Shown one piece after another: positions 1 to 64,000 of a DNA stretch of 64,000 nucleotides. A program made the position numbers and the translations under genes. The DNA is from Halolamina rubra. Its GTDB lineage: Archaea > Halobacteriota > Halobacteria > Halobacteriales > Haloferacaceae. The notes beneath the pieces were generated by a model. The model was given only the letters and a program-made list of their open reading frames with translations, had not been told where the DNA came from and did no database searches. The stretch is from contig NZ_BBJN01000012.1 in NCBI RefSeq assembly GCF_000739555.1, forward strand, positions 1 through 64,000. Reading direction: 5' to 3'. Each line of letters begins with the position of its first letter. Within the stretch, counting starts at the first letter, position 1.

Positions 1-963
1 GTCGCCGCCCCGCAGCGCCGCGATCGAGAGGTCCGTCACCGCGCTGTCGTCGGCGTAGGCGACGAGGTCGACGACGAGCTCCGTGCCGTCGTCGCCGCGC
101 TCGAACGCGTTGGCGGTGTGGAACGTGAAGAACGCCGGGACGGTCGCCTCGCGGACCAGTTCGCCCGAGTCACGGCGGACGACCAGGAAGCGCGTCCCGC
201 GGTCGGGCCGCCAGTCGTAGTTGTCGATGAACCCGCCCGAGCCCGGGAGGAGGAACTTCGCCGGGTGGGTAGTCAGCGGCGGCTCGACCAGCACCGCGTA
301 GGTGGGGGTGAGCGCGAAGCTGTGCATGTACGCCGGGCGGTCGACGCTGACGCGCGCGACCTGTTCGCGGCGGGTCGTCCCCTCCGGGACTCGGAACAGG
401 ACGTACTCGTTCGTCCGGCCGAACCGAGTGAAGTAGCCCCAGTGCGCCCCGGTCTCGGGGTCCTGCCGCAGGTGAGCGGTGACGTGGTGGGCGGTGAGCT
501 CGTCGTCGTAGTCGAGCGTCCCCCGGCTCTCCAGCGTCTCGGGGTCGATCCGCAGCCAGTTCGGCGTCTCCGTCAGCGCGACGAGGTCGCCGCCGAGCCG
601 GGCGACGTGGACGTTCGCGTTGTCGGTCGACTCGCCGGCGAGCATCGACTTGACTCGCGCGAGGTAGCCGTCGGTCGAGGAGAACTGGCCCGCGAAGCTC
701 CCGTCCTCGACGGCGGCGCGGTACGCCCCCGTCCGTGGGAAGCGGTTGGTGTACCGCACCGCGCCGTCGTCGAACGCGAACCGGGTGAGGTGGGCGAGCC
801 CGTCGAACCAGTGGTCGGCCTCGGCGTCGCCGACCGACCAGCGCGCCGGGCCGTTCCGGTACAGCGCGCCGTCGAGCCACGCCGGAATCGACCCGTCGAC
901 CGGGAGGTCGCGGTCCCGGCACTCCTCGGTCAGGTCGCGGAAGCCCGCTTCGTAGCCGGCCAT
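1..963 (-). CDS. Carotenoid oxygenase family protein (C-terminus beyond window)
   Basis: The minus-strand frame is open from ATG at 963 to the window edge, giving the first 321 residues; the C-terminal part lies outside. The protein looks like a carotenoid cleavage dioxygenase (RPE65/CCD family), a seven-bladed beta-propeller that holds a catalytic Fe(II) with four histidines and oxidatively cleaves carotenoid double bonds. Three of the four expected ligands are in family context: about H164 (TAHLRQDPETG), H214 (MHSFALT) and H282 (FHTANAFE). The N-terminal LDGALYRNGPARW is also typical. A TATA-like element about 27 nt upstream suggests a leaderless mRNA. It may act on the carotenoids (bacterioruberin, beta-carotene) common in haloarchaea; the substrate is inferred. 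Confidence 0.85.
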   Translation of the reverse strand, partial: MAGYEAGFRDLTEECRDRDLPVDGSIPAWLDGALYRNGPARWSVGDAEADHWFDGLAHLTRFAFDDGAVRYTNRFPRTGAYRAAVEDGSFAGQFSSTDGYLARVKSMLAGESTDNANVHVARLGGDLVALTETPNWLRIDPETLESRGTLDYDDELTAHHVTAHLRQDPETGAHWGYFTRFGRTNEYVLFRVPEGTTRREQVARVSVDRPAYMHSFALTPTYAVLVEPPLTTHPAKFLLPGSGGFIDNYDWRPDRGTRFLVVRRDSGELVREATVPAFFTFHTANAFERGDDGTELVVDLVAYADDSAVTDLSIAALRGGD

Positions 964-983
964 GGGGTGTGCTGGGGCGCGGA

Positions 984-994
984 CCCGAATAAGC
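984..994 (-). promoter_or_regulatory. TATA-like box of the carotenoid oxygenase gene
   Basis: Read on the minus strand this is CGCTTATTCGG, about 25-30 nt before the ATG at 963. That spacing would place transcription start at or next to the start codon, the usual leaderless arrangement in haloarchaea. Confidence 0.5.
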
Positions 995-1032
995 GCTCGC
1001 CCGGTGCTACCGGCCGCACGCCACCTGACCGA

Positions 1033-1947
1033 TCACTCGTCGGTCACGCGCTCGTCGCGCCAGCGGTCCTCGGCCTTCCACTCGCCGAGCTCCTTCGGGT
1101 CGACGTGGACGAACGCGTCGTCGACCTCCGGGAGCTCCCGGATCGACTGGATCACCGCCGTCTCGATCTCGTGGGCCTCGCGGAGGGTCATGTCGCCCTC
1201 GACCTCGATGTGGAGGCTCACGTCGACCTCCGGGCCGACGTAGTGGGCGACCACGTCGTGAGCGCCCTGGACCTCGGCGTGGGAGAGCGCGGCGTCGACG
1301 ATGTCCTGCCGGAGCTCCTCCGGCGGCGCGGCGCCGACGAGGTAGCCGACGTTGTCCCGCACGATGTCGATCCCGGTGAGGAACACGCCGATCGCGACGA
1401 CGACGGCGGCGATCGGGTCGAGCACGGGGTAGCCGACCGCGGCGCCGCCGGCGCCGATCAGCGCCGCGAGCGCCGTGAGCACGTCCGTCCGGTTGTCCTT
1501 CGCGGTCGCGACCAGCGCGGGGGAGTTGTGGGTCTCGCCGACGCCCAGACAGTAGCGGTAGAGGGCGTACTTCGCGGCGGCGCCGACGCCGAGGACGACC
1601 GCCGCGAGCGGCGGGACCGCAGCGTACGACCCCGCGAGCAGCGAACTGATGCCGGACCACGCCACCGCGACGCCGGCGCCGAGCACGCCGACGGCGACGA
1701 ACAGCGAGACGAACGGCTCGATGCGCTCGTGGCCGTGTGGGTGTTCGAAGTCCGGCGGCTGGGTGGTGAGGTAGAGCCCGGCGACGACGACGGCGCTGTA
1801 CAGCGCGTCGGCGCCGCTGTTGACCGCCTCGCTCACCAGCGCGAGGCTCCCGGTCTCCAGCCAGACGCCCGCCTTCAGCACTGCGAGTCCGAGGTTGGCG
1901 ACGAGGACGACGACGCCGACCCGGCGGACGACCTGCTTGCGCTCCAT
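1033..1947 (-). CDS. Cation diffusion facilitator (CDF) family transporter
   Basis: A 304-residue protein of the CDF family, which exports divalent metals (Zn, Mn, Fe, Co) in exchange for protons across the cytoplasmic membrane. It has about six membrane helices and then a cytoplasmic ferredoxin-like dimerisation domain from about residue 210. The transport site can be read as N43xxxD47 in helix 2 and D151xxxD155 (KDNRTD) in helix 5; an Asn in the first position is a variation on the usual His/Asp and may alter metal choice. The His-rich motif HPHGHERIEPF (about 69-79) follows helix 2, as usual. I chose the internal ATG at 1947 because the upstream extension is Arg/Pro-rich and unlike the family. 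Metal specificity cannot be read from sequence. Confidence 0.88.
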   Translation of the reverse strand: MERKQVVRRVGVVVLVANLGLAVLKAGVWLETGSLALVSEAVNSGADALYSAVVVAGLYLTTQPPDFEHPHGHERIEPFVSLFVAVGVLGAGVAVAWSGISSLLAGSYAAVPPLAAVVLGVGAAAKYALYRYCLGVGETHNSPALVATAKDNRTDVLTALAALIGAGGAAVGYPVLDPIAAVVVAIGVFLTGIDIVRDNVGYLVGAAPPEELRQDIVDAALSHAEVQGAHDVVAHYVGPEVDVSLHIEVEGDMTLREAHEIETAVIQSIRELPEVDDAFVHVDPKELGEWKAEDRWRDERVTDE

Positions 1948-2062
1948 TCGGGTAGAGTGGGTGCGCCGTCGTACTTGAAAGGTCGCTATCGGGCGAGCGT
2001 TCGCGGCGAAAAACGGTCCGGATCGGCGAGTTCGCTCGGGAAACCGGGATCGGCGCCGGTTT

Positions 2063-3406
2063 CTAGCCGAGGATGACGGCGGCCTCGAGCACCCCCGCAC
2101 GAATCAGCAGGCTCTGGATGCCGAGGACGAGCGTGAGCCCGATGGCGACCGGGATGACGATGCGGACCCACCACAGCCACGTGGTGGCGAAGCCGGCGTC
2201 GAGGGTCGTCCCGCGGCCGATCTCGTCCGCGGAGAGGTCCGAGGCCACCCAGCCGACGAACACCGCGAACAGCAGCACGACGACGGGCAGGAGCAGGTTG
2301 AACACGACGGCGTTGTACCAGCCAAGCGTGTTCGTCGACAGCGCGGTGGGGATCCCAACCGCCCAGACGAGGGCGCCGAGCCCGGTGGCGACCTGCTTGC
2401 GACTGTAGTCGTAGTTGTCGACGACGTACGACGTGGGCGTCTCGAGCAGGCTGATCGAACTGGACAGCGCGGCGAGCAGCAGGATGATGAAGAACACGAA
2501 CCCGAGGATCGAGCCGCCCGGGATCTGCCCGAACGCGCCGGCGAGGCTGACGAACGCCGCGCCGAGGCCGCCGGAGCCGGGTTCGGCGCCGATGGCGAAC
2601 AGCACGGGGAACACGACGAACCCCGCGAGCAGCGCGACGAGCGTGTTGACGACGACGATGGCGCCCCCGTCGGCGGGGAGGCTATCGTCCCGCCCGAGGT
2701 AGGAGGCGTACGCGACCATCACGCTGAACCCGAGCGACAGGGTGAAGAATGCCTGTCCGACGGCCGAGGGGACGATCGACGCGAAGTTGGCCGCGAGGTA
2801 GCCGAAGTCGGGGGAGAGGTAGTACTCGTAGCCGGCGGCCGCGCCGTCGAGCGTGGCCCCCCAGGCGGCGAGCCCGACCAGCAACACGATGATGGCCGGG
2901 ATCATCACCTTCGTCGCCTTCTCGATCCCGTTCTGGATCCCGAAGGCGACGATGCCGATGGTGATCGCCATGAACAGGGCGTGGGTCAGCACCGAGGTCG
3001 GGCCGGCGGAGACGGCGCCGAAGAACGTGCCCGCGTCGCCGAAGTAGGCGCCGGTGAGGCTGCCGGCGATGTAGCTGATCACCCAGCCGCCGACGACGCT
3101 GTAGAACGCCAGCGTCACGATCGAGGTGAACACGCCGAGCGCGCCGGCGACCGACCAGTTACCGTAGCCCAGCTTCTCGAACGCGGAGATCGGGTTCATG
3201 CTGGATCCACGACCGATGACGAACTCCATCATCATCGCCGGGAACCCGATCAGGAACACCGCCAGCAGGTAGATCAGGAGGAACGCGGCGCCCCCGTTCG
3301 ACCCGGTCTGGAACGGGAACGACCAGATGTTCCCGAGCCCGACGGCGCTCCCCACGGCGGCGAAGATGAACCCTACACGCGTCGTCCAGGTTTCTCGTTC
3401 AGACAT
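2063..3406 (-). CDS. Sodium-dependent transporter, SNF (neurotransmitter:sodium symporter) family
   Basis: A 447-residue integral membrane protein with about 11-12 helices, the usual size of prokaryotic NSS/LeuT-like transporters. The diagnostic helix-1 motif GSAVGLGNIWSFPF (about 19-32), which forms the unwound Na+ and substrate site, is intact. Members co-transport amino acids or related amines with Na+; in a halophile a Na+ symporter is energetically natural. The start at 3406 gives a normal short cytoplasmic N-terminus (MSERETWTTR). An AT-rich stretch around 3430-3466 upstream contains TATA-like sequence. The substrate is unknown. Confidence 0.92.
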   Translation of the reverse strand: MSERETWTTRVGFIFAAVGSAVGLGNIWSFPFQTGSNGGAAFLLIYLLAVFLIGFPAMMMEFVIGRGSSMNPISAFEKLGYGNWSVAGALGVFTSIVTLAFYSVVGGWVISYIAGSLTGAYFGDAGTFFGAVSAGPTSVLTHALFMAITIGIVAFGIQNGIEKATKVMIPAIIVLLVGLAAWGATLDGAAAGYEYYLSPDFGYLAANFASIVPSAVGQAFFTLSLGFSVMVAYASYLGRDDSLPADGGAIVVVNTLVALLAGFVVFPVLFAIGAEPGSGGLGAAFVSLAGAFGQIPGGSILGFVFFIILLLAALSSSISLLETPTSYVVDNYDYSRKQVATGLGALVWAVGIPTALSTNTLGWYNAVVFNLLLPVVVLLFAVFVGWVASDLSADEIGRGTTLDAGFATTWLWWVRIVIPVAIGLTLVLGIQSLLIRAGVLEAAVILG

Positions 3407-3532
3407 TGTCTACCACACGGTCAGCTTCTCGTGGTAAAAATCGTTCGGAGCGGTCGTAATAATTAACTCAGCTGAACTTTCTCGCGGGGCGTGACCGACC
3501 GTTTCCGGAGGTAACCCGACGACGGCGTGGGG

Positions 3533-4093
3533 TTACTGGCCCGCCGACGCCGAGAACCGCAGTTCGACCGCTCCCGTCTCCCCGCCGTCGGCGCTCTCGA
3601 GCGCCGCGAACGCCTCGTGGAGCTTCTCGTAGCTGGCTTCCAGCGCCTCGACGATCACCTTCGTGTCCGAGACGATCGGCATGAAGTTGGTGTCGCCCTC
3701 CCAGCGCGGGATCAGGTGGGTGTGGAGGTGGTCGTCGATCGAGCCGCCGGCGGCGGCGCCGCCGAGGTTCTCGCCGGCGTTGACGCCGCTTGGGTCGAAG
3801 CCGGCCTCCAGCGCGTCGATCGCCGCGACTTTCAGCTTCGCGTGATCGAGCAGTTCGGCGTCGGTGAGGTCGGCCCACTCGCCCGTGTGGCGGTCGGGGA
3901 TCACCATCACGTGCCCCGGCGCGTAGGGCGCGTTGTTGAGGATGACGAACGAGTGCTCGCTGCGGGCGACGATGCGGCTCTCCCGGTCGGCGTCGCGCTC
4001 GGGCAGCACGCAGAACGGGCAGCCGTCGATCTCGTCGTCCTCGGGGTCGCGCTCGACCCAGTCGATGCGCCACGGGGCGAACAGCTGGTCCAT
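3533..4093 (-). CDS. HIT family nucleotide-binding protein
   Basis: A 186-residue histidine-triad protein, probably a nucleotidyl hydrolase or transferase of the Fhit/HINT/AP4A-phosphorylase type. The catalytic triad is HLHTHLIP with H122, H124 and H126. The N-terminal CPFC (about 25-28) is a zinc-binding pair common in HIT proteins related to GalT. Family motif HVMVIPDRHTG (about 61-71) matches the nucleotide-binding strand. The protein is cytosolic with no signal peptide. It is divergent from the small secreted protein gene at 4241; a perfect palindrome lies between them. Confidence 0.9.
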   Translation of the reverse strand: MDQLFAPWRIDWVERDPEDDEIDGCPFCVLPERDADRESRIVARSEHSFVILNNAPYAPGHVMVIPDRHTGEWADLTDAELLDHAKLKVAAIDALEAGFDPSGVNAGENLGGAAAGGSIDDHLHTHLIPRWEGDTNFMPIVSDTKVIVEALEASYEKLHEAFAALESADGGETGAVELRFSASAGQ

Positions 4094-4160
4094 GCCCGGA
4101 CGGTCGGCCGGCCGGCGGTTAGTGGTTCCCCTCTCGCGTGCCGTCCGGGGCGAACTAGCG

Positions 4161-4174
4161 TTAACCGCGGTTAA
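4161..4174. promoter_or_regulatory. Perfect 14-bp palindrome between divergent genes
   Basis: TTAACCGCGGTTAA is a perfect inverted repeat in the 147-nt gap between the HIT gene (minus) and the small secreted protein gene (plus). Its symmetry and its place between divergent starts suggest a dimeric regulator site, but no cognate regulator is adjacent. A TATA-like GGTTTATCC follows at about 4205-4213, some 30 nt before the ATG at 4241. Confidence 0.4.
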
Positions 4175-4240
4175 ACCGACCGCAAGCCGGCTGTAGCGCT
4201 TCCCCGGTTTATCCCCGTCCGGTTCCTGGGTCGAAACGCA

Positions 4241-4501
4241 ATGAACGCCAAACCGATCGTCGGCGCCCTCGCGGCGCTGCTGCTGCTGAGCGTCGTCGCG
4301 ATGCCCGCGGCTGCCGCGCCGGGGGCCGCCGACGGCCCGGCCGCACAGGTGGACGACTGCAAGAACGCCGAGAACGGTCCGGACGGTGAGGGGCCGCCCG
4401 GGTTCGTGGGCGGGCTCGTCCCCGACTTCGTCTCGGGGCTGATGGCCGACCTGCCGGTGCCGAACTTCGTGAAGGCGACGTTCGGCGCCGAGACCTGCTG
4501 A
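4241..4501 (+). CDS. Small secreted protein, unknown function
   Basis: An 86-residue protein. Residues 1-26 form a clear Sec-type signal peptide (short basic N-region, Leu/Ala/Val core, AAAA cleavage region). The mature part is about 60 residues, Gly/Pro-rich, with exactly two cysteines, one near the new N-terminus (DDCKN) and one as the last residue (AETC), suggesting a single disulfide linking the ends. The middle is mildly hydrophobic and contains VPDFVSGLMADLPVPNF. I recognise no family. A TATA-like box about 30 nt upstream supports the start. Confidence 0.7.
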   Translation: MNAKPIVGALAALLLLSVVAMPAAAAPGAADGPAAQVDDCKNAENGPDGEGPPGFVGGLVPDFVSGLMADLPVPNFVKATFGAETC

Positions 4502-4528
4502 CGCGGTAAGCCTCGTTTCGCAGCTCTC

Positions 4529-5488
<960 letters not shown>

Positions 5489-5573
5489 CTATTCAACGTT
5501 GGTACTGGTCACCGTAGCGGCACGCGGGCGGGCGACGCCCGCCACGGCGACGCGCCACCGTGAGAGTGGCCGG

Positions 5574-6698
5574 TCAGGCCTCCACCTGATCCTCGGATCG
5601 GTCGCCGTGGCGACGGCTCGTGGCGACGGTCTCGCCCGTCTCGGCGTCGAACAGGTAGGCGCGTTCGACGCCGATGGCGACGCTGTCGCCCTCCTCGATC
5701 GGGTTCTGCTCGATGTCGGCCACCGCACGCAGCTCGCCGACCTCGCTGTCGATGTAGAGGATGTTCTCGTCGCCGACGGCCTCGACGAGCGCGACCTCGC
5801 CGCCGATCCCGTCCGGATCCGCCGTCCGTTCGACGGTCGTGTGTCGCGGCCGGAAGCCGAGGGTGACGCTCTCGGGGACCGAGTCGGCGTCGACGCCGGT
5901 GTCGACGCGCCAGTCGGTGTCGTCGACGGCGACGGTCGCCCCGTCCCGACACGTCGCCGGGAGCAGGTTGATCTCGGGCGAGCCGATGAACTGCGAGACG
6001 AACACGTTGTTCGGCTCGTGGTAGACGCGCTGTGGCGAGCCGAACTGCTGGATCTCGCCGTCGTCCATCACGATCATCCGGTCGGAGAGCGTCATCGCCT
6101 CCTCCTGGTCGTGGGTGACGTACACCATCGTCCCGCCGACCTGCTGCTGGATGCGCTGGAGCTCGACGCGCATCTCCTTTTTCAGCTTGGCGTCGAGGTC
6201 GCTCATCGGCTCGTCGAGCAGGTACGCCCGCGGCGAGCGGATGATCGACCGCCCGATCGCGACCCGCTGCTGCTGGCCGCCGGAGAGCTCGCCGGGGTAC
6301 TTGTCGAGCAGCTCCCCGATCTGGATCGTGTCCGCGACCTCCTGAGCCCGCTCGTAGCGGGTGTCGGCGCCGACGCCGTCGAGTTTCAGCGGGTAGGCGA
6401 TGTTCTCCCACACCTTCATGTGCGGGTAGAGGGTGATGTCCTGGAACACGAACGCCAGGTTCCGGTTCTGTGGCGGCACGTCCGTCACCGCCTCGCCGCC
6501 GAGGGTGATCTCCCCGCTGGTGGGGTGTTCGAGCCCCGCGATACACCGGAGCAGCGTCGTCTTCCCGCAGCCCGAGGGGCCGACGATACAGACGAACTCG
6601 CCGTCCTCGACGGTGAAGGACACGTCGTCCACCGCGACTATCTCGCCGCCGTCACTGGAGAACTCCTTGCGGAGCGTATCGACCTGAATATCTGTCAT
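5574..6698 (-). CDS. Sugar ABC transporter ATP-binding protein (MalK/UgpC type)
   Basis: A 374-residue ATPase of the CUT1 importer class. It shows Walker A GPSGCGKTT (about 40-48), the signature LSGGQQQR (about 138), Walker B YLLDEPMSD and the switch His in VYVTHDQEEA. The C-terminal 120 residues match the OB/TOBE regulatory domain of MalK-type proteins, which can serve two dimers of permeases. It is the last transporter gene in a minus-strand operon, 21 nt after the permease ending at 6720. Confidence 0.95.
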   Translation of the reverse strand: MTDIQVDTLRKEFSSDGGEIVAVDDVSFTVEDGEFVCIVGPSGCGKTTLLRCIAGLEHPTSGEITLGGEAVTDVPPQNRNLAFVFQDITLYPHMKVWENIAYPLKLDGVGADTRYERAQEVADTIQIGELLDKYPGELSGGQQQRVAIGRSIIRSPRAYLLDEPMSDLDAKLKKEMRVELQRIQQQVGGTMVYVTHDQEEAMTLSDRMIVMDDGEIQQFGSPQRVYHEPNNVFVSQFIGSPEINLLPATCRDGATVAVDDTDWRVDTGVDADSVPESVTLGFRPRHTTVERTADPDGIGGEVALVEAVGDENILYIDSEVGELRAVADIEQNPIEEGDSVAIGVERAYLFDAETGETVATSRRHGDRSEDQVEA

Positions 6699-6719
6699 AG
6701 TTGTTGAGCCGTGTCGTTG

Positions 6720-7574
6720 TTACGCCGTTGCTTTGTAGCCTTCGAGCAGGTACTTCTGGAGGAAGTACACCATCAGGAACGCCGGGATCACCATCGTCAG
6801 CACGACGGCCATCACCTGGTTCCAGAACACGTAGTTCTGGACCGCGTACTGGGTGAGCCCCGTGGTGAGCGGCCGGAGGGTGTCCTCCGAGATCAGCACC
6901 TTCGGGTACGTGTAGTTGTTCCAGGACGACTGGAACGCGAAGATGCCGACCGCGATCATCCCGGGGGCGGCCTGGGGGAGCGCGACATCCTTGAACGAGT
7001 GCCAGCGCGACCCGCCGGCCATCCAGACCGACTCCTCGTAGTCGAGCGGCACCGTCTGGAAGAACAGCCACATCGTCCAGATGCCGAACGGGAGCGGCAC
7101 CGATGCCTCCGCCAGCACCAGCCCGAGAAGCGAGTTCAGCAGGCCGAGCTCGCTCCAGATCTGGTACATCGGGATCGACAGCAGCAGCGGTGGGAACATG
7201 TAGCCGAACAGGATGAACCGCGCGAGCCACTTCTTCCCGCGGAACTGCACCCGCGTGAGCCCGTAGCCCGCGAGCGTCGACGCGACGACGGTGAACACCA
7301 CCACGCCGGCGGCGACGAGCAGGCTGTTCCGGTAGTAGATCATGAAGTTCGACGCGAAGAACACGTCCCGCAGCGGCTGGATCGTGGCGCTCCCGAGGAT
7401 CCGCGAGAGGTTCCCCGCGAGCAGCGCGTCGAGGCCGCTGAACGTGCCGACGAGCACCCAGACGATTGGCAGCATCAACACCAGCAGCGCCGACCACACG
7501 ACGATCTGGTAGGAGACGGACTTGATCCGGGCTGCCTGTCCGTACGAGAGGTAGTTGCCGACGATCTGGGTCAT
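6720..7574 (-). CDS. Sugar ABC transporter permease (MalG type)
   Basis: A 284-residue membrane protein with about six helices. The cytoplasmic EAA loop that docks on the ATPase is visible as WMAGGSRWHSFKDVALPQA about 80 residues before the C-terminus. Its start overlaps the end of the preceding permease by 4 nt, indicating translational coupling. With the partner permease it forms the importer channel. The order binding protein, MalF-like, MalG-like, ATPase is standard for CUT1 operons. Confidence 0.93.
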   Translation of the reverse strand: MTQIVGNYLSYGQAARIKSVSYQIVVWSALLVLMLPIVWVLVGTFSGLDALLAGNLSRILGSATIQPLRDVFFASNFMIYYRNSLLVAAGVVVFTVVASTLAGYGLTRVQFRGKKWLARFILFGYMFPPLLLSIPMYQIWSELGLLNSLLGLVLAEASVPLPFGIWTMWLFFQTVPLDYEESVWMAGGSRWHSFKDVALPQAAPGMIAVGIFAFQSSWNNYTYPKVLISEDTLRPLTTGLTQYAVQNYVFWNQVMAVVLTMVIPAFLMVYFLQKYLLEGYKATA

Positions 7575-8533
7575 GCGACACGCACCTCCTCTTCGGGCCG
7601 CGCGACGCGGAAGTACACGATCGACCAGAGGGCGAGGAACACGAACATCAGCGCGGCGATGCCCGCGGCCTCGCCGAGGCGGTACTGGTTGAACGCGACC
7701 TCGTAGGCGTGGAGCGGGATGGTCGTCGTCGTCTCACCCGGGCCGCCGCGGGTCATGATGTAGATGATGTCGAACTTGTTGAACATCCACAGCGTCCGCA
7801 GCAGCGCGGCGATGAGGATCACGTTCTTGATGCGGGGGAGTGTCACGTCCCGGAACTTCTGGTAGGCGTTGGCGCCGCACATCGTCGCCCCCTCGTAGAA
7901 GTTCTCGGGGATGGACTGCAGCCGCGCGAGCGTCAGCAGCGTCACGAACACCGCGAACTTCCAGGAGCCGACGACCATCACCGTCGCCATCGCGGTCTCG
8001 GGGAGTCCGAGGAACGCGACCGGGTTGTTCAGGATCCCCACGCGGATGAGCACGAGGTTGATGATGCCGTACTGGGCGTTGAGCATGAACTGGCCGACCA
8101 TCCCGATGGCGACCGCCGGGACCATGTAGGGGAGCAGCGCCAGCGCGCGGGCGAGCACCGCCCCCTTGAACTCCCGGTTGACCAGCAGCGCTAACGAGAC
8201 GCCGACGACGATCTGGAAGGCGACGGAGCCGAACCCGAACACCAGGCTCCGGCCGAACGCCGCCTGGAACGTGCCGGAGGCGACGATGTCGAGGAGCCGT
8301 CCCGGCCCCGTCCACTCCCAGACGGGGTTGAGCGTCGACACCTCGTAGAGGCTGAGGTTGAACGCCCACACCATCGGGAGGATGGCGACGAGGACGTACA
8401 GCGCCAGCGCCGGCGTCAGACAGAGCGCCAGCAGCCGGCGGTCGTCCTCGAACACCCGGGAGAGCAGCTCGTGGCTCCGCTGCCACCACTGCGACGGCAC
8501 GAGGGCGGTGACGCGATCGCTTACGACCGACAT
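7571..8533 (-). CDS. Sugar ABC transporter permease (MalF type)
   Basis: A 320-residue membrane permease with six to seven helices. The EAA loop reads EGATMCGANAYQKFRDVTLP, about 90 residues from the C-terminus, then the conserved helices facing the substrate path. It starts one base after the stop codon of the substrate-binding protein and overlaps the next permease by 4 nt. It pairs with the MalG-like subunit in a CUT1 carbohydrate importer. Confidence 0.93.
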   Translation of the reverse strand: MSVVSDRVTALVPSQWWQRSHELLSRVFEDDRRLLALCLTPALALYVLVAILPMVWAFNLSLYEVSTLNPVWEWTGPGRLLDIVASGTFQAAFGRSLVFGFGSVAFQIVVGVSLALLVNREFKGAVLARALALLPYMVPAVAIGMVGQFMLNAQYGIINLVLIRVGILNNPVAFLGLPETAMATVMVVGSWKFAVFVTLLTLARLQSIPENFYEGATMCGANAYQKFRDVTLPRIKNVILIAALLRTLWMFNKFDIIYIMTRGGPGETTTTIPLHAYEVAFNQYRLGEAAGIAALMFVFLALWSIVYFRVARPEEEVRVA

Positions 8534-8534
8534 C

Positions 8535-9922
8535 TCATTCCATGCCTGTGTTCTCGCGCAGCACCGACGCCGCCTCGTCGATGGCGTCGTCGATGCTCTT
8601 CCCGCCCTCGGTCACGTCGTAGAACATCTGCCCGAGCTGGAACGACGTGAACGCGGGGGAGGCGTAGGGGTTGGCGGGTTCGGTCTCGGCGGTGAACGGC
8701 TGGGTGTTGTCCGAGAACAGCGCCTCGCGCTCGCTCTGGATGGTCTCCTCCTCGAAGTTCTCGCTGAGGTAGTCCCAGCCGTCGCGGTACGCCGAGCCCG
8801 GCTCGTACCAGCTGTCGTAGATGGGGATGTTGTGGAACCGCAGCGCCCGCGCGTACTCGACGAGGCGCTCGCCGGTGACCATGTACTGGACGAACTCCTT
8901 CGCGCCCTCGGGGTTGGCGGAGCCCTTCACGAGGCGTAGCCGGTCGCGGCGGAGTTCCCCAGCGGCGCGTCGCGGTTGGAGCTGTTGTACGGGTTCGAGA
9001 CGCGCTTGGTCGCGTCGGCCCACTCGCGGTCCTGCCCGATCGACTGGGTCTTCGGGCGGCCGCCGGAGTAGACGGCCGTCGCCGTCGTCCCGCCGGCGTA
9101 GGACTCGTAGATCTCCCCCCAGTCCCAGTTCGTCGCCGTCGGCGAGTACTCGACCATCTGCTGGGCGCGTTCGAGCACCTCACGGACTCGGTCCCGGTTC
9201 TGCCCGCTGTCGAGCGCGACATTGACGGTGTCGCCGTCGCGGGCCGCGACTTCCGCGCCGTTACCCCACAGCCGCGTCCAGGCGTGGTAGGAGCCGTACA
9301 CCGTCGCCGACGTGGTGTAGCCGAGCCCGTAGAGGTCGTTGTCCGCCTCCGTGATCGCCTGTGCGGCCTCGCGCTCGGCCTCCCAGGTCGTCGGCGGCGC
9401 CAGCCCCATCTCGTCGTAGATGTCCGAGCGGTACCAGTTGTTCGTCACCGACGCGACCGCCGGCACGAGCCGGTGGTTCCCGTCGTAGACGAACCCGAAC
9501 TTCTCGGGCACTTTCTCCTCCTGCTCCTCGACGGCGTCGAGCACGTCGTCGACGGGCCGGAGGATGTCCTGTGTCGCGTACGCACCGATGCGGAACTGCT
9601 CGGCGTTGATGATGTCCGGCGGGTTCCCACCCTGGATCAGCTGACTGACGCGCTGCCCGTAGTCGCCCCCGATCTCCGTGAACTCGATGTCGACCTCGAT
9701 GTCGTGCTCCTCCTCGAAATCCTCCGCGAACCCGCGGAGCATCTCCTTGAACTGCGGCGAGTTGTTGTTCGAGATGTACTTCACGGGCTCTGAGCTCCCG
9801 CCGCCGCCCAGTCCGAGACAGCCTGCCAGCCCGGTCGAGAGCCCGCCGACGCCCGCTGCGGCGACGACGGCCCGTCGTGACACCTGCTTCCTGCTACCGT
9901 CTCCCGTGGGGTCCTGTCCCAT
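8535..9922 (-). pseudogene. Sugar ABC transporter substrate-binding protein, one-base frameshift
   Basis: Frame one runs from ATG 9922 to a stop at 8927 (331 residues); the rest of the protein continues in the next frame to 8535. Adding one C near 8933-8935 turns TGYAS-stop into GYALVKGSANPEGAKEF and gives an uninterrupted 462-residue protein, the normal family length. The N-terminus is a Tat lipoprotein signal: SRRAVVAAAG with a lipobox LAGC at about residue 35. The mature protein is a cluster B extracellular sugar-binding lipoprotein feeding the two downstream permeases. The rest of the operon is intact, so the frameshift may be a sequencing error rather than a true lesion. Confidence 0.88.
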
Positions 9923-9947
9923 GAGCCACGTTAATCTATCCGTACTT

Positions 9948-9955
9948 CATAAATG
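9948..9955 (-). promoter_or_regulatory. TATA-like box of the sugar ABC importer operon
   Basis: On the minus strand CATTTATG lies about 26-33 nt before the ATG at 9922 in an AT-rich patch, consistent with the operon promoter and a leaderless or nearly leaderless transcript. Confidence 0.5.
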
Positions 9956-10059
9956 TTGGGTGGGTATATTCGTTGATACTTTCGCCGAGGCGGGGGCTGC
10001 TGTACGCGAGGGAGTTTGGTTCCGCCCCCGCCCGGAGAACCAATGTCGGCGGCGTTCGG

Positions 10060-11115
10060 TCACAGGCGGCGTTCCACGTCGCGGGCGACCGCGAACGTCG
10101 ACGCCTCGCCGCCGAGATCCGGCGTGCGGGGCGCGTCCGGGTCGGCCAGCTGCGAACGCACGGCGTCGCGAACGCCCGCCGCGGCGGCCGTCTCGCCGAG
10201 ATCCTCGAGCAGCATCGCCCCCGAGAGCACCGTCGCGAGGGGGTTGGCGATCTCCCGGCCGACGATGTCCGGCGCCGAGCCGTGGACGGGTTCGAACAGC
10301 GAGGGGTACTCGCCCTCGGGGTTGATGTTCGCCGAGGGCGCCAGCCCCATGCTCCCCGAGACCACGGCGCCGATGTCGGTGAGGATGTCGCCGAAGAGGT
10401 TCGACGCCACGATCACGTCGAACGCCTCGGGCCGGCGGACGAGATCCATGCTCGCCGCGTCGACGAGCAGCCGCTCGACGGTCACGTCGGGGAACTCCGT
10501 CGCCACCTCCTCGACCACGTCGTCCCACAGCACCATCCCGTACGCCTGTGCGTTCGACTTCGTCACGTTCGTGAGGTGCCCCCGTCGCTCGCTGGCGGCC
10601 TGGAACGCCTGACGGACGATCCGCTCGACGCCCTCCCGGGTGAACAGCGCCGACTGAATCGCCACGTCGTTGTCGAACCCCTCGTGCTCCCGGCCGCCCA
10701 CGTCGGCGTACTCCCCCTCCGTGTTCTCCCGGTAGACGACGAAGTCGATGTCGCCGCCCTCGTACCCCCGCAGCGGGCTCTCGACGCCCTCGTACAGCAC
10801 CGTCGGCCGCTTGCAGACGTACTGGTTGAACGACTTCCGGATCGGCAGCAGCAGCCCGTGCAGCGTCACGTGGTCGGGCACGTCCGGGTGACCGACCGCC
10901 CCGAGCAGGATCGCGTCCCGCGGCGCCAGCTGCTCCAGCGCGTCGTCGGGCATCATCGCCCCCCGCTCGCGGTAGCGTTCCGTCCCCCAGTCGTGCTCGG
11001 TCACGTCGATCTCGAACCCGTACGCGTCGCCGGCGGCGCGGAGCACCGGCAGCGTCGCGTCGACGACCGTCCGCCCGATACCGTCGCCGGGGATCGTGGC
11101 GATGTCGTAGGTCAC
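10060..11115 (-). CDS. D-malate/tartrate dehydrogenase-like enzyme (isopropylmalate dehydrogenase family)
   Basis: A 351-residue member of the isocitrate/isopropylmalate dehydrogenase superfamily of NAD(P)-dependent beta-decarboxylating enzymes. Visible motifs are IATIPGDGIG at the N-terminus, RPTVLYEGVESPLRG, VYRENTEGEYA, the catalytic VTKSNA and HGSAPDIVG near the cofactor site. The loop GLLLPIRKSFNQYVCKRP resembles tartrate/D-malate dehydrogenases (TtuC/DmlA) more than LeuB. I prefer GTG at 11115 because a TATA-like CCTTTTGCG lies about 27 nt upstream; ATG at 11154 is an alternative. It is divergent from malate dehydrogenase, so both enantiomers of malate may be handled here; that is inference. 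Confidence 0.78.
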   Translation of the reverse strand: MTYDIATIPGDGIGRTVVDATLPVLRAAGDAYGFEIDVTEHDWGTERYRERGAMMPDDALEQLAPRDAILLGAVGHPDVPDHVTLHGLLLPIRKSFNQYVCKRPTVLYEGVESPLRGYEGGDIDFVVYRENTEGEYADVGGREHEGFDNDVAIQSALFTREGVERIVRQAFQAASERRGHLTNVTKSNAQAYGMVLWDDVVEEVATEFPDVTVERLLVDAASMDLVRRPEAFDVIVASNLFGDILTDIGAVVSGSMGLAPSANINPEGEYPSLFEPVHGSAPDIVGREIANPLATVLSGAMLLEDLGETAAAAGVRDAVRSQLADPDAPRTPDLGGEASTFAVARDVERRL

Positions 11116-11230
11116 GGGGGCGCTATCAGACACCTGGCGCAAAAGGGTGTTCATTGTTCACAAACCTCTCCGGCTTCCGTCCTCGCACTGACGCCCACGC
11201 GGCCGCCGACTCTCAGCCACCGCCATCGCT

Positions 11231-11240
11231 GGGTTTAATC
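11231..11240 (+). promoter_or_regulatory. TATA-like box of mdh
   Basis: GGGTTTAATC sits about 27-35 nt before the ATG at 11267, the position expected for a leaderless haloarchaeal promoter. Confidence 0.5.
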
Positions 11241-11266
11241 GCCGACTCGCCCAACTCTAACGCGTC

Positions 11267-12181
11267 ATGACGAAAGTCAGCGTAGTCGGTGCGGCAGGAA
11301 CCGTCGGCGCGGCCGCCGGGTACAACCTCGCGCTCCGGGACGTCGTCGACGAACTGGTGTACGTCGACATCCCCGAGCAGGAGGACGTGACCGTCGGGCA
11401 GGCCGCCGACGCCAACCACGGCGTCGCCTACGACTCGAACACGACCGTCCGGCAGGGGAGCTACGCCGACACCGCGGGCTCGGACGTGGTGATCATCACC
11501 GCCGGCATCCCCCGCGAACCCGGCCAGACCCGGATCGACCTCGCGGGCGACAACGCGCCGATCATGGACGACATCGGCAGCTCGCTCGCCGAGCACAACG
11601 ACGACTACGTCACCATCACGACCTCCAACCCCGTCGACCTGCTCAACCGCCACCTCTACGAGACCGGCGACCGCGACCGGTCGAAGGTGATCGGCTTCGG
11701 CGGCCGGCTGGACTCCGCGCGCTTCCGCTACGTGCTCTCGGAGCGCTTCGACACCGAGGTGGGGAACGTCGAGGCGACGATCCTCGGCGAGCACGGCGAC
11801 GCGCAGGTGCCCGTGTTCTCGAAGGTGCGCGTCGACGGCACCGACCCCGAGTTCACCGCCGACGAGCGCGAGGAGATCCTGGGCGACCTCCAGCAGTCGG
11901 CGATGGACGTGATCGAGCGCAAGGGCGCGACCGAGTGGGGGCCGGCGAGCGGCGTCGCCCACATGGCGGAAGCGGTCATCCGCGACACCGGCGAGGTGCT
12001 GCCCGGCAGCATCGTCCTCGACGGCGAGTTCGGCTACGAGGACACCGCCTTCGGCGTCCCGGTCAAGCTCGGCGAGAACGGCGTCGAGGAGGTCGTCGAG
12101 TGGGAGCTCTCCGACTACGAGGCCGACCTGATGGACGAGGCCGCCGGGAAGCTGCGGGACCAGTACGCGAAGATCGAGTAG
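11267..12181 (+). CDS. mdh: Malate dehydrogenase
   Basis: A 304-residue NAD-dependent malate dehydrogenase of the lactate dehydrogenase-like group, as known from Haloarcula and Haloferax. It oxidises L-malate to oxaloacetate in the TCA cycle. The Rossmann motif [16 protein letters not shown] starts at residue 8. Substrate and catalytic motifs follow: [31 protein letters not shown] and the catalytic His in [12 protein letters not shown]. The sequence is strongly acidic, as in the well-studied tetrameric salt-dependent enzyme. It functions in the same pathway as the succinate dehydrogenase operon at 54-57 kb. Confidence 0.96.
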
Positions 12182-12223
12182 ACTCGCCAACGTTTTTGCC
12201 GGCGGCGGCTGCACCGGCGGGGT

Positions 12224-13120
12224 GTGCACGACCGGTTACGGACCCCGGCGACGCTCCAGCGCCGCCGGATCGGCGTCTTCCTCCTCGTCGCCTTCGGCGT
12301 CTCGTGGGCGACGGCGCTGGTGATCTGGACCACCGGCGGCCTGACCGACAGCCCCGAACTCCTCGAGGGGATCACGCTCGCGACCGTCCTGCTGCCGACC
12401 GGCTACATGTTCGGCCCGGCGGTCGGCAACGTCGCCGCCCGACTCGCGACGAGCGAGGGGTGGGAGGACCACCGACTGTACCCCGAGTTCGACGGCACCG
12501 TGTGGATTTACGCCGCCGCGTGGCTGGCGCCCGCGGCGCTGACCGTCGTCGGCGCCGGGCTCTACTTCGCTGCCTTCCCCGGGCAGTTCGACCCGACGAT
12601 GGCGACGTTCCGCGACCAGCTGGCGAGCATGGGCGTCGGCGTCGACCCGTGGCTGCTGGCGGCGATCCAGATCGTCGCCGCGCTCACGGTCGCGCCGATC
12701 ATCAACGGGCTGTTCGCGTTCGGCGAGGAGTTCGGCTGGCGGGCGTACCTGCTGCCGAAGCTCTCTCCGCTCGGGCGGCGTCGGGCGATCGTCCTGACCG
12801 GCGCCATCTGGGGCGTCTGGCACTGGCCGGTGATCGCGATGGGGTACAACTACGGCTTCGACTACCCCGGGTTCCCGTGGACCGGGATGCTCGCCTTCCT
12901 CGCCTTCACCGTCGGCGCCGGCACGTTCCTCGCCGTCCTGACCGAGCGCGAGGGGAGCGTCTGGCCCGCGAGCGTGGGTCACGGGGCGATCAACGCCGTC
13001 GCCGGGATCTCGGTGCTGTTCGTCGCCGGCCAGCCCGAGAGCCTGCTCGGGCCGACGCCGGTGGGGCTGGTGGCGGCGCTGCCGTGGCTGGCGCTGGCGG
13101 TGTGGCTGCTCCGACCGTAG
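12224..13120 (+). CDS. CPBP family intramembrane glutamic endopeptidase
   Basis: A 298-residue membrane protein with about eight helices. The CPBP (CAAX protease/bacteriocin-processing, ABI) motifs are present: EEFGWR at about 168-173, WGVWHWPVI with His at about 200 and GHGAINA at about 250. In Rce1-like enzymes these Glu and His residues form the active site inside the membrane. The start codon is GTG at 12224; a T-rich TATA-like stretch at 12190-12199 supports it. Archaeal substrates are unknown. A second family member is at 61.5 kb. Confidence 0.88.
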   Translation: MHDRLRTPATLQRRRIGVFLLVAFGVSWATALVIWTTGGLTDSPELLEGITLATVLLPTGYMFGPAVGNVAARLATSEGWEDHRLYPEFDGTVWIYAAAWLAPAALTVVGAGLYFAAFPGQFDPTMATFRDQLASMGVGVDPWLLAAIQIVAALTVAPIINGLFAFGEEFGWRAYLLPKLSPLGRRRAIVLTGAIWGVWHWPVIAMGYNYGFDYPGFPWTGMLAFLAFTVGAGTFLAVLTEREGSVWPASVGHGAINAVAGISVLFVAGQPESLLGPTPVGLVAALPWLALAVWLLRP

Positions 13121-13157
13121 CCACAGGAGCTATGCGCTCGCGGGCCGAGGCGCCGGC

Positions 13158-13604
13158 ATGCGCCGCCGTGCCCTCCTCGCGCGCACCGCCCTCCTGACCA
13201 CCGCCGCCGGACTCGCCGGCTGTGCGGGCGTCGGTGACCAGACAGAGTCGCCGACCGAGAGCCAGACCGCCTCTCCCACAGCGACGCCAGCGACCGTGCA
13301 GACGCCCGATTCGGCCGCGATCGCCGCCGTCGACCACGACCTCACTCGCTCGAACGAGGGGGACGAGGACGAACTCGTCGCCGTCGACGCCGTGATCGAG
13401 AACGCGGGCGAGTCGGCTGCGACAGGCGTGCGTGCCCTCGCCCGGTTCTTCGACGAGAACGGGGAGCGCCTCGACGAGAGCGAGGCCCGGACCGACCGCC
13501 TCGCCGCTGGCGGACGCTGGGAGGTCGATCTCACCTACCCCGGCAGCGGCGTCGACGCCCGCGCCGTCGCCGACTACCGGCTCGTCGTCGAACTGGGCGA
13601 CTGA
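13158..13604 (+). CDS. Lipoprotein with FxLYD-like domain
   Basis: A 148-residue protein. The N-terminus has an RRR motif, a hydrophobic stretch and the lipobox GLAGC (Cys at about 22), the pattern of Tat-exported haloarchaeal lipoproteins. A Thr/Ser/Pro-rich linker (about 25-55) follows and the rest forms a single small beta domain with VDAVIENAGESAATGVRALA, resembling FxLYD domains that decorate cell-surface proteins. It would be anchored on the outer face of the membrane. Function unknown. Confidence 0.72.
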   Translation: MRRRALLARTALLTTAAGLAGCAGVGDQTESPTESQTASPTATPATVQTPDSAAIAAVDHDLTRSNEGDEDELVAVDAVIENAGESAATGVRALARFFDENGERLDESEARTDRLAAGGRWEVDLTYPGSGVDARAVADYRLVVELGD

Positions 13605-13667
13605 ACCGCCGCTGAGCAATCAGTGCCGCGCCGCGAAAAATGGGGTGTCGCGGTAGCCGGATCGCGG

Positions 13668-14972
13668 TTACTCGTCCGACGCCGCGTCGTCGGACTCGTT
13701 GTTGGTGAGCTCGTAGCCGAACCCGATCGTGTTGTCGGGCATGATCTCGGCGGTCCACTCGCCCGCGTCCGGCGAATCGAGCTCGTAGACGAACTCGGTT
13801 CGCTCGCTGCGGGTCGCGTAGGCGCCGTCCTCGGTCGCGCCCTGCTGGCGCTGGGCGCCGAGGTTGACCGAGCCGCGCTCGGTGACCTGGACGCGCTCGG
13901 CGTCGATGCGCTCGCCGTCGGGCGAGACGAACGTCACGTCGAAGCTCGGGTCGTCGGCGTTCTCGGCCGCGCGGTAGTTCTGCGGGGTGAGCGTCAGCGT
14001 GACGGTGTCCGTGCGCTCGGTGGTCGTGAACTCGACCTCGTAGGGCTCCTCGGGCTGCTCCCAGACGACGAAGTTGAGGTTGATCTTCTGCCAGTAGCCG
14101 TTGTCGTCGCGCCGGTTGGGGTCGGTGAGCCCCAGATCGATCGAGCTGTCGTAGCGCCCGCGGTCGGCGTCGGCGTCGGGCGAGATGGTGACCGTCACCG
14201 TCGCGGTCTCACCCGGCGCGATCTGGCTCGGCGCGTCGATGTCGATCCAGGACTGGTCGACCTGCTCCGGGCAGTGGGTGCCGTAGCAGTGGCCCCGCTG
14301 CTCGGCGCGCTCTGGGCTCAGCGGCACCGCCTCGTCGCCGGTGTTCTCGATCACGATCTGCTTGGTGACCGAATCGCCGGCCTCGACCTGCGTGTTGATG
14401 TACGTCTCCGAGCGGATCTTCACGGTCGGCTCCTTCCAGACGTTGACGCTGGTGTGGGCCGCGTGGACCGGTCGCGGCGGGCGGTTCGGCGCCGTCGCGA
14501 CGGTCTCGTCGGTGAACGCGATCATGCCGGAGTAGCGCGCGATCTCGGCGTCCTCGGGCACCGCGACGCTCACCTCGTACTCGACCTCCTCGCCGGCGTC
14601 GATGCTGTCGGGCCCGTCGATCTCGACCCACGAGGACTCGAGCGGGCTGCGGTCAGTCGGCGACGTGAACAGGTGGGGGTTCACGTCGACGGCCTCGTCC
14701 TCGCCGTTCTCGACGACGACGGTGAACGTCGCGCTCTCGCCGGGTTTGAGGTCGAGGTAGCTGTCCCGGGCGTCGACGTAGAGCCGCGTGTAGTTCGCGG
14801 GAGCGTCGTCGCCGGCCGAGCCGCTGTCGGAGCCGGTTGCGGTCGTGGTCGATACGGCTTCGTTCGGGGCGGGAACCGCTGCGGGCGTCCCACCGTCGGT
14901 CGGTGCGACTGCCGTCGCGACCGGCACGGCCGCCAGCGCGACGACGACTGCGATAAGGATGACTCGTTTCAT
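13668..14972 (-). CDS. Secreted surface protein with Ig-like beta-sandwich repeats
   Basis: A 434-residue protein with a Sec-type signal peptide (MKRVILIAVVVALAAVPVATA). After a linker rich in Ser, Thr and Asp, at least two beta-sandwich modules follow the pattern PGESATFTVVVENGEDEAV and PGETATVTVTISP, as in CARDB/COG1361-type surface proteins. A CYGTHC pair (residues around 225) probably makes a disulfide. I see neither a PGF-CTERM sorting signal nor a C-terminal membrane helix. I took ATG 14972 because it starts the signal peptide; the upstream in-frame extension is basic and unlike a surface protein. It probably contributes to the cell surface; no specific role is visible. Confidence 0.75.
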   Translation of the reverse strand: MKRVILIAVVVALAAVPVATAVAPTDGGTPAAVPAPNEAVSTTTATGSDSGSAGDDAPANYTRLYVDARDSYLDLKPGESATFTVVVENGEDEAVDVNPHLFTSPTDRSPLESSWVEIDGPDSIDAGEEVEYEVSVAVPEDAEIARYSGMIAFTDETVATAPNRPPRPVHAAHTSVNVWKEPTVKIRSETYINTQVEAGDSVTKQIVIENTGDEAVPLSPERAEQRGHCYGTHCPEQVDQSWIDIDAPSQIAPGETATVTVTISPDADADRGRYDSSIDLGLTDPNRRDDNGYWQKINLNFVVWEQPEEPYEVEFTTTERTDTVTLTLTPQNYRAAENADDPSFDVTFVSPDGERIDAERVQVTERGSVNLGAQRQQGATEDGAYATRSERTEFVYELDSPDAGEWTAEIMPDNTIGFGYELTNNESDDAASDE

Positions 14973-15087
14973 GGGTTGGCGTACGCCGACGACTCGCCTG
15001 GAGGGCGGAGGGCGGCGAACAGGCGATCGTTTACTTCCTTCTGACAAGTAATTACGGGAGTCTAAAACGGTGATTTGTGTCACCGGG

Positions 15088-16835
15088 CTACAGCCGCCGC
15101 TCGATCCGCTCGGCCGTCCGCGGGCCGACGCCGTCGACGTCCCGCAGCGCGGCCTCGCCGGCCTCACGAACCGCATCCACCGAGCCGAACCGGCGGAGCA
15201 GGCGCCGCCGCGTCTGGGGGCCGACCCCCTCCACCTCGTCGAGCGCCGTCGACACCTCGTCGCGGACGCTCTGGTGGTACTGGACCGCGAAGCGGTGGGC
15301 CTCGTCGCGGACGCGCTGGAGCAGGTGGAGGTGGGGCGCGTCGTCGTCGAACCGCTCCACCCCGTCGGGCGTGACGACCAGCTCCTCCGACTTCGCCAGC
15401 GCGACGCAGGGCACCTCCCAGCCGGTCTCGGCCAGCGCGTCCTGCGCGGCGGCCAGCTGCCCCTCGCCGCCGTCGATCAGCAGGAGGTCCGGATCGGGCC
15501 TGTCGTCCCGCCCCTCGACGGCCCGCTCGGCCCGCCAGCGCACCAGGTCGCGCATGTTGGCGTAGTCGTCGTTCCGGTCGCTGAGTTTCTTCCGGCGGTA
15601 GTCGGCTTTCTCGGCGCTGCCGCCGACGAAACACACGTCGCTGCCGACGACCGCCTTCCCCTGGGCGTGGCTCACGTCGAACCCCTCGATGCATTCCGGC
15701 CGGGGGACGTCGAGTGCCTGCCCCAGCGCGCCCACTGGGTCGTCGGCGCCGCCGACGCCGCTGCGGGCGTTCTTCAGCGCCAGCTCGACGAGCTTCCCCT
15801 CCCGGCCCGCGCCGGGCACGGACACCTCGACGCCCGCGCTCGCCAGCCAGTCGAGCACGTCCGCGTCGTCCGGCCGCTCCGAGAGCAGGATCGCGTCCGG
15901 GAGCTCCCGCTCGGCGTAGTACTGCGTCAAAAAGGCCGAGAGCAGGCTCGCGACGCGGTCCTCGCCCTCTGGCGCGTCGAGACGGTGGCGGGAGCGGTCG
16001 ACCAACTGGCCGGCGTCGGCGTGCAGCCGCGCGACGGTGGCGTCGCCGCCCTCGACGACCGCCGCGAGCACGTCGACCTCGCGCCGGCTGCCGGGCGAGG
16101 AGACCGCCTCGCCGCCCTCGCCGTGGAACGACTCGACCGCCTCGAGCCGGTCGCGGGCGTTGGCCGCGCGCTCGAACTCCGCCCGCTGGGACGCCTGCTC
16201 CATCTCCCGGCGGAGCGGGTCGCGAGGACGCCGGTCTCGCCCTCGAAGAAGCGGACCGCGCTCTCGACGTCCTCGCCGTAGCTCTCGGCGTCGACGGCGT
16301 CGACGCAGGGCGCCGAACAGAGCCCCATCTCGTGGTCGAGGCAGGGCCGGTCGCGGTTCTGGAACTTGTGGTCCGAGCAGCCGCGCAGCCCGTACGTCTC
16401 CCGGATCGCCTTCACGACCGTCTCGACCTCGCCCTTCCGGGTGTACGGGCCGAACACGGTGGCGGCGTCGTCCGGATCGCGGGTGATCTCGATGCGCGGG
16501 TACTCGTGGTCGGTGAGCTGGACCAGCGGGTACGACTTGTCGTCCTTCAGCCGGACGTTGTACCGCGGCTGGTGGCGCTTGATCAGGTTCGCCTCCAGCA
16601 GGAGCGCCTGGGTCTCGGTGTCGGTGACGGCGGTGTCGATCGCGTCGGCGCGGGCGACCATCTTCCGGATGCGGTCGCTTCGCGGGTCGGCGTAGGAGCG
16701 CACGCGATCGCGGACGTCGACGGCCTTCCCGACGTACAGCACGGTCTCGGCGTCGCCGTCGCGGTCGAGGAACTGGTAGACGCCCGGCTCGCGGGGGAGG
16801 TCGCCGGCGCGCTCGCGCAGCTCGCTCGCGTCCAT
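15088..16835 (-). pseudogene. uvrC: Excinuclease ABC subunit C, one-base frameshift
   Basis: UvrC makes the two incisions in nucleotide excision repair with UvrA and UvrB. The frame from ATG 16835 carries the GIY-YIG nuclease domain (about residues 15-95: [26 protein letters not shown]) and runs to FEGETGVL, then shifts. The next frame resumes at [15 protein letters not shown] (UVR domain) and contains the RNase H-like nuclease ([22 protein letters not shown]) and the C-terminal HhH repeats. Adding one base near 16220-16222 yields a 582-residue full-length UvrC. All functional motifs are preserved on both sides, which argues for a recent mutation or consensus error. Confidence 0.93.
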
Positions 16836-16884
16836 CTATCCGCGATACGGGACGGGCGCGTTTGAGCGTGACGCCCGCCACCGA

Positions 16885-17286
16885 TCAGTCGTCCGCCGGG
16901 GCCATCCCCTCCTCGCGGAGGTGGTCGAACACTTCGTCGGTCTCCGCGACGAACGCGTCGTGGTCGTACTCGTTGCCGTGCAGCATCGTCGAGAAGTACT
17001 CGGTGACGCCGGTGATGTTGACCGCCTCGTCCAGTTCCGCCTCCGAGACGCCGGCGAAGCGCGCTTCCTCCCGGTGGAAGTACGTGCAGTACGCGCAGTT
17101 CATCGACGCCGCCGCGCTCAGGCCGACGAGCGCCTTTTCCCGCGGCGAGAGCTCGGTCTCTCCGAGCAGGAGATCCCGAAAGATCCCCCAGCTGTGGTCG
17201 CTCGCCGGCTCGGCGAACGTCTGCATGAACCCGGGCACGGTCCCGAGCGTCTCCTCGATCTCCGTCGCCGTCTGTTGTGTGGCCAT
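16885..17286 (-). CDS. Carboxymuconolactone decarboxylase family protein (AhpD-like)
   Basis: A 133-residue all-alpha protein of the CMD/AhpD family. The redox-active motif NCAYCTYFH shows CxxC followed by His, the catalytic arrangement of alkylhydroperoxidase AhpD-like proteins. It is probably a cytosolic trimer or hexamer acting in peroxide or thiol chemistry. The start MATQQTATEIEETLG at 17286 is preferred over an upstream in-frame ATG because the family begins there. Confidence 0.85.
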   Translation of the reverse strand: MATQQTATEIEETLGTVPGFMQTFAEPASDHSWGIFRDLLLGETELSPREKALVGLSAAASMNCAYCTYFHREEARFAGVSEAELDEAVNITGVTEYFSTMLHGNEYDHDAFVAETDEVFDHLREEGMAPADD

Positions 17287-17482
17287 GATCTGTCGCCCGT
17301 TCGTGGGCAGTGCTACCACACAACTCGACACCGATTAGCTGTGCTGACCCTACCTGTGCCCGCGTGTCGTCGGATATCCCGCCGTCCGTGTTCAGGAACG
17401 GACTGGTTTGGGTCGCGATACCGACGCCGCGGGCGACACGCGCGACCGCCGGCTACAAGCCGCGCCCACCGCAACCACGCCC

Positions 17483-17740
17483 ATGACCCGCGTCTGGCTC
17501 GTCGACCGCGACGTCGACAGCCGCAACCTCGTGACGATGACGTACGCCACGCCGGACGGCGAGTTCGCGTTCACCCGGCAGGCCGCGCTGGACAGCCTCG
17601 CCCGCCGGGACGGCCCGACCGCCGCCCTCGACGTCGACGACGACCGGCTCGACCCCGTCGACGACCCCGAGACCGTCGCGCGCTACGCCGCCGAGGCCGA
17701 CCGCGTTGCCGCGAGCCACGACCCCGACGACGAGCTCTGA
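17483..17740 (+). CDS. Small conserved haloarchaeal protein, unknown function
   Basis: An 85-residue acidic cytosolic protein starting MTRVWLVDRDV. It has a compact beta-rich beginning (WLVDRDVDSRNLVTMTYATPDG) and then an acidic helical half ending in DPDDEL. No membrane segment, signal peptide or cysteine is present. It lies 90 nt upstream of an ABC exporter gene that has its own TATA-like box, so joint function is not implied. I recognise no named domain. Confidence 0.62.
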   Translation: MTRVWLVDRDVDSRNLVTMTYATPDGEFAFTRQAALDSLARRDGPTAALDVDDDRLDPVDDPETVARYAAEADRVAASHDPDDEL

Positions 17741-17800
17741 TCCCCGAGCGCGAGGCGCCCACCCGACAGAGTGCCGACCTGTCGATCCCGCGGCCGAAAC

Positions 17801-17808
17801 CCTTTATC
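17801..17808 (+). promoter_or_regulatory. TATA-like box of the ABC-2 exporter operon
   Basis: CCTTTATC lies about 23-30 nt before the ATG at 17831 and supports that start as leaderless. Confidence 0.5.
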
Positions 17809-17830
17809 CGAAACCGCGGCAAGCCGGTCC

Positions 17831-18784
17831 ATGGCCGCTATCGAACTCGACGGGGTCACCAAGCGGTTCGGCGACGTGACCGCCGTCGAGGAGCTCGACC
17901 TGACGGTACCGGAGGGCGAGGTGTTCGGCTTCCTCGGCCCCAACGGCGCCGGGAAGTCGACCACCATCAACGTCCTGCTCGACTTCGTCCGTCCCACCGC
18001 GGGGCGTGTCGAAGTGCTCGGGATGGACCCCCAGCGCGAGAGCGTCGCGGTCCGGAAGCGGACCGGCGTGCTCCCGGAGGGGTTCTCGACGTACGACCGC
18101 CTGACGGGGCGGGAGCACGTCGAGTTCGCCATCGAGTCGAAGGGCGCCGACGCCGACCCCGACGCCGTGCTCGAACGCGTCGGGCTCGCCGGCGACGGCG
18201 ACCGGAAGGCCGGCGGCTACTCGAAGGGGATGGCCCAGCGCCTCGCGCTCGGGATGGCGCTCGTCGGCGACCCCGACCTGCTGATCCTCGACGAGCCCTC
18301 CTCGGGACTCGACCCCGCGGGGGCGAAGGAGATGCGCGACATCGTGCGCGAGGAGGCCGAGCGCGGTGCGACCGTCTTCTTCTCCAGCCACGTGCTGGGG
18401 CAGGTCGAGGCGGTCTGTGACAGCGTGGGCATCCTCCGCGACGGGAAGCTGGTCGCGCGCGACTCCATCGAGGGGCTCCGCGAGGCGGTCGGCACCGGCG
18501 CGACCCTCGAGATCACCGCCGAGGGCGTCACCGACGACGATCTCGGCGCGGTGCGCGCCCTCGACGGCGTCGACGCCGCCTCCACCGACGGGGCCACGGT
18601 CACGGTGCAGTGTGACTCCGAGGCCAAAACCGCCGTCATCGGCGCGCTCGAGGACGCCGGCGTCGCCGTCGAGGACTTCTCGACACGCGAGTCGTCGCTG
18701 GAGGACCTGTTCCTGGCGTACACCGAGGGCGAGGCACCGAGTGATGCAGCCACTGACGCTGCGGGCGAGGAGGTGGACGCATGA
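17831..18784 (+). CDS. ABC transporter ATP-binding protein (exporter type, NatA/CcmA-like)
   Basis: A 317-residue ATPase. It shows Walker A GPNGAGKST (about 37-45), signature YSKGMAQRLALG, Walker B LLILDEPSSGLDPAG and the switch-His region VFFSSH. The C-terminal 90 residues form the extra domain common in ABC-2 exporter ATPases, ending in the LEDLFLAYT motif. Its last codons overlap the next gene by 4 nt (ATGA), so the ATPase and permease are translationally coupled. Substrate unknown; members export ions, drugs, polysaccharides or support copper enzyme maturation (NosF). Confidence 0.93.
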   Translation: MAAIELDGVTKRFGDVTAVEELDLTVPEGEVFGFLGPNGAGKSTTINVLLDFVRPTAGRVEVLGMDPQRESVAVRKRTGVLPEGFSTYDRLTGREHVEFAIESKGADADPDAVLERVGLAGDGDRKAGGYSKGMAQRLALGMALVGDPDLLILDEPSSGLDPAGAKEMRDIVREEAERGATVFFSSHVLGQVEAVCDSVGILRDGKLVARDSIEGLREAVGTGATLEITAEGVTDDDLGAVRALDGVDAASTDGATVTVQCDSEAKTAVIGALEDAGVAVEDFSTRESSLEDLFLAYTEGEAPSDAATDAAGEEVDA

Positions 18785-19674
18785 GCTGGGAGGCCGTCGC
18801 CCGCAAGGACTTCCAGGACGCGGTGCGCTCGCGCTGGCTCTGGGTGCTGTCCGCGCTGTCGATCCTCGTGTTCGCCGGCGCCGCCGTCGGGCGACTGTAC
18901 GTCGGCGGCGGCAACCAGCAGGAGGCGGCCGCCCTGCTCCGCGGGTTCCTCTTCTACCTGAAGCAGGGGACGGCGATCGTGATCCCGCTGACGGCGCTGG
19001 TGGTCACGTACGCGGCGATCACCCGCGAGCGGGAGTCGGGGACGATCAAGCTCCTGCTCTCGCTCCCTCACTCCCGGGACGACGTGGTGCTCGGGAAGTT
19101 CCTCGGCCGGAGCGCGGTCGTCACGCTCCCGGTGCTGATCGGCTTCGTCGTCGCGCTGCTGGCGCTGCTGCCGGCGGCGTCGGGGCTGGACATCTTCGTC
19201 TACGTCCAGTTCGCGCTGCTGACGGCGCTGCTGGGTGTCGTGTTCGTCGGCATCGGCGTCGGCGTCTCGGCGGCCGCGAACACGAACCAGCAGGCGCTGG
19301 TCGGCGCCGGCGGGCTGTTCGCGATCTTCTGGTTCCTCTGGAACTTCTTCGTCACCGGCGTCAACCGCGCGGCGACGGACCTGTTCGGGCTGTCGACGCC
19401 CGACCAGTTCCGGCTCCGGCTGGCGCTGAAGATTCTGAACCCGATCCAGGCGTACAAGACGCTCGTCGACAGCCTGTTCATGAGCGACCTGGAGGCCCGA
19501 ATCCGGATGTTCAGCATGCTGTTCGGGATGATCCCGAACCAGCAGGCCGCACAGGCGCTCGGCCCGGAGCTCTCGCCGGCGTTCGGCGACGCCGTCGTGC
19601 TGGCGGCGATGCTGCTCTGGCTGGCACTCCCGCTGGCGGTGGGGATCGTCTGGTTCCGGGAGGCGGAGCTGTAG
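18781..19674 (+). CDS. ABC-2 type transporter permease (NosY-like)
   Basis: A 297-residue permease with six membrane helices. It begins MSWEAVARKDFQDAVRSRWLW, the cytoplasmic elbow helix typical of NosY/ABC-2 permeases, and has ITRERESGTIKLLLSLPHSR after helix 2, the conserved coupling loop. It overlaps the ATPase gene by 4 nt. Together they form a two-gene exporter; nothing nearby identifies its cargo. Confidence 0.9.
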   Translation: MSWEAVARKDFQDAVRSRWLWVLSALSILVFAGAAVGRLYVGGGNQQEAAALLRGFLFYLKQGTAIVIPLTALVVTYAAITRERESGTIKLLLSLPHSRDDVVLGKFLGRSAVVTLPVLIGFVVALLALLPAASGLDIFVYVQFALLTALLGVVFVGIGVGVSAAANTNQQALVGAGGLFAIFWFLWNFFVTGVNRAATDLFGLSTPDQFRLRLALKILNPIQAYKTLVDSLFMSDLEARIRMFSMLFGMIPNQQAAQALGPELSPAFGDAVVLAAMLLWLALPLAVGIVWFREAEL

Positions 19675-19849
19675 GGTCGAACGACCGGCCTACGGCCGCC
19701 CCTCGTCGGCCACTCCGGCTCGCGTAAGGCGATCGTACGCGCGCCGTGGAACCGGTCCTACTCGAACTGGGCCGACCCTACGTTTCGTTGCTCGTACATA
19801 ACTAATTCTGCGGCCTCGCATGCATAGCCCGCCGATCATCGGCGACACC

Positions 19850-20752
19850 ATGACCGACACCAACGACCCACAGACGACGGCGACGGACGAATCGAGCGCG
19901 TCCAGACGCGGCTTCCTCACGCGGTCCGCGCTGGCCGGCGGCGCGCTGCTGGCGCTCGGCGGCGGCGCGGGCGTCGCGCTCGCGGACGAACACGTCCCGA
20001 CCGAGGCGCCGGAAGCGGCGTTCGACGACGTGGACGGCACCGACGTGGACGTGCTGAACTACGCACTCTCGCTCGAACATCTCGAGCGTGCACTGTACGC
20101 GGCCGGGTTCGAGACCTTCGACGAGGAGGCGTTCCTGGAGGCCGACGCCCTGTCGGCGTTCGACGAAGCCACCCGGGAGACGGTGTACGGCTTCGTCGGG
20201 ACGATGGCCGAACACGAGACACAGCACGTCTCCGTCCTCGGGCAGGCCGTCGAACTGCTCGGCGGCGAGCCAGCGGCGCCCGCGGAGTACAACTTCGAGT
20301 TCGAGACGGTCGGCGAGTTCCTCTCGCTGGCGACGGTCATCGAGAACACGGGCGTCGCCGCCTACGCGGGCGCCGCGCCGTTCGTCGAGAGCCCCGACCT
20401 GCTGAGCGTCGCGCTGTCGATCCACAGCGTCGAGGCGCGCCACGCGGCCGTGCTGAACTGGCTGACGGGCGCCTCGCCGTTCCCGGACGCGTTCGACGCC
20501 GCCAGCTCGCAGTCCGAGGTGATGGACGCCGTGAGTCAGTTCATCGTCGAGGAGGAGACCGACGACGGCGAGCCGGGGACGGAGCCGCCGGCGGACGGGA
20601 ACGAGACGGCGACGCCGGCCGACGGCGACGGGACCGAGACGCCGATGGGTAACGAGACGGCGACGCCCGCCGGCAACGAGACTGAGACGACGATGGGTAA
20701 CGAGACGATGACCCCCAGCGGCAACGAGACGGCGACGCCGGACGGCGGCTGA
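19850..20752 (+). CDS. Tat-exported ferritin-like domain protein with Thr-rich sequon tail
   Basis: A 300-residue protein if started at ATG 19850; ATG 19820 in frame is an alternative. A twin-arginine signal SRRGFLTRSALAGG leads a hydrophobic stretch ending in ALA. The mature part is a four-helix ferritin-like bundle (Ferritin_2-like), with metal-site candidates EHLERALY, AEHETQH, ENTGVAAY and HSVEARHA spread over about residues 65-215. The last 60 residues are low complexity with five NET sequons, the pattern for heavy N-glycosylation. It probably acts outside the membrane on iron or another metal, perhaps in oxidative protection; that role is inferred. Confidence 0.82.
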   Translation: MTDTNDPQTTATDESSASRRGFLTRSALAGGALLALGGGAGVALADEHVPTEAPEAAFDDVDGTDVDVLNYALSLEHLERALYAAGFETFDEEAFLEADALSAFDEATRETVYGFVGTMAEHETQHVSVLGQAVELLGGEPAAPAEYNFEFETVGEFLSLATVIENTGVAAYAGAAPFVESPDLLSVALSIHSVEARHAAVLNWLTGASPFPDAFDAASSQSEVMDAVSQFIVEEETDDGEPGTEPPADGNETATPADGDGTETPMGNETATPAGNETETTMGNETMTPSGNETATPDGG

Positions 20753-20760
20753 TCGGCGAG

Positions 20761-21660
20761 CTACTGCCGTTCGATCTCGTGGCGGCCGAACCCGTAGCGC
20801 AGGCGGTTCGCGAGCCGGCGGGCGAACCGCCCGTCCTCAGGCGCCCGGGAGCCGAACCGCTCGGCGAGCGCCTGGTAGATCAGCGGCACGGGCACTTCCT
20901 GCTCCAGCGCCTCCTGCACCGTCCACGTCCCCGTCGAGCCGCCGGCCACGTGGTCGGCCACGTCGCCGAGGTCGTTCCCCTCCTCGCGGAACGCCTCCTC
21001 GCAGAGTTCGAGCAGCCACGAGCGGATGACGGCACCGTTGTTCCACGTGTTGGCGACCGACTCGAGGTCGAGGTCGTAGCGCCCGTTCGCGAGCAGTTCG
21101 AACCCCTCGCCGTACGCCTGCATCAGCGCGTACTCGACGCCGTTGTGGACCATCTTCACGTAGTGGCCCGAGCCGGCGGGGCCCATGCGGTCGTGCCCCT
21201 CGTGCCCGGTCGCGACGGCGTCGAAGACGGGGACCATCGCCTCGTAGGCCCACTCGGGCCCGCCGACCATCAGCGAGAAGCCGAGGTGGGCGCCGGCCGG
21301 GCCGCCGGAGGTGCCGCAGTCGAGGTAGGCGGCGTCAGTCTGCTCGGCCCGGCGGACGGACTCCTCGAAGTGGGAGTTGCCGCCGTCGACGACCACGTCG
21401 TCCGCGTCGAGGTGGGGTTCGAGGTCGTCGAGCGTGGCGTCGACGGGGTCGCCCGCCGGCACCATCAGCCAGAGGCGCTTCTCGGAACCGAGTCGGTCAC
21501 AGAGGTCAGCGACGCTGTCGGCGGGGGTCGCGCCGGCTTCGGCCGCCTCGGCGGTCGCCTCCGCGCTCAGGTCGAACGCGACCACGTCGTGGCCCGCGTC
21601 GAGACACCGGTCGACGACGATCTGTCCCATCCGGCCGAGTCCGATGACGCCCAGTTGCAT
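20761..21660 (-). CDS. gnd: 6-phosphogluconate dehydrogenase (decarboxylating), short form
   Basis: A 299-residue enzyme of the short (NAD-preferring) 6-phosphogluconate dehydrogenase group, about 170 residues shorter than the classical form. It converts 6-phosphogluconate to ribulose 5-phosphate and CO2 in the oxidative pentose phosphate pathway used by haloarchaea. Motifs: GLGRMGQ at residue 6, DGGNSHFEES, the substrate loop CGTSGGPAGAH and the catalytic Lys in KMVHNGVEYALMQAY. It converges with the ferritin-like gene with only 8 nt between stops. Confidence 0.92.
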   Translation of the reverse strand: MQLGVIGLGRMGQIVVDRCLDAGHDVVAFDLSAEATAEAAEAGATPADSVADLCDRLGSEKRLWLMVPAGDPVDATLDDLEPHLDADDVVVDGGNSHFEESVRRAEQTDAAYLDCGTSGGPAGAHLGFSLMVGGPEWAYEAMVPVFDAVATGHEGHDRMGPAGSGHYVKMVHNGVEYALMQAYGEGFELLANGRYDLDLESVANTWNNGAVIRSWLLELCEEAFREEGNDLGDVADHVAGGSTGTWTVQEALEQEVPVPLIYQALAERFGSRAPEDGRFARRLANRLRYGFGRHEIERQ

Positions 21661-21714
21661 GGCCGTGAGTGTGAGCGAAGTACGGGTAGCCGTTGCGGTT
21701 CCGTGGCCCCGGGG

Positions 21715-23154
21715 TCACTCGCCGTACCGGACCGCGCCCCAGAGGTCCGGATGTGGCTCCAGCGCGTCCGCGGCGCCGACGCGGTCGATCGCCGTTTCGG
21801 CGGCCGCCGCGGCGTCTTCGAGCACGGTCTCGATCGGCGGCGCCTCGGGGGCGACGACCGCGCCGTTACGCAGTCGCACGTCGCCGTCGACCATCACGAA
21901 CGACACGTCGCCCCCGTCGGCGTAGTGAACCAGCCTGGGGACGGTGAGCCCCGCATCGAGGTGGGGGCCGAGCTTCGCGGACCGGCGGTCGACGGCGATC
22001 ACGTCGGCGCGCTTGCCCGGCGCGAGCGAGCCCACCTCGTCGGCCAGCCCGAGCGCCGCGGCGGCGTCGACGGTCATCGACTCCAGCACGCGCCCGGCCG
22101 GGAGCAGGCTCGTGTCGCCGTGGTGCGCCCGCTGGAGCTGTGCCGCGATGCGCCCCTGCGAGAGCAGGTCGAACGAGCGGTCCGGCGCGCTGCCGTCGGT
22201 GGAGACGGCGACCGTGACGCCCTGCTCCATCGCCACGACGACGGGGAAGCGGTCCCACGCGTAGGCGTGGGTGAGCGGGCCGGTCGAGGCCGCGACGCCG
22301 TGCTCGGCCATGAGCGCCACTTCCTCGCTGCTGATCCCCGCGCAGTGCGCGAGCGACAGGCGGTCGGTCAGGATCTCGGGCTCGGCGTCGGCGGCCGCGG
22401 CCACTTCCCCCTCGTAGGCGTGGGCGTGGATCGGGAGGTCTTCCGCCGTCGCGAGCTCCAGCACCGCGCGTATCTGCTCGACGCTCGCCGCGGTCGCCTG
22501 CCCGTCGTCGTCCGTCTCGGGCACGAGCGAGGAGGGGGCGACCGCGACCGAGAGCCGGCCGTTCTCGGCGCCGTCGAGCTCGTCGACGACCGCTTCGGTC
22601 GTCGCCATCGCGCGGTCGAGGTCGATGGTCGTCTCCGTCCCGGTGTCCGGATCCGTCGCGTGGACCGGGAGGCCGTCCGGGGGTCCCACGGCGACGACGT
22701 GGCGCAGGCCGAACTCGCGGTAGCCCGTCGTCGCCGCGGCGGCGAACTTCGGGTCGTCGACGCGGGGCATCGAGCCGACGTACGACAGCGAGGTGGTGAC
22801 GCCCGCCCGGAGGCGTTCGAGCGCGGCGAGTCGACTCTCGGCCCGCCAGAACTCGGTGCCCGACCCCTCGAAGTAGATCTCCTTCACGAGGTCGAGCCAG
22901 TCGTTGCCGGCGCCGTCGACGAGATCCTTCGTCAGACTGTGGCCGGCGTGGCCGTGGCTGTCGACGAGTCCGGGGAGGAGGACGTGGTCGGCAAGGTCGA
23001 TGCGTTCGGCGTCGGGGTGGTCCGCGAGCACCTGCTCGCGCGGGCCGACGGCGACGACTGTGTCGCCGTCGACGGCGACGGCGCCGGGGTCCAGTACGCG
23101 GCGATTGGCGTCGACGGGCACGACGGTGCCGCCGACGAGGACGGTTCGAGCCAT
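21715..23154 (-). CDS. Amidohydrolase, cytosine/SAH-MTA deaminase-like
   Basis: A 479-residue metal-dependent hydrolase of the TrzN/SAH deaminase group, which hydrolytically removes amino groups from nucleobases or nucleosides. The TIM barrel shows the metal His pair in DSHGHAGHS, HAHAYE, LAHCAGISSEE and the catalytic Asp in AVSTDGSAPDRSFDLL. Small beta-sandwich halves flank it at both ends (APGKRADVIAVD). I chose MARTVLVGG at 23154, the usual beginning; the longer upstream frame covers the antisense of the next gene. The substrate (cytosine, guanine, S-adenosylhomocysteine or methylthioadenosine) cannot be fixed. Confidence 0.85.
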   Translation of the reverse strand: MARTVLVGGTVVPVDANRRVLDPGAVAVDGDTVVAVGPREQVLADHPDAERIDLADHVLLPGLVDSHGHAGHSLTKDLVDGAGNDWLDLVKEIYFEGSGTEFWRAESRLAALERLRAGVTTSLSYVGSMPRVDDPKFAAAATTGYREFGLRHVVAVGPPDGLPVHATDPDTGTETTIDLDRAMATTEAVVDELDGAENGRLSVAVAPSSLVPETDDDGQATAASVEQIRAVLELATAEDLPIHAHAYEGEVAAAADAEPEILTDRLSLAHCAGISSEEVALMAEHGVAASTGPLTHAYAWDRFPVVVAMEQGVTVAVSTDGSAPDRSFDLLSQGRIAAQLQRAHHGDTSLLPAGRVLESMTVDAAAALGLADEVGSLAPGKRADVIAVDRRSAKLGPHLDAGLTVPRLVHYADGGDVSFVMVDGDVRLRNGAVVAPEAPPIETVLEDAAAAAETAIDRVGAADALEPHPDLWGAVRYGE

Positions 23155-23283
23155 GGCCGGCGTTCGGCCGGTCGCGGCCTGAATCTTCCCCTGAGGTGAG
23201 GCCGGTTGGGGGGCCGGTGCCGGACGAGGCGGTTCCGGCGGGTATCCCGCGGGTATTTTGCCGGGCCACCCCACGCCCCGTGC

Positions 23284-24387
23284 ATGGACGAACGTATCCG
23301 CGAGCACGCGAGGACGCTTGTCGACTGGAGCGCCCGGATCGAGGCGGGCGACGACGTGGTGCTCTCCGTCTCGGAGGGCGCCCACGACCTGGCCGTCGCC
23401 GTCGCCGAGGAGTTGGGCGAGCGCGACGCCAACGTGGTGACGCTGTACGACGCCGACGAGGTCGACCGCGCCCACACGCTGGCCCACAGCGGCGAGTTCG
23501 ACGAGAACCCCGAGTTCGAGCGCGCGCTGTACGAGCACGCCGACGCGATGCTCCGCCTCGGCGGCGGGCGCAACACGACCGCGAGCGCCGACGTACCCGC
23601 CGCCAAGCGCCAGGCGAAGAAGCGATCACGGGAGGGGATCCGCGAGGCGCGGATGGACACCGACTGGGTGTCGACGGTCCACCCGACCCGCGCGCTGGCC
23701 CAGCAGGCGGGCATGAGCTACGAGGCGTACCAGGAGTTCGTCTACGACGCCGTCCTCCGGGACTGGGAGGAACTGGCCGACGAGATGGCGACGATGAAGG
23801 AGCTGCTCGACGAGGGGAGCGAGGTGCGCATCGTGAAGGAAGCCACCGACCTCACGATGTCGATCGAGGGGCGGACGGCGGTCAACTCCGCCGCGAGCGT
23901 CGTCTACGACTCCCACAACCTCCCCTCCGGCGAGGTGTTCACCGCCCCCCACGCCACCGAGGGTGAGGTGTTCTTCGACGTGCCGATGACGATCAACAGC
24001 CAGCGCGTCCGGAACGTCCACCTCACCTTCGAGGACGGCGAGGTCGTCGACTTCTCCGCCGAGCAGAACGAGGACGCCATCGCGGAGGTGCTCGACACCG
24101 ACGACGGCGCGAAGCGGCTGGGCGAACTCGGCATCGGGATGAACCGGGGGATCGACCGGTTCACCGACAGCATCCTGTTCGACGAGAAGATGGGCGACAC
24201 GGTCCACCTCGCGCTCGGGCGGGCCTACGAGTCGAACTTCCCCGAGGGCAGCGAGGACGAGGCCAACGACTCGGCGGTCCACGTCGACATGATCACCGAC
24301 ATGAGCGAGGACTCGCGGCTGGAGATCGACGGCGAGGTCGTCCAGCGCAACGGGACGTTCCGGTGGGAAGACGGGTTCGAGGGGTAG
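23284..24387 (+). CDS. M29 family aminopeptidase
   Basis: A 367-residue member of peptidase family M29 (AmpS/AmpT), metallo-aminopeptidases with two metal ions. The residue pattern is visible: E in SIEGRTAVNSA, NLPSGEVFTAPH and EGEVFFD for the first site, and DEKMGDTVHLALGRAY plus HVDMITDM near the C-terminus. It is cytosolic and probably trims peptides produced by the proteasome. A TATA-like GTATTTTGCC lies about 25-32 nt upstream of ATG 23284, supporting this start over in-frame extensions. It is divergent from the amidohydrolase gene with a 129-nt gap. Confidence 0.9.
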   Translation: MDERIREHARTLVDWSARIEAGDDVVLSVSEGAHDLAVAVAEELGERDANVVTLYDADEVDRAHTLAHSGEFDENPEFERALYEHADAMLRLGGGRNTTASADVPAAKRQAKKRSREGIREARMDTDWVSTVHPTRALAQQAGMSYEAYQEFVYDAVLRDWEELADEMATMKELLDEGSEVRIVKEATDLTMSIEGRTAVNSAASVVYDSHNLPSGEVFTAPHATEGEVFFDVPMTINSQRVRNVHLTFEDGEVVDFSAEQNEDAIAEVLDTDDGAKRLGELGIGMNRGIDRFTDSILFDEKMGDTVHLALGRAYESNFPEGSEDEANDSAVHVDMITDMSEDSRLEIDGEVVQRNGTFRWEDGFEG

Positions 24388-24409
24388 CGACGAGTCGTCC
24401 GTCCGGTGG

Positions 24410-25195
24410 TTACTCCGTCTCGTGGACGTGCCCGCACTCTGGGCACTTCACCTCCTCACCGCGCACCTGGGCGGAGGCCTCCCGCACCTCGCGCATCACC
24501 TGCGAGATCTCGTCTTCGGCCTCCAGTTCCTCCTCGACGGAGAGGTCGACGCCCTCGACCTCCAGCAGGAACTTCGCGATCTCGGTCACCTCGTACATCG
24601 TGTCGTCGAGCTCCTCGGCGGTGTAGAACCCCGACATCGCGCCGTAGAGGAACGTCGCCCCCGCCTTCGTGACCTTCTCCTCGAAGGAGGCGCGGGCCTG
24701 ATTCACCGCCTGCGGGCTGTACGTGTCGGTCATGAACGGCACCAGCCGCGGCAGGTTCTCGCCGATCTTGGTCATCTCGACGCCGGTCTCGGTCCGGAAG
24801 TCCGCACAGAGCCGCGCGATCGCCCACTCGCGGGCGGTGATGTAGGTGCGCTCGCGGAGGAACTCGTTGACGCGGTCGTAGTCCGCGCGGTCCATCTTGG
24901 TGAAGCGCTCGTACGCCTGCACGTCCTCGGGCACGTCGGCGAGGGGGTCCGATTCGGGGCCCTGCTCCACGTCGCCCGCGCCGTTATCGGCGGCGTCGGC
25001 GCGGTCGAACTCGCCGTCGATCGCCCCGTCGTCGCCTACCGCCTCATCGCTTCCCGCGTCGTCGCCTGCCACCTCGTCGTCTCCCCCGTCGTCGCTCGGG
25101 GCGTCCGGGCGGTCGACCCCGTCGTCGCTGGGCGCCCCCTCGCCCACAGCCTCGCGGTCGGTCTCCTCCCCCGTCGGCGTCGGATCGTCGCTCAT
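24410..25195 (-). CDS. DUF5806 family protein with acidic N-terminal tail
   Basis: A 261-residue protein conserved in haloarchaea (I believe DUF5806). The first 95 residues are a low-complexity tail of Asp, Gly and Ser with no hydrophobic core, probably disordered. Residues about 100-245 are mainly helical (AYERFTKMDRADYDRVNEFLRE, FLLEVEGVDLSVEEELEAED). The C-terminus ends with CPECGHVHETE, half of a zinc ribbon, which could bind zinc only as a dimer. The start is ATG 25195. Function unknown; it does not look like an enzyme. Confidence 0.75.
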   Translation of the reverse strand: MSDDPTPTGEETDREAVGEGAPSDDGVDRPDAPSDDGGDDEVAGDDAGSDEAVGDDGAIDGEFDRADAADNGAGDVEQGPESDPLADVPEDVQAYERFTKMDRADYDRVNEFLRERTYITAREWAIARLCADFRTETGVEMTKIGENLPRLVPFMTDTYSPQAVNQARASFEEKVTKAGATFLYGAMSGFYTAEELDDTMYEVTEIAKFLLEVEGVDLSVEEELEAEDEISQVMREVREASAQVRGEEVKCPECGHVHETE

Positions 25196-25282
25196 GCACC
25201 CACCTGACACACCCACGGACATAGGGTTGTTCACCGGCGCCGGCCCGCGGGGTTTATGAACAGAGCGGTCCTGCGCCCGCTC

Positions 25283-25650
25283 ATGAAGGTGCTGCTCGGG
25301 ATCGGCGGAAGCGACGACTCCATACGGGCGCTGGAACGGGTAGTCGCCCGGACGGCCGAGGTTGGCGACGAGCTCACCGTCGCGATCGTCGAGAACCCGC
25401 GGTCGCCCCGCTCGCGCGAGGAGATCGCCGAGCGGACGCGCGAGGAGCTCGACGCCGCCGGCGTCGACGCCGAGATCCGGCAGGTCGAGGGCGACCCCGG
25501 GAGCGAGCTGGTCGACATCGCCGAGCGCGAGGGGTACGACGAGATCGCGCTGGGCGGCGGCCAGACCAGCCGATGGGGAAGATCAACGTGGGGAGTATCG
25601 CGGAGTTCGTCCTGTTGAACGCCCACACGAGCGTCAAGCTGGTTCGGTGA
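25283..25650 (+). pseudogene. Universal stress protein (UspA family), one-base frameshift
   Basis: The frame from ATG 25283 gives MKVLLGIGGSDDSIRALE and a normal Usp fold up to ALGGGQTS, then shifts. Adding one C near 25570 continues it as PMGKINVGSIAEFVLLN and a 122-residue protein ending at the TGA at 25648-25650. The restored part holds the late Gly/Ser nucleotide-binding motif of ATP-binding Usp proteins. A TATA-like GGTTTATG about 25-33 nt upstream supports the start. The stop lies 2 nt before the GNAT gene, implying an operon. As sequenced, the product would end in an unrelated tail at 25618. Confidence 0.85.
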
Positions 25651-25652
25651 GC

Positions 25653-26216
25653 ATGACCGGACCAGAGCGCTACCCCGACGACCAGGCTGGCGGGTTCCCG
25701 TCGCCGCCCCGGACCGTCGAGGACGCCGAGGGCCGGACGATCGAGCTCCGGGTGTACGACGGGAGCGACGCCGACCGCGAGGCGCTGCAGGCGATGTACG
25801 AGGCGTTCGACCCCGCCGACCGCGCACAGGGGATCCCGCCGAGCCGCCCGTCGAAGCTCCGGGGCTGGCTCGACCGCATCCTCTCCGAGGACTGCTTCAA
25901 CGTGTTCGCGTGGGACGGTGACGACGTGGTCGGCCACGTGACGCTCGTCCCCGAGAACGGGACGGAGTCGCCGTACGAGCTCGCGATCTTCGTGCTGCAG
26001 TCACACCAGGGCGCCGGCATCGGGACGGCGCTCATCGAGACGACGCTGGGCTACGGCGCCGACCAGGGGATCTCGCAGGTGTGGCTCACGGTCGAACGCT
26101 GGAACCGCGCCGCGGTGGGGCTGTACGAGAAGATCGGGTTCGAGACGACCGACGCCGAGAGCTTCGAGCTGGAGATGGCGATCCGGCTCGACGATCAGAC
26201 CGAGAGCACGGGCTGA
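25653..26216 (+). CDS. GNAT family N-acetyltransferase
   Basis: A 187-residue GCN5-related acetyltransferase. The acetyl-CoA binding motif A is visible as VLQSHQGAGIGTALIETTL (Q/RxxGxG/A), followed by VWLTVERWNRAAVGLYEKIGF, the usual last strands. It follows the universal stress protein gene by 2 nt, so the two are probably co-transcribed; USP-acetyltransferase pairs suggest a stress-related target. Its 3' end overlaps the convergent USP gene by 22 nt. Confidence 0.9.
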   Translation: MTGPERYPDDQAGGFPSPPRTVEDAEGRTIELRVYDGSDADREALQAMYEAFDPADRAQGIPPSRPSKLRGWLDRILSEDCFNVFAWDGDDVVGHVTLVPENGTESPYELAIFVLQSHQGAGIGTALIETTLGYGADQGISQVWLTVERWNRAAVGLYEKIGFETTDAESFELEMAIRLDDQTESTG

Positions 26217-26602
26217 CTCGCGTAGCAGAGCACGTACTCCGCCGTCTTCTCCAGTACCGCCGCTCGCGTGCCGGTCTGTGGCTCCCGCGGGAGGACGATG
26301 AAGTCGGCGCCGCGCTCCTCGGCGGTGTCGAGGACGACGCTGCCGGGGTGTTGGGAGAGGCGGCTCTTCGAGAACCCCGAGACCGTGCTAGTGTCGATCT
26401 CGACGCCGCGCTCGTCGGCGATCTCGGCTGCGGTCTCGGCGTACCCCTCGTCCTCGTAGTTCTCCGCGACGTCCTCGCCGAGCACGTAGGCGACGTGGAC
26501 CGCGGCGTCGTAGGCGTCGGCGACCGTCACGGCGTACTCGACGGCGCGAGTGGACTCTTCACTCCCGTCGACGGCGACGAGCACGAGGTCGAACGGATCC
26601 AT
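26195..26602 (-). CDS. Universal stress protein (UspA family)
   Basis: A 135-residue single-domain Usp: MDPFDLVLVAVDGSEESTRAVEYAV at the N-terminus, VHVAYVLGED, then ADFIVLPREP. The canonical GxxGxxxxxxxxxGS/T ATP motif is not kept (it reads REPQTGTRAAVLEKTAE), so this may be a non-ATP-binding type. It overlaps the acetyltransferase gene tail to tail and is separated from hemB by a repeat-rich spacer. Confidence 0.88.
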   Translation of the reverse strand: MDPFDLVLVAVDGSEESTRAVEYAVTVADAYDAAVHVAYVLGEDVAENYEDEGYAETAAEIADERGVEIDTSTVSGFSKSRLSQHPGSVVLDTAEERGADFIVLPREPQTGTRAAVLEKTAEYVLCYASQPVLSV

Positions 26603-26646
26603 GGGTGGGAGTCAGGCCGCCGATGCAAAACCGTTTCCGTCGGAAG

Positions 26647-26770
26647 CGAGGTGGGAAAACTCCGACCGAAGGGAGGAGGCAAACCACCTCGAGAGCGAAC
26701 GGCGAACGAAGTGAGCCGTGAGCCGCGACCTCGAAAACTCCGACCGAAGCGAGGCGCCAAACCACCTCGA
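26647..26770. repeat. Direct repeat pair (about 38 bp) with inverted-repeat ends
   Basis: Two similar copies, 26655-26692 and 26733-26770, share GAAAACTCCGACCGAAG and later AAACCACCTCGA with a 78-nt period. CGAGGTGG (26647-26654) and CCACCTCG (26684-26691) also form an inverted repeat around copy one, so the transcript could fold. This lies in the 181-nt space between hemB and the USP gene, both on the minus strand. Such GCGAAGxGAGC-rich units are common between haloarchaeal genes; no coding potential is seen. Confidence 0.7.
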
Positions 26771-26783
26771 AAACGACCCGCGC

Positions 26784-27788
26784 TCAGAGCGACTCGGCCA
26801 CGTCCTCGGCGAAGTACGTGAGGATCAGGTCCGCGCCGGCGCGCTTGATCGACAGCAGCGACTCGTGAGCCACGGCGTCGAGGTCGAGCCAGCCCTTCTC
26901 CGCGGCCGCGTGCAGCATCGCGTACTCGCCGGAGACGTTGTACGCCGCGACGGGGTGGTCGTGGTCCTCGCGCACCTGCGCGACCACGTCGAGGTACGGG
27001 AGCGCGGGCTTGACCATCAGCACGTCGGCGCCCTCCTGCACGTCGAGTTCGACCTCGCGGCGCGCCTCCCGGGCGTTGGCGGGGTCCATCTGGTAGTGTC
27101 GGCGGTCGCCGAAGGCGGGCGCGCCGTCGGCGGCGTCCCGGAACGGGCCGTAGAACGCCGACTCGTACTTCGCGGCGTAGGACATGATCGGCAGGTTCGA
27201 AAAGCCCGCTTCGTCCAGCCCCTCGCGGATGGCGCCGACCATCCCGTCGAGGCTGGCCGAGGGCGCGACCATGTCCGCGCCCGCCTCGGCGTGGGAGACC
27301 GCGATCTCCGCGAGCAGGTCGACGCTCTCGTCGTTCTCGACGGTGAGGTGGGGGTCCTCGGCGGCGCCGGGTTCGACGATGCCGCAGTGGCCGTGCTCGG
27401 TGTACTCACAGAGACACACGTCGGTGATCACGTACGCGTCGGTCTCCTCGGTGATCTGCCGGACGGCGCGCTGGACGACGCCGGTCTCGGCGTAGGCGCG
27501 GGTGCCGCGGTCGTCCTTGAACTCGGGGATGCCGAACACCATCACCGCCTCGACGCCCGTCGCGAGCACCTCCTCGACGCGGGCGACGGCGTCGTCGACG
27601 GGGACGCGCTCGTGGCCGGGCATCGAGTCGATCGGGACCCGCTCGTCGGTCGTGGCGTCGACGAACACGGGGGCGATCAGGTCCGACGCGGAGAGGTCGG
27701 TCTCGGCGACGAGCGAGCGGACGCCGTCGGCCCGCAGGCGACGGGGGCGCCGGGCGTCGTCGCGGCCTGGACGTGGGGCGTGGTTCAT
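26784..27788 (-). CDS. hemB: Porphobilinogen synthase (delta-aminolevulinate dehydratase)
   Basis: A 334-residue enzyme that condenses two 5-aminolevulinate molecules into porphobilinogen for haem and cobalamin synthesis. The zinc-binding cysteines appear in DVCLCEYTEHGHCGIV. The two active-site lysines lie in SYAAKYESAFYGPFRDA and LMVKPALPYLD. The full-length start is MNHAPRPGRDDARRPRRLR at 27788, giving a basic N-terminal arm typical of HemB. It is divergent from a small zinc-finger gene at 27879. Confidence 0.96.
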   Translation of the reverse strand: MNHAPRPGRDDARRPRRLRADGVRSLVAETDLSASDLIAPVFVDATTDERVPIDSMPGHERVPVDDAVARVEEVLATGVEAVMVFGIPEFKDDRGTRAYAETGVVQRAVRQITEETDAYVITDVCLCEYTEHGHCGIVEPGAAEDPHLTVENDESVDLLAEIAVSHAEAGADMVAPSASLDGMVGAIREGLDEAGFSNLPIMSYAAKYESAFYGPFRDAADGAPAFGDRRHYQMDPANAREARREVELDVQEGADVLMVKPALPYLDVVAQVREDHDHPVAAYNVSGEYAMLHAAAEKGWLDLDAVAHESLLSIKRAGADLILTYFAEDVAESL

Positions 27789-27878
27789 GTCGGCACCAGC
27801 ATCTCCGGCGGCAAAACCGCGTCGCTCCGCCCGGCCGCTACCCGCGTTCTTAACCGAGTGGGGCGCGTACATTCGTGT

Positions 27879-28043
27879 ATGAAGTGCCACTACTGCGAGG
27901 ACGACGCCGTCTACGCCGCGGAGACGGACGGCGTCAAAGTCGGCCTCTGTGAGCAGCACTTCCAGGAGCGCGTCGAGGAGCTGGCCGACGACGAGCGACT
28001 GCAAGCGCTGCGCGAGCGGACCGAGATCGACCGCGCGGAGTAA
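27879..28043 (+). CDS. Small zinc-finger protein, probably DUF6757
   Basis: A 54-residue protein. CHYC at the N-terminus and CEQH about 22 residues later can form one zinc-binding site (C3, C6, C27/H30). The remainder is a charged helix rich in Glu and Arg. Tiny single zinc-finger proteins like this are widespread in haloarchaea; I believe this is DUF6757. A TATA-like TTCTTAACC about 25-32 nt upstream supports ATG 27879. It is convergent with DedA with no gap at all between the two stop codons. Confidence 0.75.
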   Translation: MKCHYCEDDAVYAAETDGVKVGLCEQHFQERVEELADDERLQALRERTEIDRAE

Positions 28044-28565
28044 CTACCAGAGCACGTCGACGCCGAACACGTACAGCCCGGCGAGCGCCGACTCGAACAC
28101 CAGCGTCCCGACGGCCGACAGCGCGACGAACCGTTTCGCGTCCATCTTCGCCAGTCCCGCCGGCACCGTCAACATCCCGCGAGTGAACAGCATCGCGTTG
28201 CTGCCGGCGACGGCGGGCGCGCCCCAGCGGTCGAACCAGCCGTCGAACCGGGCGAGCGCGTCCTCGCTCACGCGGAACCACCGCTTCTGCAGCAGGTACT
28301 CACGGCCGCCGCGCTGGGCGACGAGAAACAGCGCGAACTGGCCCACCGTCGCGCCGAGGACGGCGACGCCGAGCACGGGCAGCAGCGTATCCGGGCTGTG
28401 GCCCAGCAGCGCGAGCGACCCGGGGACGATGAGCTCGCTCGGGACGAAGTACATCAGCATCGCGCCCTCGAGCACGAACACGCCGAAGAGGACGACCAGC
28501 GCCCAATCGGAGTGCAGCAGCGACTGGAGCCACGCCGGCATCTCGGCGACGATCCCCTCGTTCAC
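28044..28565 (-). CDS. DedA family membrane protein
   Basis: A 173-residue membrane protein with about four to five helices, shorter than bacterial DedA (about 200). Family motifs are visible: YFVPSELIVPGSLALLG near the N-terminus and FTRGMLTVPAGLAKM with the conserved Arg and Pro-Ala-Gly. DedA/VTT proteins are proposed half-transporters or scramblases that recycle lipid carriers. Its stop codon abuts that of the zinc-finger gene on the other strand. Confidence 0.86.
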   Translation of the reverse strand: MNEGIVAEMPAWLQSLLHSDWALVVLFGVFVLEGAMLMYFVPSELIVPGSLALLGHSPDTLLPVLGVAVLGATVGQFALFLVAQRGGREYLLQKRWFRVSEDALARFDGWFDRWGAPAVAGSNAMLFTRGMLTVPAGLAKMDAKRFVALSAVGTLVFESALAGLYVFGVDVLW

Positions 28566-28638
28566 GCCCCGGCGATACCGGAGTCGCGGGTAAATCAGTT
28601 TCTCTCCCCGCTGGCAAGCAGCCGCTTCGACCGTCGTG

Positions 28639-29463
28639 TCAGGCGAGTTCGACCGGTTCGGGCAGGCGCTCGCGAACGCGCTCCCACGCGGCCGCCGGGA
28701 GGCCGTCGACGGCTAACTCCTCCTCGTGGGCGTCGGTGCCGCCGGTCGCCAGCAGCTCGTGGTCGGCGATCGCGGCCTCGACGGGTCGCGGGTCGAGCGC
28801 GTCGGCGTCGTCCGGGGAGACTGGCCGGTCGTAGGGGTAGTAGCGCTCGACGGCGTCGAGATCCGCGGCCAGCTCCAGCGCGGCCGCGGGGTCGTCGTAC
28901 CGAAGCGGGTGGGCGAGCCCGACGAACGCGCAGGCGTCCGCGAGCAGCTCCCGTCCGGTCTCGAAGTCGGGCACCTCGCGGGCGACGTAGCAGGGGCCGT
29001 CGTCGCCGATCAGGTCGTCGAAGACGGCGCCGACGGCGTCGTAGTCGGCGTCGCTCTCGACGACTGCGCGGGCGATGTGGGGGCGGCCGAGGCCGGCGTG
29101 GGGTTCGATCCCCAGATCGACGCCCAGTTCGGCCTCGACGTTCTCGACGATCCGGCGCCCGCGGTCGATGCGGTCCTGCTGGAGGCGCTCGACCTCCGCG
29201 GTCAGGGCGTCGGTGGGCTCGAGCCCGTAGCCCAGCAGGTCGACGCGCTCCTCGGGCGTCTCGACGCGGAGTTCGATCCCGCGGACGACGAGCAGGTCGC
29301 CGCGGCGCTCGACGGGGACCGAGAGCTCGGGGTGGTAGCGGTCGTGGTCGGTGACGGCGACGGCGTCGAGCCCTTCCTCGCGGGCGGTCTCGACCAGCGC
29401 GTCCAGCGAGAACGTCCCGTCGGAGACGGTGGTGTGCGTGTGGAGGTCGGCGACGACGCTCAT
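28639..29463 (-). CDS. PHP domain metal-dependent phosphoesterase
   Basis: A 274-residue protein of the PHP superfamily (TrpH/RNase AM-like). Metal-binding motifs run in order: DLHTHTTVSDG (6-16), AVTDHDRYHPE, HPLRYDD and the final GGTDAHEEE. Bacterial relatives hydrolyse 3',5'-nucleotide bisphosphates or the 5' end of RNA. The start at 29463 (MSVVADLHTHT) places the first motif at the N-terminus, as in the family; the longer upstream frame is antisense to the next gene. Confidence 0.9.
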   Translation of the reverse strand: MSVVADLHTHTTVSDGTFSLDALVETAREEGLDAVAVTDHDRYHPELSVPVERRGDLLVVRGIELRVETPEERVDLLGYGLEPTDALTAEVERLQQDRIDRGRRIVENVEAELGVDLGIEPHAGLGRPHIARAVVESDADYDAVGAVFDDLIGDDGPCYVAREVPDFETGRELLADACAFVGLAHPLRYDDPAAALELAADLDAVERYYPYDRPVSPDDADALDPRPVEAAIADHELLATGGTDAHEEELAVDGLPAAAWERVRERLPEPVELA

Positions 29464-29507
29464 TGCCGGAACGTGTCGGCGCCGGGAGAAACCGCTTGCG
29501 ATGCCGA

Positions 29508-30524
29508 TCAGTCGTCGATCCACTCGACGGCGTCGCCCAGATCCAGCGGGAGCCCGCCTTTCCGGTAAGCCTCGACGTGGCCGGAGGGCCGGAGGCGGAA
29601 CACGACCGCCGGCCGGTGGCGGACCTCCGGCTGCTCGCCGGCGATCGCCAGCCAGTCGTCGTCGGGGAACGAGGAGCAGTCGACGAACAGCGTGACGCCG
29701 CCGCCGTGCTCCTCCAGCTGGCCCGAGGATTTCGTCTCCGCGGTCTCCCGGATCGCGGTGATCGGCGAGCCCGCCGAGCGGTGTTTCGGCGGCAGGGGTC
29801 GGGTCACCTCGACCAGCGACGCTTCCTCGTCGCCGTCGTGGCTGGCGCGGTAGTCGATGGAGTGGCCCGTCGTCACCGCCGCCTCGGGGGTCACGTCGTA
29901 GCCCGCCTCGAGGAGGAGGTAGGCGGCGTTGAACTCGCCCATCGTCGCCGTCATCCGGGTGAGGTCGAGCGTCTCGGAGGTGCCGAGCTTGCCGGCCATC
30001 GTCTCGCGGTAGGGGTCGAGCGCGCCTGTCGAGAGCAACTCCTCGTAGAACGCGAGCACGTCGTCCCGGTCGGCGTCGGGGAACCCGGCGGCGTGATCGC
30101 GGAAGAACTCCCGGGTGGTGTGTCGGCCGTCCTTCGAGAGGAACACAGGGAGGAAGAACCACGAGACGTGCGGGTACGCCTCCAGCCAGGGGGACTCCTC
30201 GTTCAACTGGGCGAGCAGCTCGCGCTCGGCCCAGCGCCGGATCGGGTAGGACACCTCCGCGAACCCGTGTTTGTCGGTGCGCCAGAGCGCCGACGGCGTC
30301 TCGGTGTTGCCCAGCCAGTAGCCGGCCTCGTCGTCCCAGCAGAACAGCGCCACGTCGCCGTTGGCCATCTCGAACCGGACGGCGTCGAAGCCAGCCGGCG
30401 ACTGGTACCACGGATCGCGCATCTCCGCCCCGATGTTGGCCTGCAGCGGCTGCAACAGCTCGTTACGAACGCGCGCCTCGGACCAGGACCCGGGGGCGTA
30501 TCGGAACCGAAGCGGCTTTGCCAC
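29508..30524 (-). CDS. DUF5784 family protein
   Basis: A 338-residue cytosolic protein known to me only from haloarchaea (DUF5784). The N-terminal half is alpha/beta with many aromatics (ESPWLEAYPHVSWFFLPVF). The C-terminal half has HSIDYRASHDGDEEASLVEVTRPLPP and VTLFVDCSSFPDDD, whose D-x(n)-ExT spacing loosely recalls the PD-(D/E)xK nuclease core, but the Lys is missing, so I do not assign nuclease activity. No membrane or signal segment. It precedes the PHP phosphoesterase on the same strand with a 44-nt gap. Confidence 0.75.
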   Translation of the reverse strand: MAKPLRFRYAPGSWSEARVRNELLQPLQANIGAEMRDPWYQSPAGFDAVRFEMANGDVALFCWDDEAGYWLGNTETPSALWRTDKHGFAEVSYPIRRWAERELLAQLNEESPWLEAYPHVSWFFLPVFLSKDGRHTTREFFRDHAAGFPDADRDDVLAFYEELLSTGALDPYRETMAGKLGTSETLDLTRMTATMGEFNAAYLLLEAGYDVTPEAAVTTGHSIDYRASHDGDEEASLVEVTRPLPPKHRSAGSPITAIRETAETKSSGQLEEHGGGVTLFVDCSSFPDDDWLAIAGEQPEVRHRPAVVFRLRPSGHVEAYRKGGLPLDLGDAVEWIDD

Positions 30525-30677
30525 ACGTTCCCTCGGCGGGGCGGGGGTTTACAGTTTTCGAGCCACGCCGGGGCCCTCGGGCTAACTAGCGCGGCCGTCG
30601 CGTCTGGTACCTACGTGGTTCCGGGCTGAAACTAACCGATACGTATATGCAAGGCAACCACAAAGTGACTAGTTACC

Positions 30678-30851
30678 ATGTCATTCGGTGCCTATGACGA
30701 AGGCGAACACGAACGACGCGAACGACTGACCTCGCAGGCGGACGCCGAGTTCGAGGAGGCGCCCGAGGAGTTCAGCGGCAGCGTCAGCTACGACTCCGGC
30801 GATTCGGCGGAGGCACTGCTCGACCAGTTCGAAGAGATCAAAGAGGACTGA
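30678..30851 (+). CDS. DUF5786 family small acidic protein
   Basis: A 57-residue, very acidic protein beginning MSFGAYDEGEHERRER and ending in ALLDQFEEIKED. It matches the conserved haloarchaeal DUF5786 family. A predicted amphipathic C-terminal helix follows the VSYDSGDSAEALL motif. No cysteine, signal or membrane segment. A strong TATA-like GATACGTATATG at about 30640-30650 lies near -30, which suggests high expression. Function unknown. Confidence 0.8.
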   Translation: MSFGAYDEGEHERRERLTSQADAEFEEAPEEFSGSVSYDSGDSAEALLDQFEEIKED

Positions 30852-30955
30852 TCCGCGATCTCCTTCCTCCGGCAGCTCACCCGTCCAGCGGCGGCGCCGC
30901 CGATCGTCGGGCCCCCGCCGGAGCGCCTAACCGACTCGGGCCCGAAGCGCCGTCG

Positions 30956-31177
30956 ATGGCCACTCAGCGCTGTGACGGCTGCGACCGGCGGACCCGGATC
31001 GGCGGGGGGATCGGCGACTTCTGGACGTTCGAGGGCGGGTCGACGGAGGGGATGGATCTGGAGCTCGCCGACGGCTCGGAGTTCTTCCTCTGTTTCGACT
31101 GTATCGAGCAGTTGCCCGACGACCGCGACGCGACGCCCGAGGACGTCGACGCGCTCGCGGATCGTGCCGAGGAGTGA
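30956..31177 (+). CDS. Small zinc-binding protein (DUF7561-like)
   Basis: A 73-residue protein with CDGC at residues 6-9 and a later CFDC in FFLCFDCIEQLPDD; the four cysteines fit one zinc ribbon. The middle holds GGIGDFWTFEGGSTEGMDLEL. It is acidic and has no signal peptide. It probably belongs to the DUF7561 haloarchaeal family. It stands alone, 105 nt after the DUF5786 gene. Confidence 0.72.
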   Translation: MATQRCDGCDRRTRIGGGIGDFWTFEGGSTEGMDLELADGSEFFLCFDCIEQLPDDRDATPEDVDALADRAEE

Positions 31178-31245
31178 GTGGGGAACGGCGGGAATGAGGG
31201 GATAGGTGGGGGAATCGGGGAAACCGGGGGAACCGAACCGACGCC

Positions 31246-32277
31246 TTACTCGGGCTTCAGGCCGCCGTCCTGGACGCGCATCACCGCCTCGCCGTCGGCG
31301 AGGTTGGGCGCGTCGACGAGCCGGACGATCCGCTTGTCGCCCTTCGACTTGCGGAGGTAGATGCGGAACGTGGACTTGTGGCCCAGGATGTTCCCGCCGA
31401 TGGGCTGGGTCGGGTCGCCGAAGTAGGAGTCGGGATTGGAGGCGACCTGGTTCGTGACGAGGACGGCGACGTTGTGGAGGTTGCCGACCTTGTCGAGCTC
31501 GTGGAGGTGTTTGTTGAGCTTCTGCTGGCGCTCGGCGAGCTCGCCGCGGCCGACGTACTCCGCGCGGAAGTGCGCGGTCAGCGAGTCGACACAGAGCAGT
31601 CGGATCGGCCAGTCGGTGTCCTCGTGCTCCTTCGCGAGCTCGAGGGCCTTCTCGGCCAGCAGCATCTGGTGGTTGGCGTTGAACGCCTTCGCGACGTGGA
31701 TGTTGTCGAGGAACGACTCGAGCAGCTGCTCCATCGCCTCCTCGTCGCCGGGCTCGCCCTCGATCTCGCGGCGTTCGAGCTCCTCGGCGATGATCTCGTC
31801 GTCGAGCCCCCGGATCATGTCGTCGATCCGCTCGGGGCGGAACGTGTCCTCCGTGTCGATGAAGATGGCGCCGCCGTCGAGGCCGCCGTTCTCCTGCGAG
31901 AGCTGGACGTTGACGGACATCTGGTGGGTGACCTGGGACTTCCCGGTCCCGAACTCGCCGTACACCTCGGTGATGGACTGGGTCTCCATCCCGCCGCCGA
32001 GGAGGTCGTCCACCTCGTCCATCTGCCAGGAGAGCTTCCCGATGCGCTCGCGGCGCTCGAGCACGCTCGCGCCGGTCTCGAAGCCGCCGACGTCGGCGGC
32101 CTCGCGGGCGGCGTTGATCACGTCGGCGGCCGTGGAGTCGCCCACGTCCGCGGAGTTGGACAGTTCGCCGGGGCTCGCGACGGCGATGCTCTGGTAGCTG
32201 TCGAACCCAGCCTCCGTGAGCTTGTCTGCGGTTGCGGGGCCGACGCCGGGCAGGCTTTCGAGGTCGTCTTCTGCCAT
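31246..32277 (-). CDS. radA: DNA repair and recombination protein RadA
   Basis: A 343-residue archaeal RecA/Rad51 orthologue that forms filaments on single-stranded DNA and drives strand exchange. Domains: N-terminal helix-hairpin-helix (about 5-60, [18 protein letters not shown]), polymerisation motif, then the ATPase core with Walker [10 protein letters not shown] (107-115), Walker [13 protein letters not shown] and the L2 region [20 protein letters not shown]. The full length and all motifs are intact. The TATA-like box at 32302-32310 supports a leaderless start. Confidence 0.98.
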
Positions 32278-32301
32278 ACTCCTCCGTTGTGCGCCACCCG
32301 G

Positions 32302-32310
32302 GATAAACCC
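32302..32310 (-). promoter_or_regulatory. TATA-like box of radA
   Basis: The minus strand reads GGGTTTATCC about 25-33 nt before the RadA start. It is the only promoter-like element I see in the 174-nt gap between radA and the next gene, which otherwise contains no recognisable feature. Confidence 0.5.
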
Positions 32311-32451
32311 TCGTTAACAGTAGAGTGAAAGTGAAACTGGGGCCGTGCTGGTGCTGCGTCTCACTCGCGCACGAACGTTAAAACCGGATGACGCGGCGGC
32401 GACGGTGAGGCGTCGACGGCGTGGCGTCGACGCGACCGTCGAAGGGGCGGC

Positions 32452-32810
32452 TCAGTGGCGCCGCCAGAGCAGGTAGGCCCCACCGACGGCCAGTATCGCG
32501 CCGCCGAGGCGGTCGCCGGCGGGGTGGACCGCGAGCGCGACGCCGGCCAGCAGCGACAGCCCCGCGAGGTAGTCGGGCAGTTCGAAGCGCGGGGCGGGGT
32601 CGCTCGCGGGCGTGAACGCGCGGTCGAGTTCCTCGCGGCCGACGTGCCGGAGGTCGCCCGTCGCCTCGCGGTTCCCGGCGGCGTCGGTGAGACGCAGGAG
32701 GGTCACGCGGTCGTCGTCGCCGCCGCCGACGCCGACGACCCGGAAGACGGCGCCGGCGGCTCGCCCTCGGTCAGGCGGTAGTGATCGTAGACTGCGGGCT
32801 CGTCGGCCAT
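32452..32810 (-). pseudogene. Small membrane protein, one-base frameshift
   Basis: From ATG 32810 the frame reads MADEPAVYDHYRLTEGEPPA, then shifts; the adjacent frame continues VFRVVGVGGGDDDRVTLLRLTD to a C-terminus with two hydrophobic stretches (LAGLSLLAGVALAVHPAGD and GGAILAVGGAYLLW). Adding one base near 32750-32754 restores a 119-residue protein. It begins 2 nt after the stop of the pspAB-like gene, so both are probably one operon. Restored, it would be a cytosolic beta-rich domain with a C-terminal membrane hairpin; no family recognised. Confidence 0.65.
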
Positions 32811-32812
32811 CG

Positions 32813-33484
32813 TCACTCCCAGGGGTGGCCGCCCGGCGAGTCGGGCCAGAGCGGGTACCAGTGGGATTCGTCGTCCTCGATGTCGAGCTCGCCGTCCAGC
32901 ACCGAACGGAGCTTGAACTCCGCTTTCGTGTTGCGGTCGTGGTCGCCGCTGGGGCAGAACGGGTAGTATGCGCCGCGGCGGAAGGAGTAGATCCAGTAGG
33001 CGCGATCGGTGCTGGCGCGGGTGGCGCTCGCGCCGCACTCGCCGCGTTTGCCGCCGTTCTCGGCGGCGTCGCTGTCGGCCTTCTCGAAGCCGAAGACGGC
33101 GGCAAGCAGCCGGGAGCCGAACCCCTGCTCCACGAACTCGTCGGCGGCGAAGTGGACGCTCGTCACCAGGTCCTCCGGGTCGTCGTCGACGAGGATCACC
33201 CAGTGGTAGCCGTGGTCGTCCTCGTGGCGGCGGAACTCGGTGCCCGTCTCCGCCTCGCCCGCGCGGAGGATCGTCTCGACCTCGTCGACGGCGTCGGCGA
33301 ACGCGGTGCTGTCGACCCGGGAGAAACAGAGCGCGGCCGCGCCGGCCGAGCGGTAGCCGAGTTCGGCCTCCATCGTGACGTAGGCCGTGCTCATGCCGAA
33401 CAGCGCCTCGGGGTCGGCCGCGCTCGCGGCGTCGGCCTCCGCGCGCACGCCGAGGACGGACTTCAGCGAGTCGAGAATGCCCAT
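32813..33484 (-). CDS. pspAB: PspA-associated protein PspAB
   Basis: A 223-residue protein matching what I know as PspAB of haloarchaea: N-terminus MGILDSLKSVLGVRAEAD, then LFGMSTAYVTMEAELGY and a C-terminus RAYWIYSFRRGAYYPFCPSG and WYPLWPDSPGGHPWE. It is soluble with no signal peptide. PspA-associated proteins are linked to membrane-stress response; no pspA or htpX is visible in this window. The following gene (frameshifted, with C-terminal membrane hairpin) is 2 nt away and may be its partner. Confidence 0.75.
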   Translation of the reverse strand: MGILDSLKSVLGVRAEADAASAADPEALFGMSTAYVTMEAELGYRSAGAAALCFSRVDSTAFADAVDEVETILRAGEAETGTEFRRHEDDHGYHWVILVDDDPEDLVTSVHFAADEFVEQGFGSRLLAAVFGFEKADSDAAENGGKRGECGASATRASTDRAYWIYSFRRGAYYPFCPSGDHDRNTKAEFKLRSVLDGELDIEDDESHWYPLWPDSPGGHPWE

Positions 33485-33534
33485 ACCGGTCGTTCGCCCG
33501 CGGCGCCGTTAGTCCTCCGGTCACCCACGACCGG

Positions 33535-34020
33535 CTACTCGCCGGTCTGCCGCTGGGCGACCTGCTGCTCGCCGTCGACGCCGTCGTGGGTGACCGTCGT
33601 CGTCCCCGGGAGGCCGCCGTCGAACTCCACGGTGACGGTGTACCCCCGCTCGACGAGCTGTTGGGTGCACATCTCGTCCTCGTCGGTGTCGTCGCGGGTC
33701 GCCACGCGCACCGCGAGTTCGTCCGCCTCGGCGTCGTACGTCGCCGACGCGAGCGACGCGACCATGCAGCCGTTCTTGCCGACGATGCAGCCCTCGACGG
33801 TGACGGTGCTCCCCTCGGCGGCGATGCTGGCGCTCCCGGGCTCGGGGCACTCCTCACGCGGCTCGAGCGACCGGGCGGTGATCGTCGGCGCCGCCGGCGT
33901 CGCCGTCGGCGTGTCCGTCGCTGCTGGACCGTCGTCGGGCGTCTCCGGGGACGACCCGACGCAGCCGGCGATCGTCGCGAGCGCCCCGGCGGCGCCCGTG
34001 AGCAACGTTCTGCGCTCCAT
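33535..34020 (-). CDS. Tat-type lipoprotein, unknown function
   Basis: A 161-residue protein with MERRTLLTGAAGALATIAGC: a twin Arg and a lipobox with Cys at 20. A Thr/Pro/Asp linker follows (about 21-45). The mature beta domain has four further Cys residues (EECPEPGS, EGCIVGKNGCMV, DEMCTQQ), enough for two disulfides. It would be lipid-anchored outside the cell. I recognise no family. ATG 34020 starts the signal sequence; nine upstream in-frame residues are unlikely. Confidence 0.7.
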   Translation of the reverse strand: MERRTLLTGAAGALATIAGCVGSSPETPDDGPAATDTPTATPAAPTITARSLEPREECPEPGSASIAAEGSTVTVEGCIVGKNGCMVASLASATYDAEADELAVRVATRDDTDEDEMCTQQLVERGYTVTVEFDGGLPGTTTVTHDGVDGEQQVAQRQTGE

Positions 34021-34143
34021 AGCTCCACGGACGGCGGCTGGTTGCATAAGGTCGCGGTATGGACAAAACGTGCTTTGTTCCTTCCCCCCACGCCGTTCGG
34101 GAACCGGAACCGACTTATGCAGGTCGGGCGTTTGTGGAAACGA

Positions 34144-34216
34144 GTCCCGGTAGGGTAGTGGACTATCCTCTTGGCTTGCGGAGCCAGGGACCGGCGTTCA
34201 AATCGCCGCCGGGACG
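34144..34216 (+). tRNA. tRNA-Arg (GCG anticodon)
   Basis: GTCCCGG pairs with CCGGGAC as a perfect 7-bp acceptor stem with G as discriminator. The anticodon loop TTGCGGA gives GCG (reads CGC/CGU). The T arm CGGCG-TTCAAAT-CGCCG pairs fully. CCA is not encoded. A T-run follows directly (GTTTT), a plausible terminator. Confidence 0.93.
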
Positions 34217-34473
34217 TTTTCGACGAACTACGACAACGAGCGACAGCGAGAAGTCCGTGAGTCGATACGGCTGTCGCGGAGATTTGAGCCAGAGAGACGA
34301 GCGAAGCGAGTCTCTCGCGTGGACTCCGTCCGGACGTTGCTGTCGGCGCCATCCCGCGAGCGGAGCGAGCGCCGATATCATCGTCACCCGCAACGTCGAC
34401 GCCGACGCATACTCCCTGTGACGCCCTGAGAGCGGAGGGGAAGCGTTTTACGCGCCACGCCCGGCGTGTGGGT
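34217..34473. other. Repeat-rich spacer after tRNA-Arg
   Basis: The 257-nt gap between tRNA-Arg and the histone gene holds no ORF I would trust. GAGAGAC (34292-34298) and GTCTCTC (34310-34316) form a hairpin with a GAGCGAAGCGA loop. GATTTGAGCC at 34281-34290 read backwards resembles the tRNA T arm (GTTCAAATC). A GCGAGCGGAGCGAGCG unit follows at about 34356-34371. The histone promoter lies at its 3' end. Confidence 0.5.
34445..34451 (+). promoter_or_regulatory. TATA-like box of the histone-deacetylase operon
   Basis: GTTTTAC lies about 24-29 nt before ATG 34474 and so also supports that start over the GTG two codons upstream. Confidence 0.5.
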
Positions 34474-34905
34474 ATGACCGTCGAGCTGCCGTTCGCCCCC
34501 GTCGACGCGATCATCCGTCGCAACGCGGACGGACTCCGCGTCAGCGCCGACGCGGCCGAGGAACTGGCGGCGCGCATCCAGGACCGCGGCGCCGAACTCG
34601 CCGTCGAAGCCGCGGAGGAGGCCACGGAGGACGGCCGGAAGACCCTCATGGCCGCTGACTTCGGCGTCGGCCAGGTCGTCGACCGCGACGCCGTCGACCT
34701 CCCCGTCGCGCCCGTCGACCGCATCGCCCGCCTGCGCATCGACGACCGCTACCGGGTGTCGATGGAGGCCCGGATCGCGCTGGCGGACATCCTCGAGGAC
34801 TACGCCGACAACGTCGCACGCGCGGCCGCCAAGCTCGCCCGCCACGCCGACCGCCGAACCGTACAGGCCGAGGACATCGAGACGTACTTCGCCCTGTTCG
34901 AGTAA
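34474..34905 (+). CDS. Archaeal doublet histone
   Basis: A 143-residue protein with two histone folds in tandem, as in halophilic archaea. Fold one spans about residues 5-68 (FAPVDAIIRRNADGLRVSADA) and fold two about 77-140 (VAPVDRIARLRIDDRYRVSMEA). Each has three helices; R/K-T motifs RKTLMAADF and RRTVQAEDI mark the ends. The doublet can fold on itself as a pseudo-dimer. The surface is highly acidic, unlike histones of non-halophiles. Its TAA overlaps the ATG of the deacetylase gene by one base, so the two are translationally coupled. Confidence 0.94.
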   Translation: MTVELPFAPVDAIIRRNADGLRVSADAAEELAARIQDRGAELAVEAAEEATEDGRKTLMAADFGVGQVVDRDAVDLPVAPVDRIARLRIDDRYRVSMEARIALADILEDYADNVARAAAKLARHADRRTVQAEDIETYFALFE

Positions 34906-35912
34906 TGCAGTTCGGCTACTCGGACCGCTGTCTCGACCACGACACCGGCCCCCGACACCCCGAGTCGCCCGACCGCATGCGGGCGATCCGCGAGACGCTG
35001 AAGGACCGCCACTGCGTCGAGTACGTCGACGCCCCCGCCGCCGACCGCGAGGCGCTGGAGCGCGCCCACGACGCCGAGTACGTCGAGGAGGTCGAGCAGT
35101 TCTGCGAGGACGGCGGCGGCGAGTGGGACCCCGACACCGTCGCCGGCGAGGACACGTACGACGTGGCGCGCAAGTCCGCGGGGCTGGCGATCTGGGCCGC
35201 CGAGGCGGCCGTCGACGGCGCCGACGGCCGTAACACCCCCTTCGCGATCGGCCGCCCCCCGGGCCACCACGCCGAGTCCGACGAGGCGATGGGGTTCTGC
35301 TTCTTCAACAACGCCGCCGTCGCCGCGCGGGCGGCGATCGACGGCCACGATTCGGTCGACCGCGTCGCGATCTGGGACTGGGACGTCCACCACGGCAACG
35401 GGATCCAGGAGATCTGCGCCGACGACCCGGACGTGTTCTACGCTTCGACCCACGAGGAGGGGCTCTACCCCGGCACGGGCGCGATCGAGGAGACGGGCGA
35501 GGGCGCGGGCGAGGGGACGACGCTCAACGTGCCGCTCTCGGCCGGCTGTGGCGACGCGGAGTACCGCCACGCGTTCGAGGAACTGATCGCCCCCGCCTTC
35601 GAGCGGTTCGACCCCGATCTGTTGTTGGTCTCCGCGGGGTTCGACGCCCACCGACACGACCCGATCTCGCGGATGCGCGTCTCCACCGAGGGGTACGCCC
35701 AGTTCACCGACGCGGTCCGGGAGCTGTCCGACGAGCTCGACGCCGCGCTGGCGTTCGTCCTCGAGGGTGGCTACGGCCTCGACACGCTCTCCGAGAGCGT
35801 CGCCGTCGTCCACGAGACGTTCGACGGCCGCGACCCCATCCCCGAGGACGACGAGCCGGCCGACGAGGTCGTGACGCTGGTCGACGAACTCCGCGAGATC
35901 CACGACCTCTGA
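34905..35912 (+). CDS. Histone deacetylase family protein (class I/II-like)
   Basis: A 335-residue zinc-dependent amidohydrolase of the arginase/HDAC fold. Motifs appear in order: RHPESPDRMRAI near the N-terminus, RPPGHHAESDEAMGFCFFNN with the charge-relay His pair, IWDWDVHHGNGIQEI with Asp and His zinc ligands, SAGFDAHRHDPI with the second Asp and LEGGYGLDTL. It removes acyl groups from lysines or acts on small acylated amines. It starts inside the histone stop codon, so its dosage is tied to the histone. Whether histone is its substrate is not shown by sequence. Confidence 0.94.
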   Translation: MQFGYSDRCLDHDTGPRHPESPDRMRAIRETLKDRHCVEYVDAPAADREALERAHDAEYVEEVEQFCEDGGGEWDPDTVAGEDTYDVARKSAGLAIWAAEAAVDGADGRNTPFAIGRPPGHHAESDEAMGFCFFNNAAVAARAAIDGHDSVDRVAIWDWDVHHGNGIQEICADDPDVFYASTHEEGLYPGTGAIEETGEGAGEGTTLNVPLSAGCGDAEYRHAFEELIAPAFERFDPDLLLVSAGFDAHRHDPISRMRVSTEGYAQFTDAVRELSDELDAALAFVLEGGYGLDTLSESVAVVHETFDGRDPIPEDDEPADEVVTLVDELREIHDL

Positions 35913-35933
35913 GCCGGTTGCCCCCGGACTGGT

Positions 35934-37346
35934 TCAGACTTCGGGCTCGAAGTACTCCCGGAGCTCCTCGCCGAACCGCTCGGCCAGCGACGCCACCTCG
36001 TCGCCGACGAGCACCGCGTACTCGTTCTCAAGCGCCGTCTCGACGTGGGTCCCGAGCGCCACGTCGAACAGCGCGTCGCTCCGGAGGAACGCCTCGGGCG
36101 TGCGGTGATCACGCGGGCGTTCGACCACGTAGCGACCGCCCTCGACGAACGGGCCGTACACGGCCGGATCGTCGGCGTAGGCGTCGTAGAACGAGGCCGC
36201 GTGCTCGCCGACGTGAACCGGTGGCCCCTCGTGGCGCTCGACCCCGGGGAGCTCGTCGACCGCGGTCTCCACGAACAGCACCGAGCGACCCGACCCGTCC
36301 TCGCCGACGCCGTCGGCGAGCGCGGTCGCCCGCAGGCTGTCGAACCCGCAGCGGTCGAGTTCCTCGGTGACGCCGCCGAGCGAGCGGCGGAGCTGGGGGT
36401 AGAGCTGGTCCTCGACCACGTCGGGCGTATCGAAGACGAGCGCGACCGCGTGGCTCCCGCGGCGATCGAGGTGGTCGCGGACGCCCGCGGCGTCGATGGG
36501 CTCGGTCGGCTCCGGGAAGAACAGCGACTCCCGGGGGTCGTCGAGCAGCTCCCGGCAGTAGTGCTGGAAGCGTGCGAGGTTCGCCGCCGAGAGCACGGCG
36601 GCGACGTTGCGGTCGGGGTCGGTGGGGTCGATGACCACCAGCGGGTCGTCGAACTCGGCGGCCTCGGCCTCCTCGGGTGGGACTTCGGCCGGTCCCTCGC
36701 TCCCGCGCAGGTCGAACTGCACGGGCGGGTGCCAGTCGGCGGCCGCCTCGACCAGCGGGACGAAGCCGCCGTACTCCAGGATCAGCAGTTCGACCAGGTA
36801 GCCGGAGAACCCCTCGGTGCGGAGGTCGCTCCCGTAGATCCCGACGCCCTTCATGAACCGCTTGCACAGCCGGGCGGCCGCGGCGAGTTCGGGGTTGTAG
36901 CGGGCCTGCAGGTAGGCGTCGTGGAACGGCGTCCGGTCGACCGCGGAGTGGATGTCGGTGGCGGCGTCGACGGCGTAGCACGGCACGAGATCCACGTCGA
37001 AACCCTCGTACTCCCCCTTCACGTAGGGGTGTTCGGCGTACTCCTCGTGGCCGTCCGGGAGCACGGCGTGGCCCACCTCGAGGCCGTAGCGCTCCAGCGC
37101 CTCGCGGTCGATCGACGTGGGGAAGCGGACGAACAGGTCGATGTCGCGGTCGCCGGCGAGCCACGTCGAGCGGGCGCTGGAGCCGACCTGGGTCACGTCG
37201 GCGTCGACGGGCAGGTCGTCGATGGCGGCCTCGGCGCGCGCGGTGAGCTCCGCGGCCACGGCGCGCAGGCGCTCGCGCTCGTCGCCGTCGGGCGTGACGC
37301 GCTCGCTCACGCGGTCGAGCACGGCGTCGAGGGCGTCGTCGGTCAT
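35934..37346 (-). CDS. cca: CCA tRNA nucleotidyltransferase (archaeal class I)
   Basis: A 470-residue enzyme that adds CCA to tRNA 3' ends without a nucleic acid template. The class I nucleotidyltransferase motif GSSARSTWLAGDRDID is at 55-70, followed by the third carboxylate in FDVDLVPCYAVD. The central and C-terminal domains have archaeal features (YLQARYNPELAAAARLCKRFMKG, GFSGYLVELL). All four tRNA genes in this window lack encoded CCA, so the enzyme is required. I chose MTDDALDAVLDRV at 37346. Confidence 0.95.
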   Translation of the reverse strand: MTDDALDAVLDRVSERVTPDGDERERLRAVAAELTARAEAAIDDLPVDADVTQVGSSARSTWLAGDRDIDLFVRFPTSIDREALERYGLEVGHAVLPDGHEEYAEHPYVKGEYEGFDVDLVPCYAVDAATDIHSAVDRTPFHDAYLQARYNPELAAAARLCKRFMKGVGIYGSDLRTEGFSGYLVELLILEYGGFVPLVEAAADWHPPVQFDLRGSEGPAEVPPEEAEAAEFDDPLVVIDPTDPDRNVAAVLSAANLARFQHYCRELLDDPRESLFFPEPTEPIDAAGVRDHLDRRGSHAVALVFDTPDVVEDQLYPQLRRSLGGVTEELDRCGFDSLRATALADGVGEDGSGRSVLFVETAVDELPGVERHEGPPVHVGEHAASFYDAYADDPAVYGPFVEGGRYVVERPRDHRTPEAFLRSDALFDVALGTHVETALENEYAVLVGDEVASLAERFGEELREYFEPEV

Positions 37347-37444
37347 GCGCGAGCGTATTCCGGGCGGCGGGGAAACCGTGTCGGTCGGCCGCCGCCGCGG
37401 GGAAACGAAACCCATATGAATGAAACCGCGGTACGTGGGAATGA

Positions 37445-37517
37445 GCCGTCGTAGCTCAGCTGGTAGAGCACCACGCTGTTAACGTGGTTGTCCCAGGTTC
37501 GAGCCCTGGCGACGGCG
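37445..37517 (+). tRNA. tRNA-Asn (GTT anticodon)
   Basis: GCCGTCG pairs with CGACGGC and the discriminator is G. The anticodon loop CTGTTAA gives GTT. The D arm AGCTCAGCTGGTAGAGC and T arm CCAGG-TTCGAGC-CCTGG are standard. CCA is not encoded. It is 48 nt upstream of tRNA-Met on the same strand, probably one transcript. Confidence 0.95.
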
Positions 37518-37565
37518 TCGATCCTTTCGGTAGTCTCAAGGGCGAGCCCTCCGGCTATTCACGTA

Positions 37566-37641
37566 GGGCCCTTAGCTTAGTCTGGTTCACAGCACCCGGC
37601 TCATAACCGGGCGATCGGTGGTTCAAATCCGCCAGGGCCCA
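37566..37641 (+). tRNA. tRNA with CAT anticodon (elongator Met likely)
   Basis: GGGCCCT pairs with AGGGCCC and the discriminator is A. The anticodon stem-loop CCCGG-CTCATAA-CCGGG gives CAT. The acceptor does not start with AGC, which argues against initiator tRNA. Ile2 (CAT with agmatidine) cannot be excluded from sequence alone. CCA is not encoded. Confidence 0.85.
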
Positions 37642-37674
37642 CTCGAACTGCTACAGTTTGGCACCGACCAGCGA

Positions 37675-38352
37675 CTAGTCTTTCAGTTCCACGCCTCCGA
37701 ACGCGACGAAGCCAGTAATGACGAGATCGACCGTCTCGTGATCGGCGTCGACGCGCAGCCGGCTGTCCTCGCTGGCGCCGAAGACGGGCAACACGTCCAG
37801 TTCGACGTTCCAGTCGCGGGGGACGACGATATCGACGCCGCCGAACAGCACGGTCACGTTCACGCGTGCGGGGCGCTCCCCGGGGCTGGCGTCACGCAGA
37901 TCGAGCGTGGTTCCGCCGAACAGGGTGATCAGGTTCGCTCGCTCGAACGCGGTGCCGCGGACCCGGCGTTCGACGTCGCCGAACAGCGAGAACGTGTCGA
38001 CCACCGACCGCTCGGTCGTCGGCGTCGTGCGGTCGAACCGCCCGGCGAGCAGCGAGAGGCCGAAGATGACGATCACCAGCGGCCAGAGCGTCGCGAGTTC
38101 GGCCCACTCGAAGATATCGAGCGTCACGAGCTGGATCGCCCCGGCGACCAGGATCAGTGTGAGCGGGCCGAACAGGTTCCGAAAGCCACTGACGACGATC
38201 GCGTAGAGGCCGACGAGCACGAACAGCGCCGGCGTGTAGCGAAACAGCGGTCCGGTGTCGTAAATCCCGGTCGTGTCGAGGAACAGGAGCACCCCGACGA
38301 GCACGATCACCACGCCCACGACGACTTGCGACGACAGTGTGCGGTCGGCCAT
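37675..38352 (-). CDS. LiaF-like membrane protein with C-terminal beta domain
   Basis: A 225-residue protein. About four helices (VVVGVVIVLVGVLLFLD, FVLVGLYAIVVSGF, LILVAGAIQLVTL and LVIVIFGLSLLAG) occupy residues 8-105. The rest is a repeated beta structure (LITLFGGTTLDLRDA, VNVTVLFGGVDIVVP, VITGFVAFGGVELKD), the pattern of LiaF/DUF2154-like C-terminal domains. Bacterial relatives sense cell-envelope stress. The start at 38352 is preferred; a longer in-frame start at 38427 lacks support. It converges with tRNA-Met with a 33-nt gap. Confidence 0.8.
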   Translation of the reverse strand: MADRTLSSQVVVGVVIVLVGVLLFLDTTGIYDTGPLFRYTPALFVLVGLYAIVVSGFRNLFGPLTLILVAGAIQLVTLDIFEWAELATLWPLVIVIFGLSLLAGRFDRTTPTTERSVVDTFSLFGDVERRVRGTAFERANLITLFGGTTLDLRDASPGERPARVNVTVLFGGVDIVVPRDWNVELDVLPVFGASEDSRLRVDADHETVDLVITGFVAFGGVELKD

Positions 38353-38451
38353 ACGGCGGGATTGGCCGAGCCCCCGTATTGTTACGCCGAGGTTTCTACC
38401 GGACTGGCACGCCACACCGTCACTCAAACGCCGTTTTGTCTCTGAGTGACT

Positions 38452-38459
38452 TCTTTATC
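38452..38459 (+). promoter_or_regulatory. TATA-like box deciding the GTG start at 38482
   Basis: TCTTTATC lies 23-30 nt before the GTG at 38482. The upstream in-frame ATG at 38446 precedes this element and would not be transcribed, so GTG is the likely start. Confidence 0.5.
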
Positions 38460-38481
38460 GGGCCGGCCACAACCCCCACTC

Positions 38482-39021
38482 GTGCGACAGAACGCCCTCC
38501 ACCGACGACGGTTCGTCGCCGCCACAGCCACCACGCTCACAGCCGCCGTCGCCGGCTGTTCGACCCTGCCGGGCACTAGCGACACGACCGAGGAGCTCAC
38601 CTTCGACGAGCTCCACCAGACGCCCACCTACGTCGCCGACGGCGTCGACCTCACGCTCCCCGACGAGGTCCCCACCGAGAGCGAGCCCGGCGACGCCGAC
38701 CTGCTCCTCCTCCCCGGGGACACGGGCGTCGACCCCGAGCAGGCAGCCGAGTGGCTGACCGAGGACCGCAAGATCGGCCTCCTCGGCGACGCCGCCGAGC
38801 CGACGTGGATCGACTGGGAGGAGAGCGACGCGTTCGAGGAAACGTTCGACAACCAGGGCATCGGGGACAGCGAACCGGACCCCCAGCTCCTGGTCGGCGT
38901 GACGTTCGACAACCGCACGTCGACGTACGGCCGGACGTGGGCGGACGGCCCGCGGGAGCGTGACCTGATCCGCGCGCTGGACGAGATCATGGTCGACATC
39001 GCCGAGCGGACGCCCAGCTGA
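38482..39021 (+). CDS. Tat-type lipoprotein, unknown function
   Basis: A 179-residue protein if it starts at GTG 38482. The N-terminus has HRRRFVAATATTL with a lipobox VAGC, matching Tat-exported haloarchaeal lipoproteins. The mature part is acidic and alpha/beta: DADLLLLPGDTGVDPEQAAEW and IGLLGDAAEPTWIDWEES. No family recognised. It is followed 40 nt later by the receiver/GAF gene. Confidence 0.68.
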   Translation: MRQNALHRRRFVAATATTLTAAVAGCSTLPGTSDTTEELTFDELHQTPTYVADGVDLTLPDEVPTESEPGDADLLLLPGDTGVDPEQAAEWLTEDRKIGLLGDAAEPTWIDWEESDAFEETFDNQGIGDSEPDPQLLVGVTFDNRTSTYGRTWADGPRERDLIRALDEIMVDIAERTPS

Positions 39022-39061
39022 GGGCCGCCAGTTTCCTAACCCCGCCGGGGGAAGGGCGCGT

Positions 39062-39931
39062 ATGTTACTCTGCGTCGATTCGGACGCCGCCGCGCGGACG
39101 GCGACGGCCGAGACGCTGCGGGATGCCGGGTTCACCGTCGCGGAGGCGGCGACGGCGGGCGCCGCGCGGGAGCGTTTCGACGACGATCTCGAGGGAGTCG
39201 TCACCGAACAAACGCTGTCGGGCGGGACCGGGTTGGAACTCGTGGCCGACGTGCGCGATGCCGTCCCCGACACGCCCTGTGTCCTGTTCACCGACGTGCC
39301 CGTTGCGGAGATCGACACTGCGGCGTTCGGCGACCTCGTTGTCGAGTACGTCCCGAAGGACGCGCCAAACGCGCGGTCGGAGGTCGTGGACCTGCTGAAC
39401 CACGCCGTCGCGTTCCGTGATCAGACAGCCTACCCGCTGCCGGAGAACGAGGAGGCTCGCCTCGCCGCGCTTGAGCAGCACGCGGCCAACCCCGGCGAGC
39501 TCGGGGAGTCGTTCGACCGACTGACCGAACTCGCGGCCGAACTGTTCGGCGTCGACGCCGCCGCGATCGGTCTGATCGACACCCACGAACAGCGCTTTCT
39601 CGCCTGCCACGGGGTTTCGCTCGGCCCGATGGACCGGGAAGACACCATCTGCACCTACGCGATCCTCGACGACGGCGTGACCGTGATCGAGGACACCGAG
39701 GAGGACCCCCGGTTCGCGGAGAACGAGGGACTGGAGGCGGCGAACATCCGGTTCTACGCCAGCGCACCGATCGAGACGGGTTCGGGCGAGGCCATCGGGA
39801 CGTTCTGTGTCTACGACGACGAACCGCGGGGGTTCTCGGCGCGCGACCGGGAGCTCCTCTCACTCCTGGGCGACGAAGCGATGGAGCAACTGACGCTCCG
39901 CCGTCGACTCCGCGAGGTCGACGATGAGTGA
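39062..39931 (+). CDS. Receiver-like domain plus GAF domain protein
   Basis: A 289-residue cytosolic protein. Residues 1-115 resemble a response-regulator receiver: acidic D6 in LLCVDSD, T77 in VLFTDVP and K99 in YVPKD are in place, but the phosphoacceptor position holds E49 (VVTEQTLSGG) instead of Asp. Residues about 140-285 form a GAF domain (FDRLTELAAELFGVDAAAIG, EDTICTYAILDDG, FYASAPIETGSGEAIGTFCV). No output DNA-binding or kinase domain is present. Its end overlaps the next gene by 8 nt, so the two act together. The Glu may mimic a permanently phosphorylated state; that is inference. Confidence 0.85.
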   Translation: MLLCVDSDAAARTATAETLRDAGFTVAEAATAGAARERFDDDLEGVVTEQTLSGGTGLELVADVRDAVPDTPCVLFTDVPVAEIDTAAFGDLVVEYVPKDAPNARSEVVDLLNHAVAFRDQTAYPLPENEEARLAALEQHAANPGELGESFDRLTELAAELFGVDAAAIGLIDTHEQRFLACHGVSLGPMDREDTICTYAILDDGVTVIEDTEEDPRFAENEGLEAANIRFYASAPIETGSGEAIGTFCVYDDEPRGFSARDRELLSLLGDEAMEQLTLRRRLREVDDE

Positions 39932-40577
39932 CGACCGCTACGGGTTCGAGGACGTCCCGCTCGACACGATCCGGCCGGGGACGACCGTGCTGCTCGCTGG
40001 GCCGAGCCACGCCGGAACGCGCGAACTGGGGCTCCGCTTGCTCGCCGGCCGGGAGGGTGAGGGGGCGATCCTCGTCACCACCAACCGACGTTCCCGGCGC
40101 ATCGCCGCCGACTGCGAGCGCGCGGGGCTCCGGCTGGCGGCGGACAGCACGGCCATCCTTGACTGCGTCGGTGGCGAGGACAGCGACGTGCCCGCACAGG
40201 TACTCCCGGTCTCGGGCCCCTCGGACCTGACGGGGATCGGGATGCGCTACTCGGACGTGCACCGCGAGTTCGCCCGATCCGGGATCGACCGCATCCGAAC
40301 GGGGCTGTTCTCGCTGTCGACGCTGCTCTCGTTCGGCGACCTCAAGACGGTCTCGCGGTTCGTCCACACGCTCGTCGGTCGCATCGACTCCCTCGACGGG
40401 CTGGGCGTGCTGGTGGTCGACCCGGCGATCCACGACGACGCGACGATCAGCACGCTCTCGCAGTTCTGTGCCGGCCGCATCGACGTCCGCGAGGGCGACG
40501 ACGGGCCGGAGCTCCGGGCGCGTGGCCTCCCCAGCCAGTCACGGGACTGGCGCGGGTTCGATCTGGCGTGGGAGTAG
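39924..40577 (+). CDS. RecA-superfamily-like signalling protein (DUF7504-type), degenerate P-loop
   Basis: A 217-residue protein with a RecA/KaiC-like pattern: TTVLLAGPSHAGTRELGLRLL followed by a long alpha/beta domain, and GVLVVDPAIHDDATISTL where a Walker B would be. The P-loop lacks the Lys of GKT/S (it reads GPSHAGTRE, about 26-34), so ATP binding is doubtful. I believe it belongs to the haloarchaeal DUF7504 group found beside signal-transduction genes. It overlaps the receiver/GAF gene by 8 nt. Confidence 0.75.
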   Translation: MSDDRYGFEDVPLDTIRPGTTVLLAGPSHAGTRELGLRLLAGREGEGAILVTTNRRSRRIAADCERAGLRLAADSTAILDCVGGEDSDVPAQVLPVSGPSDLTGIGMRYSDVHREFARSGIDRIRTGLFSLSTLLSFGDLKTVSRFVHTLVGRIDSLDGLGVLVVDPAIHDDATISTLSQFCAGRIDVREGDDGPELRARGLPSQSRDWRGFDLAWE

Positions 40578-40619
40578 CTAGCCGGTGGTGCAAAGACCCC
40601 CGAGTCCGTTGGTCCGGCT

Positions 40620-41582
40620 ATGCACGACGCCGAACGCGTCACGTTGGCCCGACTCCCCTCGGGCGTGGAACTGGAGACGACCGTCCACACGTACGGCGAC
40701 GGCGACGGGCCGACGCTGTACGTGCAGGCGGCCCAGCACGGCCGCGAGATCAACGGGAGCGAGGTGCTCCGACGGCTCCACGCCGAACTGCTCGCGCGGC
40801 AGGACGACTTCTCTGGCACGCTGATCGCCGTCCCCGTCGCCGACCCGATCACGTTCGACCGCGTCTCCTACACCGCGCCGGAGCCGCTGGACTCGGTGAA
40901 CGCGAACATGAACCGCTGCTGGCCCGGCGACGAGGACGGCACGCTCCACGAGCGTATGGCGGCGACGCTCTGGGAGTACGCCGGCGACGCCGACGCCATC
41001 GTCGACCTCCACACCGGGGGGCTGGAGATGCTCCCCCACACCGTCTACCTGAAGGGCGACGCCGAGTGCCGCGCGCTCGCGGAGGCGTTCGGCATCGACC
41101 TGCTGCTGGCGGAGGCGGCGGGCGAGGACGCCGACGCGGAGTGGCAGGACCGCGACTTCGGCGGGAAGCTCCGCGTCGCGGCCACCCAGGAGGGGATCCC
41201 GACCATCACGCCCGAGCTCGCCCACAACACCGAACTCGTCGAGGACGCCATCGACGCCGGCCTGGCCGGGATGCTCGACACGCTCCGGCACCTCGACATG
41301 CTGCCGGGCGAGCCGGCGTCGAAGAACGCGACGGTCGCGCGCAACCACCTGGGCCGGGTGAAAGCCGCCGACTCGGGGCTGTTCCACGTCGACGGCCCGG
41401 TCGAACTCGGCGACTACGTCGAGCCGGGGGACTACGTCGGCACGCTGTACGACCCGACGAGCTACGAGGCGCTGCAGGAGGTGACCGTCGACCGCGAGGG
41501 GATCGTCTACTCGCTGGAGCGGGAGGCGACGGTGACCGCCGGCTCGAACCTGGTCGGGGTCGCGCTGCTGCTCGAGGAGTAG
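40620..41582 (+). CDS. Succinylglutamate desuccinylase/aspartoacylase family hydrolase
   Basis: A 320-residue M14-like zinc hydrolase. The metal ligands are H40 and E43 in AAQHGREINGS and the later His in IVDLHTGG (about residue 126). A C-terminal beta domain follows (GPVELGDYVEPGDYVGTLYD, barrel-sandwich-like), as in AstE/AspA relatives. Such enzymes remove acyl groups from N-acyl amino acids or similar amides; the substrate here is unknown. It ends 45 nt before tRNA-Leu. Confidence 0.9.
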   Translation: MHDAERVTLARLPSGVELETTVHTYGDGDGPTLYVQAAQHGREINGSEVLRRLHAELLARQDDFSGTLIAVPVADPITFDRVSYTAPEPLDSVNANMNRCWPGDEDGTLHERMAATLWEYAGDADAIVDLHTGGLEMLPHTVYLKGDAECRALAEAFGIDLLLAEAAGEDADAEWQDRDFGGKLRVAATQEGIPTITPELAHNTELVEDAIDAGLAGMLDTLRHLDMLPGEPASKNATVARNHLGRVKAADSGLFHVDGPVELGDYVEPGDYVGTLYDPTSYEALQEVTVDREGIVYSLEREATVTAGSNLVGVALLLEE

Positions 41583-41627
41583 CGGGACCGAAACCGACTT
41601 CCGGCGGTACGGGGAACTGCCGGACGC

Positions 41628-41712
41628 GCGAGGGTGGCCGAGTCAGGACAAAGGCGGCGGGCTTAAGACCCGCTCCCGTAGGGGTCCGTGGGTTCGAATC
41701 CCTCCCCTCGCA
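41628..41712 (+). tRNA. tRNA-Leu (TAA anticodon)
   Basis: GCGAGGG pairs with CCCTCGC and the discriminator is A. The anticodon loop CTTAAGA gives TAA (reads UUA/UUG). A long variable arm (TCCCGTAGGGGTCC region) marks a class II tRNA. The T stem has one T-T mismatch (positions 41689 and 41703), unusual but tolerable. CCA is not encoded. TTTT follows directly. Confidence 0.9.
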
Positions 41713-41743
41713 TTTTCCGGCGCGACCGAAGGGAGCGTCGTGA

Positions 41744-41840
41744 AAATCGTCACGGGAGTGGCTTCGAACCAGGGAGGTCGCGCGCAGCGAGCGAACGCGA
41801 GCGAGCAGGTCCGACCGTGGTTCGAATCCCTCCCCGATTT
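41744..41840. repeat. Imperfect palindrome carrying tRNA-Leu T-arm remnants
   Basis: The 97-nt unit begins GAAAATCG and ends CGATTTTC, with a GC-rich AGCGAGCGAACGCGAGCG centre. Its right arm has GGTTCGAATCCCTCCCC (41819-41835), identical to the T-arm/acceptor piece of tRNA-Leu (41691-41707), a 17-bp direct repeat 128 nt apart. Its left arm has the inverted form TTCGAACC plus GGGAGG. No ORF is supported. It could be an att-like scar or a fold-back repeat family. Confidence 0.6.
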
Positions 41841-41914
41841 TCCCACGGCCTCGACGCCACAGATCATCGACGCCTCATCGACGCCCCTCGACACAAACTC
41901 TTTGACGCTGGATC

Positions 41915-41930
41915 TAATTACATGTAATTA
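41915..41930. promoter_or_regulatory. Perfect 16-bp palindrome next to a start codon
   Basis: TAATTACATGTAATTA is perfectly symmetric and ends 2 nt before the ATG at 41933, so a protein bound there would block the start of transcription or the first codons. It is the most AT-rich spot in the area. No regulator gene is adjacent. Confidence 0.5.
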
Positions 41931-41932
41931 CC

Positions 41933-42121
41933 ATGCGCTCGGTCGGCGACCTCACGCGGCCGGACCTCCAGCTCCTGTTCATCCCGTTCGCGTTGCTTTC
42001 CGGCGTGCTCGCCGCCGTACTCTCGCCGCTGTCGATCGGCGTCGGCGCCGGCGCTGGCTCGGTGCTGGCGAGCCTCGCCGTCGTCGACGGCGTCGCGCTC
42101 AACCCGCCGACGGAGAACTGA
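41933..42121 (+). CDS. Small two-helix membrane protein
   Basis: A 62-residue protein with two hydrophobic stretches: LLFIPFALLSGVLAAVLS (about 14-31) and GVGAGAGSVLASLAVVDGV (about 36-54). The short N-terminus (MRSVGDLTRPD) is charged and the tail is ALNPPTEN. No family recognised. A 16-bp palindrome lies just upstream and two strong hairpins follow downstream. Confidence 0.6.
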   Translation: MRSVGDLTRPDLQLLFIPFALLSGVLAAVLSPLSIGVGAGAGSVLASLAVVDGVALNPPTEN

Positions 42122-42176
42122 GCCGTCGCCGGTGACGGCGGCGACGCTGGTCGAGTACGTTTCAGCGAAAACGGGC

Positions 42177-42206
42177 CGCGCCGCCGCGAAAAAGCGCGGC
42201 GGCGCG
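42177..42206. terminator. Strong GC hairpin between convergent genes
   Basis: CGCGCCGCCGCG (42177-42188) and CGCGGCGGCGCG (42195-42206) form a perfect 12-bp stem with the loop AAAAAG. It lies between the ends of the small membrane protein (plus) and the flavin monooxygenase (minus), so it could mark the 3' end of either transcript. Archaeal termination usually depends on T-runs rather than hairpins, so the role is uncertain. Confidence 0.5.
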
Positions 42207-42224
42207 AGCCCGGTTGGTCCCCGC

Positions 42225-42255
42225 TGACGCTTCGGCCCTCCAAAGCGAAGCGTCA
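42225..42255. terminator. Second hairpin between convergent genes
   Basis: TGACGCTTCG (42225-42234) and CGAAGCGTCA (42246-42255) form a perfect 10-bp stem around an 11-nt loop, 18 nt after the previous hairpin. The rest of this 227-nt gap shows nothing else I can name. Confidence 0.45.
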
Positions 42256-42348
42256 CCTGAACCATGTGGGTGGAACACCTTAAACCTATTCGCTACCGGA
42301 ACGCCGAGCCTTGACGCACGGGCGCCCCTGGCAGCGGTTCTGCGGTCC

Positions 42349-43704
42349 TCACTGCCGGGCCGGGTGGTGGTCGGGGAGGCGTCGCTGCCCCTCGCCGTAG
42401 AGCCGTTCCCGAAGCGTGTCACCCTCGTACTCGGTGCGGAACAGGCCGCGATCCTGCAGTTCCGGCACCACCTGATCGACGAACTCGTCGAGGCTGCCGG
42501 TGCGGACCGCCTCCTTCACGTTGAACCCGTCGACGCCGACCGACTCGTGCCAGTACACGAGTTCGTCGGCGACCTGCTCGGGCGTGCCGACGACGATGGG
42601 GGAGGTCGAACCGAGGCCGGAGAACTCCGCCACCTCGCGCACGGTCCACTCGCGGTCGGGGTCGGCCTGCGTGAACGCGTTCATCGTTCCCTGGATCGCC
42701 TGCGTCTCGATGTGCTCGACTTTCTGGTCCGGGTCGAGTTCGGAGAGGTCCATGTCGAGGAAGCCCGAGAGCAGGGCGAGCGTCGACTCCACGTCGATCG
42801 AGTCCTTCAGCGCCTCGTACTTCGCTTCGGCCTCCGCTTCCGTCGGCGCCACGACCGGCACGATGCCGATGAAGAAGGAGATCGAGTCCTCGTCGCGGCC
42901 GGCGTCGGCGGCCCGCTGCTGGACGTCCTCCACGTACTCCCGGACCCCCTCCTCGGTGGGCTGGGAGCAGAACACCGCCTCGGCGTTGGCGGCGGCGAAG
43001 TCGCGACCGTACTCCGAGGAGCCGGCCTGGTAGATCACCGGCGTGCGCTGCGGTGAGGGCTCGGAGCCGTGCGGGCCGGGCACGTCGAAGAACTCGCCCT
43101 CGTGGTCGATGCTGTGGACCTTCTCCGGATCGGTGTAGCGCCCCGACTCGGCGTCCCGCAGCACGGCATCGTCCTCCCACGAGTCCTCCCAGAGCGCGTA
43201 GCAGACGTCGAGGAACTCCGCGGCGCGCTCGTAGCGCGTCTCCTTCTCCATCCGTTCGTCGAGGCCGAGGTTGTCGGCGGCGGACTCGAGGTAGGAGGTG
43301 ACGACGTTGAACGCCACGCGGCCGTCGGTGAGGTGGTCGAGCGTCGAGAACTCGCGGGCGAGCTGGTAGGGGTGGTTGTACGTGGTGGACTTGGTGATCG
43401 CGAACCCCAAATCGTCGGTCACCTCCGCCATCGCGGGCACCACGAGTGCGGGGTCGTTCGAGGGCGTCTGGACGGCCTTCTCGATGGCCGTCTCGCGGTC
43501 GCCGCCGTAGACGTCGTAGATACCGCGCACGTCGGCGAAGAACACGGCGTCGAACTTGCCGCGCTCGGCGGTGCGGGCCACGTCGGTCCAGTACTCCCGG
43601 TCGGTGTACTCGCCCGAGCGGTCGCCGTCCCGCCGCCACGTCCCGGGCGAGACGTGCTCGACGGCGTTCATCGTGAAGAGGTTGAGGTGGAGCCGATCGC
43701 TCAT
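42349..43704 (-). CDS. LLM class flavin-dependent monooxygenase (NtaA/SnaA/DszA-like)
   Basis: A 451-residue luciferase-like FMNH2-dependent monooxygenase. The N-terminal HLNLFTMNAVEHVSPGTWR and the region YGGDRETAIEKAVQTPSNDP, TYNHPYQLAREFSTLDHLT and GRVAFNVVTSYLESAADNLG closely follow the NtaA/SnaA/DszA subgroup. Members use reduced flavin from a separate reductase to cleave C-N or C-S bonds (nitrilotriacetate, pristinamycin, dibenzothiophene sulfone). No flavin reductase is adjacent. It is cytosolic and full length. The substrate is unknown. Confidence 0.9.
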   Translation of the reverse strand: MSDRLHLNLFTMNAVEHVSPGTWRRDGDRSGEYTDREYWTDVARTAERGKFDAVFFADVRGIYDVYGGDRETAIEKAVQTPSNDPALVVPAMAEVTDDLGFAITKSTTYNHPYQLAREFSTLDHLTDGRVAFNVVTSYLESAADNLGLDERMEKETRYERAAEFLDVCYALWEDSWEDDAVLRDAESGRYTDPEKVHSIDHEGEFFDVPGPHGSEPSPQRTPVIYQAGSSEYGRDFAAANAEAVFCSQPTEEGVREYVEDVQQRAADAGRDEDSISFFIGIVPVVAPTEAEAEAKYEALKDSIDVESTLALLSGFLDMDLSELDPDQKVEHIETQAIQGTMNAFTQADPDREWTVREVAEFSGLGSTSPIVVGTPEQVADELVYWHESVGVDGFNVKEAVRTGSLDEFVDQVVPELQDRGLFRTEYEGDTLRERLYGEGQRRLPDHHPARQ

Positions 43705-43853
43705 CTTACTCGCCAGTAGCGGCGTGACGGGTTAGGAACCACCGGGTGCCGGCGAAACGGTGGGGTTTCGTGGACGGATCCGTACGACAGTGTGCAGGTC
43801 TGGGGCGTCGAGCGTCGTCGACGCCGTCGGCTGGACCACCCCGAATGGCCGCC

Positions 43854-45074
43854 TCAGCAGGAGCAGTAGTACTCGCGGTCCGTGAACTCGGTGTCGAGCA
43901 GCTGCGCCGTCGGCGCCGGATCGCTCGGGCGATAGACGCCGGTCGTCAGGTCGCCGTCGGGCTCGAAGTCGCCGGAGACCAGCGACATCCAGTCCTCGGT
44001 GTCGAGCACGTCCCAGAACGCCTCCGCGGTCGCGAGCAGGGTGAGGTAGTCCCGCAGGTACACCCAGCGCCCGTCGTCGATGGGGCCCGGCTCGAACGCC
44101 TCCCCCACGGCGTCGGCGTAGGCGGCGTACGGCAGGTTCGCGCCCACCGACACCGGCAGCGAGATCCACTTCCAGGGGCGGGTGTTGATGTCCAGCAGCA
44201 CGTACTCCTCGCGGTCGGCGTCGTACACGAACTCCGACTCGCTGATCCCGCGGTAGCCGGCGTCCTCGATCACCGAGAGCGCCCGGGCCTCGATCTCGGG
44301 GGCGTCGACGGTCTCCACCAGACAGGAGGTGCCGAACTCCAGCGGGAACCGCACGGCGGCGTTGCCGACCACGGCGAGCGGTTCGCCCTCCGCCGGCACG
44401 TAGGAGGCCAGCGAGCGGTCCTTCCCGGTCGCGATGTTCACTTTCTCCTGCAGCATCACCTCGACGCCCGCGGTCGCGGCGGCGTCGAGCACGTCGTGCA
44501 GTTCCTCCCCGTTCGCCACCTCGACGACGTTGCTGCCGATCGCCTCCTCGCCCTCGCGCTTCCGTGCGGGCTTGACGACCAGCGGGAAGCCGAGCTCCGC
44601 GGCGGCCGCGTCGGGGTCGGTCTCGCTCGGAAAGTACGTCTCGGGGTAGGGGACGCCCAGCTCCTCGGCGCGGCGGTAGAGTCGGCTCTTGTCGAGCACG
44701 CTCACGTGGTTCTCCCACGGGAGGATCACGTTCTCGACGCCGGCGTCGGCGAACCCGTGGACCCACTCGTCCATGCAGCCGAACGCGACGACCTCGCCGG
44801 CGGCGTCGGCGATCGCGGCAAGATCTTCCGCGAAACCTTGCGGGTCGTCGAGCGGGTAGCGCACTTCGCCCGCGAAATCGATCGCGTCGGAGGGGTGGGC
44901 GACCCCGTCGCCGACTCGGTCGATCGCGATCACGGGCACGCCGTGGGCGTCGAGCGCGCGGGCGACGCTCAGCCCCGTGATGTGTGCGTTCGCGACGACC
45001 GCAGGCGTGCGGTCGAACTCGGCGTCGTCGACGGCGGCGACGAGCGCGTCGGTGTCGAGGAACTGCTCGGCCAT
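43854..45074 (-). CDS. ATP-grasp domain protein (carboxylate-amine ligase type)
   Basis: A 406-residue ATP-grasp ligase. The N-terminal Rossmann-like part (VVANAHITGLSVARALDAHG) is followed by the ATP-grasp core: YFPSETDPDAAAAELGFPLVVKPA, IGSNVVEV, the metal ligands in YVLLDINTRPWKW. ATP-grasp enzymes join a carboxylate to an amine or thiol via an acylphosphate. The protein ends in REYYCSC, an unusual Cys-Ser-Cys tail. The product is unknown. It precedes the monooxygenase on the same strand with a 149-nt gap that contains nothing I recognise, so co-transcription is uncertain. Confidence 0.85.
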   Translation of the reverse strand: MAEQFLDTDALVAAVDDAEFDRTPAVVANAHITGLSVARALDAHGVPVIAIDRVGDGVAHPSDAIDFAGEVRYPLDDPQGFAEDLAAIADAAGEVVAFGCMDEWVHGFADAGVENVILPWENHVSVLDKSRLYRRAEELGVPYPETYFPSETDPDAAAAELGFPLVVKPARKREGEEAIGSNVVEVANGEELHDVLDAAATAGVEVMLQEKVNIATGKDRSLASYVPAEGEPLAVVGNAAVRFPLEFGTSCLVETVDAPEIEARALSVIEDAGYRGISESEFVYDADREEYVLLDINTRPWKWISLPVSVGANLPYAAYADAVGEAFEPGPIDDGRWVYLRDYLTLLATAEAFWDVLDTEDWMSLVSGDFEPDGDLTTGVYRPSDPAPTAQLLDTEFTDREYYCSC

Positions 45075-45214
45075 ACCCGGCGTTCGGCGTCGGCTGGGAA
45101 AAGCCCCGTCGAACCGGCACGGGAGCGCCCGTACCGCGGTCGCTCCCGCCCGGTAGCGGCGCCGCGGCCCACCGGAAGGGACGCGCTTATTCGGCGCAAC
45201 CGCCTGGGACGGGT

Positions 45215-45739
45215 ATGAGCGAGCTGCCCGACAGAGCCCGGCGAGCGTTCCGCAGTCACGACGCGTTCGAAGCCGCGGAGGCGGCCGCGGACCGGTTCGT
45301 CGCTACCTCGACCCCCTTCGACGGCGTCGTCGACGCGGCGCCCGCCGACGGCGGCCGGATCGAGTTCGACGTGACCGTCCGCGCGCCGATGCTCGACGCG
45401 GTGACCGAGGACGAGGTCGCGCCGGTCGTCGAGGAGGGCTGGTACGAGACGTTCGAGCGCCGCGTCGGCAACGTCGGCGGCGGCGTGCTGGCCGGCGACG
45501 ACGTGCCGGACCCGGCGGTGAGAGAGACCGTCCACGGGGGGACCCGGAGCGCGGAGGTCACCGTCACCTTCGCGGACATCGACCCGCGCCGCGGCGTGAA
45601 CGACGCCGCCGCGCTGATCGACTTCGTCGAGGGGACGTACGTCCAGGGCGTGATCCCCGGCTACGACTACACCGACCCCGTCGCCGGGATCCTCGCCGAG
45701 GCGCGGCGGGCCGGCGGCAGCGACGGTGTGGAACAGTAG
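45215..45739 (+). CDS. DUF5813 family protein
   Basis: A 174-residue haloarchaeal protein (I believe DUF5813). It begins with a helix (DRARRAFRSHDAFEAAEAAADRF), then alternating strands (RIEFDVTVRAPMLDAV, TRSAEVTVTFADIDPRRGV) and ends with GGSDGVEQ. No signal, membrane segment or cysteine. A TATA-like CGCTTATTC lies near -30. Its last codons and stop lie inside the first copy of a 37-bp tandem repeat. Confidence 0.76.
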   Translation: MSELPDRARRAFRSHDAFEAAEAAADRFVATSTPFDGVVDAAPADGGRIEFDVTVRAPMLDAVTEDEVAPVVEEGWYETFERRVGNVGGGVLAGDDVPDPAVRETVHGGTRSAEVTVTFADIDPRRGVNDAAALIDFVEGTYVQGVIPGYDYTDPVAGILAEARRAGGSDGVEQ

Positions 45740-45824
45740 GAGTCGGCGGGGGTCAGCCGACGGTGTGGAACAGTAGGAGTTGGCGCCGGCCAGCCGACGC
45801 TGTCGAACGGTAGGAGTCGGCGAC
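45722..45824. repeat. 37-bp tandem repeat, about 2.8 copies, covering a stop codon
   Basis: Copies start at 45722, 45759 and 45796. Copies one and two are near identical (GACGGTGTGGAACAGTAGGA with later variation GTCGGCGGGG versus TTGGCGCCGG); copy three is more divergent and ends early. Copy one contains the codons Asp-Gly-Val-Glu-Gln and the TAG of the DUF5813 gene; each copy repeats that TAG in the same phase-free context. The remaining 64 nt to the next gene show nothing notable. Confidence 0.8.
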
Positions 45825-45888
45825 TCAGTTCTGACTTCCCGGGACAGTAGCGACAACGAAAAGGTCACGCGGCGCCGAGTGGCGAGCA

Positions 45889-46209
45889 ATGGTCTCGGTG
45901 CTTTCGGTCGCGTTCCTGCTCGTCGTGCTCGCGGCGCACACCCTGGTCGCGGCAGTGCTGACGCGCTACTTCCGCATCGCGCTCGACACCCGCGGGGGCG
46001 CCGCCGTGTTCACCGTCACCGCCATCCCCATCGTGCTGCTGGCGTCGACGTACGTGTTCTCGGGGCTGCTCAACCTCGGCCCGGGGCTGGGCAGCCCCGC
46101 CGTCGTGCTCACGCTCCTAGTCGCGGTGCCGGTGGGGATGGGCGCGCTGATCGACGTGCTGTACGTCCCGCCGCCCGACAGCGTCGACCTCCCCGAGAGC
46201 TGGGAGTGA
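45889..46209 (+). CDS. Small membrane protein, unknown function
   Basis: A 106-residue protein with three predicted helices: LSVAFLLVVLAAHTLVAAVL (about 4-23), AVFTVTAIPIVLLASTYVFSG (about 40-60) and VVLTLLVAVPVGMGALIDVL (about 71-90). A basic loop follows helix one (TRYFRIALDTRGG). The tail is YVPPPDSVDLPESWE. It converges with tmk with only one base between the stops. No family recognised. Confidence 0.7.
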   Translation: MVSVLSVAFLLVVLAAHTLVAAVLTRYFRIALDTRGGAAVFTVTAIPIVLLASTYVFSGLLNLGPGLGSPAVVLTLLVAVPVGMGALIDVLYVPPPDSVDLPESWE

Positions 46210-46210
46210 G

Positions 46211-46804
46211 CTACGCGTCCTCTGCTCGCAACCTGTCGACGATCTCCTCCACCGACTCGATCACGGCCTCGGGCGACTGCGTGCCGTCGACGCGCACGAA
46301 CCGATCGGGCTCAGCGTCGATGAGGCGCTCGTAGTTCGACTCCACCTGCGCGAGGAAGGCGGCGTCCTCGAACTGGTTGGTCGAGCCGCTGCGCGCCGCC
46401 GCCGTCTCCGGGTCCACCTCGAGGTAGATCGTCTTGTCCGGCTCGCGGGTGAACGCCGAGTGGATGCCGCGGATGTACTCCATCGGCCGCGTGAGGTCGC
46501 TGCCCGAGAGCGCTGCGGCCTGGTAGGCGTACCGCGAGTCGGAGTAGCGGTCCGAGATCACCAGCTCGTCGTTCTCGAGCGCGGGCCGGATCGTCCGCGA
46601 GAGGTGGTCGGCGTGGTCGGCGGTGAACAGGAACAGCGTCGCCAGCGGGTCGGCGTCGTCGTCGTCGATGGCGCGGTTCACGGCGTCGCCGTACCACGAC
46701 TCGGTCGGCTCCCGGGTGAACGTCGCCTCGGGGTGGGAGTCGTGGAGGGCCTCCCAGACGGTCGTCTTCCCGCTCCCGTCCAGCCCCTCCAGCGTGATGA
46801 GCAT
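46211..46804 (-). CDS. tmk: Thymidylate kinase
   Basis: A 197-residue dTMP kinase that makes dTDP for DNA synthesis. The P-loop [10 protein letters not shown] is at about 6-15, the DRYxxS substrate motif appears as [14 protein letters not shown] and the LID region as [15 protein letters not shown]. It is cytosolic and of normal length. TATA-like CGCCTTAATCCC lies near -30. Confidence 0.94.
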
Positions 46805-46899
46805 GGCCGGAGGGTGTTCGGCCCGGGATTAAGGCGCGTCGGTTCGCGGGGTGCCGCTGGCGCCCGGCTTTAAGTTGGCTGCGCGTCAACCCGTGGCGT

Positions 46900-47787
46900 A
46901 TGAAGGTACTCGTCGCCGGCGGGGACGGCTTCATCGGCCGACCGCTCTGTTCGGAGCTCGCAGACCGCGGCCACGACGTGACCGCGATGTCCCGCAGCGA
47001 GCCGGAGGACCCGCTCCCGGAGGGCGTGAGCCACGAAACGGGCGACGTGACCGACTACGACTCGACGGAGCCGGCCGTCGACGGCCACGACGCCGTCGTC
47101 AACCTTGTCGCGCTCTCGCCGCTGTTCAGCCCGAAGGGCGGCGAGGAGCAGCATTTCCGCATCCACCTCGAGGGGACGCGGAACCTCGTCGACGCCGCCG
47201 AGGCGGCCGGCGCGGACCGGTTCCTCCAGCAGAGCGCCCTCGGCGCCGACCCGGACGGGCCGACGAGCTACATCCGCGCGAAGGGGCAGGCCGAGGAGGT
47301 CGTGCGCGCGTCGAGCCTCGACTGGACGATCACCCGCCCCTCGGTGGTGTTCGGCGAGGGCGGCGAGTTCGTGAAGTTCACCAAGCTGCTCGCACCCCCC
47401 TACGTCACGCCGCTGCCCGGCAGCGGGAAGACGCGGTTCCAGCCGATCCACGTCGGCGACCTGGTGCCGATCATGGCCGACGCCCTGCTCGAGGACGAGC
47501 ACGTCGGCCACGCCTACGACATCGGCGGCCCGGAGAAGCTCACGATGGCCGAGGTGGCGCGGCTGGGCCACCGCGCCGACGGCCGGGGGGTGAACGTGCT
47601 CCCGGTTCCGATGTCGATGGCGAAGATCGGGCTCTCGGTGCTCGACTACGTCCCCGGGTTCCCGTTCGGCGCCGACCAGTACCGCTCGCTGGAGATGGAC
47701 AACACCGTCGACGACAACGACGTGTCGGCGTTCGGCGTCGACGAGGCCGACCTGACGACGCTGTCGTCGTTCCTCGACCTCGACTGA
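46900..47787 (+). CDS. NDUFA9-like NAD(P)-binding protein (atypical SDR)
   Basis: A 295-residue extended short-chain dehydrogenase relative. The cofactor motif is GGDGFIGRPLCSELADRGHDV (the usual GxxGxxG) at about 7-27, then VVNLVALSPLF and FLQQSALGADPDGPTSYIRAKG, where the catalytic Tyr-Lys pair is not clearly kept. Such proteins often bind NADP(H) and support complex I assembly or act as quinone or sugar epimerases. The TATA-like GGCTTTAAG lies near -30. Function uncertain. Confidence 0.85.
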   Translation: MKVLVAGGDGFIGRPLCSELADRGHDVTAMSRSEPEDPLPEGVSHETGDVTDYDSTEPAVDGHDAVVNLVALSPLFSPKGGEEQHFRIHLEGTRNLVDAAEAAGADRFLQQSALGADPDGPTSYIRAKGQAEEVVRASSLDWTITRPSVVFGEGGEFVKFTKLLAPPYVTPLPGSGKTRFQPIHVGDLVPIMADALLEDEHVGHAYDIGGPEKLTMAEVARLGHRADGRGVNVLPVPMSMAKIGLSVLDYVPGFPFGADQYRSLEMDNTVDDNDVSAFGVDEADLTTLSSFLDLD

Positions 47788-47877
47788 GGCGCCCGGCCCG
47801 AGTCCGGCTGGCGCCCTGCCGACCGGCTCGCGGTTGCCCATCTTTTTACGACGCCATCGTGACCCAACTGTCGTACG

Positions 47878-49538
47878 ATGCCGTGGGTTCCGGGAGTTCC
47901 GTCGTTCGTCCTGTTCGGTATCAGCCTGCTCTCGGCGCTGCTCGCGGTCGCCGTCCGACGCACCCGGAGCGAACGCTACGTCGGCGGCTTCGTCGCGCTC
48001 GTCGCCGTCATCGGCGCGTGGGCGCTCAGCTACGGCGTCCAGCTGGGGTTCGGGAGCCGCGCGGCACAGCTCCCCTGGTGGCAGCTGACGCTGGCGGTCG
48101 CGGGGTTCATCCCGACCGCGTGGCTGCTGTTCACGCTGCGCTACGCCGGGAAGGACGCGTGGCTCACTCGTCCGGCCCGCTGGCTGATGGTGTCCGAGCC
48201 CGCGGTGTTCGCGGCGTTCGTGCTCACCAACCCGCGCCACGGGCTGATCTGGACCGAGTTCCGCCTCGCGGCGGCGCCGGTCGGGGTGTTCGCCCCGGAG
48301 TTCGCGGTCGGCTACTACCTCCACATCGCCTACGCCTACGCGATCGTCGGGTTCGCCAGCTACCTCGTGCTCCGGACCGCCGCCCGCTCCTCGGCCCTCT
48401 ACCGGCGACAGGCGGGCACCCTGCTCGCCGCGGTAGCGCCGCCCTGGGTCGCCCACGTCGCGTTCACGCTCAGGGCTAGCCCGGTGCCGGGGCTGGACCT
48501 CACCCCGTTCACGTTCGGCGCCACGGTCGTGTTCATCGGCGTCGCGCTGTTCCGGTTCGACCTGCTCGACCGCACGCCGATCGCCCGCGCGGCGGCGCTG
48601 GACGTGGTGGGCAACGGGCTGGTCGTGCTCGACGCCGAGGGGATGGTCGTCGACGCCGACGAGCGCGCCCGGCGCGTGCTCACGCCGGCGCCGGCGGTCG
48701 GCACGCACGTCTCGTCGTGTTCCCCGACACCCCGCTCGAGCGGCTCTCGGGGACCACCGTCGAGAGCGAGACCGCGGCCATCCGCCGGACGTACGAGGTG
48801 CAGGTGTCGCCGCTACGGGGCGCCGACGACCGGCTCTCCGGCCAAGCGCTGGTGCTCCGGGACGTGACCGACCGCCGCGCGTACGAACAGCGCCTGCAGG
48901 TCGCCAACCGGGTGCTCCGGCACAACCTCCGAAACGACATGAACGTGGTCCACGGGCTCGCCGGACGGATCGCGGCCGGCGACGCCGACGACCCCGCCGC
49001 GGTCGCGGCCCGGATCCAGTCGAAAGTCGACGGCGTCGTCGAAACCAGCGAGAAGGTGCGGGAGATGACCCGGATGGAGCCCTCCTCCGTCGACGACGCG
49101 GCGCCGACCGAGCTGGGGACGGTCGCCGAGGAGGTGGCCACGCAGTTCGACGGCGAGGGGGCGGCGACCGTCGAGTGTGAGCTCTCGCGGGCGCCCGCGG
49201 CGGTCGCCGACGAGTCCGCGCTCGCGACCGCGCTGTCGAACCTGCTCGAGAACGCCGTCGAGCACAACGAGTGCGACGAGCCCTGGGTCCGCGTGGACGC
49301 CGAACGGAACGGCGACCGGGCGTGGCTCCGGGTCGTCGACGACGGGCCGGGGCTCCCCGAGGAGGAGCGGGAGGTGCTCCGCCGCGAGACGGAGACGCCG
49401 CTGAAACACAGCCGTGGGCTCGGCCTCTGGCTCGCCTCCTGGAGCGCCCGCGCGGCCGGCGGCGAGCTCGCCGTCGAGTCGAGCGGCCCCGACGGGACGA
49501 CGGTCCGGATCGAGTTCCCGCCGGCCGACCGGGGCTGA
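47878..49538 (+). pseudogene. 7TM sensor histidine kinase, one-base frameshift
   Basis: The frame from ATG 47878 encodes seven helices (HisKA_7TM-like sensor: VPSFVLFGISLLSALLAVAV and onward to VVFIGVALFRFDLL), then the start of a PAS domain (VVLDAEGMVVDADERARRVL). It shifts near 48716-48720. The next frame gives FPDTPLERL, the phosphoacceptor HisKA motif VLRHNLRNDMNVVHG and an HATPase domain (LSNLLENAVEHNE, DDGPGLPEEER, SRGLGLWLASW). Adding one base restores a 553-residue kinase of normal architecture. No response regulator is adjacent, as is common for haloarchaeal kinases. Confidence 0.88.
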
Positions 49539-49576
49539 CCACACAGCCTTTCCCCGCAGGCGCCAGAGCCCCGGGT

Positions 49577-50329
49577 ATGCGCGTCACGCTACTGGGCACG
49601 GGGAGCGCGATGCCCGTCCCCGACCGCGTCCAGACCGGCCTGCTGCTCGAACGCGACGACCGCGCGCTGCTCGTGGACTGCGGCGCCGGCGTCCTCCACC
49701 GCCTCTCGACGACGGACGTGGGCTACGAGGGCGTCTCGACGGTACTGCTGACGCACCACCACCTCGACCACGTCAGCGACCTGCTCGCGCTGCTGAAGGC
49801 GCGCTGGCTCGCCGGCGAGACCCACCTGGAAGTGATCGGGCCCGCCGGCACCAAGGCGCTGCTCGACGACCTGCTCTCCGTCCACGACTACCTCGAGGGG
49901 CGGGTCGACCTCTCGATCCGGGAGATCAGCACCGGCGTCGAGTTCGAGGCCGCCGGGTTCGAGATCGCGACCCACGAGACGGTCCACTCGATGGACTGTC
50001 TGGCCTACCGGTTCGCCGGAGGGGAGGACGGGGCGGAGTTCACCTTCGGCGCCGACGGCGAGGCCAGCGCGTCGATCGCCCGCTTCGCCGACGGCTCGGA
50101 CACGCTGCTCCACGACTGCTCGTTCCCGGACGAGGTCGACGTGGACAACCACCCGACGCCGACCCAGCTCGGCGAGGCGCTGGCCGGGACCGACATCGAC
50201 CGCCTCCTCCTGACCCACCTCTACCCCCACACCGAGGGGAAGCACGAGGAGATGATCGAGAGCGTCGAGCGCGCCGGCTTCGACGGCGACGTGGCGGTCG
50301 CCGAGGACGGGATGCGGTTCGAGGTGTGA
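49577..50329 (+). CDS. MBL fold metallo-hydrolase, RNase Z-like
   Basis: A 250-residue beta-lactamase-fold hydrolase. The metal site reads LLTHHHLDHVSD (H-x-H-x-D-H core), LLHDCSFPDE and LLLTHLYPH. It begins MRVTLLGTGSAMPVPDR, the opening of the RNase Z/PhnP/ElaC group. It is shorter than full RNase Z (about 300) and lacks the exosite arm I would expect, so it is more likely a phosphodiesterase-type paralogue. It is followed 2 nt later by a DNA glycosylase gene. Confidence 0.85.
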   Translation: MRVTLLGTGSAMPVPDRVQTGLLLERDDRALLVDCGAGVLHRLSTTDVGYEGVSTVLLTHHHLDHVSDLLALLKARWLAGETHLEVIGPAGTKALLDDLLSVHDYLEGRVDLSIREISTGVEFEAAGFEIATHETVHSMDCLAYRFAGGEDGAEFTFGADGEASASIARFADGSDTLLHDCSFPDEVDVDNHPTPTQLGEALAGTDIDRLLLTHLYPHTEGKHEEMIESVERAGFDGDVAVAEDGMRFEV

Positions 50330-50331
50330 CC

Positions 50332-50988
50332 GTGGACGAGACAGCCACACCGTCGGAAATCGACCCGGAGGATGCCCACGAGCGCCTCAGCGAGGACGCG
50401 TACCTCGGACCGATCGCCGCCGAGGTCGGCCCCGTCTCGCTCGACCCCGCAGAGGACGCGTTCGAACGCCTGATCCGCTCGATCGTCAGCCAGCAGGTGT
50501 CGGTCGCGTCGGCGGCGGCCACCCGCGAACGCCTGCACGACGCCGTCGAGGTGACACCCGCGGGGATCCGCGCCGCCGACGACGAGCTGCTGCGCGACGC
50601 CGGCCTCTCGCGACAGAAGACGCGCTACGTCAACGAGATCGCGGACCGGTTCGCCGAGGAGGGGTGGAGCCGCGACTCGTTCGCCGGGATGGACGAGGCC
50701 GAGGTGCGCGCGACGCTGACCGACATCACCGGCGTCGGCCCGTGGACGGCCGACATGTTCCTGCTGTTCGTGCTGGGTCGGCCGGACGTGTTCCCCGTCG
50801 GCGACCTCGGCGTCCGCGAGGGGCTGAAGACGCTGGTCGACCACCACGGCGAGGACCCGGAGATGACGCGGGGGGAGATGACCGCGTTCGCGGAGCGCTG
50901 GGCGCCGGTCCGGAGCTACGCGGCGCTGTACCTCTGGCAGGTGGAGGAGGAGCTCGGCGAGCGCGTCGGCGACGTGGTCGGGGAGTGA
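50332..50988 (+). CDS. DNA-3-methyladenine glycosylase (AlkA type, HhH-GPD)
   Basis: A 218-residue base-excision enzyme that removes alkylated purines. The helix-hairpin-helix ITGVGPWTADMFLLF is followed by the catalytic Asp in VFPVGDLGVREGL, the HhH-GPD signature. RSIVSQQVSVASAAATRERL is the conserved early helix. The start is GTG 50332, 2 nt after the preceding stop, so it is coupled to the MBL hydrolase. No iron-sulfur cluster cysteines, as expected for AlkA rather than EndoIII. Confidence 0.92.
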   Translation: MDETATPSEIDPEDAHERLSEDAYLGPIAAEVGPVSLDPAEDAFERLIRSIVSQQVSVASAAATRERLHDAVEVTPAGIRAADDELLRDAGLSRQKTRYVNEIADRFAEEGWSRDSFAGMDEAEVRATLTDITGVGPWTADMFLLFVLGRPDVFPVGDLGVREGLKTLVDHHGEDPEMTRGEMTAFAERWAPVRSYAALYLWQVEEELGERVGDVVGE

Positions 50989-51021
50989 GCGACGGGAGGG
51001 GACCACCTGCAGTACGGTCGC

Positions 51022-51654
51022 TCACCCGCCCGCCAGCCAGCGGTCGACGCCGACGATTCCTGCACCGAGCGCGGCGATGCCGAGGCCGAGCGAGACGATG
51101 TAGAGCAGTTGCCCCGTCGCCGGCTCCGTCGTCGTCGTGCAAGTCCCGGTAGCCGTCGTCGTCGACCCGCCGTTCGCCGCGGCGCTTCCCTGCCCCGTAC
51201 AGCTCTCGGTCGTCACGGTCGGCTGGGCGACGACGCCCTGCGCGGCCAGCAGCAGGCCGATCACGAGCGTGCCGGCGGCGACGGCGTAGCCGAACTGGCC
51301 GAGCGTCCGCGTGTCGCTCCCATCGGCCGTCACCGGTCCCAGTCGGCTCCTCAGCACCCTGCCGAGTGCGGCGACGACGACCGCGAACAGGTAGAACGTC
51401 ACGAGGAGGCCGGCGTCGAAGGCGAGACCCCGTGTCAGGGGGAGCATCTCCGCGACGGCGTAGGCGACGTGTTCCAGCCCGAGCAGGCCGTCGTAGAGCA
51501 CGATGACGACCAGGTAGGGCGGAACGATCACCGGCGTGCCAGCAACTGGGGGATACAGGACGGGGAGGAACCACCCGCCGGCGAGGAGCGCGAACAGGGC
51601 GAGGGCGGTGCGGTCGACGAGGGCCGAGGCGACGGCGCCGGAGGGCTTCGCCAT
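51022..51654 (-). CDS. Four-helix membrane protein, unknown function
   Basis: A 210-residue membrane protein with about four or five helices (ALALFALLAGGWFLPVLYP, VVIVLYDGLLGLEHVAYAV, GLLVTFYLFAVVVAALG and two near the C-terminus). An extracellular loop holds TTESCTGQGSAAANGG and GTCTTTTEPAT with a Cys pair and many Thr. The C-terminus is GIVGVDRWLAGG. ATG 51654 is preferred because the longer in-frame extension is basic and soluble. No family recognised. Confidence 0.7.
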   Translation of the reverse strand: MAKPSGAVASALVDRTALALFALLAGGWFLPVLYPPVAGTPVIVPPYLVVIVLYDGLLGLEHVAYAVAEMLPLTRGLAFDAGLLVTFYLFAVVVAALGRVLRSRLGPVTADGSDTRTLGQFGYAVAAGTLVIGLLLAAQGVVAQPTVTTESCTGQGSAAANGGSTTTATGTCTTTTEPATGQLLYIVSLGLGIAALGAGIVGVDRWLAGG

Positions 51655-51746
51655 ACGCCCCGTTCGTGCCGCGGGGGTATTACGACTCGCGTCGGCGGCG
51701 GTGACAGGGGCTGTCACCGCTCGCCGGTCTTTCGACTGCTTGGGCG

Positions 51747-52532
51747 CTACGCGGGGTCGAGGTCGCCGGGCGACTCGACCCGCCGGGCGTCCTCGCGGAG
51801 CGCTTCGAACGCCGACTCGGCCCACGCGAGCAGGTCCGGGTCGGTCCCCTGGAGGCAGGCCTGGAGGTGTCCTTCCGCGTACGCGCCGAGCAGGAGCGAC
51901 TCCTCGCCGAGGGCGAGGCCGAACGGAATCTCGCCGTCGCGGACGAACAGGTCCAGGGGGCCGGCCCGGAGCACCGCCGCGAACTCCAGCGGCCCCAGTT
52001 CCTTCGCCCGCCGCGCCGTCGTCGTCGACAGCAGGAGCTCCGTCCGGACGCCGTCCAGCGCCAGCGCGGCGTGGGCCTCGTGGAACGCTCTCGAGAGCAC
52101 CGGCGAGCAGACCCGGATTCGGTCGCCGTCCATCTCCCGGAGTTGCTCCGTGTAGGCGTGAATCGGTGCCTGCGGATCGGCCTCGGAGGCCACCACGAGG
52201 TCGGCGTCGGCCAGCAGTTCCGCCCCCGGTGCGTCTGCGGGATCGAGATGCGAGAGCAACGGGATGGATTCGCCGATCCGCCGCAACTGGCCGAGGTAGT
52301 CGGCGTGCGCGCGAGCGATCGAGTCGCCGGCAGCGGTGAGTCGGTAGCCGTCCTCGCAGTGGGCGACCCAGCCGCGACTCTCGAAGGCGGCGAGGTTGCG
52401 CTGGATGCTCCGGCGGGCGGGGTCGAGGTCGGCGACCAGCGTCGACGGCGACGCCGGCGCGTCGCGAAGGCGTTCGAGGAGGGCGAGCCGGTCCGGCGAG
52501 TCCGCGAGGAACCGGGCGGTGTCGTCGGCCAT
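51747..52532 (-). CDS. Winged-helix transcriptional regulator with FilR1-like sensor domain
   Basis: A 261-residue haloarchaeal regulator. Residues 1-85 form a winged helix (FLADSPDRLALLERLRDAPASPSTL, PARRSIQRNLAAFESRGWVAHCEDGYRLTAAG). The remaining 170 residues match the FilR1/DUF1724-like middle domain often found behind archaeal HTH domains, with LLLSTTTARRAKELGP. It is probably a cytosolic repressor or activator of unknown targets. It lies 69 nt downstream of the DUF4396 gene on the same strand, so read-through is possible. Confidence 0.82.
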   Translation of the reverse strand: MADDTARFLADSPDRLALLERLRDAPASPSTLVADLDPARRSIQRNLAAFESRGWVAHCEDGYRLTAAGDSIARAHADYLGQLRRIGESIPLLSHLDPADAPGAELLADADLVVASEADPQAPIHAYTEQLREMDGDRIRVCSPVLSRAFHEAHAALALDGVRTELLLSTTTARRAKELGPLEFAAVLRAGPLDLFVRDGEIPFGLALGEESLLLGAYAEGHLQACLQGTDPDLLAWAESAFEALREDARRVESPGDLDPA

Positions 52533-52600
52533 GCTCCGCGTCTCGGGGGCGAGCGAGAAAAGTCTCCGCGTGGTTCGGCCAGGTGTCGACGCCGCGTGCG

Positions 52601-53257
52601 CTACATCGCCGAGGGGTCGCCCATCCCCTCCTTCACGCCGGCGTGGAGCAGCCCGAGGTTGATCGGGAACGCCGCGAGGAACCCCAGCGAGAGCGACACC
52701 GCGAGCGACGCCCAGAACACCGGCTCGCCCATCGTCGCCTCGCCGGCGAGGTAGATGTCCGAGCCGATGGCGACGGCCTCCATCGCGACGATGCTACCGG
52801 ACTCGCTGTACACCGCATCCGAGAGCGCCTCGCGGAGGCCGACGCCCTCCTGCAGCAGGGGGCCGACGGTGAACGCGACGCCGAAGGTGTACGCGAGCGT
52901 GAACGTGGTGGCGACGACGCCGACGGTGTTCAACAGCAGGATCCCGGCCGCGAGCGTGACGCCGAGCACCTCGCCGACGCCACAGCCAGAGTAGCAGTGC
53001 GCCGTCGAGCGCATCCCGCGGCGGACGAACGTGTCCTCGGGGATCTGGGTCCGGCCGCTGTACCAGTACACCGCGAGGCCGAGGACGCCGGAGTACAGCA
53101 CCGTGAGCGTCCAGACCAGCTTCATCATCGACGGCAGCGCCCGGTTGTTCCGGCGCAGATCGAGCCAGAGCGCCCCCACGGAGACGAGGGAGACGGCGAC
53201 CCACGCGAGCACCAGTTCCAGCGTCACCAGGTCGTGGAACGCCTGCTGGAGACTCAT
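52601..53257 (-). CDS. DUF4396 family membrane protein
   Basis: A 218-residue membrane protein with about five helices. The distinctive loop is MRSTAHCYSGCGVGEVLG, with H-C-x3-C, then long hydrophobic helices with few charged residues (ILLLNTVGVVATTFTLAYTFGVAF). I know this signature from DUF4396. The His-Cys-Cys group could bind a metal ion. It follows a NikR-like regulator by 43 nt on the same strand, suggesting metal-responsive control; that link is inferred. Confidence 0.78.
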   Translation of the reverse strand: MSLQQAFHDLVTLELVLAWVAVSLVSVGALWLDLRRNNRALPSMMKLVWTLTVLYSGVLGLAVYWYSGRTQIPEDTFVRRGMRSTAHCYSGCGVGEVLGVTLAAGILLLNTVGVVATTFTLAYTFGVAFTVGPLLQEGVGLREALSDAVYSESGSIVAMEAVAIGSDIYLAGEATMGEPVFWASLAVSLSLGFLAAFPINLGLLHAGVKEGMGDPSAM

Positions 53258-53300
53258 CGGGGACGAGTAGCCGACCCAGCGGTTTGGGCGTGACGGCCGG

Positions 53301-53693
53301 CTACCCCGTCGGCTGGAGGAACATCACGTTCACTCGCCCGACGGCGTCGAAGTCCCGGAGCGCGTGGACGAGTTCGCGGATGCGTCCGGCGTCGCCGGAA
53401 CAGAACACCGTCTCCAGACACCAGTCGCCGTGGTGGAGGTGCTGGGTCGTCCCGATCACGTCCTGGTACTCGTGCTGGACGGTGTGGAGGTCGCCGATGA
53501 CGAGCGTGTGCTCGTAGTCGAACGCCAGCGCCGCGACGGCGTCGCCGTCGATCTCGGCGAGCGTGGTGTGGCGCTCGACGTACTCCTGCATCGCCTCCCG
53601 GACCGCCCGCGAGCGCGACTCCATCCCCTGTTCCTGCCACGTCTCGTCGAACTCCTCCAGCACGTCGCCGGGAACGTTGAGGCTCGTTCGCAC
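53301..53693 (-). CDS. NikR-like ribbon-helix-helix regulator with ACT-type C-terminal domain
   Basis: A 130-residue protein if it starts at GTG 53693 (MRTSLNVPGDVLEEFDETW). The first 45 residues are a ribbon-helix-helix DNA-binding domain (ESRSRAVREAMQEYV). The C-terminal 80 residues match the NikR ACT-like ligand domain: LVIGDLHTVQHEYQDVIG and TTQHLHHGDWCLETVFC. The His/Cys ligands are one residue out of register compared with nickel NikR (see findings). It precedes a DUF4396 membrane protein that it may control. Confidence 0.85.
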   Translation of the reverse strand: MRTSLNVPGDVLEEFDETWQEQGMESRSRAVREAMQEYVERHTTLAEIDGDAVAALAFDYEHTLVIGDLHTVQHEYQDVIGTTQHLHHGDWCLETVFCSGDAGRIRELVHALRDFDAVGRVNVMFLQPTG

Positions 53694-53928
53694 AGGTCGA
53701 CTGCGCCGCCGGCACACTTAGCGATTGGCACACCCGCCACGTTCGCTGGTTCCGACCGCTGACCCTCTCCGCTTCCGTTTCCCCACCTCAACGAGTTCGT
53801 CGCCACCCCCTCGTCACTCGTACTGATCGTGCTGGGGGCTGGGTTCCTCTCGCGGCCCTCGAGCGGCCGGTTCCCGGCCGCGACACACGGGGAACACGTT
53901 CGGTCGACGGCGTGACCGATACGGCAAG
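53694..53928. other. Intergenic region before sdhC, no gene seen
   Basis: No ORF with haloarchaeal protein character occurs between the NikR-like gene and the sdh promoter. It carries an inverted GGCCGGTTCCCGGCC-like stretch at about 53861-53880 and nothing else I can name. Confidence 0.4.
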
Positions 53929-53938
53929 TTCTATACCC
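53929..53938 (+). promoter_or_regulatory. TATA-like box of the sdhCDBA operon
   Basis: TTCTATACCC lies about 26-35 nt before the sdhC ATG, giving a leader of a few nucleotides at most. Confidence 0.55.
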
Positions 53939-53963
53939 CCTCCGAACCGAATCATCCTGTTAC

Positions 53964-54356
53964 ATGAGTCAGTCGTACGATCGAGGTACCGTCGAGGACT
54001 TCGGGCGGTGGCGCTCCTTCACCGCCGGCATGTGGGCGTGGCTGTTCCACAAGTTCACCGGCTGGGTCCTCATCGGCTACCTCTTCACACACATCGCCGT
54101 GCTCTCGACGGCACTGACCGGCGAGGCGGCGTACAACAACACTATCGTCGGGCTGGAGAGCCTCGCCATCGTGCGCCTGCTCGAGGTCGGGCTGCTCGCG
54201 GTGGCGGTGTTCCACATCCTCAACGGGGTCCGCCTGCTGTTCATCGACCTCGGGAAGGGGCTCGAGGCACAGGAGGAGAGCTTCTACGCGTCGCTGGTGA
54301 TCACCGGCGCGATCACGATCGCCAGCGTCCCGACGTTCGTCTCGGGGGTGTTCTGA
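53964..54356 (+). CDS. sdhC: Succinate dehydrogenase cytochrome b subunit
   Basis: A 130-residue membrane anchor with three helices. Haem and quinone ligands are expected among the His in [21 protein letters not shown] and [12 protein letters not shown]. It anchors the SdhAB catalytic part to the membrane, where electrons from succinate go to menaquinone. It is the first gene of sdhCDBA with 1 nt before sdhD. Confidence 0.92.
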
Positions 54357-54357
54357 G

Positions 54358-54726
54358 ATGGCCGAACACTACTCCTCGTTCGACCGCTCGGGCAAGAAGT
54401 GGTTCCTGCAGCGTGTCACGGCGGCCTTCCTGGTCGTCGTGCTCGCGTTCCACTTCTTCCTCCTGCACTTCGTCAACCACGCTGCCGACGTGACGTTCGC
54501 CGGCACGTCCGCCCGGATGAGCACCTGGACGTACTTCTCGCTGATGGTGCTGTTCCTGCTGACGGCGACGTTCCACGGCGTCAACGGCGTCCACAACGCG
54601 ATCGTCCACCGGGACGGCGTCGACGGCTGGAAGCAGACCGCCGTGACGGCGGTGCTGGTCGTCGCCAGCCTGATCATGGTCGTCCAGGGGCTGCGAACCG
54701 CGCTCGTCTGGACCAACCTGTTCTAA
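54358..54726 (+). CDS. sdhD: Succinate dehydrogenase hydrophobic membrane anchor subunit
   Basis: A 122-residue protein with three helices (VTAAFLVVVLAFHFFLLHFV, FSLMVLFLLTATFHGVNGVH, VTAVLVVASLIMVVQGL). His residues in FHFFLLHFVNH and FHGVNGVHNAIVH are candidate haem/quinone ligands. It is paired with sdhC and followed by sdhB 2 nt later. Confidence 0.9.
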   Translation: MAEHYSSFDRSGKKWFLQRVTAAFLVVVLAFHFFLLHFVNHAADVTFAGTSARMSTWTYFSLMVLFLLTATFHGVNGVHNAIVHRDGVDGWKQTAVTAVLVVASLIMVVQGLRTALVWTNLF

Positions 54727-54728
54727 CA

Positions 54729-55630
54729 ATGAGCACGCAAACCGAACCACCCGAACAAACCGACGACGAAACAGAATCGACGCCGGAGGCGGAGCCCGAA
54801 CCGGAGCCCCGGAGCCCCGGCCAGCGCCGCCGGGACGAGAAGGCCGCCCGTGCCGCCGAGCGCGAACGCGAGGAAGCCGAGGCGGAACCGGATCTCGGCG
54901 ACGACGCGATCACGCTGAAGGTGTTCCGCTACGACCCCGAGGTCGAGGGGAAGACCGAGCCGCGCTTCGACACGTTCCAGATCCCCTTCACGAAGGGGAT
55001 GACCGTGCTCGACGCGCTGATCGAGGCGCGGGACACGTACGACTCCTCGCTCACGTTCCGGCACTCCTGCCGGCAGGCGGTCTGTGGCTCCGACGCCCTG
55101 TTCATCAACGGGCGCCAGCGCCTGGGCTGTCAGACCCAGGTCGCCGATCTCGACGGCGACGTGGTCCGGGTCGAGCCGCTGCCCCACCAGGACGTGGTGA
55201 AGGACCTCGTCGTGGACATGGAGCACTTCTACGACCAGATGGAGGCGGTCGAGCCGTACTTCCAGACCGAGGAGACGCCCGACGGCGAGCTGGAGGAGCA
55301 GTTCCAGACGCCGGAGAACCGGGAGAAGATCAAGATGTCCACCCGGTGTATCTGGTGTGGCGCCTGCATGTCCTCCTGCAACATCGCCGCCGAGGAGAAC
55401 GAGTACCTCGGCCCCGCGGCGATCAACAAGGCCTACCGGTTCGCGATGGACGACCGGGAGGGCGAGGAGATGAAGGAGCACCGCATGGAGCTGATCGAAC
55501 AGGAGAACGGCGTCTGGCGGTGCCAGACGCAGTTCTCGTGTACCAACGTCTGTCCGAAGGATATCCCGCTGACCGAGCACATTCAGGAGCTCAAGCGGGA
55601 GGCGGTCAAATCTAACCTGAAGTCTGGTAA
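54729..55630 (+). pseudogene. sdhB: Succinate dehydrogenase iron-sulfur subunit, one-base frameshift at its end
   Basis: The protein has an acidic, charged N-terminal tail (1-58), a [2Fe-2S] site (C114, C119, D122, C134 in CRQAVCGSD and RLGCQT) and a second domain with C207, C210, C213, C217 (CIWCGACMSSC) and C265, C271, C275 (SCTNVCPKDIP) for the other two clusters. The expected ending NLKFW-stop is missing one T near 55623 (AAG TCT GGT rather than AAG TTC TGG TAA). As sequenced the frame runs on to 56477 inside sdhA, giving a 582-residue chimera. With the T restored the protein is 300 residues and stops 2 nt before sdhA. Confidence 0.93.
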
Positions 55631-55632
55631 GC

Positions 55633-57480
55633 ATGAGAGAGTACGACGTCATCGTGGTCGGAGCCGGCGGCGCGGGCCTGCGTGCGGCGATCGCCGCACA
55701 GGAGGCCGGCGCGGACGTGGCGATGGTGACCAAGCTCCACCCCGTCCGCTCCCACACGGGCGCGGCGGAGGGCGGCATCAACGCGGCGCTGCGCGAGGGC
55801 GACGACTGGCACGACCACGCCTACGACACGATGAAGGGCTCGGACTACCTCGGCGACGCCCCCGCGGTGGAGGCGCTGACCCGCGAGAGTCCGAAAGAGA
55901 CGATCCAGCTGGAGAACTGGGGGATGGCGTTCTCCCGCGACGAGGACGGGCAGGTATCCCAGCGGCCGTTCGGCGGCCTCTCCTTCCCGCGCACCACCTA
56001 CGCCGGCGCCGAGACCGGCCACCACATGCTCCACACGATGTACGAGCAGGTGGTCAAGCGGGGGATCGAGGTGTACGACGAGTGGTACGTCACCCGCCTC
56101 GCCGTCAGCGACGAGGACGAGCCCGAGGAGCGCGACTGCCACGGCGTCGTCGCCTACGACATCAAGCGCGGCGAGATCGAGGGGTTCCGCGCCCGGGACG
56201 GCGTGATCCTCGCGACCGGCGGGCTGGGCCAGGTGTACGACCACACCACCAACGCCATCGCCAACACCGGCGACGGCGTCGCGATGGCCTACCGCGCCGG
56301 CGTCCCCATCGAGGACATGGAGATGATCCAGTTCCACCCGACGACGCTGCCGTCGACGGGGGTGCTCATCTCCGAGGGGGTCCGCGGCGAGGGCGGGATC
56401 CTCTACAACAGCGAGGGCGAGCGGTTCATGTTCGAACACGGCTACGCCAACAACGACGGCGAGCTCGCCTCCCGTGACGTGGTCTCCCGCGCCGAACTCA
56501 ACGAGGTCAACAACGGCCGCGGGATCGAGGACGAGTACGTCCACCTCGACATGCGCCACCTCGGGGAGGACCGCATCCTCGACCGGCTGGAGAACATCCT
56601 CCACCTCGCGGAGGACTTCGAGGGCGTCGACGGCCTCGAGGAGCCGATGCCGGTCAAGCCCGGCCAGCACTACGCGATGGGCGGCATCGAGACCGACGAG
56701 TGGGGCGCGACCTGCGTCGGCGGGCTCTACGCCGTCGGCGAGTGCGCCTGCGCCTCCGTCCACGGCGCCAACCGGCTGGGCGGCAACGCGCTGCCCGAAC
56801 TCGCCGTCTTCGGTGCCCGCGCCGGCCGCCACGCCGCCGGCGACGTGGACGAGGAGGCGAAGATCACCACCGGCTGGGACGAGGACAGCGAGGAGGGCGA
56901 GAACGTCTCGCCGGTCCCGCTCGGCGAGGCGGGCCTCCCCTCCGCGGAGAAGGGGGCGCTCGCCGACGGCGGGACGACCGCCGAATCCGCCGGCGACGCC
57001 GGCGTCGTCGAGGAGGCCGTCCAGGCCGAGCGCGCCCGCGTCCACTACCTGCTCGAGAAGGAGGAGGGGATCAACCACGCCGAGGTCCGCTCCGAACTGC
57101 AGGAGACGATGACCGAGAACGTGAACGTGTTCCGCGAGGAGGGCGCGCTGAAGGACGCGCTGGAGGACATCAGCGAGGCTCGGCAGGACTACCAGCACGT
57201 CACCGTCGAGGACCCCTCGCGCACGTACAACACCGACCTGATCCACACGATCGAGACGCGGAACCTGCTCGACGTGGCCGAGGCGATCACCGTCGGCGCG
57301 CTCGCCCGCGACGAGTTCCGCGGCGCCCACTGGCGCAAGGAGCACCAGGAGCGCAAGGACGACGAGTGGCTCAAGCACACGATGCTCTCCTGGAACGACG
57401 GCAGCCCCGGCCTCTGGTACAAGCCGGCCGTCCTGGAGGGCGAGGACAAGAGCTACGAGCCGAAAGAGCGGAGCTACTGA
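55633..57480 (+). CDS. sdhA: Succinate dehydrogenase flavoprotein subunit
   Basis: A 615-residue flavoprotein that oxidises succinate to fumarate. It opens with the FAD-binding VVGAGGAGLRAAIAAQEAG and the covalent-flavin His region RSHTGAAEGGINAAL. Further motifs are LATGGLGQVYDHTTNA, FHPTTLPSTGVLISEGVRGEGG, the capping Arg region DMRHLGEDR and GECACASVHGANRLGGN. The C-terminal helical domain follows (about 470-615). It completes the sdhCDBA operon and works with Mdh in the TCA cycle. Confidence 0.96.
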   Translation: MREYDVIVVGAGGAGLRAAIAAQEAGADVAMVTKLHPVRSHTGAAEGGINAALREGDDWHDHAYDTMKGSDYLGDAPAVEALTRESPKETIQLENWGMAFSRDEDGQVSQRPFGGLSFPRTTYAGAETGHHMLHTMYEQVVKRGIEVYDEWYVTRLAVSDEDEPEERDCHGVVAYDIKRGEIEGFRARDGVILATGGLGQVYDHTTNAIANTGDGVAMAYRAGVPIEDMEMIQFHPTTLPSTGVLISEGVRGEGGILYNSEGERFMFEHGYANNDGELASRDVVSRAELNEVNNGRGIEDEYVHLDMRHLGEDRILDRLENILHLAEDFEGVDGLEEPMPVKPGQHYAMGGIETDEWGATCVGGLYAVGECACASVHGANRLGGNALPELAVFGARAGRHAAGDVDEEAKITTGWDEDSEEGENVSPVPLGEAGLPSAEKGALADGGTTAESAGDAGVVEEAVQAERARVHYLLEKEEGINHAEVRSELQETMTENVNVFREEGALKDALEDISEARQDYQHVTVEDPSRTYNTDLIHTIETRNLLDVAEAITVGALARDEFRGAHWRKEHQERKDDEWLKHTMLSWNDGSPGLWYKPAVLEGEDKSYEPKERSY

Positions 57481-57559
57481 GCGCTACGCGTCGTTTTTAC
57501 GGATCGTCGCGGGGAGCGCCCGCGACCGAACTGGTTCCGAGCCCCGTTGCCGTTTCCCG

Positions 57560-57718
57560 TCAGTTTCCTCGCGTCGAGCGCGCCGCGCGCACGTCGCTCC
57601 CGTCCCGAATCTTGTCCTCGCAGGAGGGACAGACCCGCGGCGTCTCCTGCCCCTCGGGTGTGAACACCCGGACGTACCGTCGCGTGACGAACGAATTACA
57701 GTTCTGGCATTCGGGCAT
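57560..57718 (-). CDS. Small zinc-ribbon protein (DUF7563-like)
   Basis: A 52-residue protein. CQNC (residues 4-7) and CPSC (30-33) form one zinc ribbon around VTRRYVRVFTPEGQETPRV. The tail is basic (RAARSTRGN), unusual in a halophile and suggestive of nucleic-acid contact. It matches what I know as DUF7563. An AT-rich run upstream (57721-57755) contains the likely promoter (CTTTACATG near -30). Confidence 0.78.
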   Translation of the reverse strand: MPECQNCNSFVTRRYVRVFTPEGQETPRVCPSCEDKIRDGSDVRAARSTRGN

Positions 57719-57829
57719 CGTTCCTATTTATATGATTGTGCATGTAAAGCTTGCCTTGCGAAACCCTCTCAGCCGGGGCGGGCGCTCGCGCCGTCCGGCG
57801 GCGTCGACTCGCGACCCGCCCCCCGCGAC

Positions 57830-59131
57830 TCACTCCCGAACGTTCCGTCCCAGCCCCGCGGTGAACCGGTCGCCCGCGCGACCGTCGTAGACGACGCTCC
57901 CGTCGACGACCGTGAGCTCGGGGAACACGGCCTCGTGTCCCTCGAACGGCGTCCAGTCACACTTCGTGTGGAGCGCGTCGGCGCGGATCTCCTCGGCGTC
58001 GTCGAGGTCGACCAGCGTCAGGTCGGCGTCGTACCTCTCCTCGACCCGCCCCTTGGCGTCGAGATCGAACCGATCGGCGGGGGTCGCGGCGACGAGTTCG
58101 ACGACGCGTTCGAGCGTGAGCTCGCCCGTCCTGACCTCCCCCAGCAGCAGCGGGAGCATCGTCTCGACGCCCGGCACGCCCGAGGGCGCGTCCCAGAGCC
58201 CGACCTCCTTCTCGGCGGCGGTGTGCGGCGCGTGGTCGGTCGCGATCACGTCGACGGTGCCGTCGACGACGAGCTCGTACAGCGCCTCGCGCCGATCCTC
58301 GCTCCGCAGCGGCGGGTTCATCCGCCCGAACGTGCCGAGCTCCTCCAGATCCTCCCGTGAGAGCAGCAGGTGATGCGGCGTGACTTCCGTCGTCATCCCC
58401 GCCTCGGCGGCGTGTTCGGCGGCCTCCGGCGTCGACGTGTGGGCGACGTGGATGTCGACGCCCGCGTCCCCCGCGGCCTCGCAGGCGGCCTCGACGGCGG
58501 CGATCTCGCCCTCGGCGGCCCGGTACTGGCTCCAGAGGTCGGCGTTGGCGTCCCGGCCCTTCCCGCCGGCGTCGCCGTCGTGGGCCGACTCGTCGAACTC
58601 GTCGGCGTCCTCGGCGTGGACGGTGACGGTGATCCCGGCGTCGGCGGCCGCCGCGAGCGCCTCCTCGAACAGCGCCTCGTCGATCCCCATGTCGCCCGTC
58701 GAGTCGGCGAGGAACACCTCGCCCAGGGCGAACACCGGCCGGGAGAGCAGCGAGTCAGGGTCCCACTCGTCGTTGACGCCGCCGTTGAGGCCGTAGTTGA
58801 CCGCGGCGTTGGCGGCGAACTCCGCCTTCTCGTCGAACGCCTCGCCGTCGACCGTGGGCGGCGTGGTGTTGGGCTGGTCGACGACGGTCGTGACCCCGCC
58901 CGCCGCGGCCGAGCGCGACCCGGTCGCCCACGTCTCCTTGTGGCCGTGGCCGGGCTGGCGGAAGTGGACGTGCACGTCGATCGCGCCGGGCAAAAGCGTC
59001 AGCCCGTCGGCGTCGACGGTCTCCTCGCCGGGCAGGGAGTGGAGCGACGCGGCGATCTCGGCGATGCGGCCCTCCTCGGTGCGAACGTCCCGGACCCGGC
59101 CGTCCGGGAGTTCGGCGTCGGTGATGAGCAT
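57830..59131 (-). CDS. pyrC: Dihydroorotase
   Basis: A 433-residue cyclic amidohydrolase that forms dihydroorotate in pyrimidine synthesis. It shows the metal pair in DVHVHFRQPGHGHKE, substrate contact DQPNTTPPT, later metal ligands HAEDADE and VAHTSTPEA, and the catalytic Asp in IATDHAPHT. The length and motifs match the class I type. Full length and intact. Confidence 0.94.
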   Translation of the reverse strand: MLITDAELPDGRVRDVRTEEGRIAEIAASLHSLPGEETVDADGLTLLPGAIDVHVHFRQPGHGHKETWATGSRSAAAGGVTTVVDQPNTTPPTVDGEAFDEKAEFAANAAVNYGLNGGVNDEWDPDSLLSRPVFALGEVFLADSTGDMGIDEALFEEALAAAADAGITVTVHAEDADEFDESAHDGDAGGKGRDANADLWSQYRAAEGEIAAVEAACEAAGDAGVDIHVAHTSTPEAAEHAAEAGMTTEVTPHHLLLSREDLEELGTFGRMNPPLRSEDRREALYELVVDGTVDVIATDHAPHTAAEKEVGLWDAPSGVPGVETMLPLLLGEVRTGELTLERVVELVAATPADRFDLDAKGRVEERYDADLTLVDLDDAEEIRADALHTKCDWTPFEGHEAVFPELTVVDGSVVYDGRAGDRFTAGLGRNVRE

Positions 59132-59155
59132 ACCTCCAGTGGGGAGGGGGCTCCC

Positions 59156-59890
59156 CTAAGCCTCCCGGCTGGGCCCCGTCGCCTCACGTAACGACGCGAC
59201 CGATCGCTCGCGGCCGTCGACGATTGCGTCCTCCAGCGCCCGTGCGACGGCGTCGGGATCGCTCGGCCCGCCCGCTGCGGCGACGCTACCGACCGAGGCT
59301 GGATCGAACGCCACCTCGAGCGCGTCGTAGACGGGGTCGAGCACGTCCCGGACCTCGTCGCGGCCGTCGACGACCACGACGCCCGAGACCATCGCCGCGC
59401 CCGCGGTGACGCGCTGGGCGATCCCCGCGATTTTGCCGGGGCGGCGGTCCCCGTCGTCGGTCGAGCACGGCGCCTGCACCGAGTAGTCGCCGGGGCAGAA
59501 GGAGTCCGGCGGCTCGCCCCGTTCGGCGTCGACGCCCAGCGAGGCGAGCGCGTCGACGACGGTGTCGACGCCGGCCTCGTAGCGGTCGGTGATCCCCGTA
59601 CGGCTCTCCTCTGTGGGCTCGAGCGCCGCGAACGCGACGGTCGTCCCCGTGTAGGCGACCGCGCGGCCGCCGACGGAGCGCTCGACCGGCGGGAACCCCC
59701 GCTCCCGGGCGGCGACGCGGGCGTCGTCGTACCCCGGCTCGTTCGCGTCCCGCCGGCCGAACGCGAGGTGGCGGTGGGGCGTCCACGCCCGGACGACGGG
59801 CGTGCCGTCCTCGGCGACCGAATCCAGCAGCTCGCGGGTCCGCTCCCGGTCGCCCTCGGGGGAGTCCGCCCGCCCGCGGATCACGCGCAT
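59156..59890 (-). CDS. Lipoate-protein ligase A family protein
   Basis: A 244-residue member of the BPL/LplA/LipB fold. It contains FGRRDANEPGYDDARVAARERG (substrate strand), RSVGGRAVAYTGTTVAFA and the lysine motif GKIAGIAQRV. These enzymes attach lipoyl or octanoyl groups to E2/GcvH proteins. The C-terminal accessory domain of bacterial LplA is short here, as in archaeal two-part ligases; no LplB-like partner is seen nearby. It lies 24 nt upstream of pyrC on the same strand. Confidence 0.83.
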   Translation of the reverse strand: MRVIRGRADSPEGDRERTRELLDSVAEDGTPVVRAWTPHRHLAFGRRDANEPGYDDARVAARERGFPPVERSVGGRAVAYTGTTVAFAALEPTEESRTGITDRYEAGVDTVVDALASLGVDAERGEPPDSFCPGDYSVQAPCSTDDGDRRPGKIAGIAQRVTAGAAMVSGVVVVDGRDEVRDVLDPVYDALEVAFDPASVGSVAAAGGPSDPDAVARALEDAIVDGRERSVASLREATGPSREA

Positions 59891-59943
59891 GGGCGGAGTC
59901 GGGGTCCGACGTACCTAAGCGTGGCCGTCGCCACTCGCCCAGC

Positions 59944-60864
59944 ATGCCCGCGGCCGAGCGCTCCCCTGTCCCGCTCCCCCCATCCCTCCTCGATCGCTAC
60001 GCGCGGTTCTCCTGCTACAACTCCCCCTACCCCGCCCACGACCGCGGCTGTGCGGTCGACCTCTACCCGGACGACGGCACCGCCCCCGCACCGGTCCCGG
60101 GCGAGGTGGTCGACACGCGCACCGTCGCCTGCCCGGACCGCCCCTACGCCGTCGACGAGGACCACCTGATCGTCGTCGACGTGGCCGACGACTGGGCCGG
60201 CGGTCGCGGTGCCGAACTGCTCGCCCGCGTGCTCCACGTCGATCCGGGCGTCGACGCCGGTGACTGGGTCGCCGCGGGCGATTCGCTCGGGGAGTCGGTG
60301 CGCTCGGGCTTCTTCGGGCGCTGGGTCGACGACCACCTCCACCTGGGGTTCCGGCCGACTGAGGCGAACCCCTACCGCGCGTCGGGCTCGCTCCCCGTCG
60401 AGCCGGGCGTCGAGGTCGCGGGGACGCCGTGGGACGGCACGGGCACGGTCGTCGAGACCGGGCAGACGTACGTGCGGCTCGACGCGCCGGCCCACCCGGA
60501 CCCGGGCTCGTGGGCGGCGCTCGCGGCCGAGGACGGCACGCCGCTGGACGGCGGGCTGGCGCACTACTCGGGCGGCGGCGCGTACGCGGCCGACGGCGTC
60601 GACGACGCGGCGTCGGCGGGGACCGTCTCGCTGCTCGGCACCGAGGTCGGCACGGCGGCGGCGCGGGCGGGCGCCGGCGCCGACGTGACCTGGGGCGACC
60701 TCGCGGTCCGCGTCGACGGCGAGCGTGCGACGGGGCTGTCGCTGTTCGCCTCCCGCGACGAGTTCGGCGCGAAGGTCGTGTTCCACGAGGGCCACGGGTT
60801 CGCCGTCGGCGACGCGGTCGAGGTGACGATCGCGCCGGCCGCGTCGTCGATCCGGCTGGGGTGA
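59944..60864 (+). CDS. M23-like (LasA/lysostaphin-fold) metallopeptidase homologue
   Basis: A 306-residue protein with the zinc site of peptidase family M23: H32 and D39 in AHDRGCAVDLYP, H98 in ARVLHVDPGVDAGDWVAAGD and H131-x-H133 in DDHLHLGF, with the GxxVxxGxxxG spacing of the family between them. The N-terminal 25 residues show no signal peptide and the C-terminal half is a separate beta domain (TYVRLDAPAHPDPGSWAAL, SLFASRDEFGAKVVF). M23 enzymes usually cut murein, which haloarchaea are not known to make. Function unknown; probably another substrate or a non-peptidase role. Confidence 0.78.
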   Translation: MPAAERSPVPLPPSLLDRYARFSCYNSPYPAHDRGCAVDLYPDDGTAPAPVPGEVVDTRTVACPDRPYAVDEDHLIVVDVADDWAGGRGAELLARVLHVDPGVDAGDWVAAGDSLGESVRSGFFGRWVDDHLHLGFRPTEANPYRASGSLPVEPGVEVAGTPWDGTGTVVETGQTYVRLDAPAHPDPGSWAALAAEDGTPLDGGLAHYSGGGAYAADGVDDAASAGTVSLLGTEVGTAAARAGAGADVTWGDLAVRVDGERATGLSLFASRDEFGAKVVFHEGHGFAVGDAVEVTIAPAASSIRLG

Positions 60865-60904
60865 GTCCCGCCGGCTACTTCACCCGTCGCCGCGGAACGC
60901 CGGT

Positions 60905-61393
60905 ATGACCGAGGACCTGTCGTCGCTGCCGGACGGCGCCGCCGACTTCATCCGCTACGCGATCGAGGAGGACCACGGCTACCTCTCCTGGCTCGGCACC
61001 GAGGTCGACGCCGTCGAGCGCGGCCGGATCGAGCTCACGATCCCGTTCGACGAGAAGCTCACCAACCCCGCCTCGAAGCCCACCATCCACGGCGGCGTCG
61101 CGGCGACGCTGGTCGACACCGCTGGCGGGCTGGCGCTCCGGCTCGCGGCCGAGGACCCGCTGGCGACCGACGTGGCGACGGTGAGCCTGAACGTGAACTA
61201 CCTCCGGCGCGCGACCGGCGACCTGCACGCCTGCGCCGACGTGATCCGGGCCGGCACCACCATCGGCGTCAGCCGCGTCGACGTGACGAGTACCGTGCCG
61301 GAGCACGGCGACGACGACCGCGACTGGGGCGTCGACGAGGGGGAGGAGCGACTCGTGGCGACGGGCCAGCCCTCCTACCGGCTGTTCCGGTAG
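60905..61393 (+). CDS. PaaI family hotdog-fold thioesterase
   Basis: A 162-residue acyl-CoA thioesterase-like protein. The core motif is NPASKPTIHGGVAATLVDTAGGLAL, with the conserved HGG and Asp, then VSLNVNYLRRATGD. It probably hydrolyses aryl or acyl-CoA esters in the cytosol. It follows the M23-like gene by 40 nt on the same strand. Confidence 0.88.
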   Translation: MTEDLSSLPDGAADFIRYAIEEDHGYLSWLGTEVDAVERGRIELTIPFDEKLTNPASKPTIHGGVAATLVDTAGGLALRLAAEDPLATDVATVSLNVNYLRRATGDLHACADVIRAGTTIGVSRVDVTSTVPEHGDDDRDWGVDEGEERLVATGQPSYRLFR

Positions 61394-61475
61394 CGGTCGA
61401 CCGTGGGTGTCGTTTTCCGCGTCGTACCGATCGTACCGAGTGGTCGATACGGTAACCTTCTGCCCCGGATGGTGG

Positions 61476-62318
61476 TCATCCGTCGTGATCCGGAGTTTCT
61501 GAACCGGCGCCCTGTCGTGGGTGGTGAGAGAGATGCTCGCCCCCGTACGTCGCAACGAGGCCGAGCGCTATCGCGACTAACAGTCCGGCAACCACCCACA
61601 GTGTGGTCACACTGACACCACCACGCAGGAACCATACGCTCGTCAGCCAAGCGTTGACTGTCCCGTGGAGCAGCACGACCAGGAGGAGACTCCCCCGGCT
61701 GCTGTTGTACAGCCAGGTGAAGATCACTGCGAGCGCGATCCCCTGAACCAGGAACGGGAGCGGCGAGAGTTCGACCTGAATCGCGCCCGGCACGAGGAAC
61801 AGCGGCGCGTGCCAGGCGATCCAGACCACGCCGAGGAGGAGACTGGCAGTCAGGGCGCTGTACTCGGCCTGTAACCGAGGCAGTGCGAACCCGCGCCAGC
61901 CGATCTCCTCCAACCCACCACCGATCAGCACGTTGGCGACGATCGACCCGACAAACAGCGGAAGCAGATCCACCGTCGGGGGTCTTGTCGATACGTCGTA
62001 GACGACGGCGTCGACGACCAGTGCCGCTGCCACTACCGCCCCGGGAAGCAGGACCGCAACGGCGTACCACCGCGGTTCGACACGCCAACGTACCAGCCTG
62101 GCGAGAAGCCGCCGAACCGCAGGGCGGCCACCCGTGAGACCGACCACGACGACCGCCGCGATCGGGGGACCGAGCCCACCGAGGAGCCACAGTCCCCCGG
62201 CCGGATTGATCCCCGGTTCGAGATCGAACACGGCGAGCATCCCCCACGCGGGCCACGAGATCGCGACCGTCAGGAGGACGAACGCGAACAGTGACCGGCG
62301 GTCGTTCTGCCGTTCCAC
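61476..62318 (-). CDS. CPBP family intramembrane glutamic endopeptidase
   Basis: A 280-residue membrane protein with about eight helices. The CPBP motifs are GGLEEIGWRGFALPRL (two Glu and Arg), WIAWHAPLFLV (His) and VLLHGTVNAWL (second His). It starts at GTG 62318, 2 nt after the stop of the upstream small membrane protein, so the two genes are coupled. A second family member is at 12.2 kb. Substrate unknown. Confidence 0.88.
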   Translation of the reverse strand: MERQNDRRSLFAFVLLTVAISWPAWGMLAVFDLEPGINPAGGLWLLGGLGPPIAAVVVVGLTGGRPAVRRLLARLVRWRVEPRWYAVAVLLPGAVVAAALVVDAVVYDVSTRPPTVDLLPLFVGSIVANVLIGGGLEEIGWRGFALPRLQAEYSALTASLLLGVVWIAWHAPLFLVPGAIQVELSPLPFLVQGIALAVIFTWLYNSSRGSLLLVVLLHGTVNAWLTSVWFLRGGVSVTTLWVVAGLLVAIALGLVATYGGEHLSHHPRQGAGSETPDHDG

Positions 62319-62320
62319 GA

Positions 62321-62713
62321 TCAGTCCGCTCCGTTCCGGCCGTCGCCGTGATTACTGGTCGGGCCCCGAAGGTACGCAACCGCGGCAACGACGACTGCGA
62401 CGACGATAGAGACGATTATCGCGGTCGTTACGCCGACGTTCACGACCCACCCGAGGGCGACCAGGCCGACGAGGAACGCGACGCCGAAGGCGGCGAAGGC
62501 GCCGGCGACACGTCGACGGCCCGCCGGGGCGTCGTCGGCCAGTCCGAGATACACCGCGCCAGTAGTGAACACGCCGGCCGCGAGGCCCGCGGGGATTCCG
62601 AGGAACAGCGAGAACTCGATCCACGACCCGGCGAACTCGGTGACTGCCACCCCGACGACGAGGAAAACCGCGATACCGGACAGGAGCGCTCCGACGAGTG
62701 ATTTGTACTCCAT
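62321..62713 (-). CDS. Small four-helix membrane protein
   Basis: A 130-residue protein with four predicted helices: SLVGALLSGIAVFLVVGVAV, FSLFLGIPAGLAAGVFTTGA, VAGAFAAFGVAFLVGLVALG and TTAIIVSIVVAVVVAAVAYL. The tail is charged (GPTSNHGDGRNGAD). ATG 62713 is preferred over a GTG one codon upstream because a TATA box lies at 62736-62744. It is coupled to the CPBP gene and may be its partner. No family recognised. Confidence 0.72.
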   Translation of the reverse strand: MEYKSLVGALLSGIAVFLVVGVAVTEFAGSWIEFSLFLGIPAGLAAGVFTTGAVYLGLADDAPAGRRRVAGAFAAFGVAFLVGLVALGWVVNVGVTTAIIVSIVVAVVVAAVAYLRGPTSNHGDGRNGAD

Positions 62714-62735
62714 CACTACATATTCTCTCCTTGAA

Positions 62736-62744
62736 CGTATAAAC
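62736..62744 (-). promoter_or_regulatory. TATA-like box of the CPBP operon
   Basis: On the minus strand GTTTATACG lies 23-31 nt before ATG 62713, a clear archaeal TATA element giving a leaderless transcript. The remaining intergenic space to 62878 shows nothing else. Confidence 0.6.
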
Positions 62745-62878
62745 TAACGCCACTTTCTCGGCGGGAAGGTGTTCTGCGACCCGGAGCGACCCTCGACGGG
62801 CCCCGCACAGGAAAGACACAGCGTGCAGTCCACTGACCCGCGTTCGCGGCACAGGACCGTCCCGAACCGCGCTCGCTC

Positions 62879-63454
62879 CTACTCCCCCTCGAACCCCACG
62901 TTCTCCAGCTCCGTCACCTCGCCGAACAGCCAGTCGGCGTGGTCGACAGCGTACTCCTTGTGGTCCTCCTCGATGTACCCCAGCGCGTCCTCGACGAGCA
63001 CGGGCTTGTAGTCCCGAAGGCCCGCGCTGCCGGCGGTGTGGAGCACGCAGACGTTAGCGAGCGTCCCGCAGATAAGCAGGTCGTCGACGCCGTGGCTGTC
63101 GAGGTACGCCTCGAGGTCGGTCCGGTAGAACGCGTCGTACGTGTGTTTCTCGACGACGTGATCGTCCTCGCGCACGTCGAGCTCGTCGTGGAGTTCGGCG
63201 TCCCACGTCCCCTCGACGACGTGTTCGCCCCAGCGCTCGAACTCGTCGTAGTAGTGGTTCCCGTCGAACTGCCCCTCCGGGTGGGTGTCCTTCGTGTACA
63301 CGACGCTCGCGCCGGCGTCGCGGGCGCGGGCGACGAGCTCGCTCACCGGCTCGATCGCCGACTCGCTGGCGGGCGCGAACAGGCTGCCGTCGGGGTGGCA
63401 GAACCCGTGCTGCATGTCGACGACGACCACCGCGGTACTGTCGGGCTCGTACAT
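62879..63454 (-). CDS. Isochorismatase/nicotinamidase family cysteine hydrolase
   Basis: A 191-residue cytosolic hydrolase. The catalytic triad can be read as D14 (VVVDMQHGF), K56 region (VVYTKDTH) and the nucleophilic Cys in GTLANVCVLHTA. Family members cleave amides such as nicotinamide, or isochorismate. The metal motif D-x-H of nicotinamidase is suggested by KDTHPEGQF but is not clear. ATG 63454 (MYEPDSTAVVVV) is preferred to longer in-frame options. Confidence 0.86.
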   Translation of the reverse strand: MYEPDSTAVVVVDMQHGFCHPDGSLFAPASESAIEPVSELVARARDAGASVVYTKDTHPEGQFDGNHYYDEFERWGEHVVEGTWDAELHDELDVREDDHVVEKHTYDAFYRTDLEAYLDSHGVDDLLICGTLANVCVLHTAGSAGLRDYKPVLVEDALGYIEEDHKEYAVDHADWLFGEVTELENVGFEGE

Positions 63455-63542
63455 GTCGCCCCGTTGGACCGTCGACGCCTTAGCTCCCGTGGCAGCCTCC
63501 CCTCGCCGCGGTCTTTTTGCGTGGTCGGTCCCATGTGGGGCT

Positions 63543-64000
63543 ATGCGACGAGTCTCCGCGGTTTTCGCCGTCGCGGTCGTCGTCCTCGCCGGGCTCGCCC
63601 CCGCCGCGGCGGCCGCGCCCGCCGCGCCGACAACCGCCGACGCGGCCGTGGCGTCGGCCGGTGTCGACGCGACGACACAGGCGACCAACGACAGCGCGCC
63701 GCCGGACCCCGAGAGCGACCGGCTCGGCTGGGAGGACGGCTACTGGCACAACGAGAGCATCGACGTCGACCAGAGCGACGGGATCACGCAGGCGGAGCTC
63801 AACGCCACCATCGCGCGGGCGAAAGCCCGCGTCGAGGTGATCCGGGGCGTCGAGTTCGACATGGACGTGCCCGTCGAGATCGTCCCGCGCTCGGAGTTCG
63901 CGAACTCGTCGTCGAACGTCTCCTACAGCGACGCCTACCGGACGTTCGACAACGCGACGTACGAGGCGCTGTTCCTGATCGGCGAGGAGACCAGCTCCAT
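63543..64000 (+). CDS. Hvo_1808 family surface protein (C-terminus beyond window)
   Basis: The frame is open to the window end, giving 152 residues. It begins with a Sec-type signal peptide (MRRVSAVFAVAVVVLAGLA, cleaved in an Ala-rich run), then a Ser/Thr/Asp-rich mature start with several N-glycosylation sequons (NDS, NES, NAT, NSS, NVS). WEDGYWHNESIDVDQSDGIT is the signature of what RefSeq calls Hvo_1808 family surface proteins. TATA-like CTTTTTGCG lies near -30. Confidence 0.85.
   Translation, partial: MRRVSAVFAVAVVVLAGLAPAAAAAPAAPTTADAAVASAGVDATTQATNDSAPPDPESDRLGWEDGYWHNESIDVDQSDGITQAELNATIARAKARVEVIRGVEFDMDVPVEIVPRSEFANSSSNVSYSDAYRTFDNATYEALFLIGEETSS

Follow-up and report, generated by a model that had tools for sequence, protein, structure and literature searches.

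Six one-base gaps in a Halolamina rubra contig, in all likelihood artefactual and of dual origin: a fixed-interval base loss and probable scattered consensus errors

The window analysed here covers the first 64,000 bases of contig C60 from Halolamina rubra; the genome (2,955,001 bases in 71 contigs) is 92.94% complete. PMC8058077 cites a draft genome of H. rubra, possibly this one. It contains six genes which, according to an earlier note on this DNA, each lack exactly one base, i.e. those for the solute-binding protein of an ABC transporter, UvrC, a universal stress protein, a small conserved protein, a histidine kinase and SdhB (Table 1). Local DNA alignments against Halolamina orthologs confirmed the missing base in all six genes. 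As comparators we used six Halolamina genomes (G001-G006), among them H. pelagica CDK2 (G002), H. salifodinae DSM 26232 (G003) and H. pelagica CGMCC 1.10329 (G006); G001, G004 and G005 are other members of the genus. Five of the genes are short relative to four to six of the six relatives, and the solute-binding protein gene is short relative to its single aligning relative.

Table 1. Coordinates of the interrupted genes and related features in the window (contig C60)
Feature	Position	Strand	Observation
ABC transporter solute-binding protein gene	8535..9922	-	frame change ~8915-8934, one base short; SBP_bac_1 PF01547 in 8927-9922
Conserved spacer between genes	14998..14999		one base short vs 5/5 relatives shown; 3 clean supporters after filter
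uvrC	15088..16835	-	frame change ~16221; one base short vs 6/6 relatives
Universal stress protein gene	25256..25622 (end approximate)	+	frame change ~25570; Usp PF00582; short vs 6/6 relatives
Small conserved protein gene	32470..32830 (ends approximate)	-	frame change ~32758-32761, one base short
End of first 32,760-base block	32759..32760		fixed-interval one-base loss; coincides with the small-protein site
Histidine kinase gene (7TM sensor + kinase)	47878..49538	+	frame change ~48718; short vs 6/6 relatives
sdhB	54903..55624	+	frame change in last codons (~55615-55623), proper stop lost

The solute-binding protein gene carries a -1 shift near position 8934 when compared with the 416-aa ortholog of G006, the only relative that aligns across the site. 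A domain search places the two halves of UvrC in different frames (PRK14668 model positions 1-202 in 15927-16835 and 201-577 in 15088-16881), and the UvrC piece of the window is 95% identical to that of H. pelagica CGMCC 1.10329. The histidine kinase is likewise divided between frames, with HisKA_7TM (PF16927) in 47878-48867 and the kinase models in 48717-49538. The small protein has 118 aa in G001 and G005, and a protein-versus-DNA scan gives a -1 shift relative to the proteins of G001, G004 and G005; at the DNA level its gap (~32752-32761) is seen against four of the six relatives (G002, G004, G005, G006), while the other two align badly there. A Pfam search with the intact G005 ortholog matched 0 families. 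For the solute-binding and universal stress protein genes, the SBP_bac_1 and Usp matches agree with the names given in the note. For sdhB, reading of the alignment shows the coding end to be one base short relative to 6/6 relatives, the aligner having placed the gap in the spacer; the total length differs from that of G006 only, because the sdhB-sdhA spacer is one base shorter in the five other relatives. The frame of sdhB (54399-56477) retains the domains (PRK05950 5-236 of 238), but it has lost its stop, gains a foreign tail and overruns into sdhA. The gap at 14998 shows that such an event can also strike a non-coding stretch.

To place these gaps in context, frame-change clusters were counted with the protein-versus-DNA scan in syntenic stretches. 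Clusters backed by at least two relatives made up 4 of all 13 in the window, 2 of 10 in G006, 0 of 9 in G005, 2 of 11 in G003, 0 of 5 in G001, 3 of 10 in G004 and 16 of 25 in G002. The count for the window is just above those of the comparators (0 to 3), near the 3 of G004, whose clusters vary in gap size and are less well supported at their flanks, and below the 16 of G002. The solute-binding protein and sdhB clusters are each backed by one relative. Further possible frame changes, each backed by a single relative, occur in the window at about 29511, 30887, 37379, 45102, 59768, 61341 and 63491; for four of them this relative is G002, which is itself rich in errors. When DNA indels were scanned under a strict requirement for three relatives, most sites dropped out, and one private deletion each was left in the window, G003 and G002 and none in G001, G004, G005 and G006. 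There is a clear excess over chance, and it comes from a scan of orthologs elsewhere in the genome and from a position rule, not from the raw cluster count.

The ortholog scan covered 260 kb of three other contigs and was confined to 128 genes (132,255 nt) with orthologs of matching length in G006 and G005. We found 13 frame changes, 12 of them -1 modulo 3 and one +1. The same scan of 102 genes in G006 and of 103 in G005 returned 2 and 6 events, respectively, all with poorly aligned flanks or large gaps; clean one-base events, i.e. one-base changes with both flanks above 0.8 identity, were absent. It had also been claimed that all events are deletions; this is true within the window, but not genome-wide, given the single +1 change in a G7 run at C63:64693. 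One-base gains relative to both relatives are found at this site, which lies in an RNase HII gene, and in a run of A at C61:59095. Eight of the 13 events are scattered (seven losses and the one gain in the seven-G run) and five fall near block ends: since these five, together with the small-protein site, lie near 32,759, 65,518 and 98,277, every multiple of 32,759 in six contigs was examined.

The rule that emerged is the absence of a base behind each contig position 32,759 x k, so that every 32,760 original bases lose one. In this first set of six contigs 8 of 11 block ends could be aligned, and all eight lack one base, seven when compared with all of their aligned relatives and the one in the window when compared with 4/6. 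At five of the eight sites the reported gap coincides with 32,759 x k, and at the other three it lies 1-4 bases away, in repeats or mismatches. Further block ends behave alike: C56:32759 and C63:98277 are each positive against 2/2 relatives, C20:65518 against 5/6 (the shift in the sixth being equal modulo 3) and C42:65518 against 4/4 aligned relatives (two more unaligned), a further three bases being missing against each of these four. Overall, the loss is seen at 12 of the 13 block ends that could be aligned, on seven contigs (C20, C37, C42, C56, C60, C61 and C63). The thirteenth, C43:32759, falls in a variable spacer and counts neither for nor against the rule; C61:98277 and the ends tried on C52 and C58 gave no alignment and stand outside this count. 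Among the genes struck by block losses are those for NosZ, TrpE and a Hef nuclease. A second one-base gap relative to both relatives was seen at C56:32848, about 90 bases from the block end.

As a control, random sites of the same contigs were aligned in the same manner (374 of 600 aligned), and only 2 of the 374 were one base short relative to all aligned relatives. The codon-frame control gave 2/37, within 65 of 80 named loci. Block ends number 36 across the 16 contigs for which length was taken into account. A codon test that needs no relatives, run on 21 further block ends, detected a -1 shift at 13, a +1 shift at one and no shift at the remaining 7; its background of -1 calls was 198 in 2000 random sites. 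This test gives false negatives, as three of the seven ends without a call (C56, C20:65518 and C42:65518) are positive by alignment. A Pfam search on three-frame read-throughs of the C43 and C56 stretches found 0 families in six frames.

The fixed-interval loss is in all likelihood a position-dependent data-handling fault, in a file or in a program. Chunk-boundary (buffer) faults exist in sequence-handling software, and the loss resembles them in that one character disappears per block and position alone is decisive. The value of 32,760 is a multiple of both 60 and 70, and no larger multiple of either lies below 32,767; this suggests that wrapped sequence lines were handled within a signed 16-bit limit, where an off-by-one error whenever two pieces were joined might have removed the base. 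To our knowledge, no genome record with a loss every 32,760 bases has been described, and none was apparent from titles and abstract openings among the papers listed by a literature search. We consider it very improbable that the bases at block ends were lost in the genome copy analysed here and not in the public record: the six relatives come from the same source, and at the equivalent multiples they show a one-base deletion in 0/28 cases for 32,759 (0/27 for 32,760 and 0/28 for 32,768).

The scattered class consists of the five other window sites and the eight of the 13 outside it, none of which follows a block. In the small set of eight deletions that passed a clean-context filter (six scattered sites failed it and were excluded), seven affect runs of two or three, as compared with 40% of bases in runs of at least two (P 0.0085). 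Genes hit by scattered events encode, among others, a SufS-type cysteine desulfurase, an RNase HII, a response regulator, an ABC ATPase and an M20 peptidase. The 13 shifted genes have a ratio of first plus second to third position changes of 0.217, and the 115 intact genes one of 0.249; per-gene ratios do not differ between the two groups (Mann-Whitney P 0.68), so that relaxed selection in the shifted genes was not found and constraint appears normal. Nor is there a true nonsense change in the 128 genes, the single flagged in-frame stop being located upstream of the likely true start. Gene decay was rejected. The five scattered gaps of the window resemble ordinary read errors, and of the readings considered sequencing error probably fits best, above decay; the scattered events as a whole likewise look like errors rather than mutations.

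A different view of the five scattered gaps is that they are real, recent frameshifts, e.g. of a repair-poor or laboratory-passaged lineage. Polymerase slippage likewise makes deletions in runs, and a very recent mutation is inseparable from an error by sequence alone. However, this would require five such mutations in the ~58 kb of the window compared and eight in 132 kb of genes elsewhere, with conserved genes among the targets and with neither true nonsense changes nor relaxed selection in the 128 genes (the lesion count covering nonsense changes), in an assembly that drops bases by position alone; we therefore regard real frameshifts as very improbable. Slighter still is the chance that the gaps are real and that a high frameshift load in conserved genes is borne via slippage in transcription or translation, restoring enough product. 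Expression of the genes through programmed or tolerated ribosomal frameshifting would agree with the good conservation of the pieces on either side of each break, but it is scarcely credible given that the shift is absent from the aligned relatives at the six sites and that the spacer at 14998 carries the same kind of event. Natural short overlaps of separate genes, which may imitate a -1 shift and could draw on the background of -1 calls at random sites in the codon test, can practically be dismissed, as in the relatives one single gene spans each of the six sites or ends there.

Taken together, the six gaps are almost certainly assembly errors from two sources, block loss and scattered consensus errors. 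A program or file step would have dropped one base per 32,760-base block, and the small-protein site is of this kind; the other five would go back to single-base consensus errors scattered over the sequence, in many cases undercalls of short runs. The original proposal of systematic consensus deletion thus survives as the best reading, but not as a single class, since the block loss (~32,759) and the five scattered gaps are two classes. The feature is in all probability artefactual, with the two causes named, and brings no new biology; the cell most likely has an intact UvrC, SdhB and kinase. Nothing in the analysis shows any of the three to be absent, and the conditional warning that the cell would lack UvrC is not to be drawn. 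More generally, this genome is no basis for claims that a gene is absent, in that about one in ten of the conserved genes tested is split (13/128), and the fixed 32,760-base loss offers a simple signature with which draft genomes can be screened for faults that mimic biology.

A comparable but denser case is H. pelagica CDK2, a PacBio-based assembly, for which, according to PMC5331504, PacBio and MiSeq reads were obtained and the three final scaffolds equal in number those of the PacBio-only assembly. Its 16 clusters, mostly -1, lie in ~70 kb (C1:2480001-2560000), and it has a -1 of its own in uvrC. A hot spot in uvrC shared by the two genomes was rejected, as the gaps are some 18 alignment columns apart. 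As in CDK2, many one-base deletions split conserved genes in H. rubra and completeness is lowered (79% in CDK2, 92.94% in H. rubra). Unlike CDK2, which shows 0 losses at three tested block multiples, H. rubra has fewer scattered events and the fixed-interval loss in addition. Consensus errors may be the cause of the 79% completeness of CDK2.
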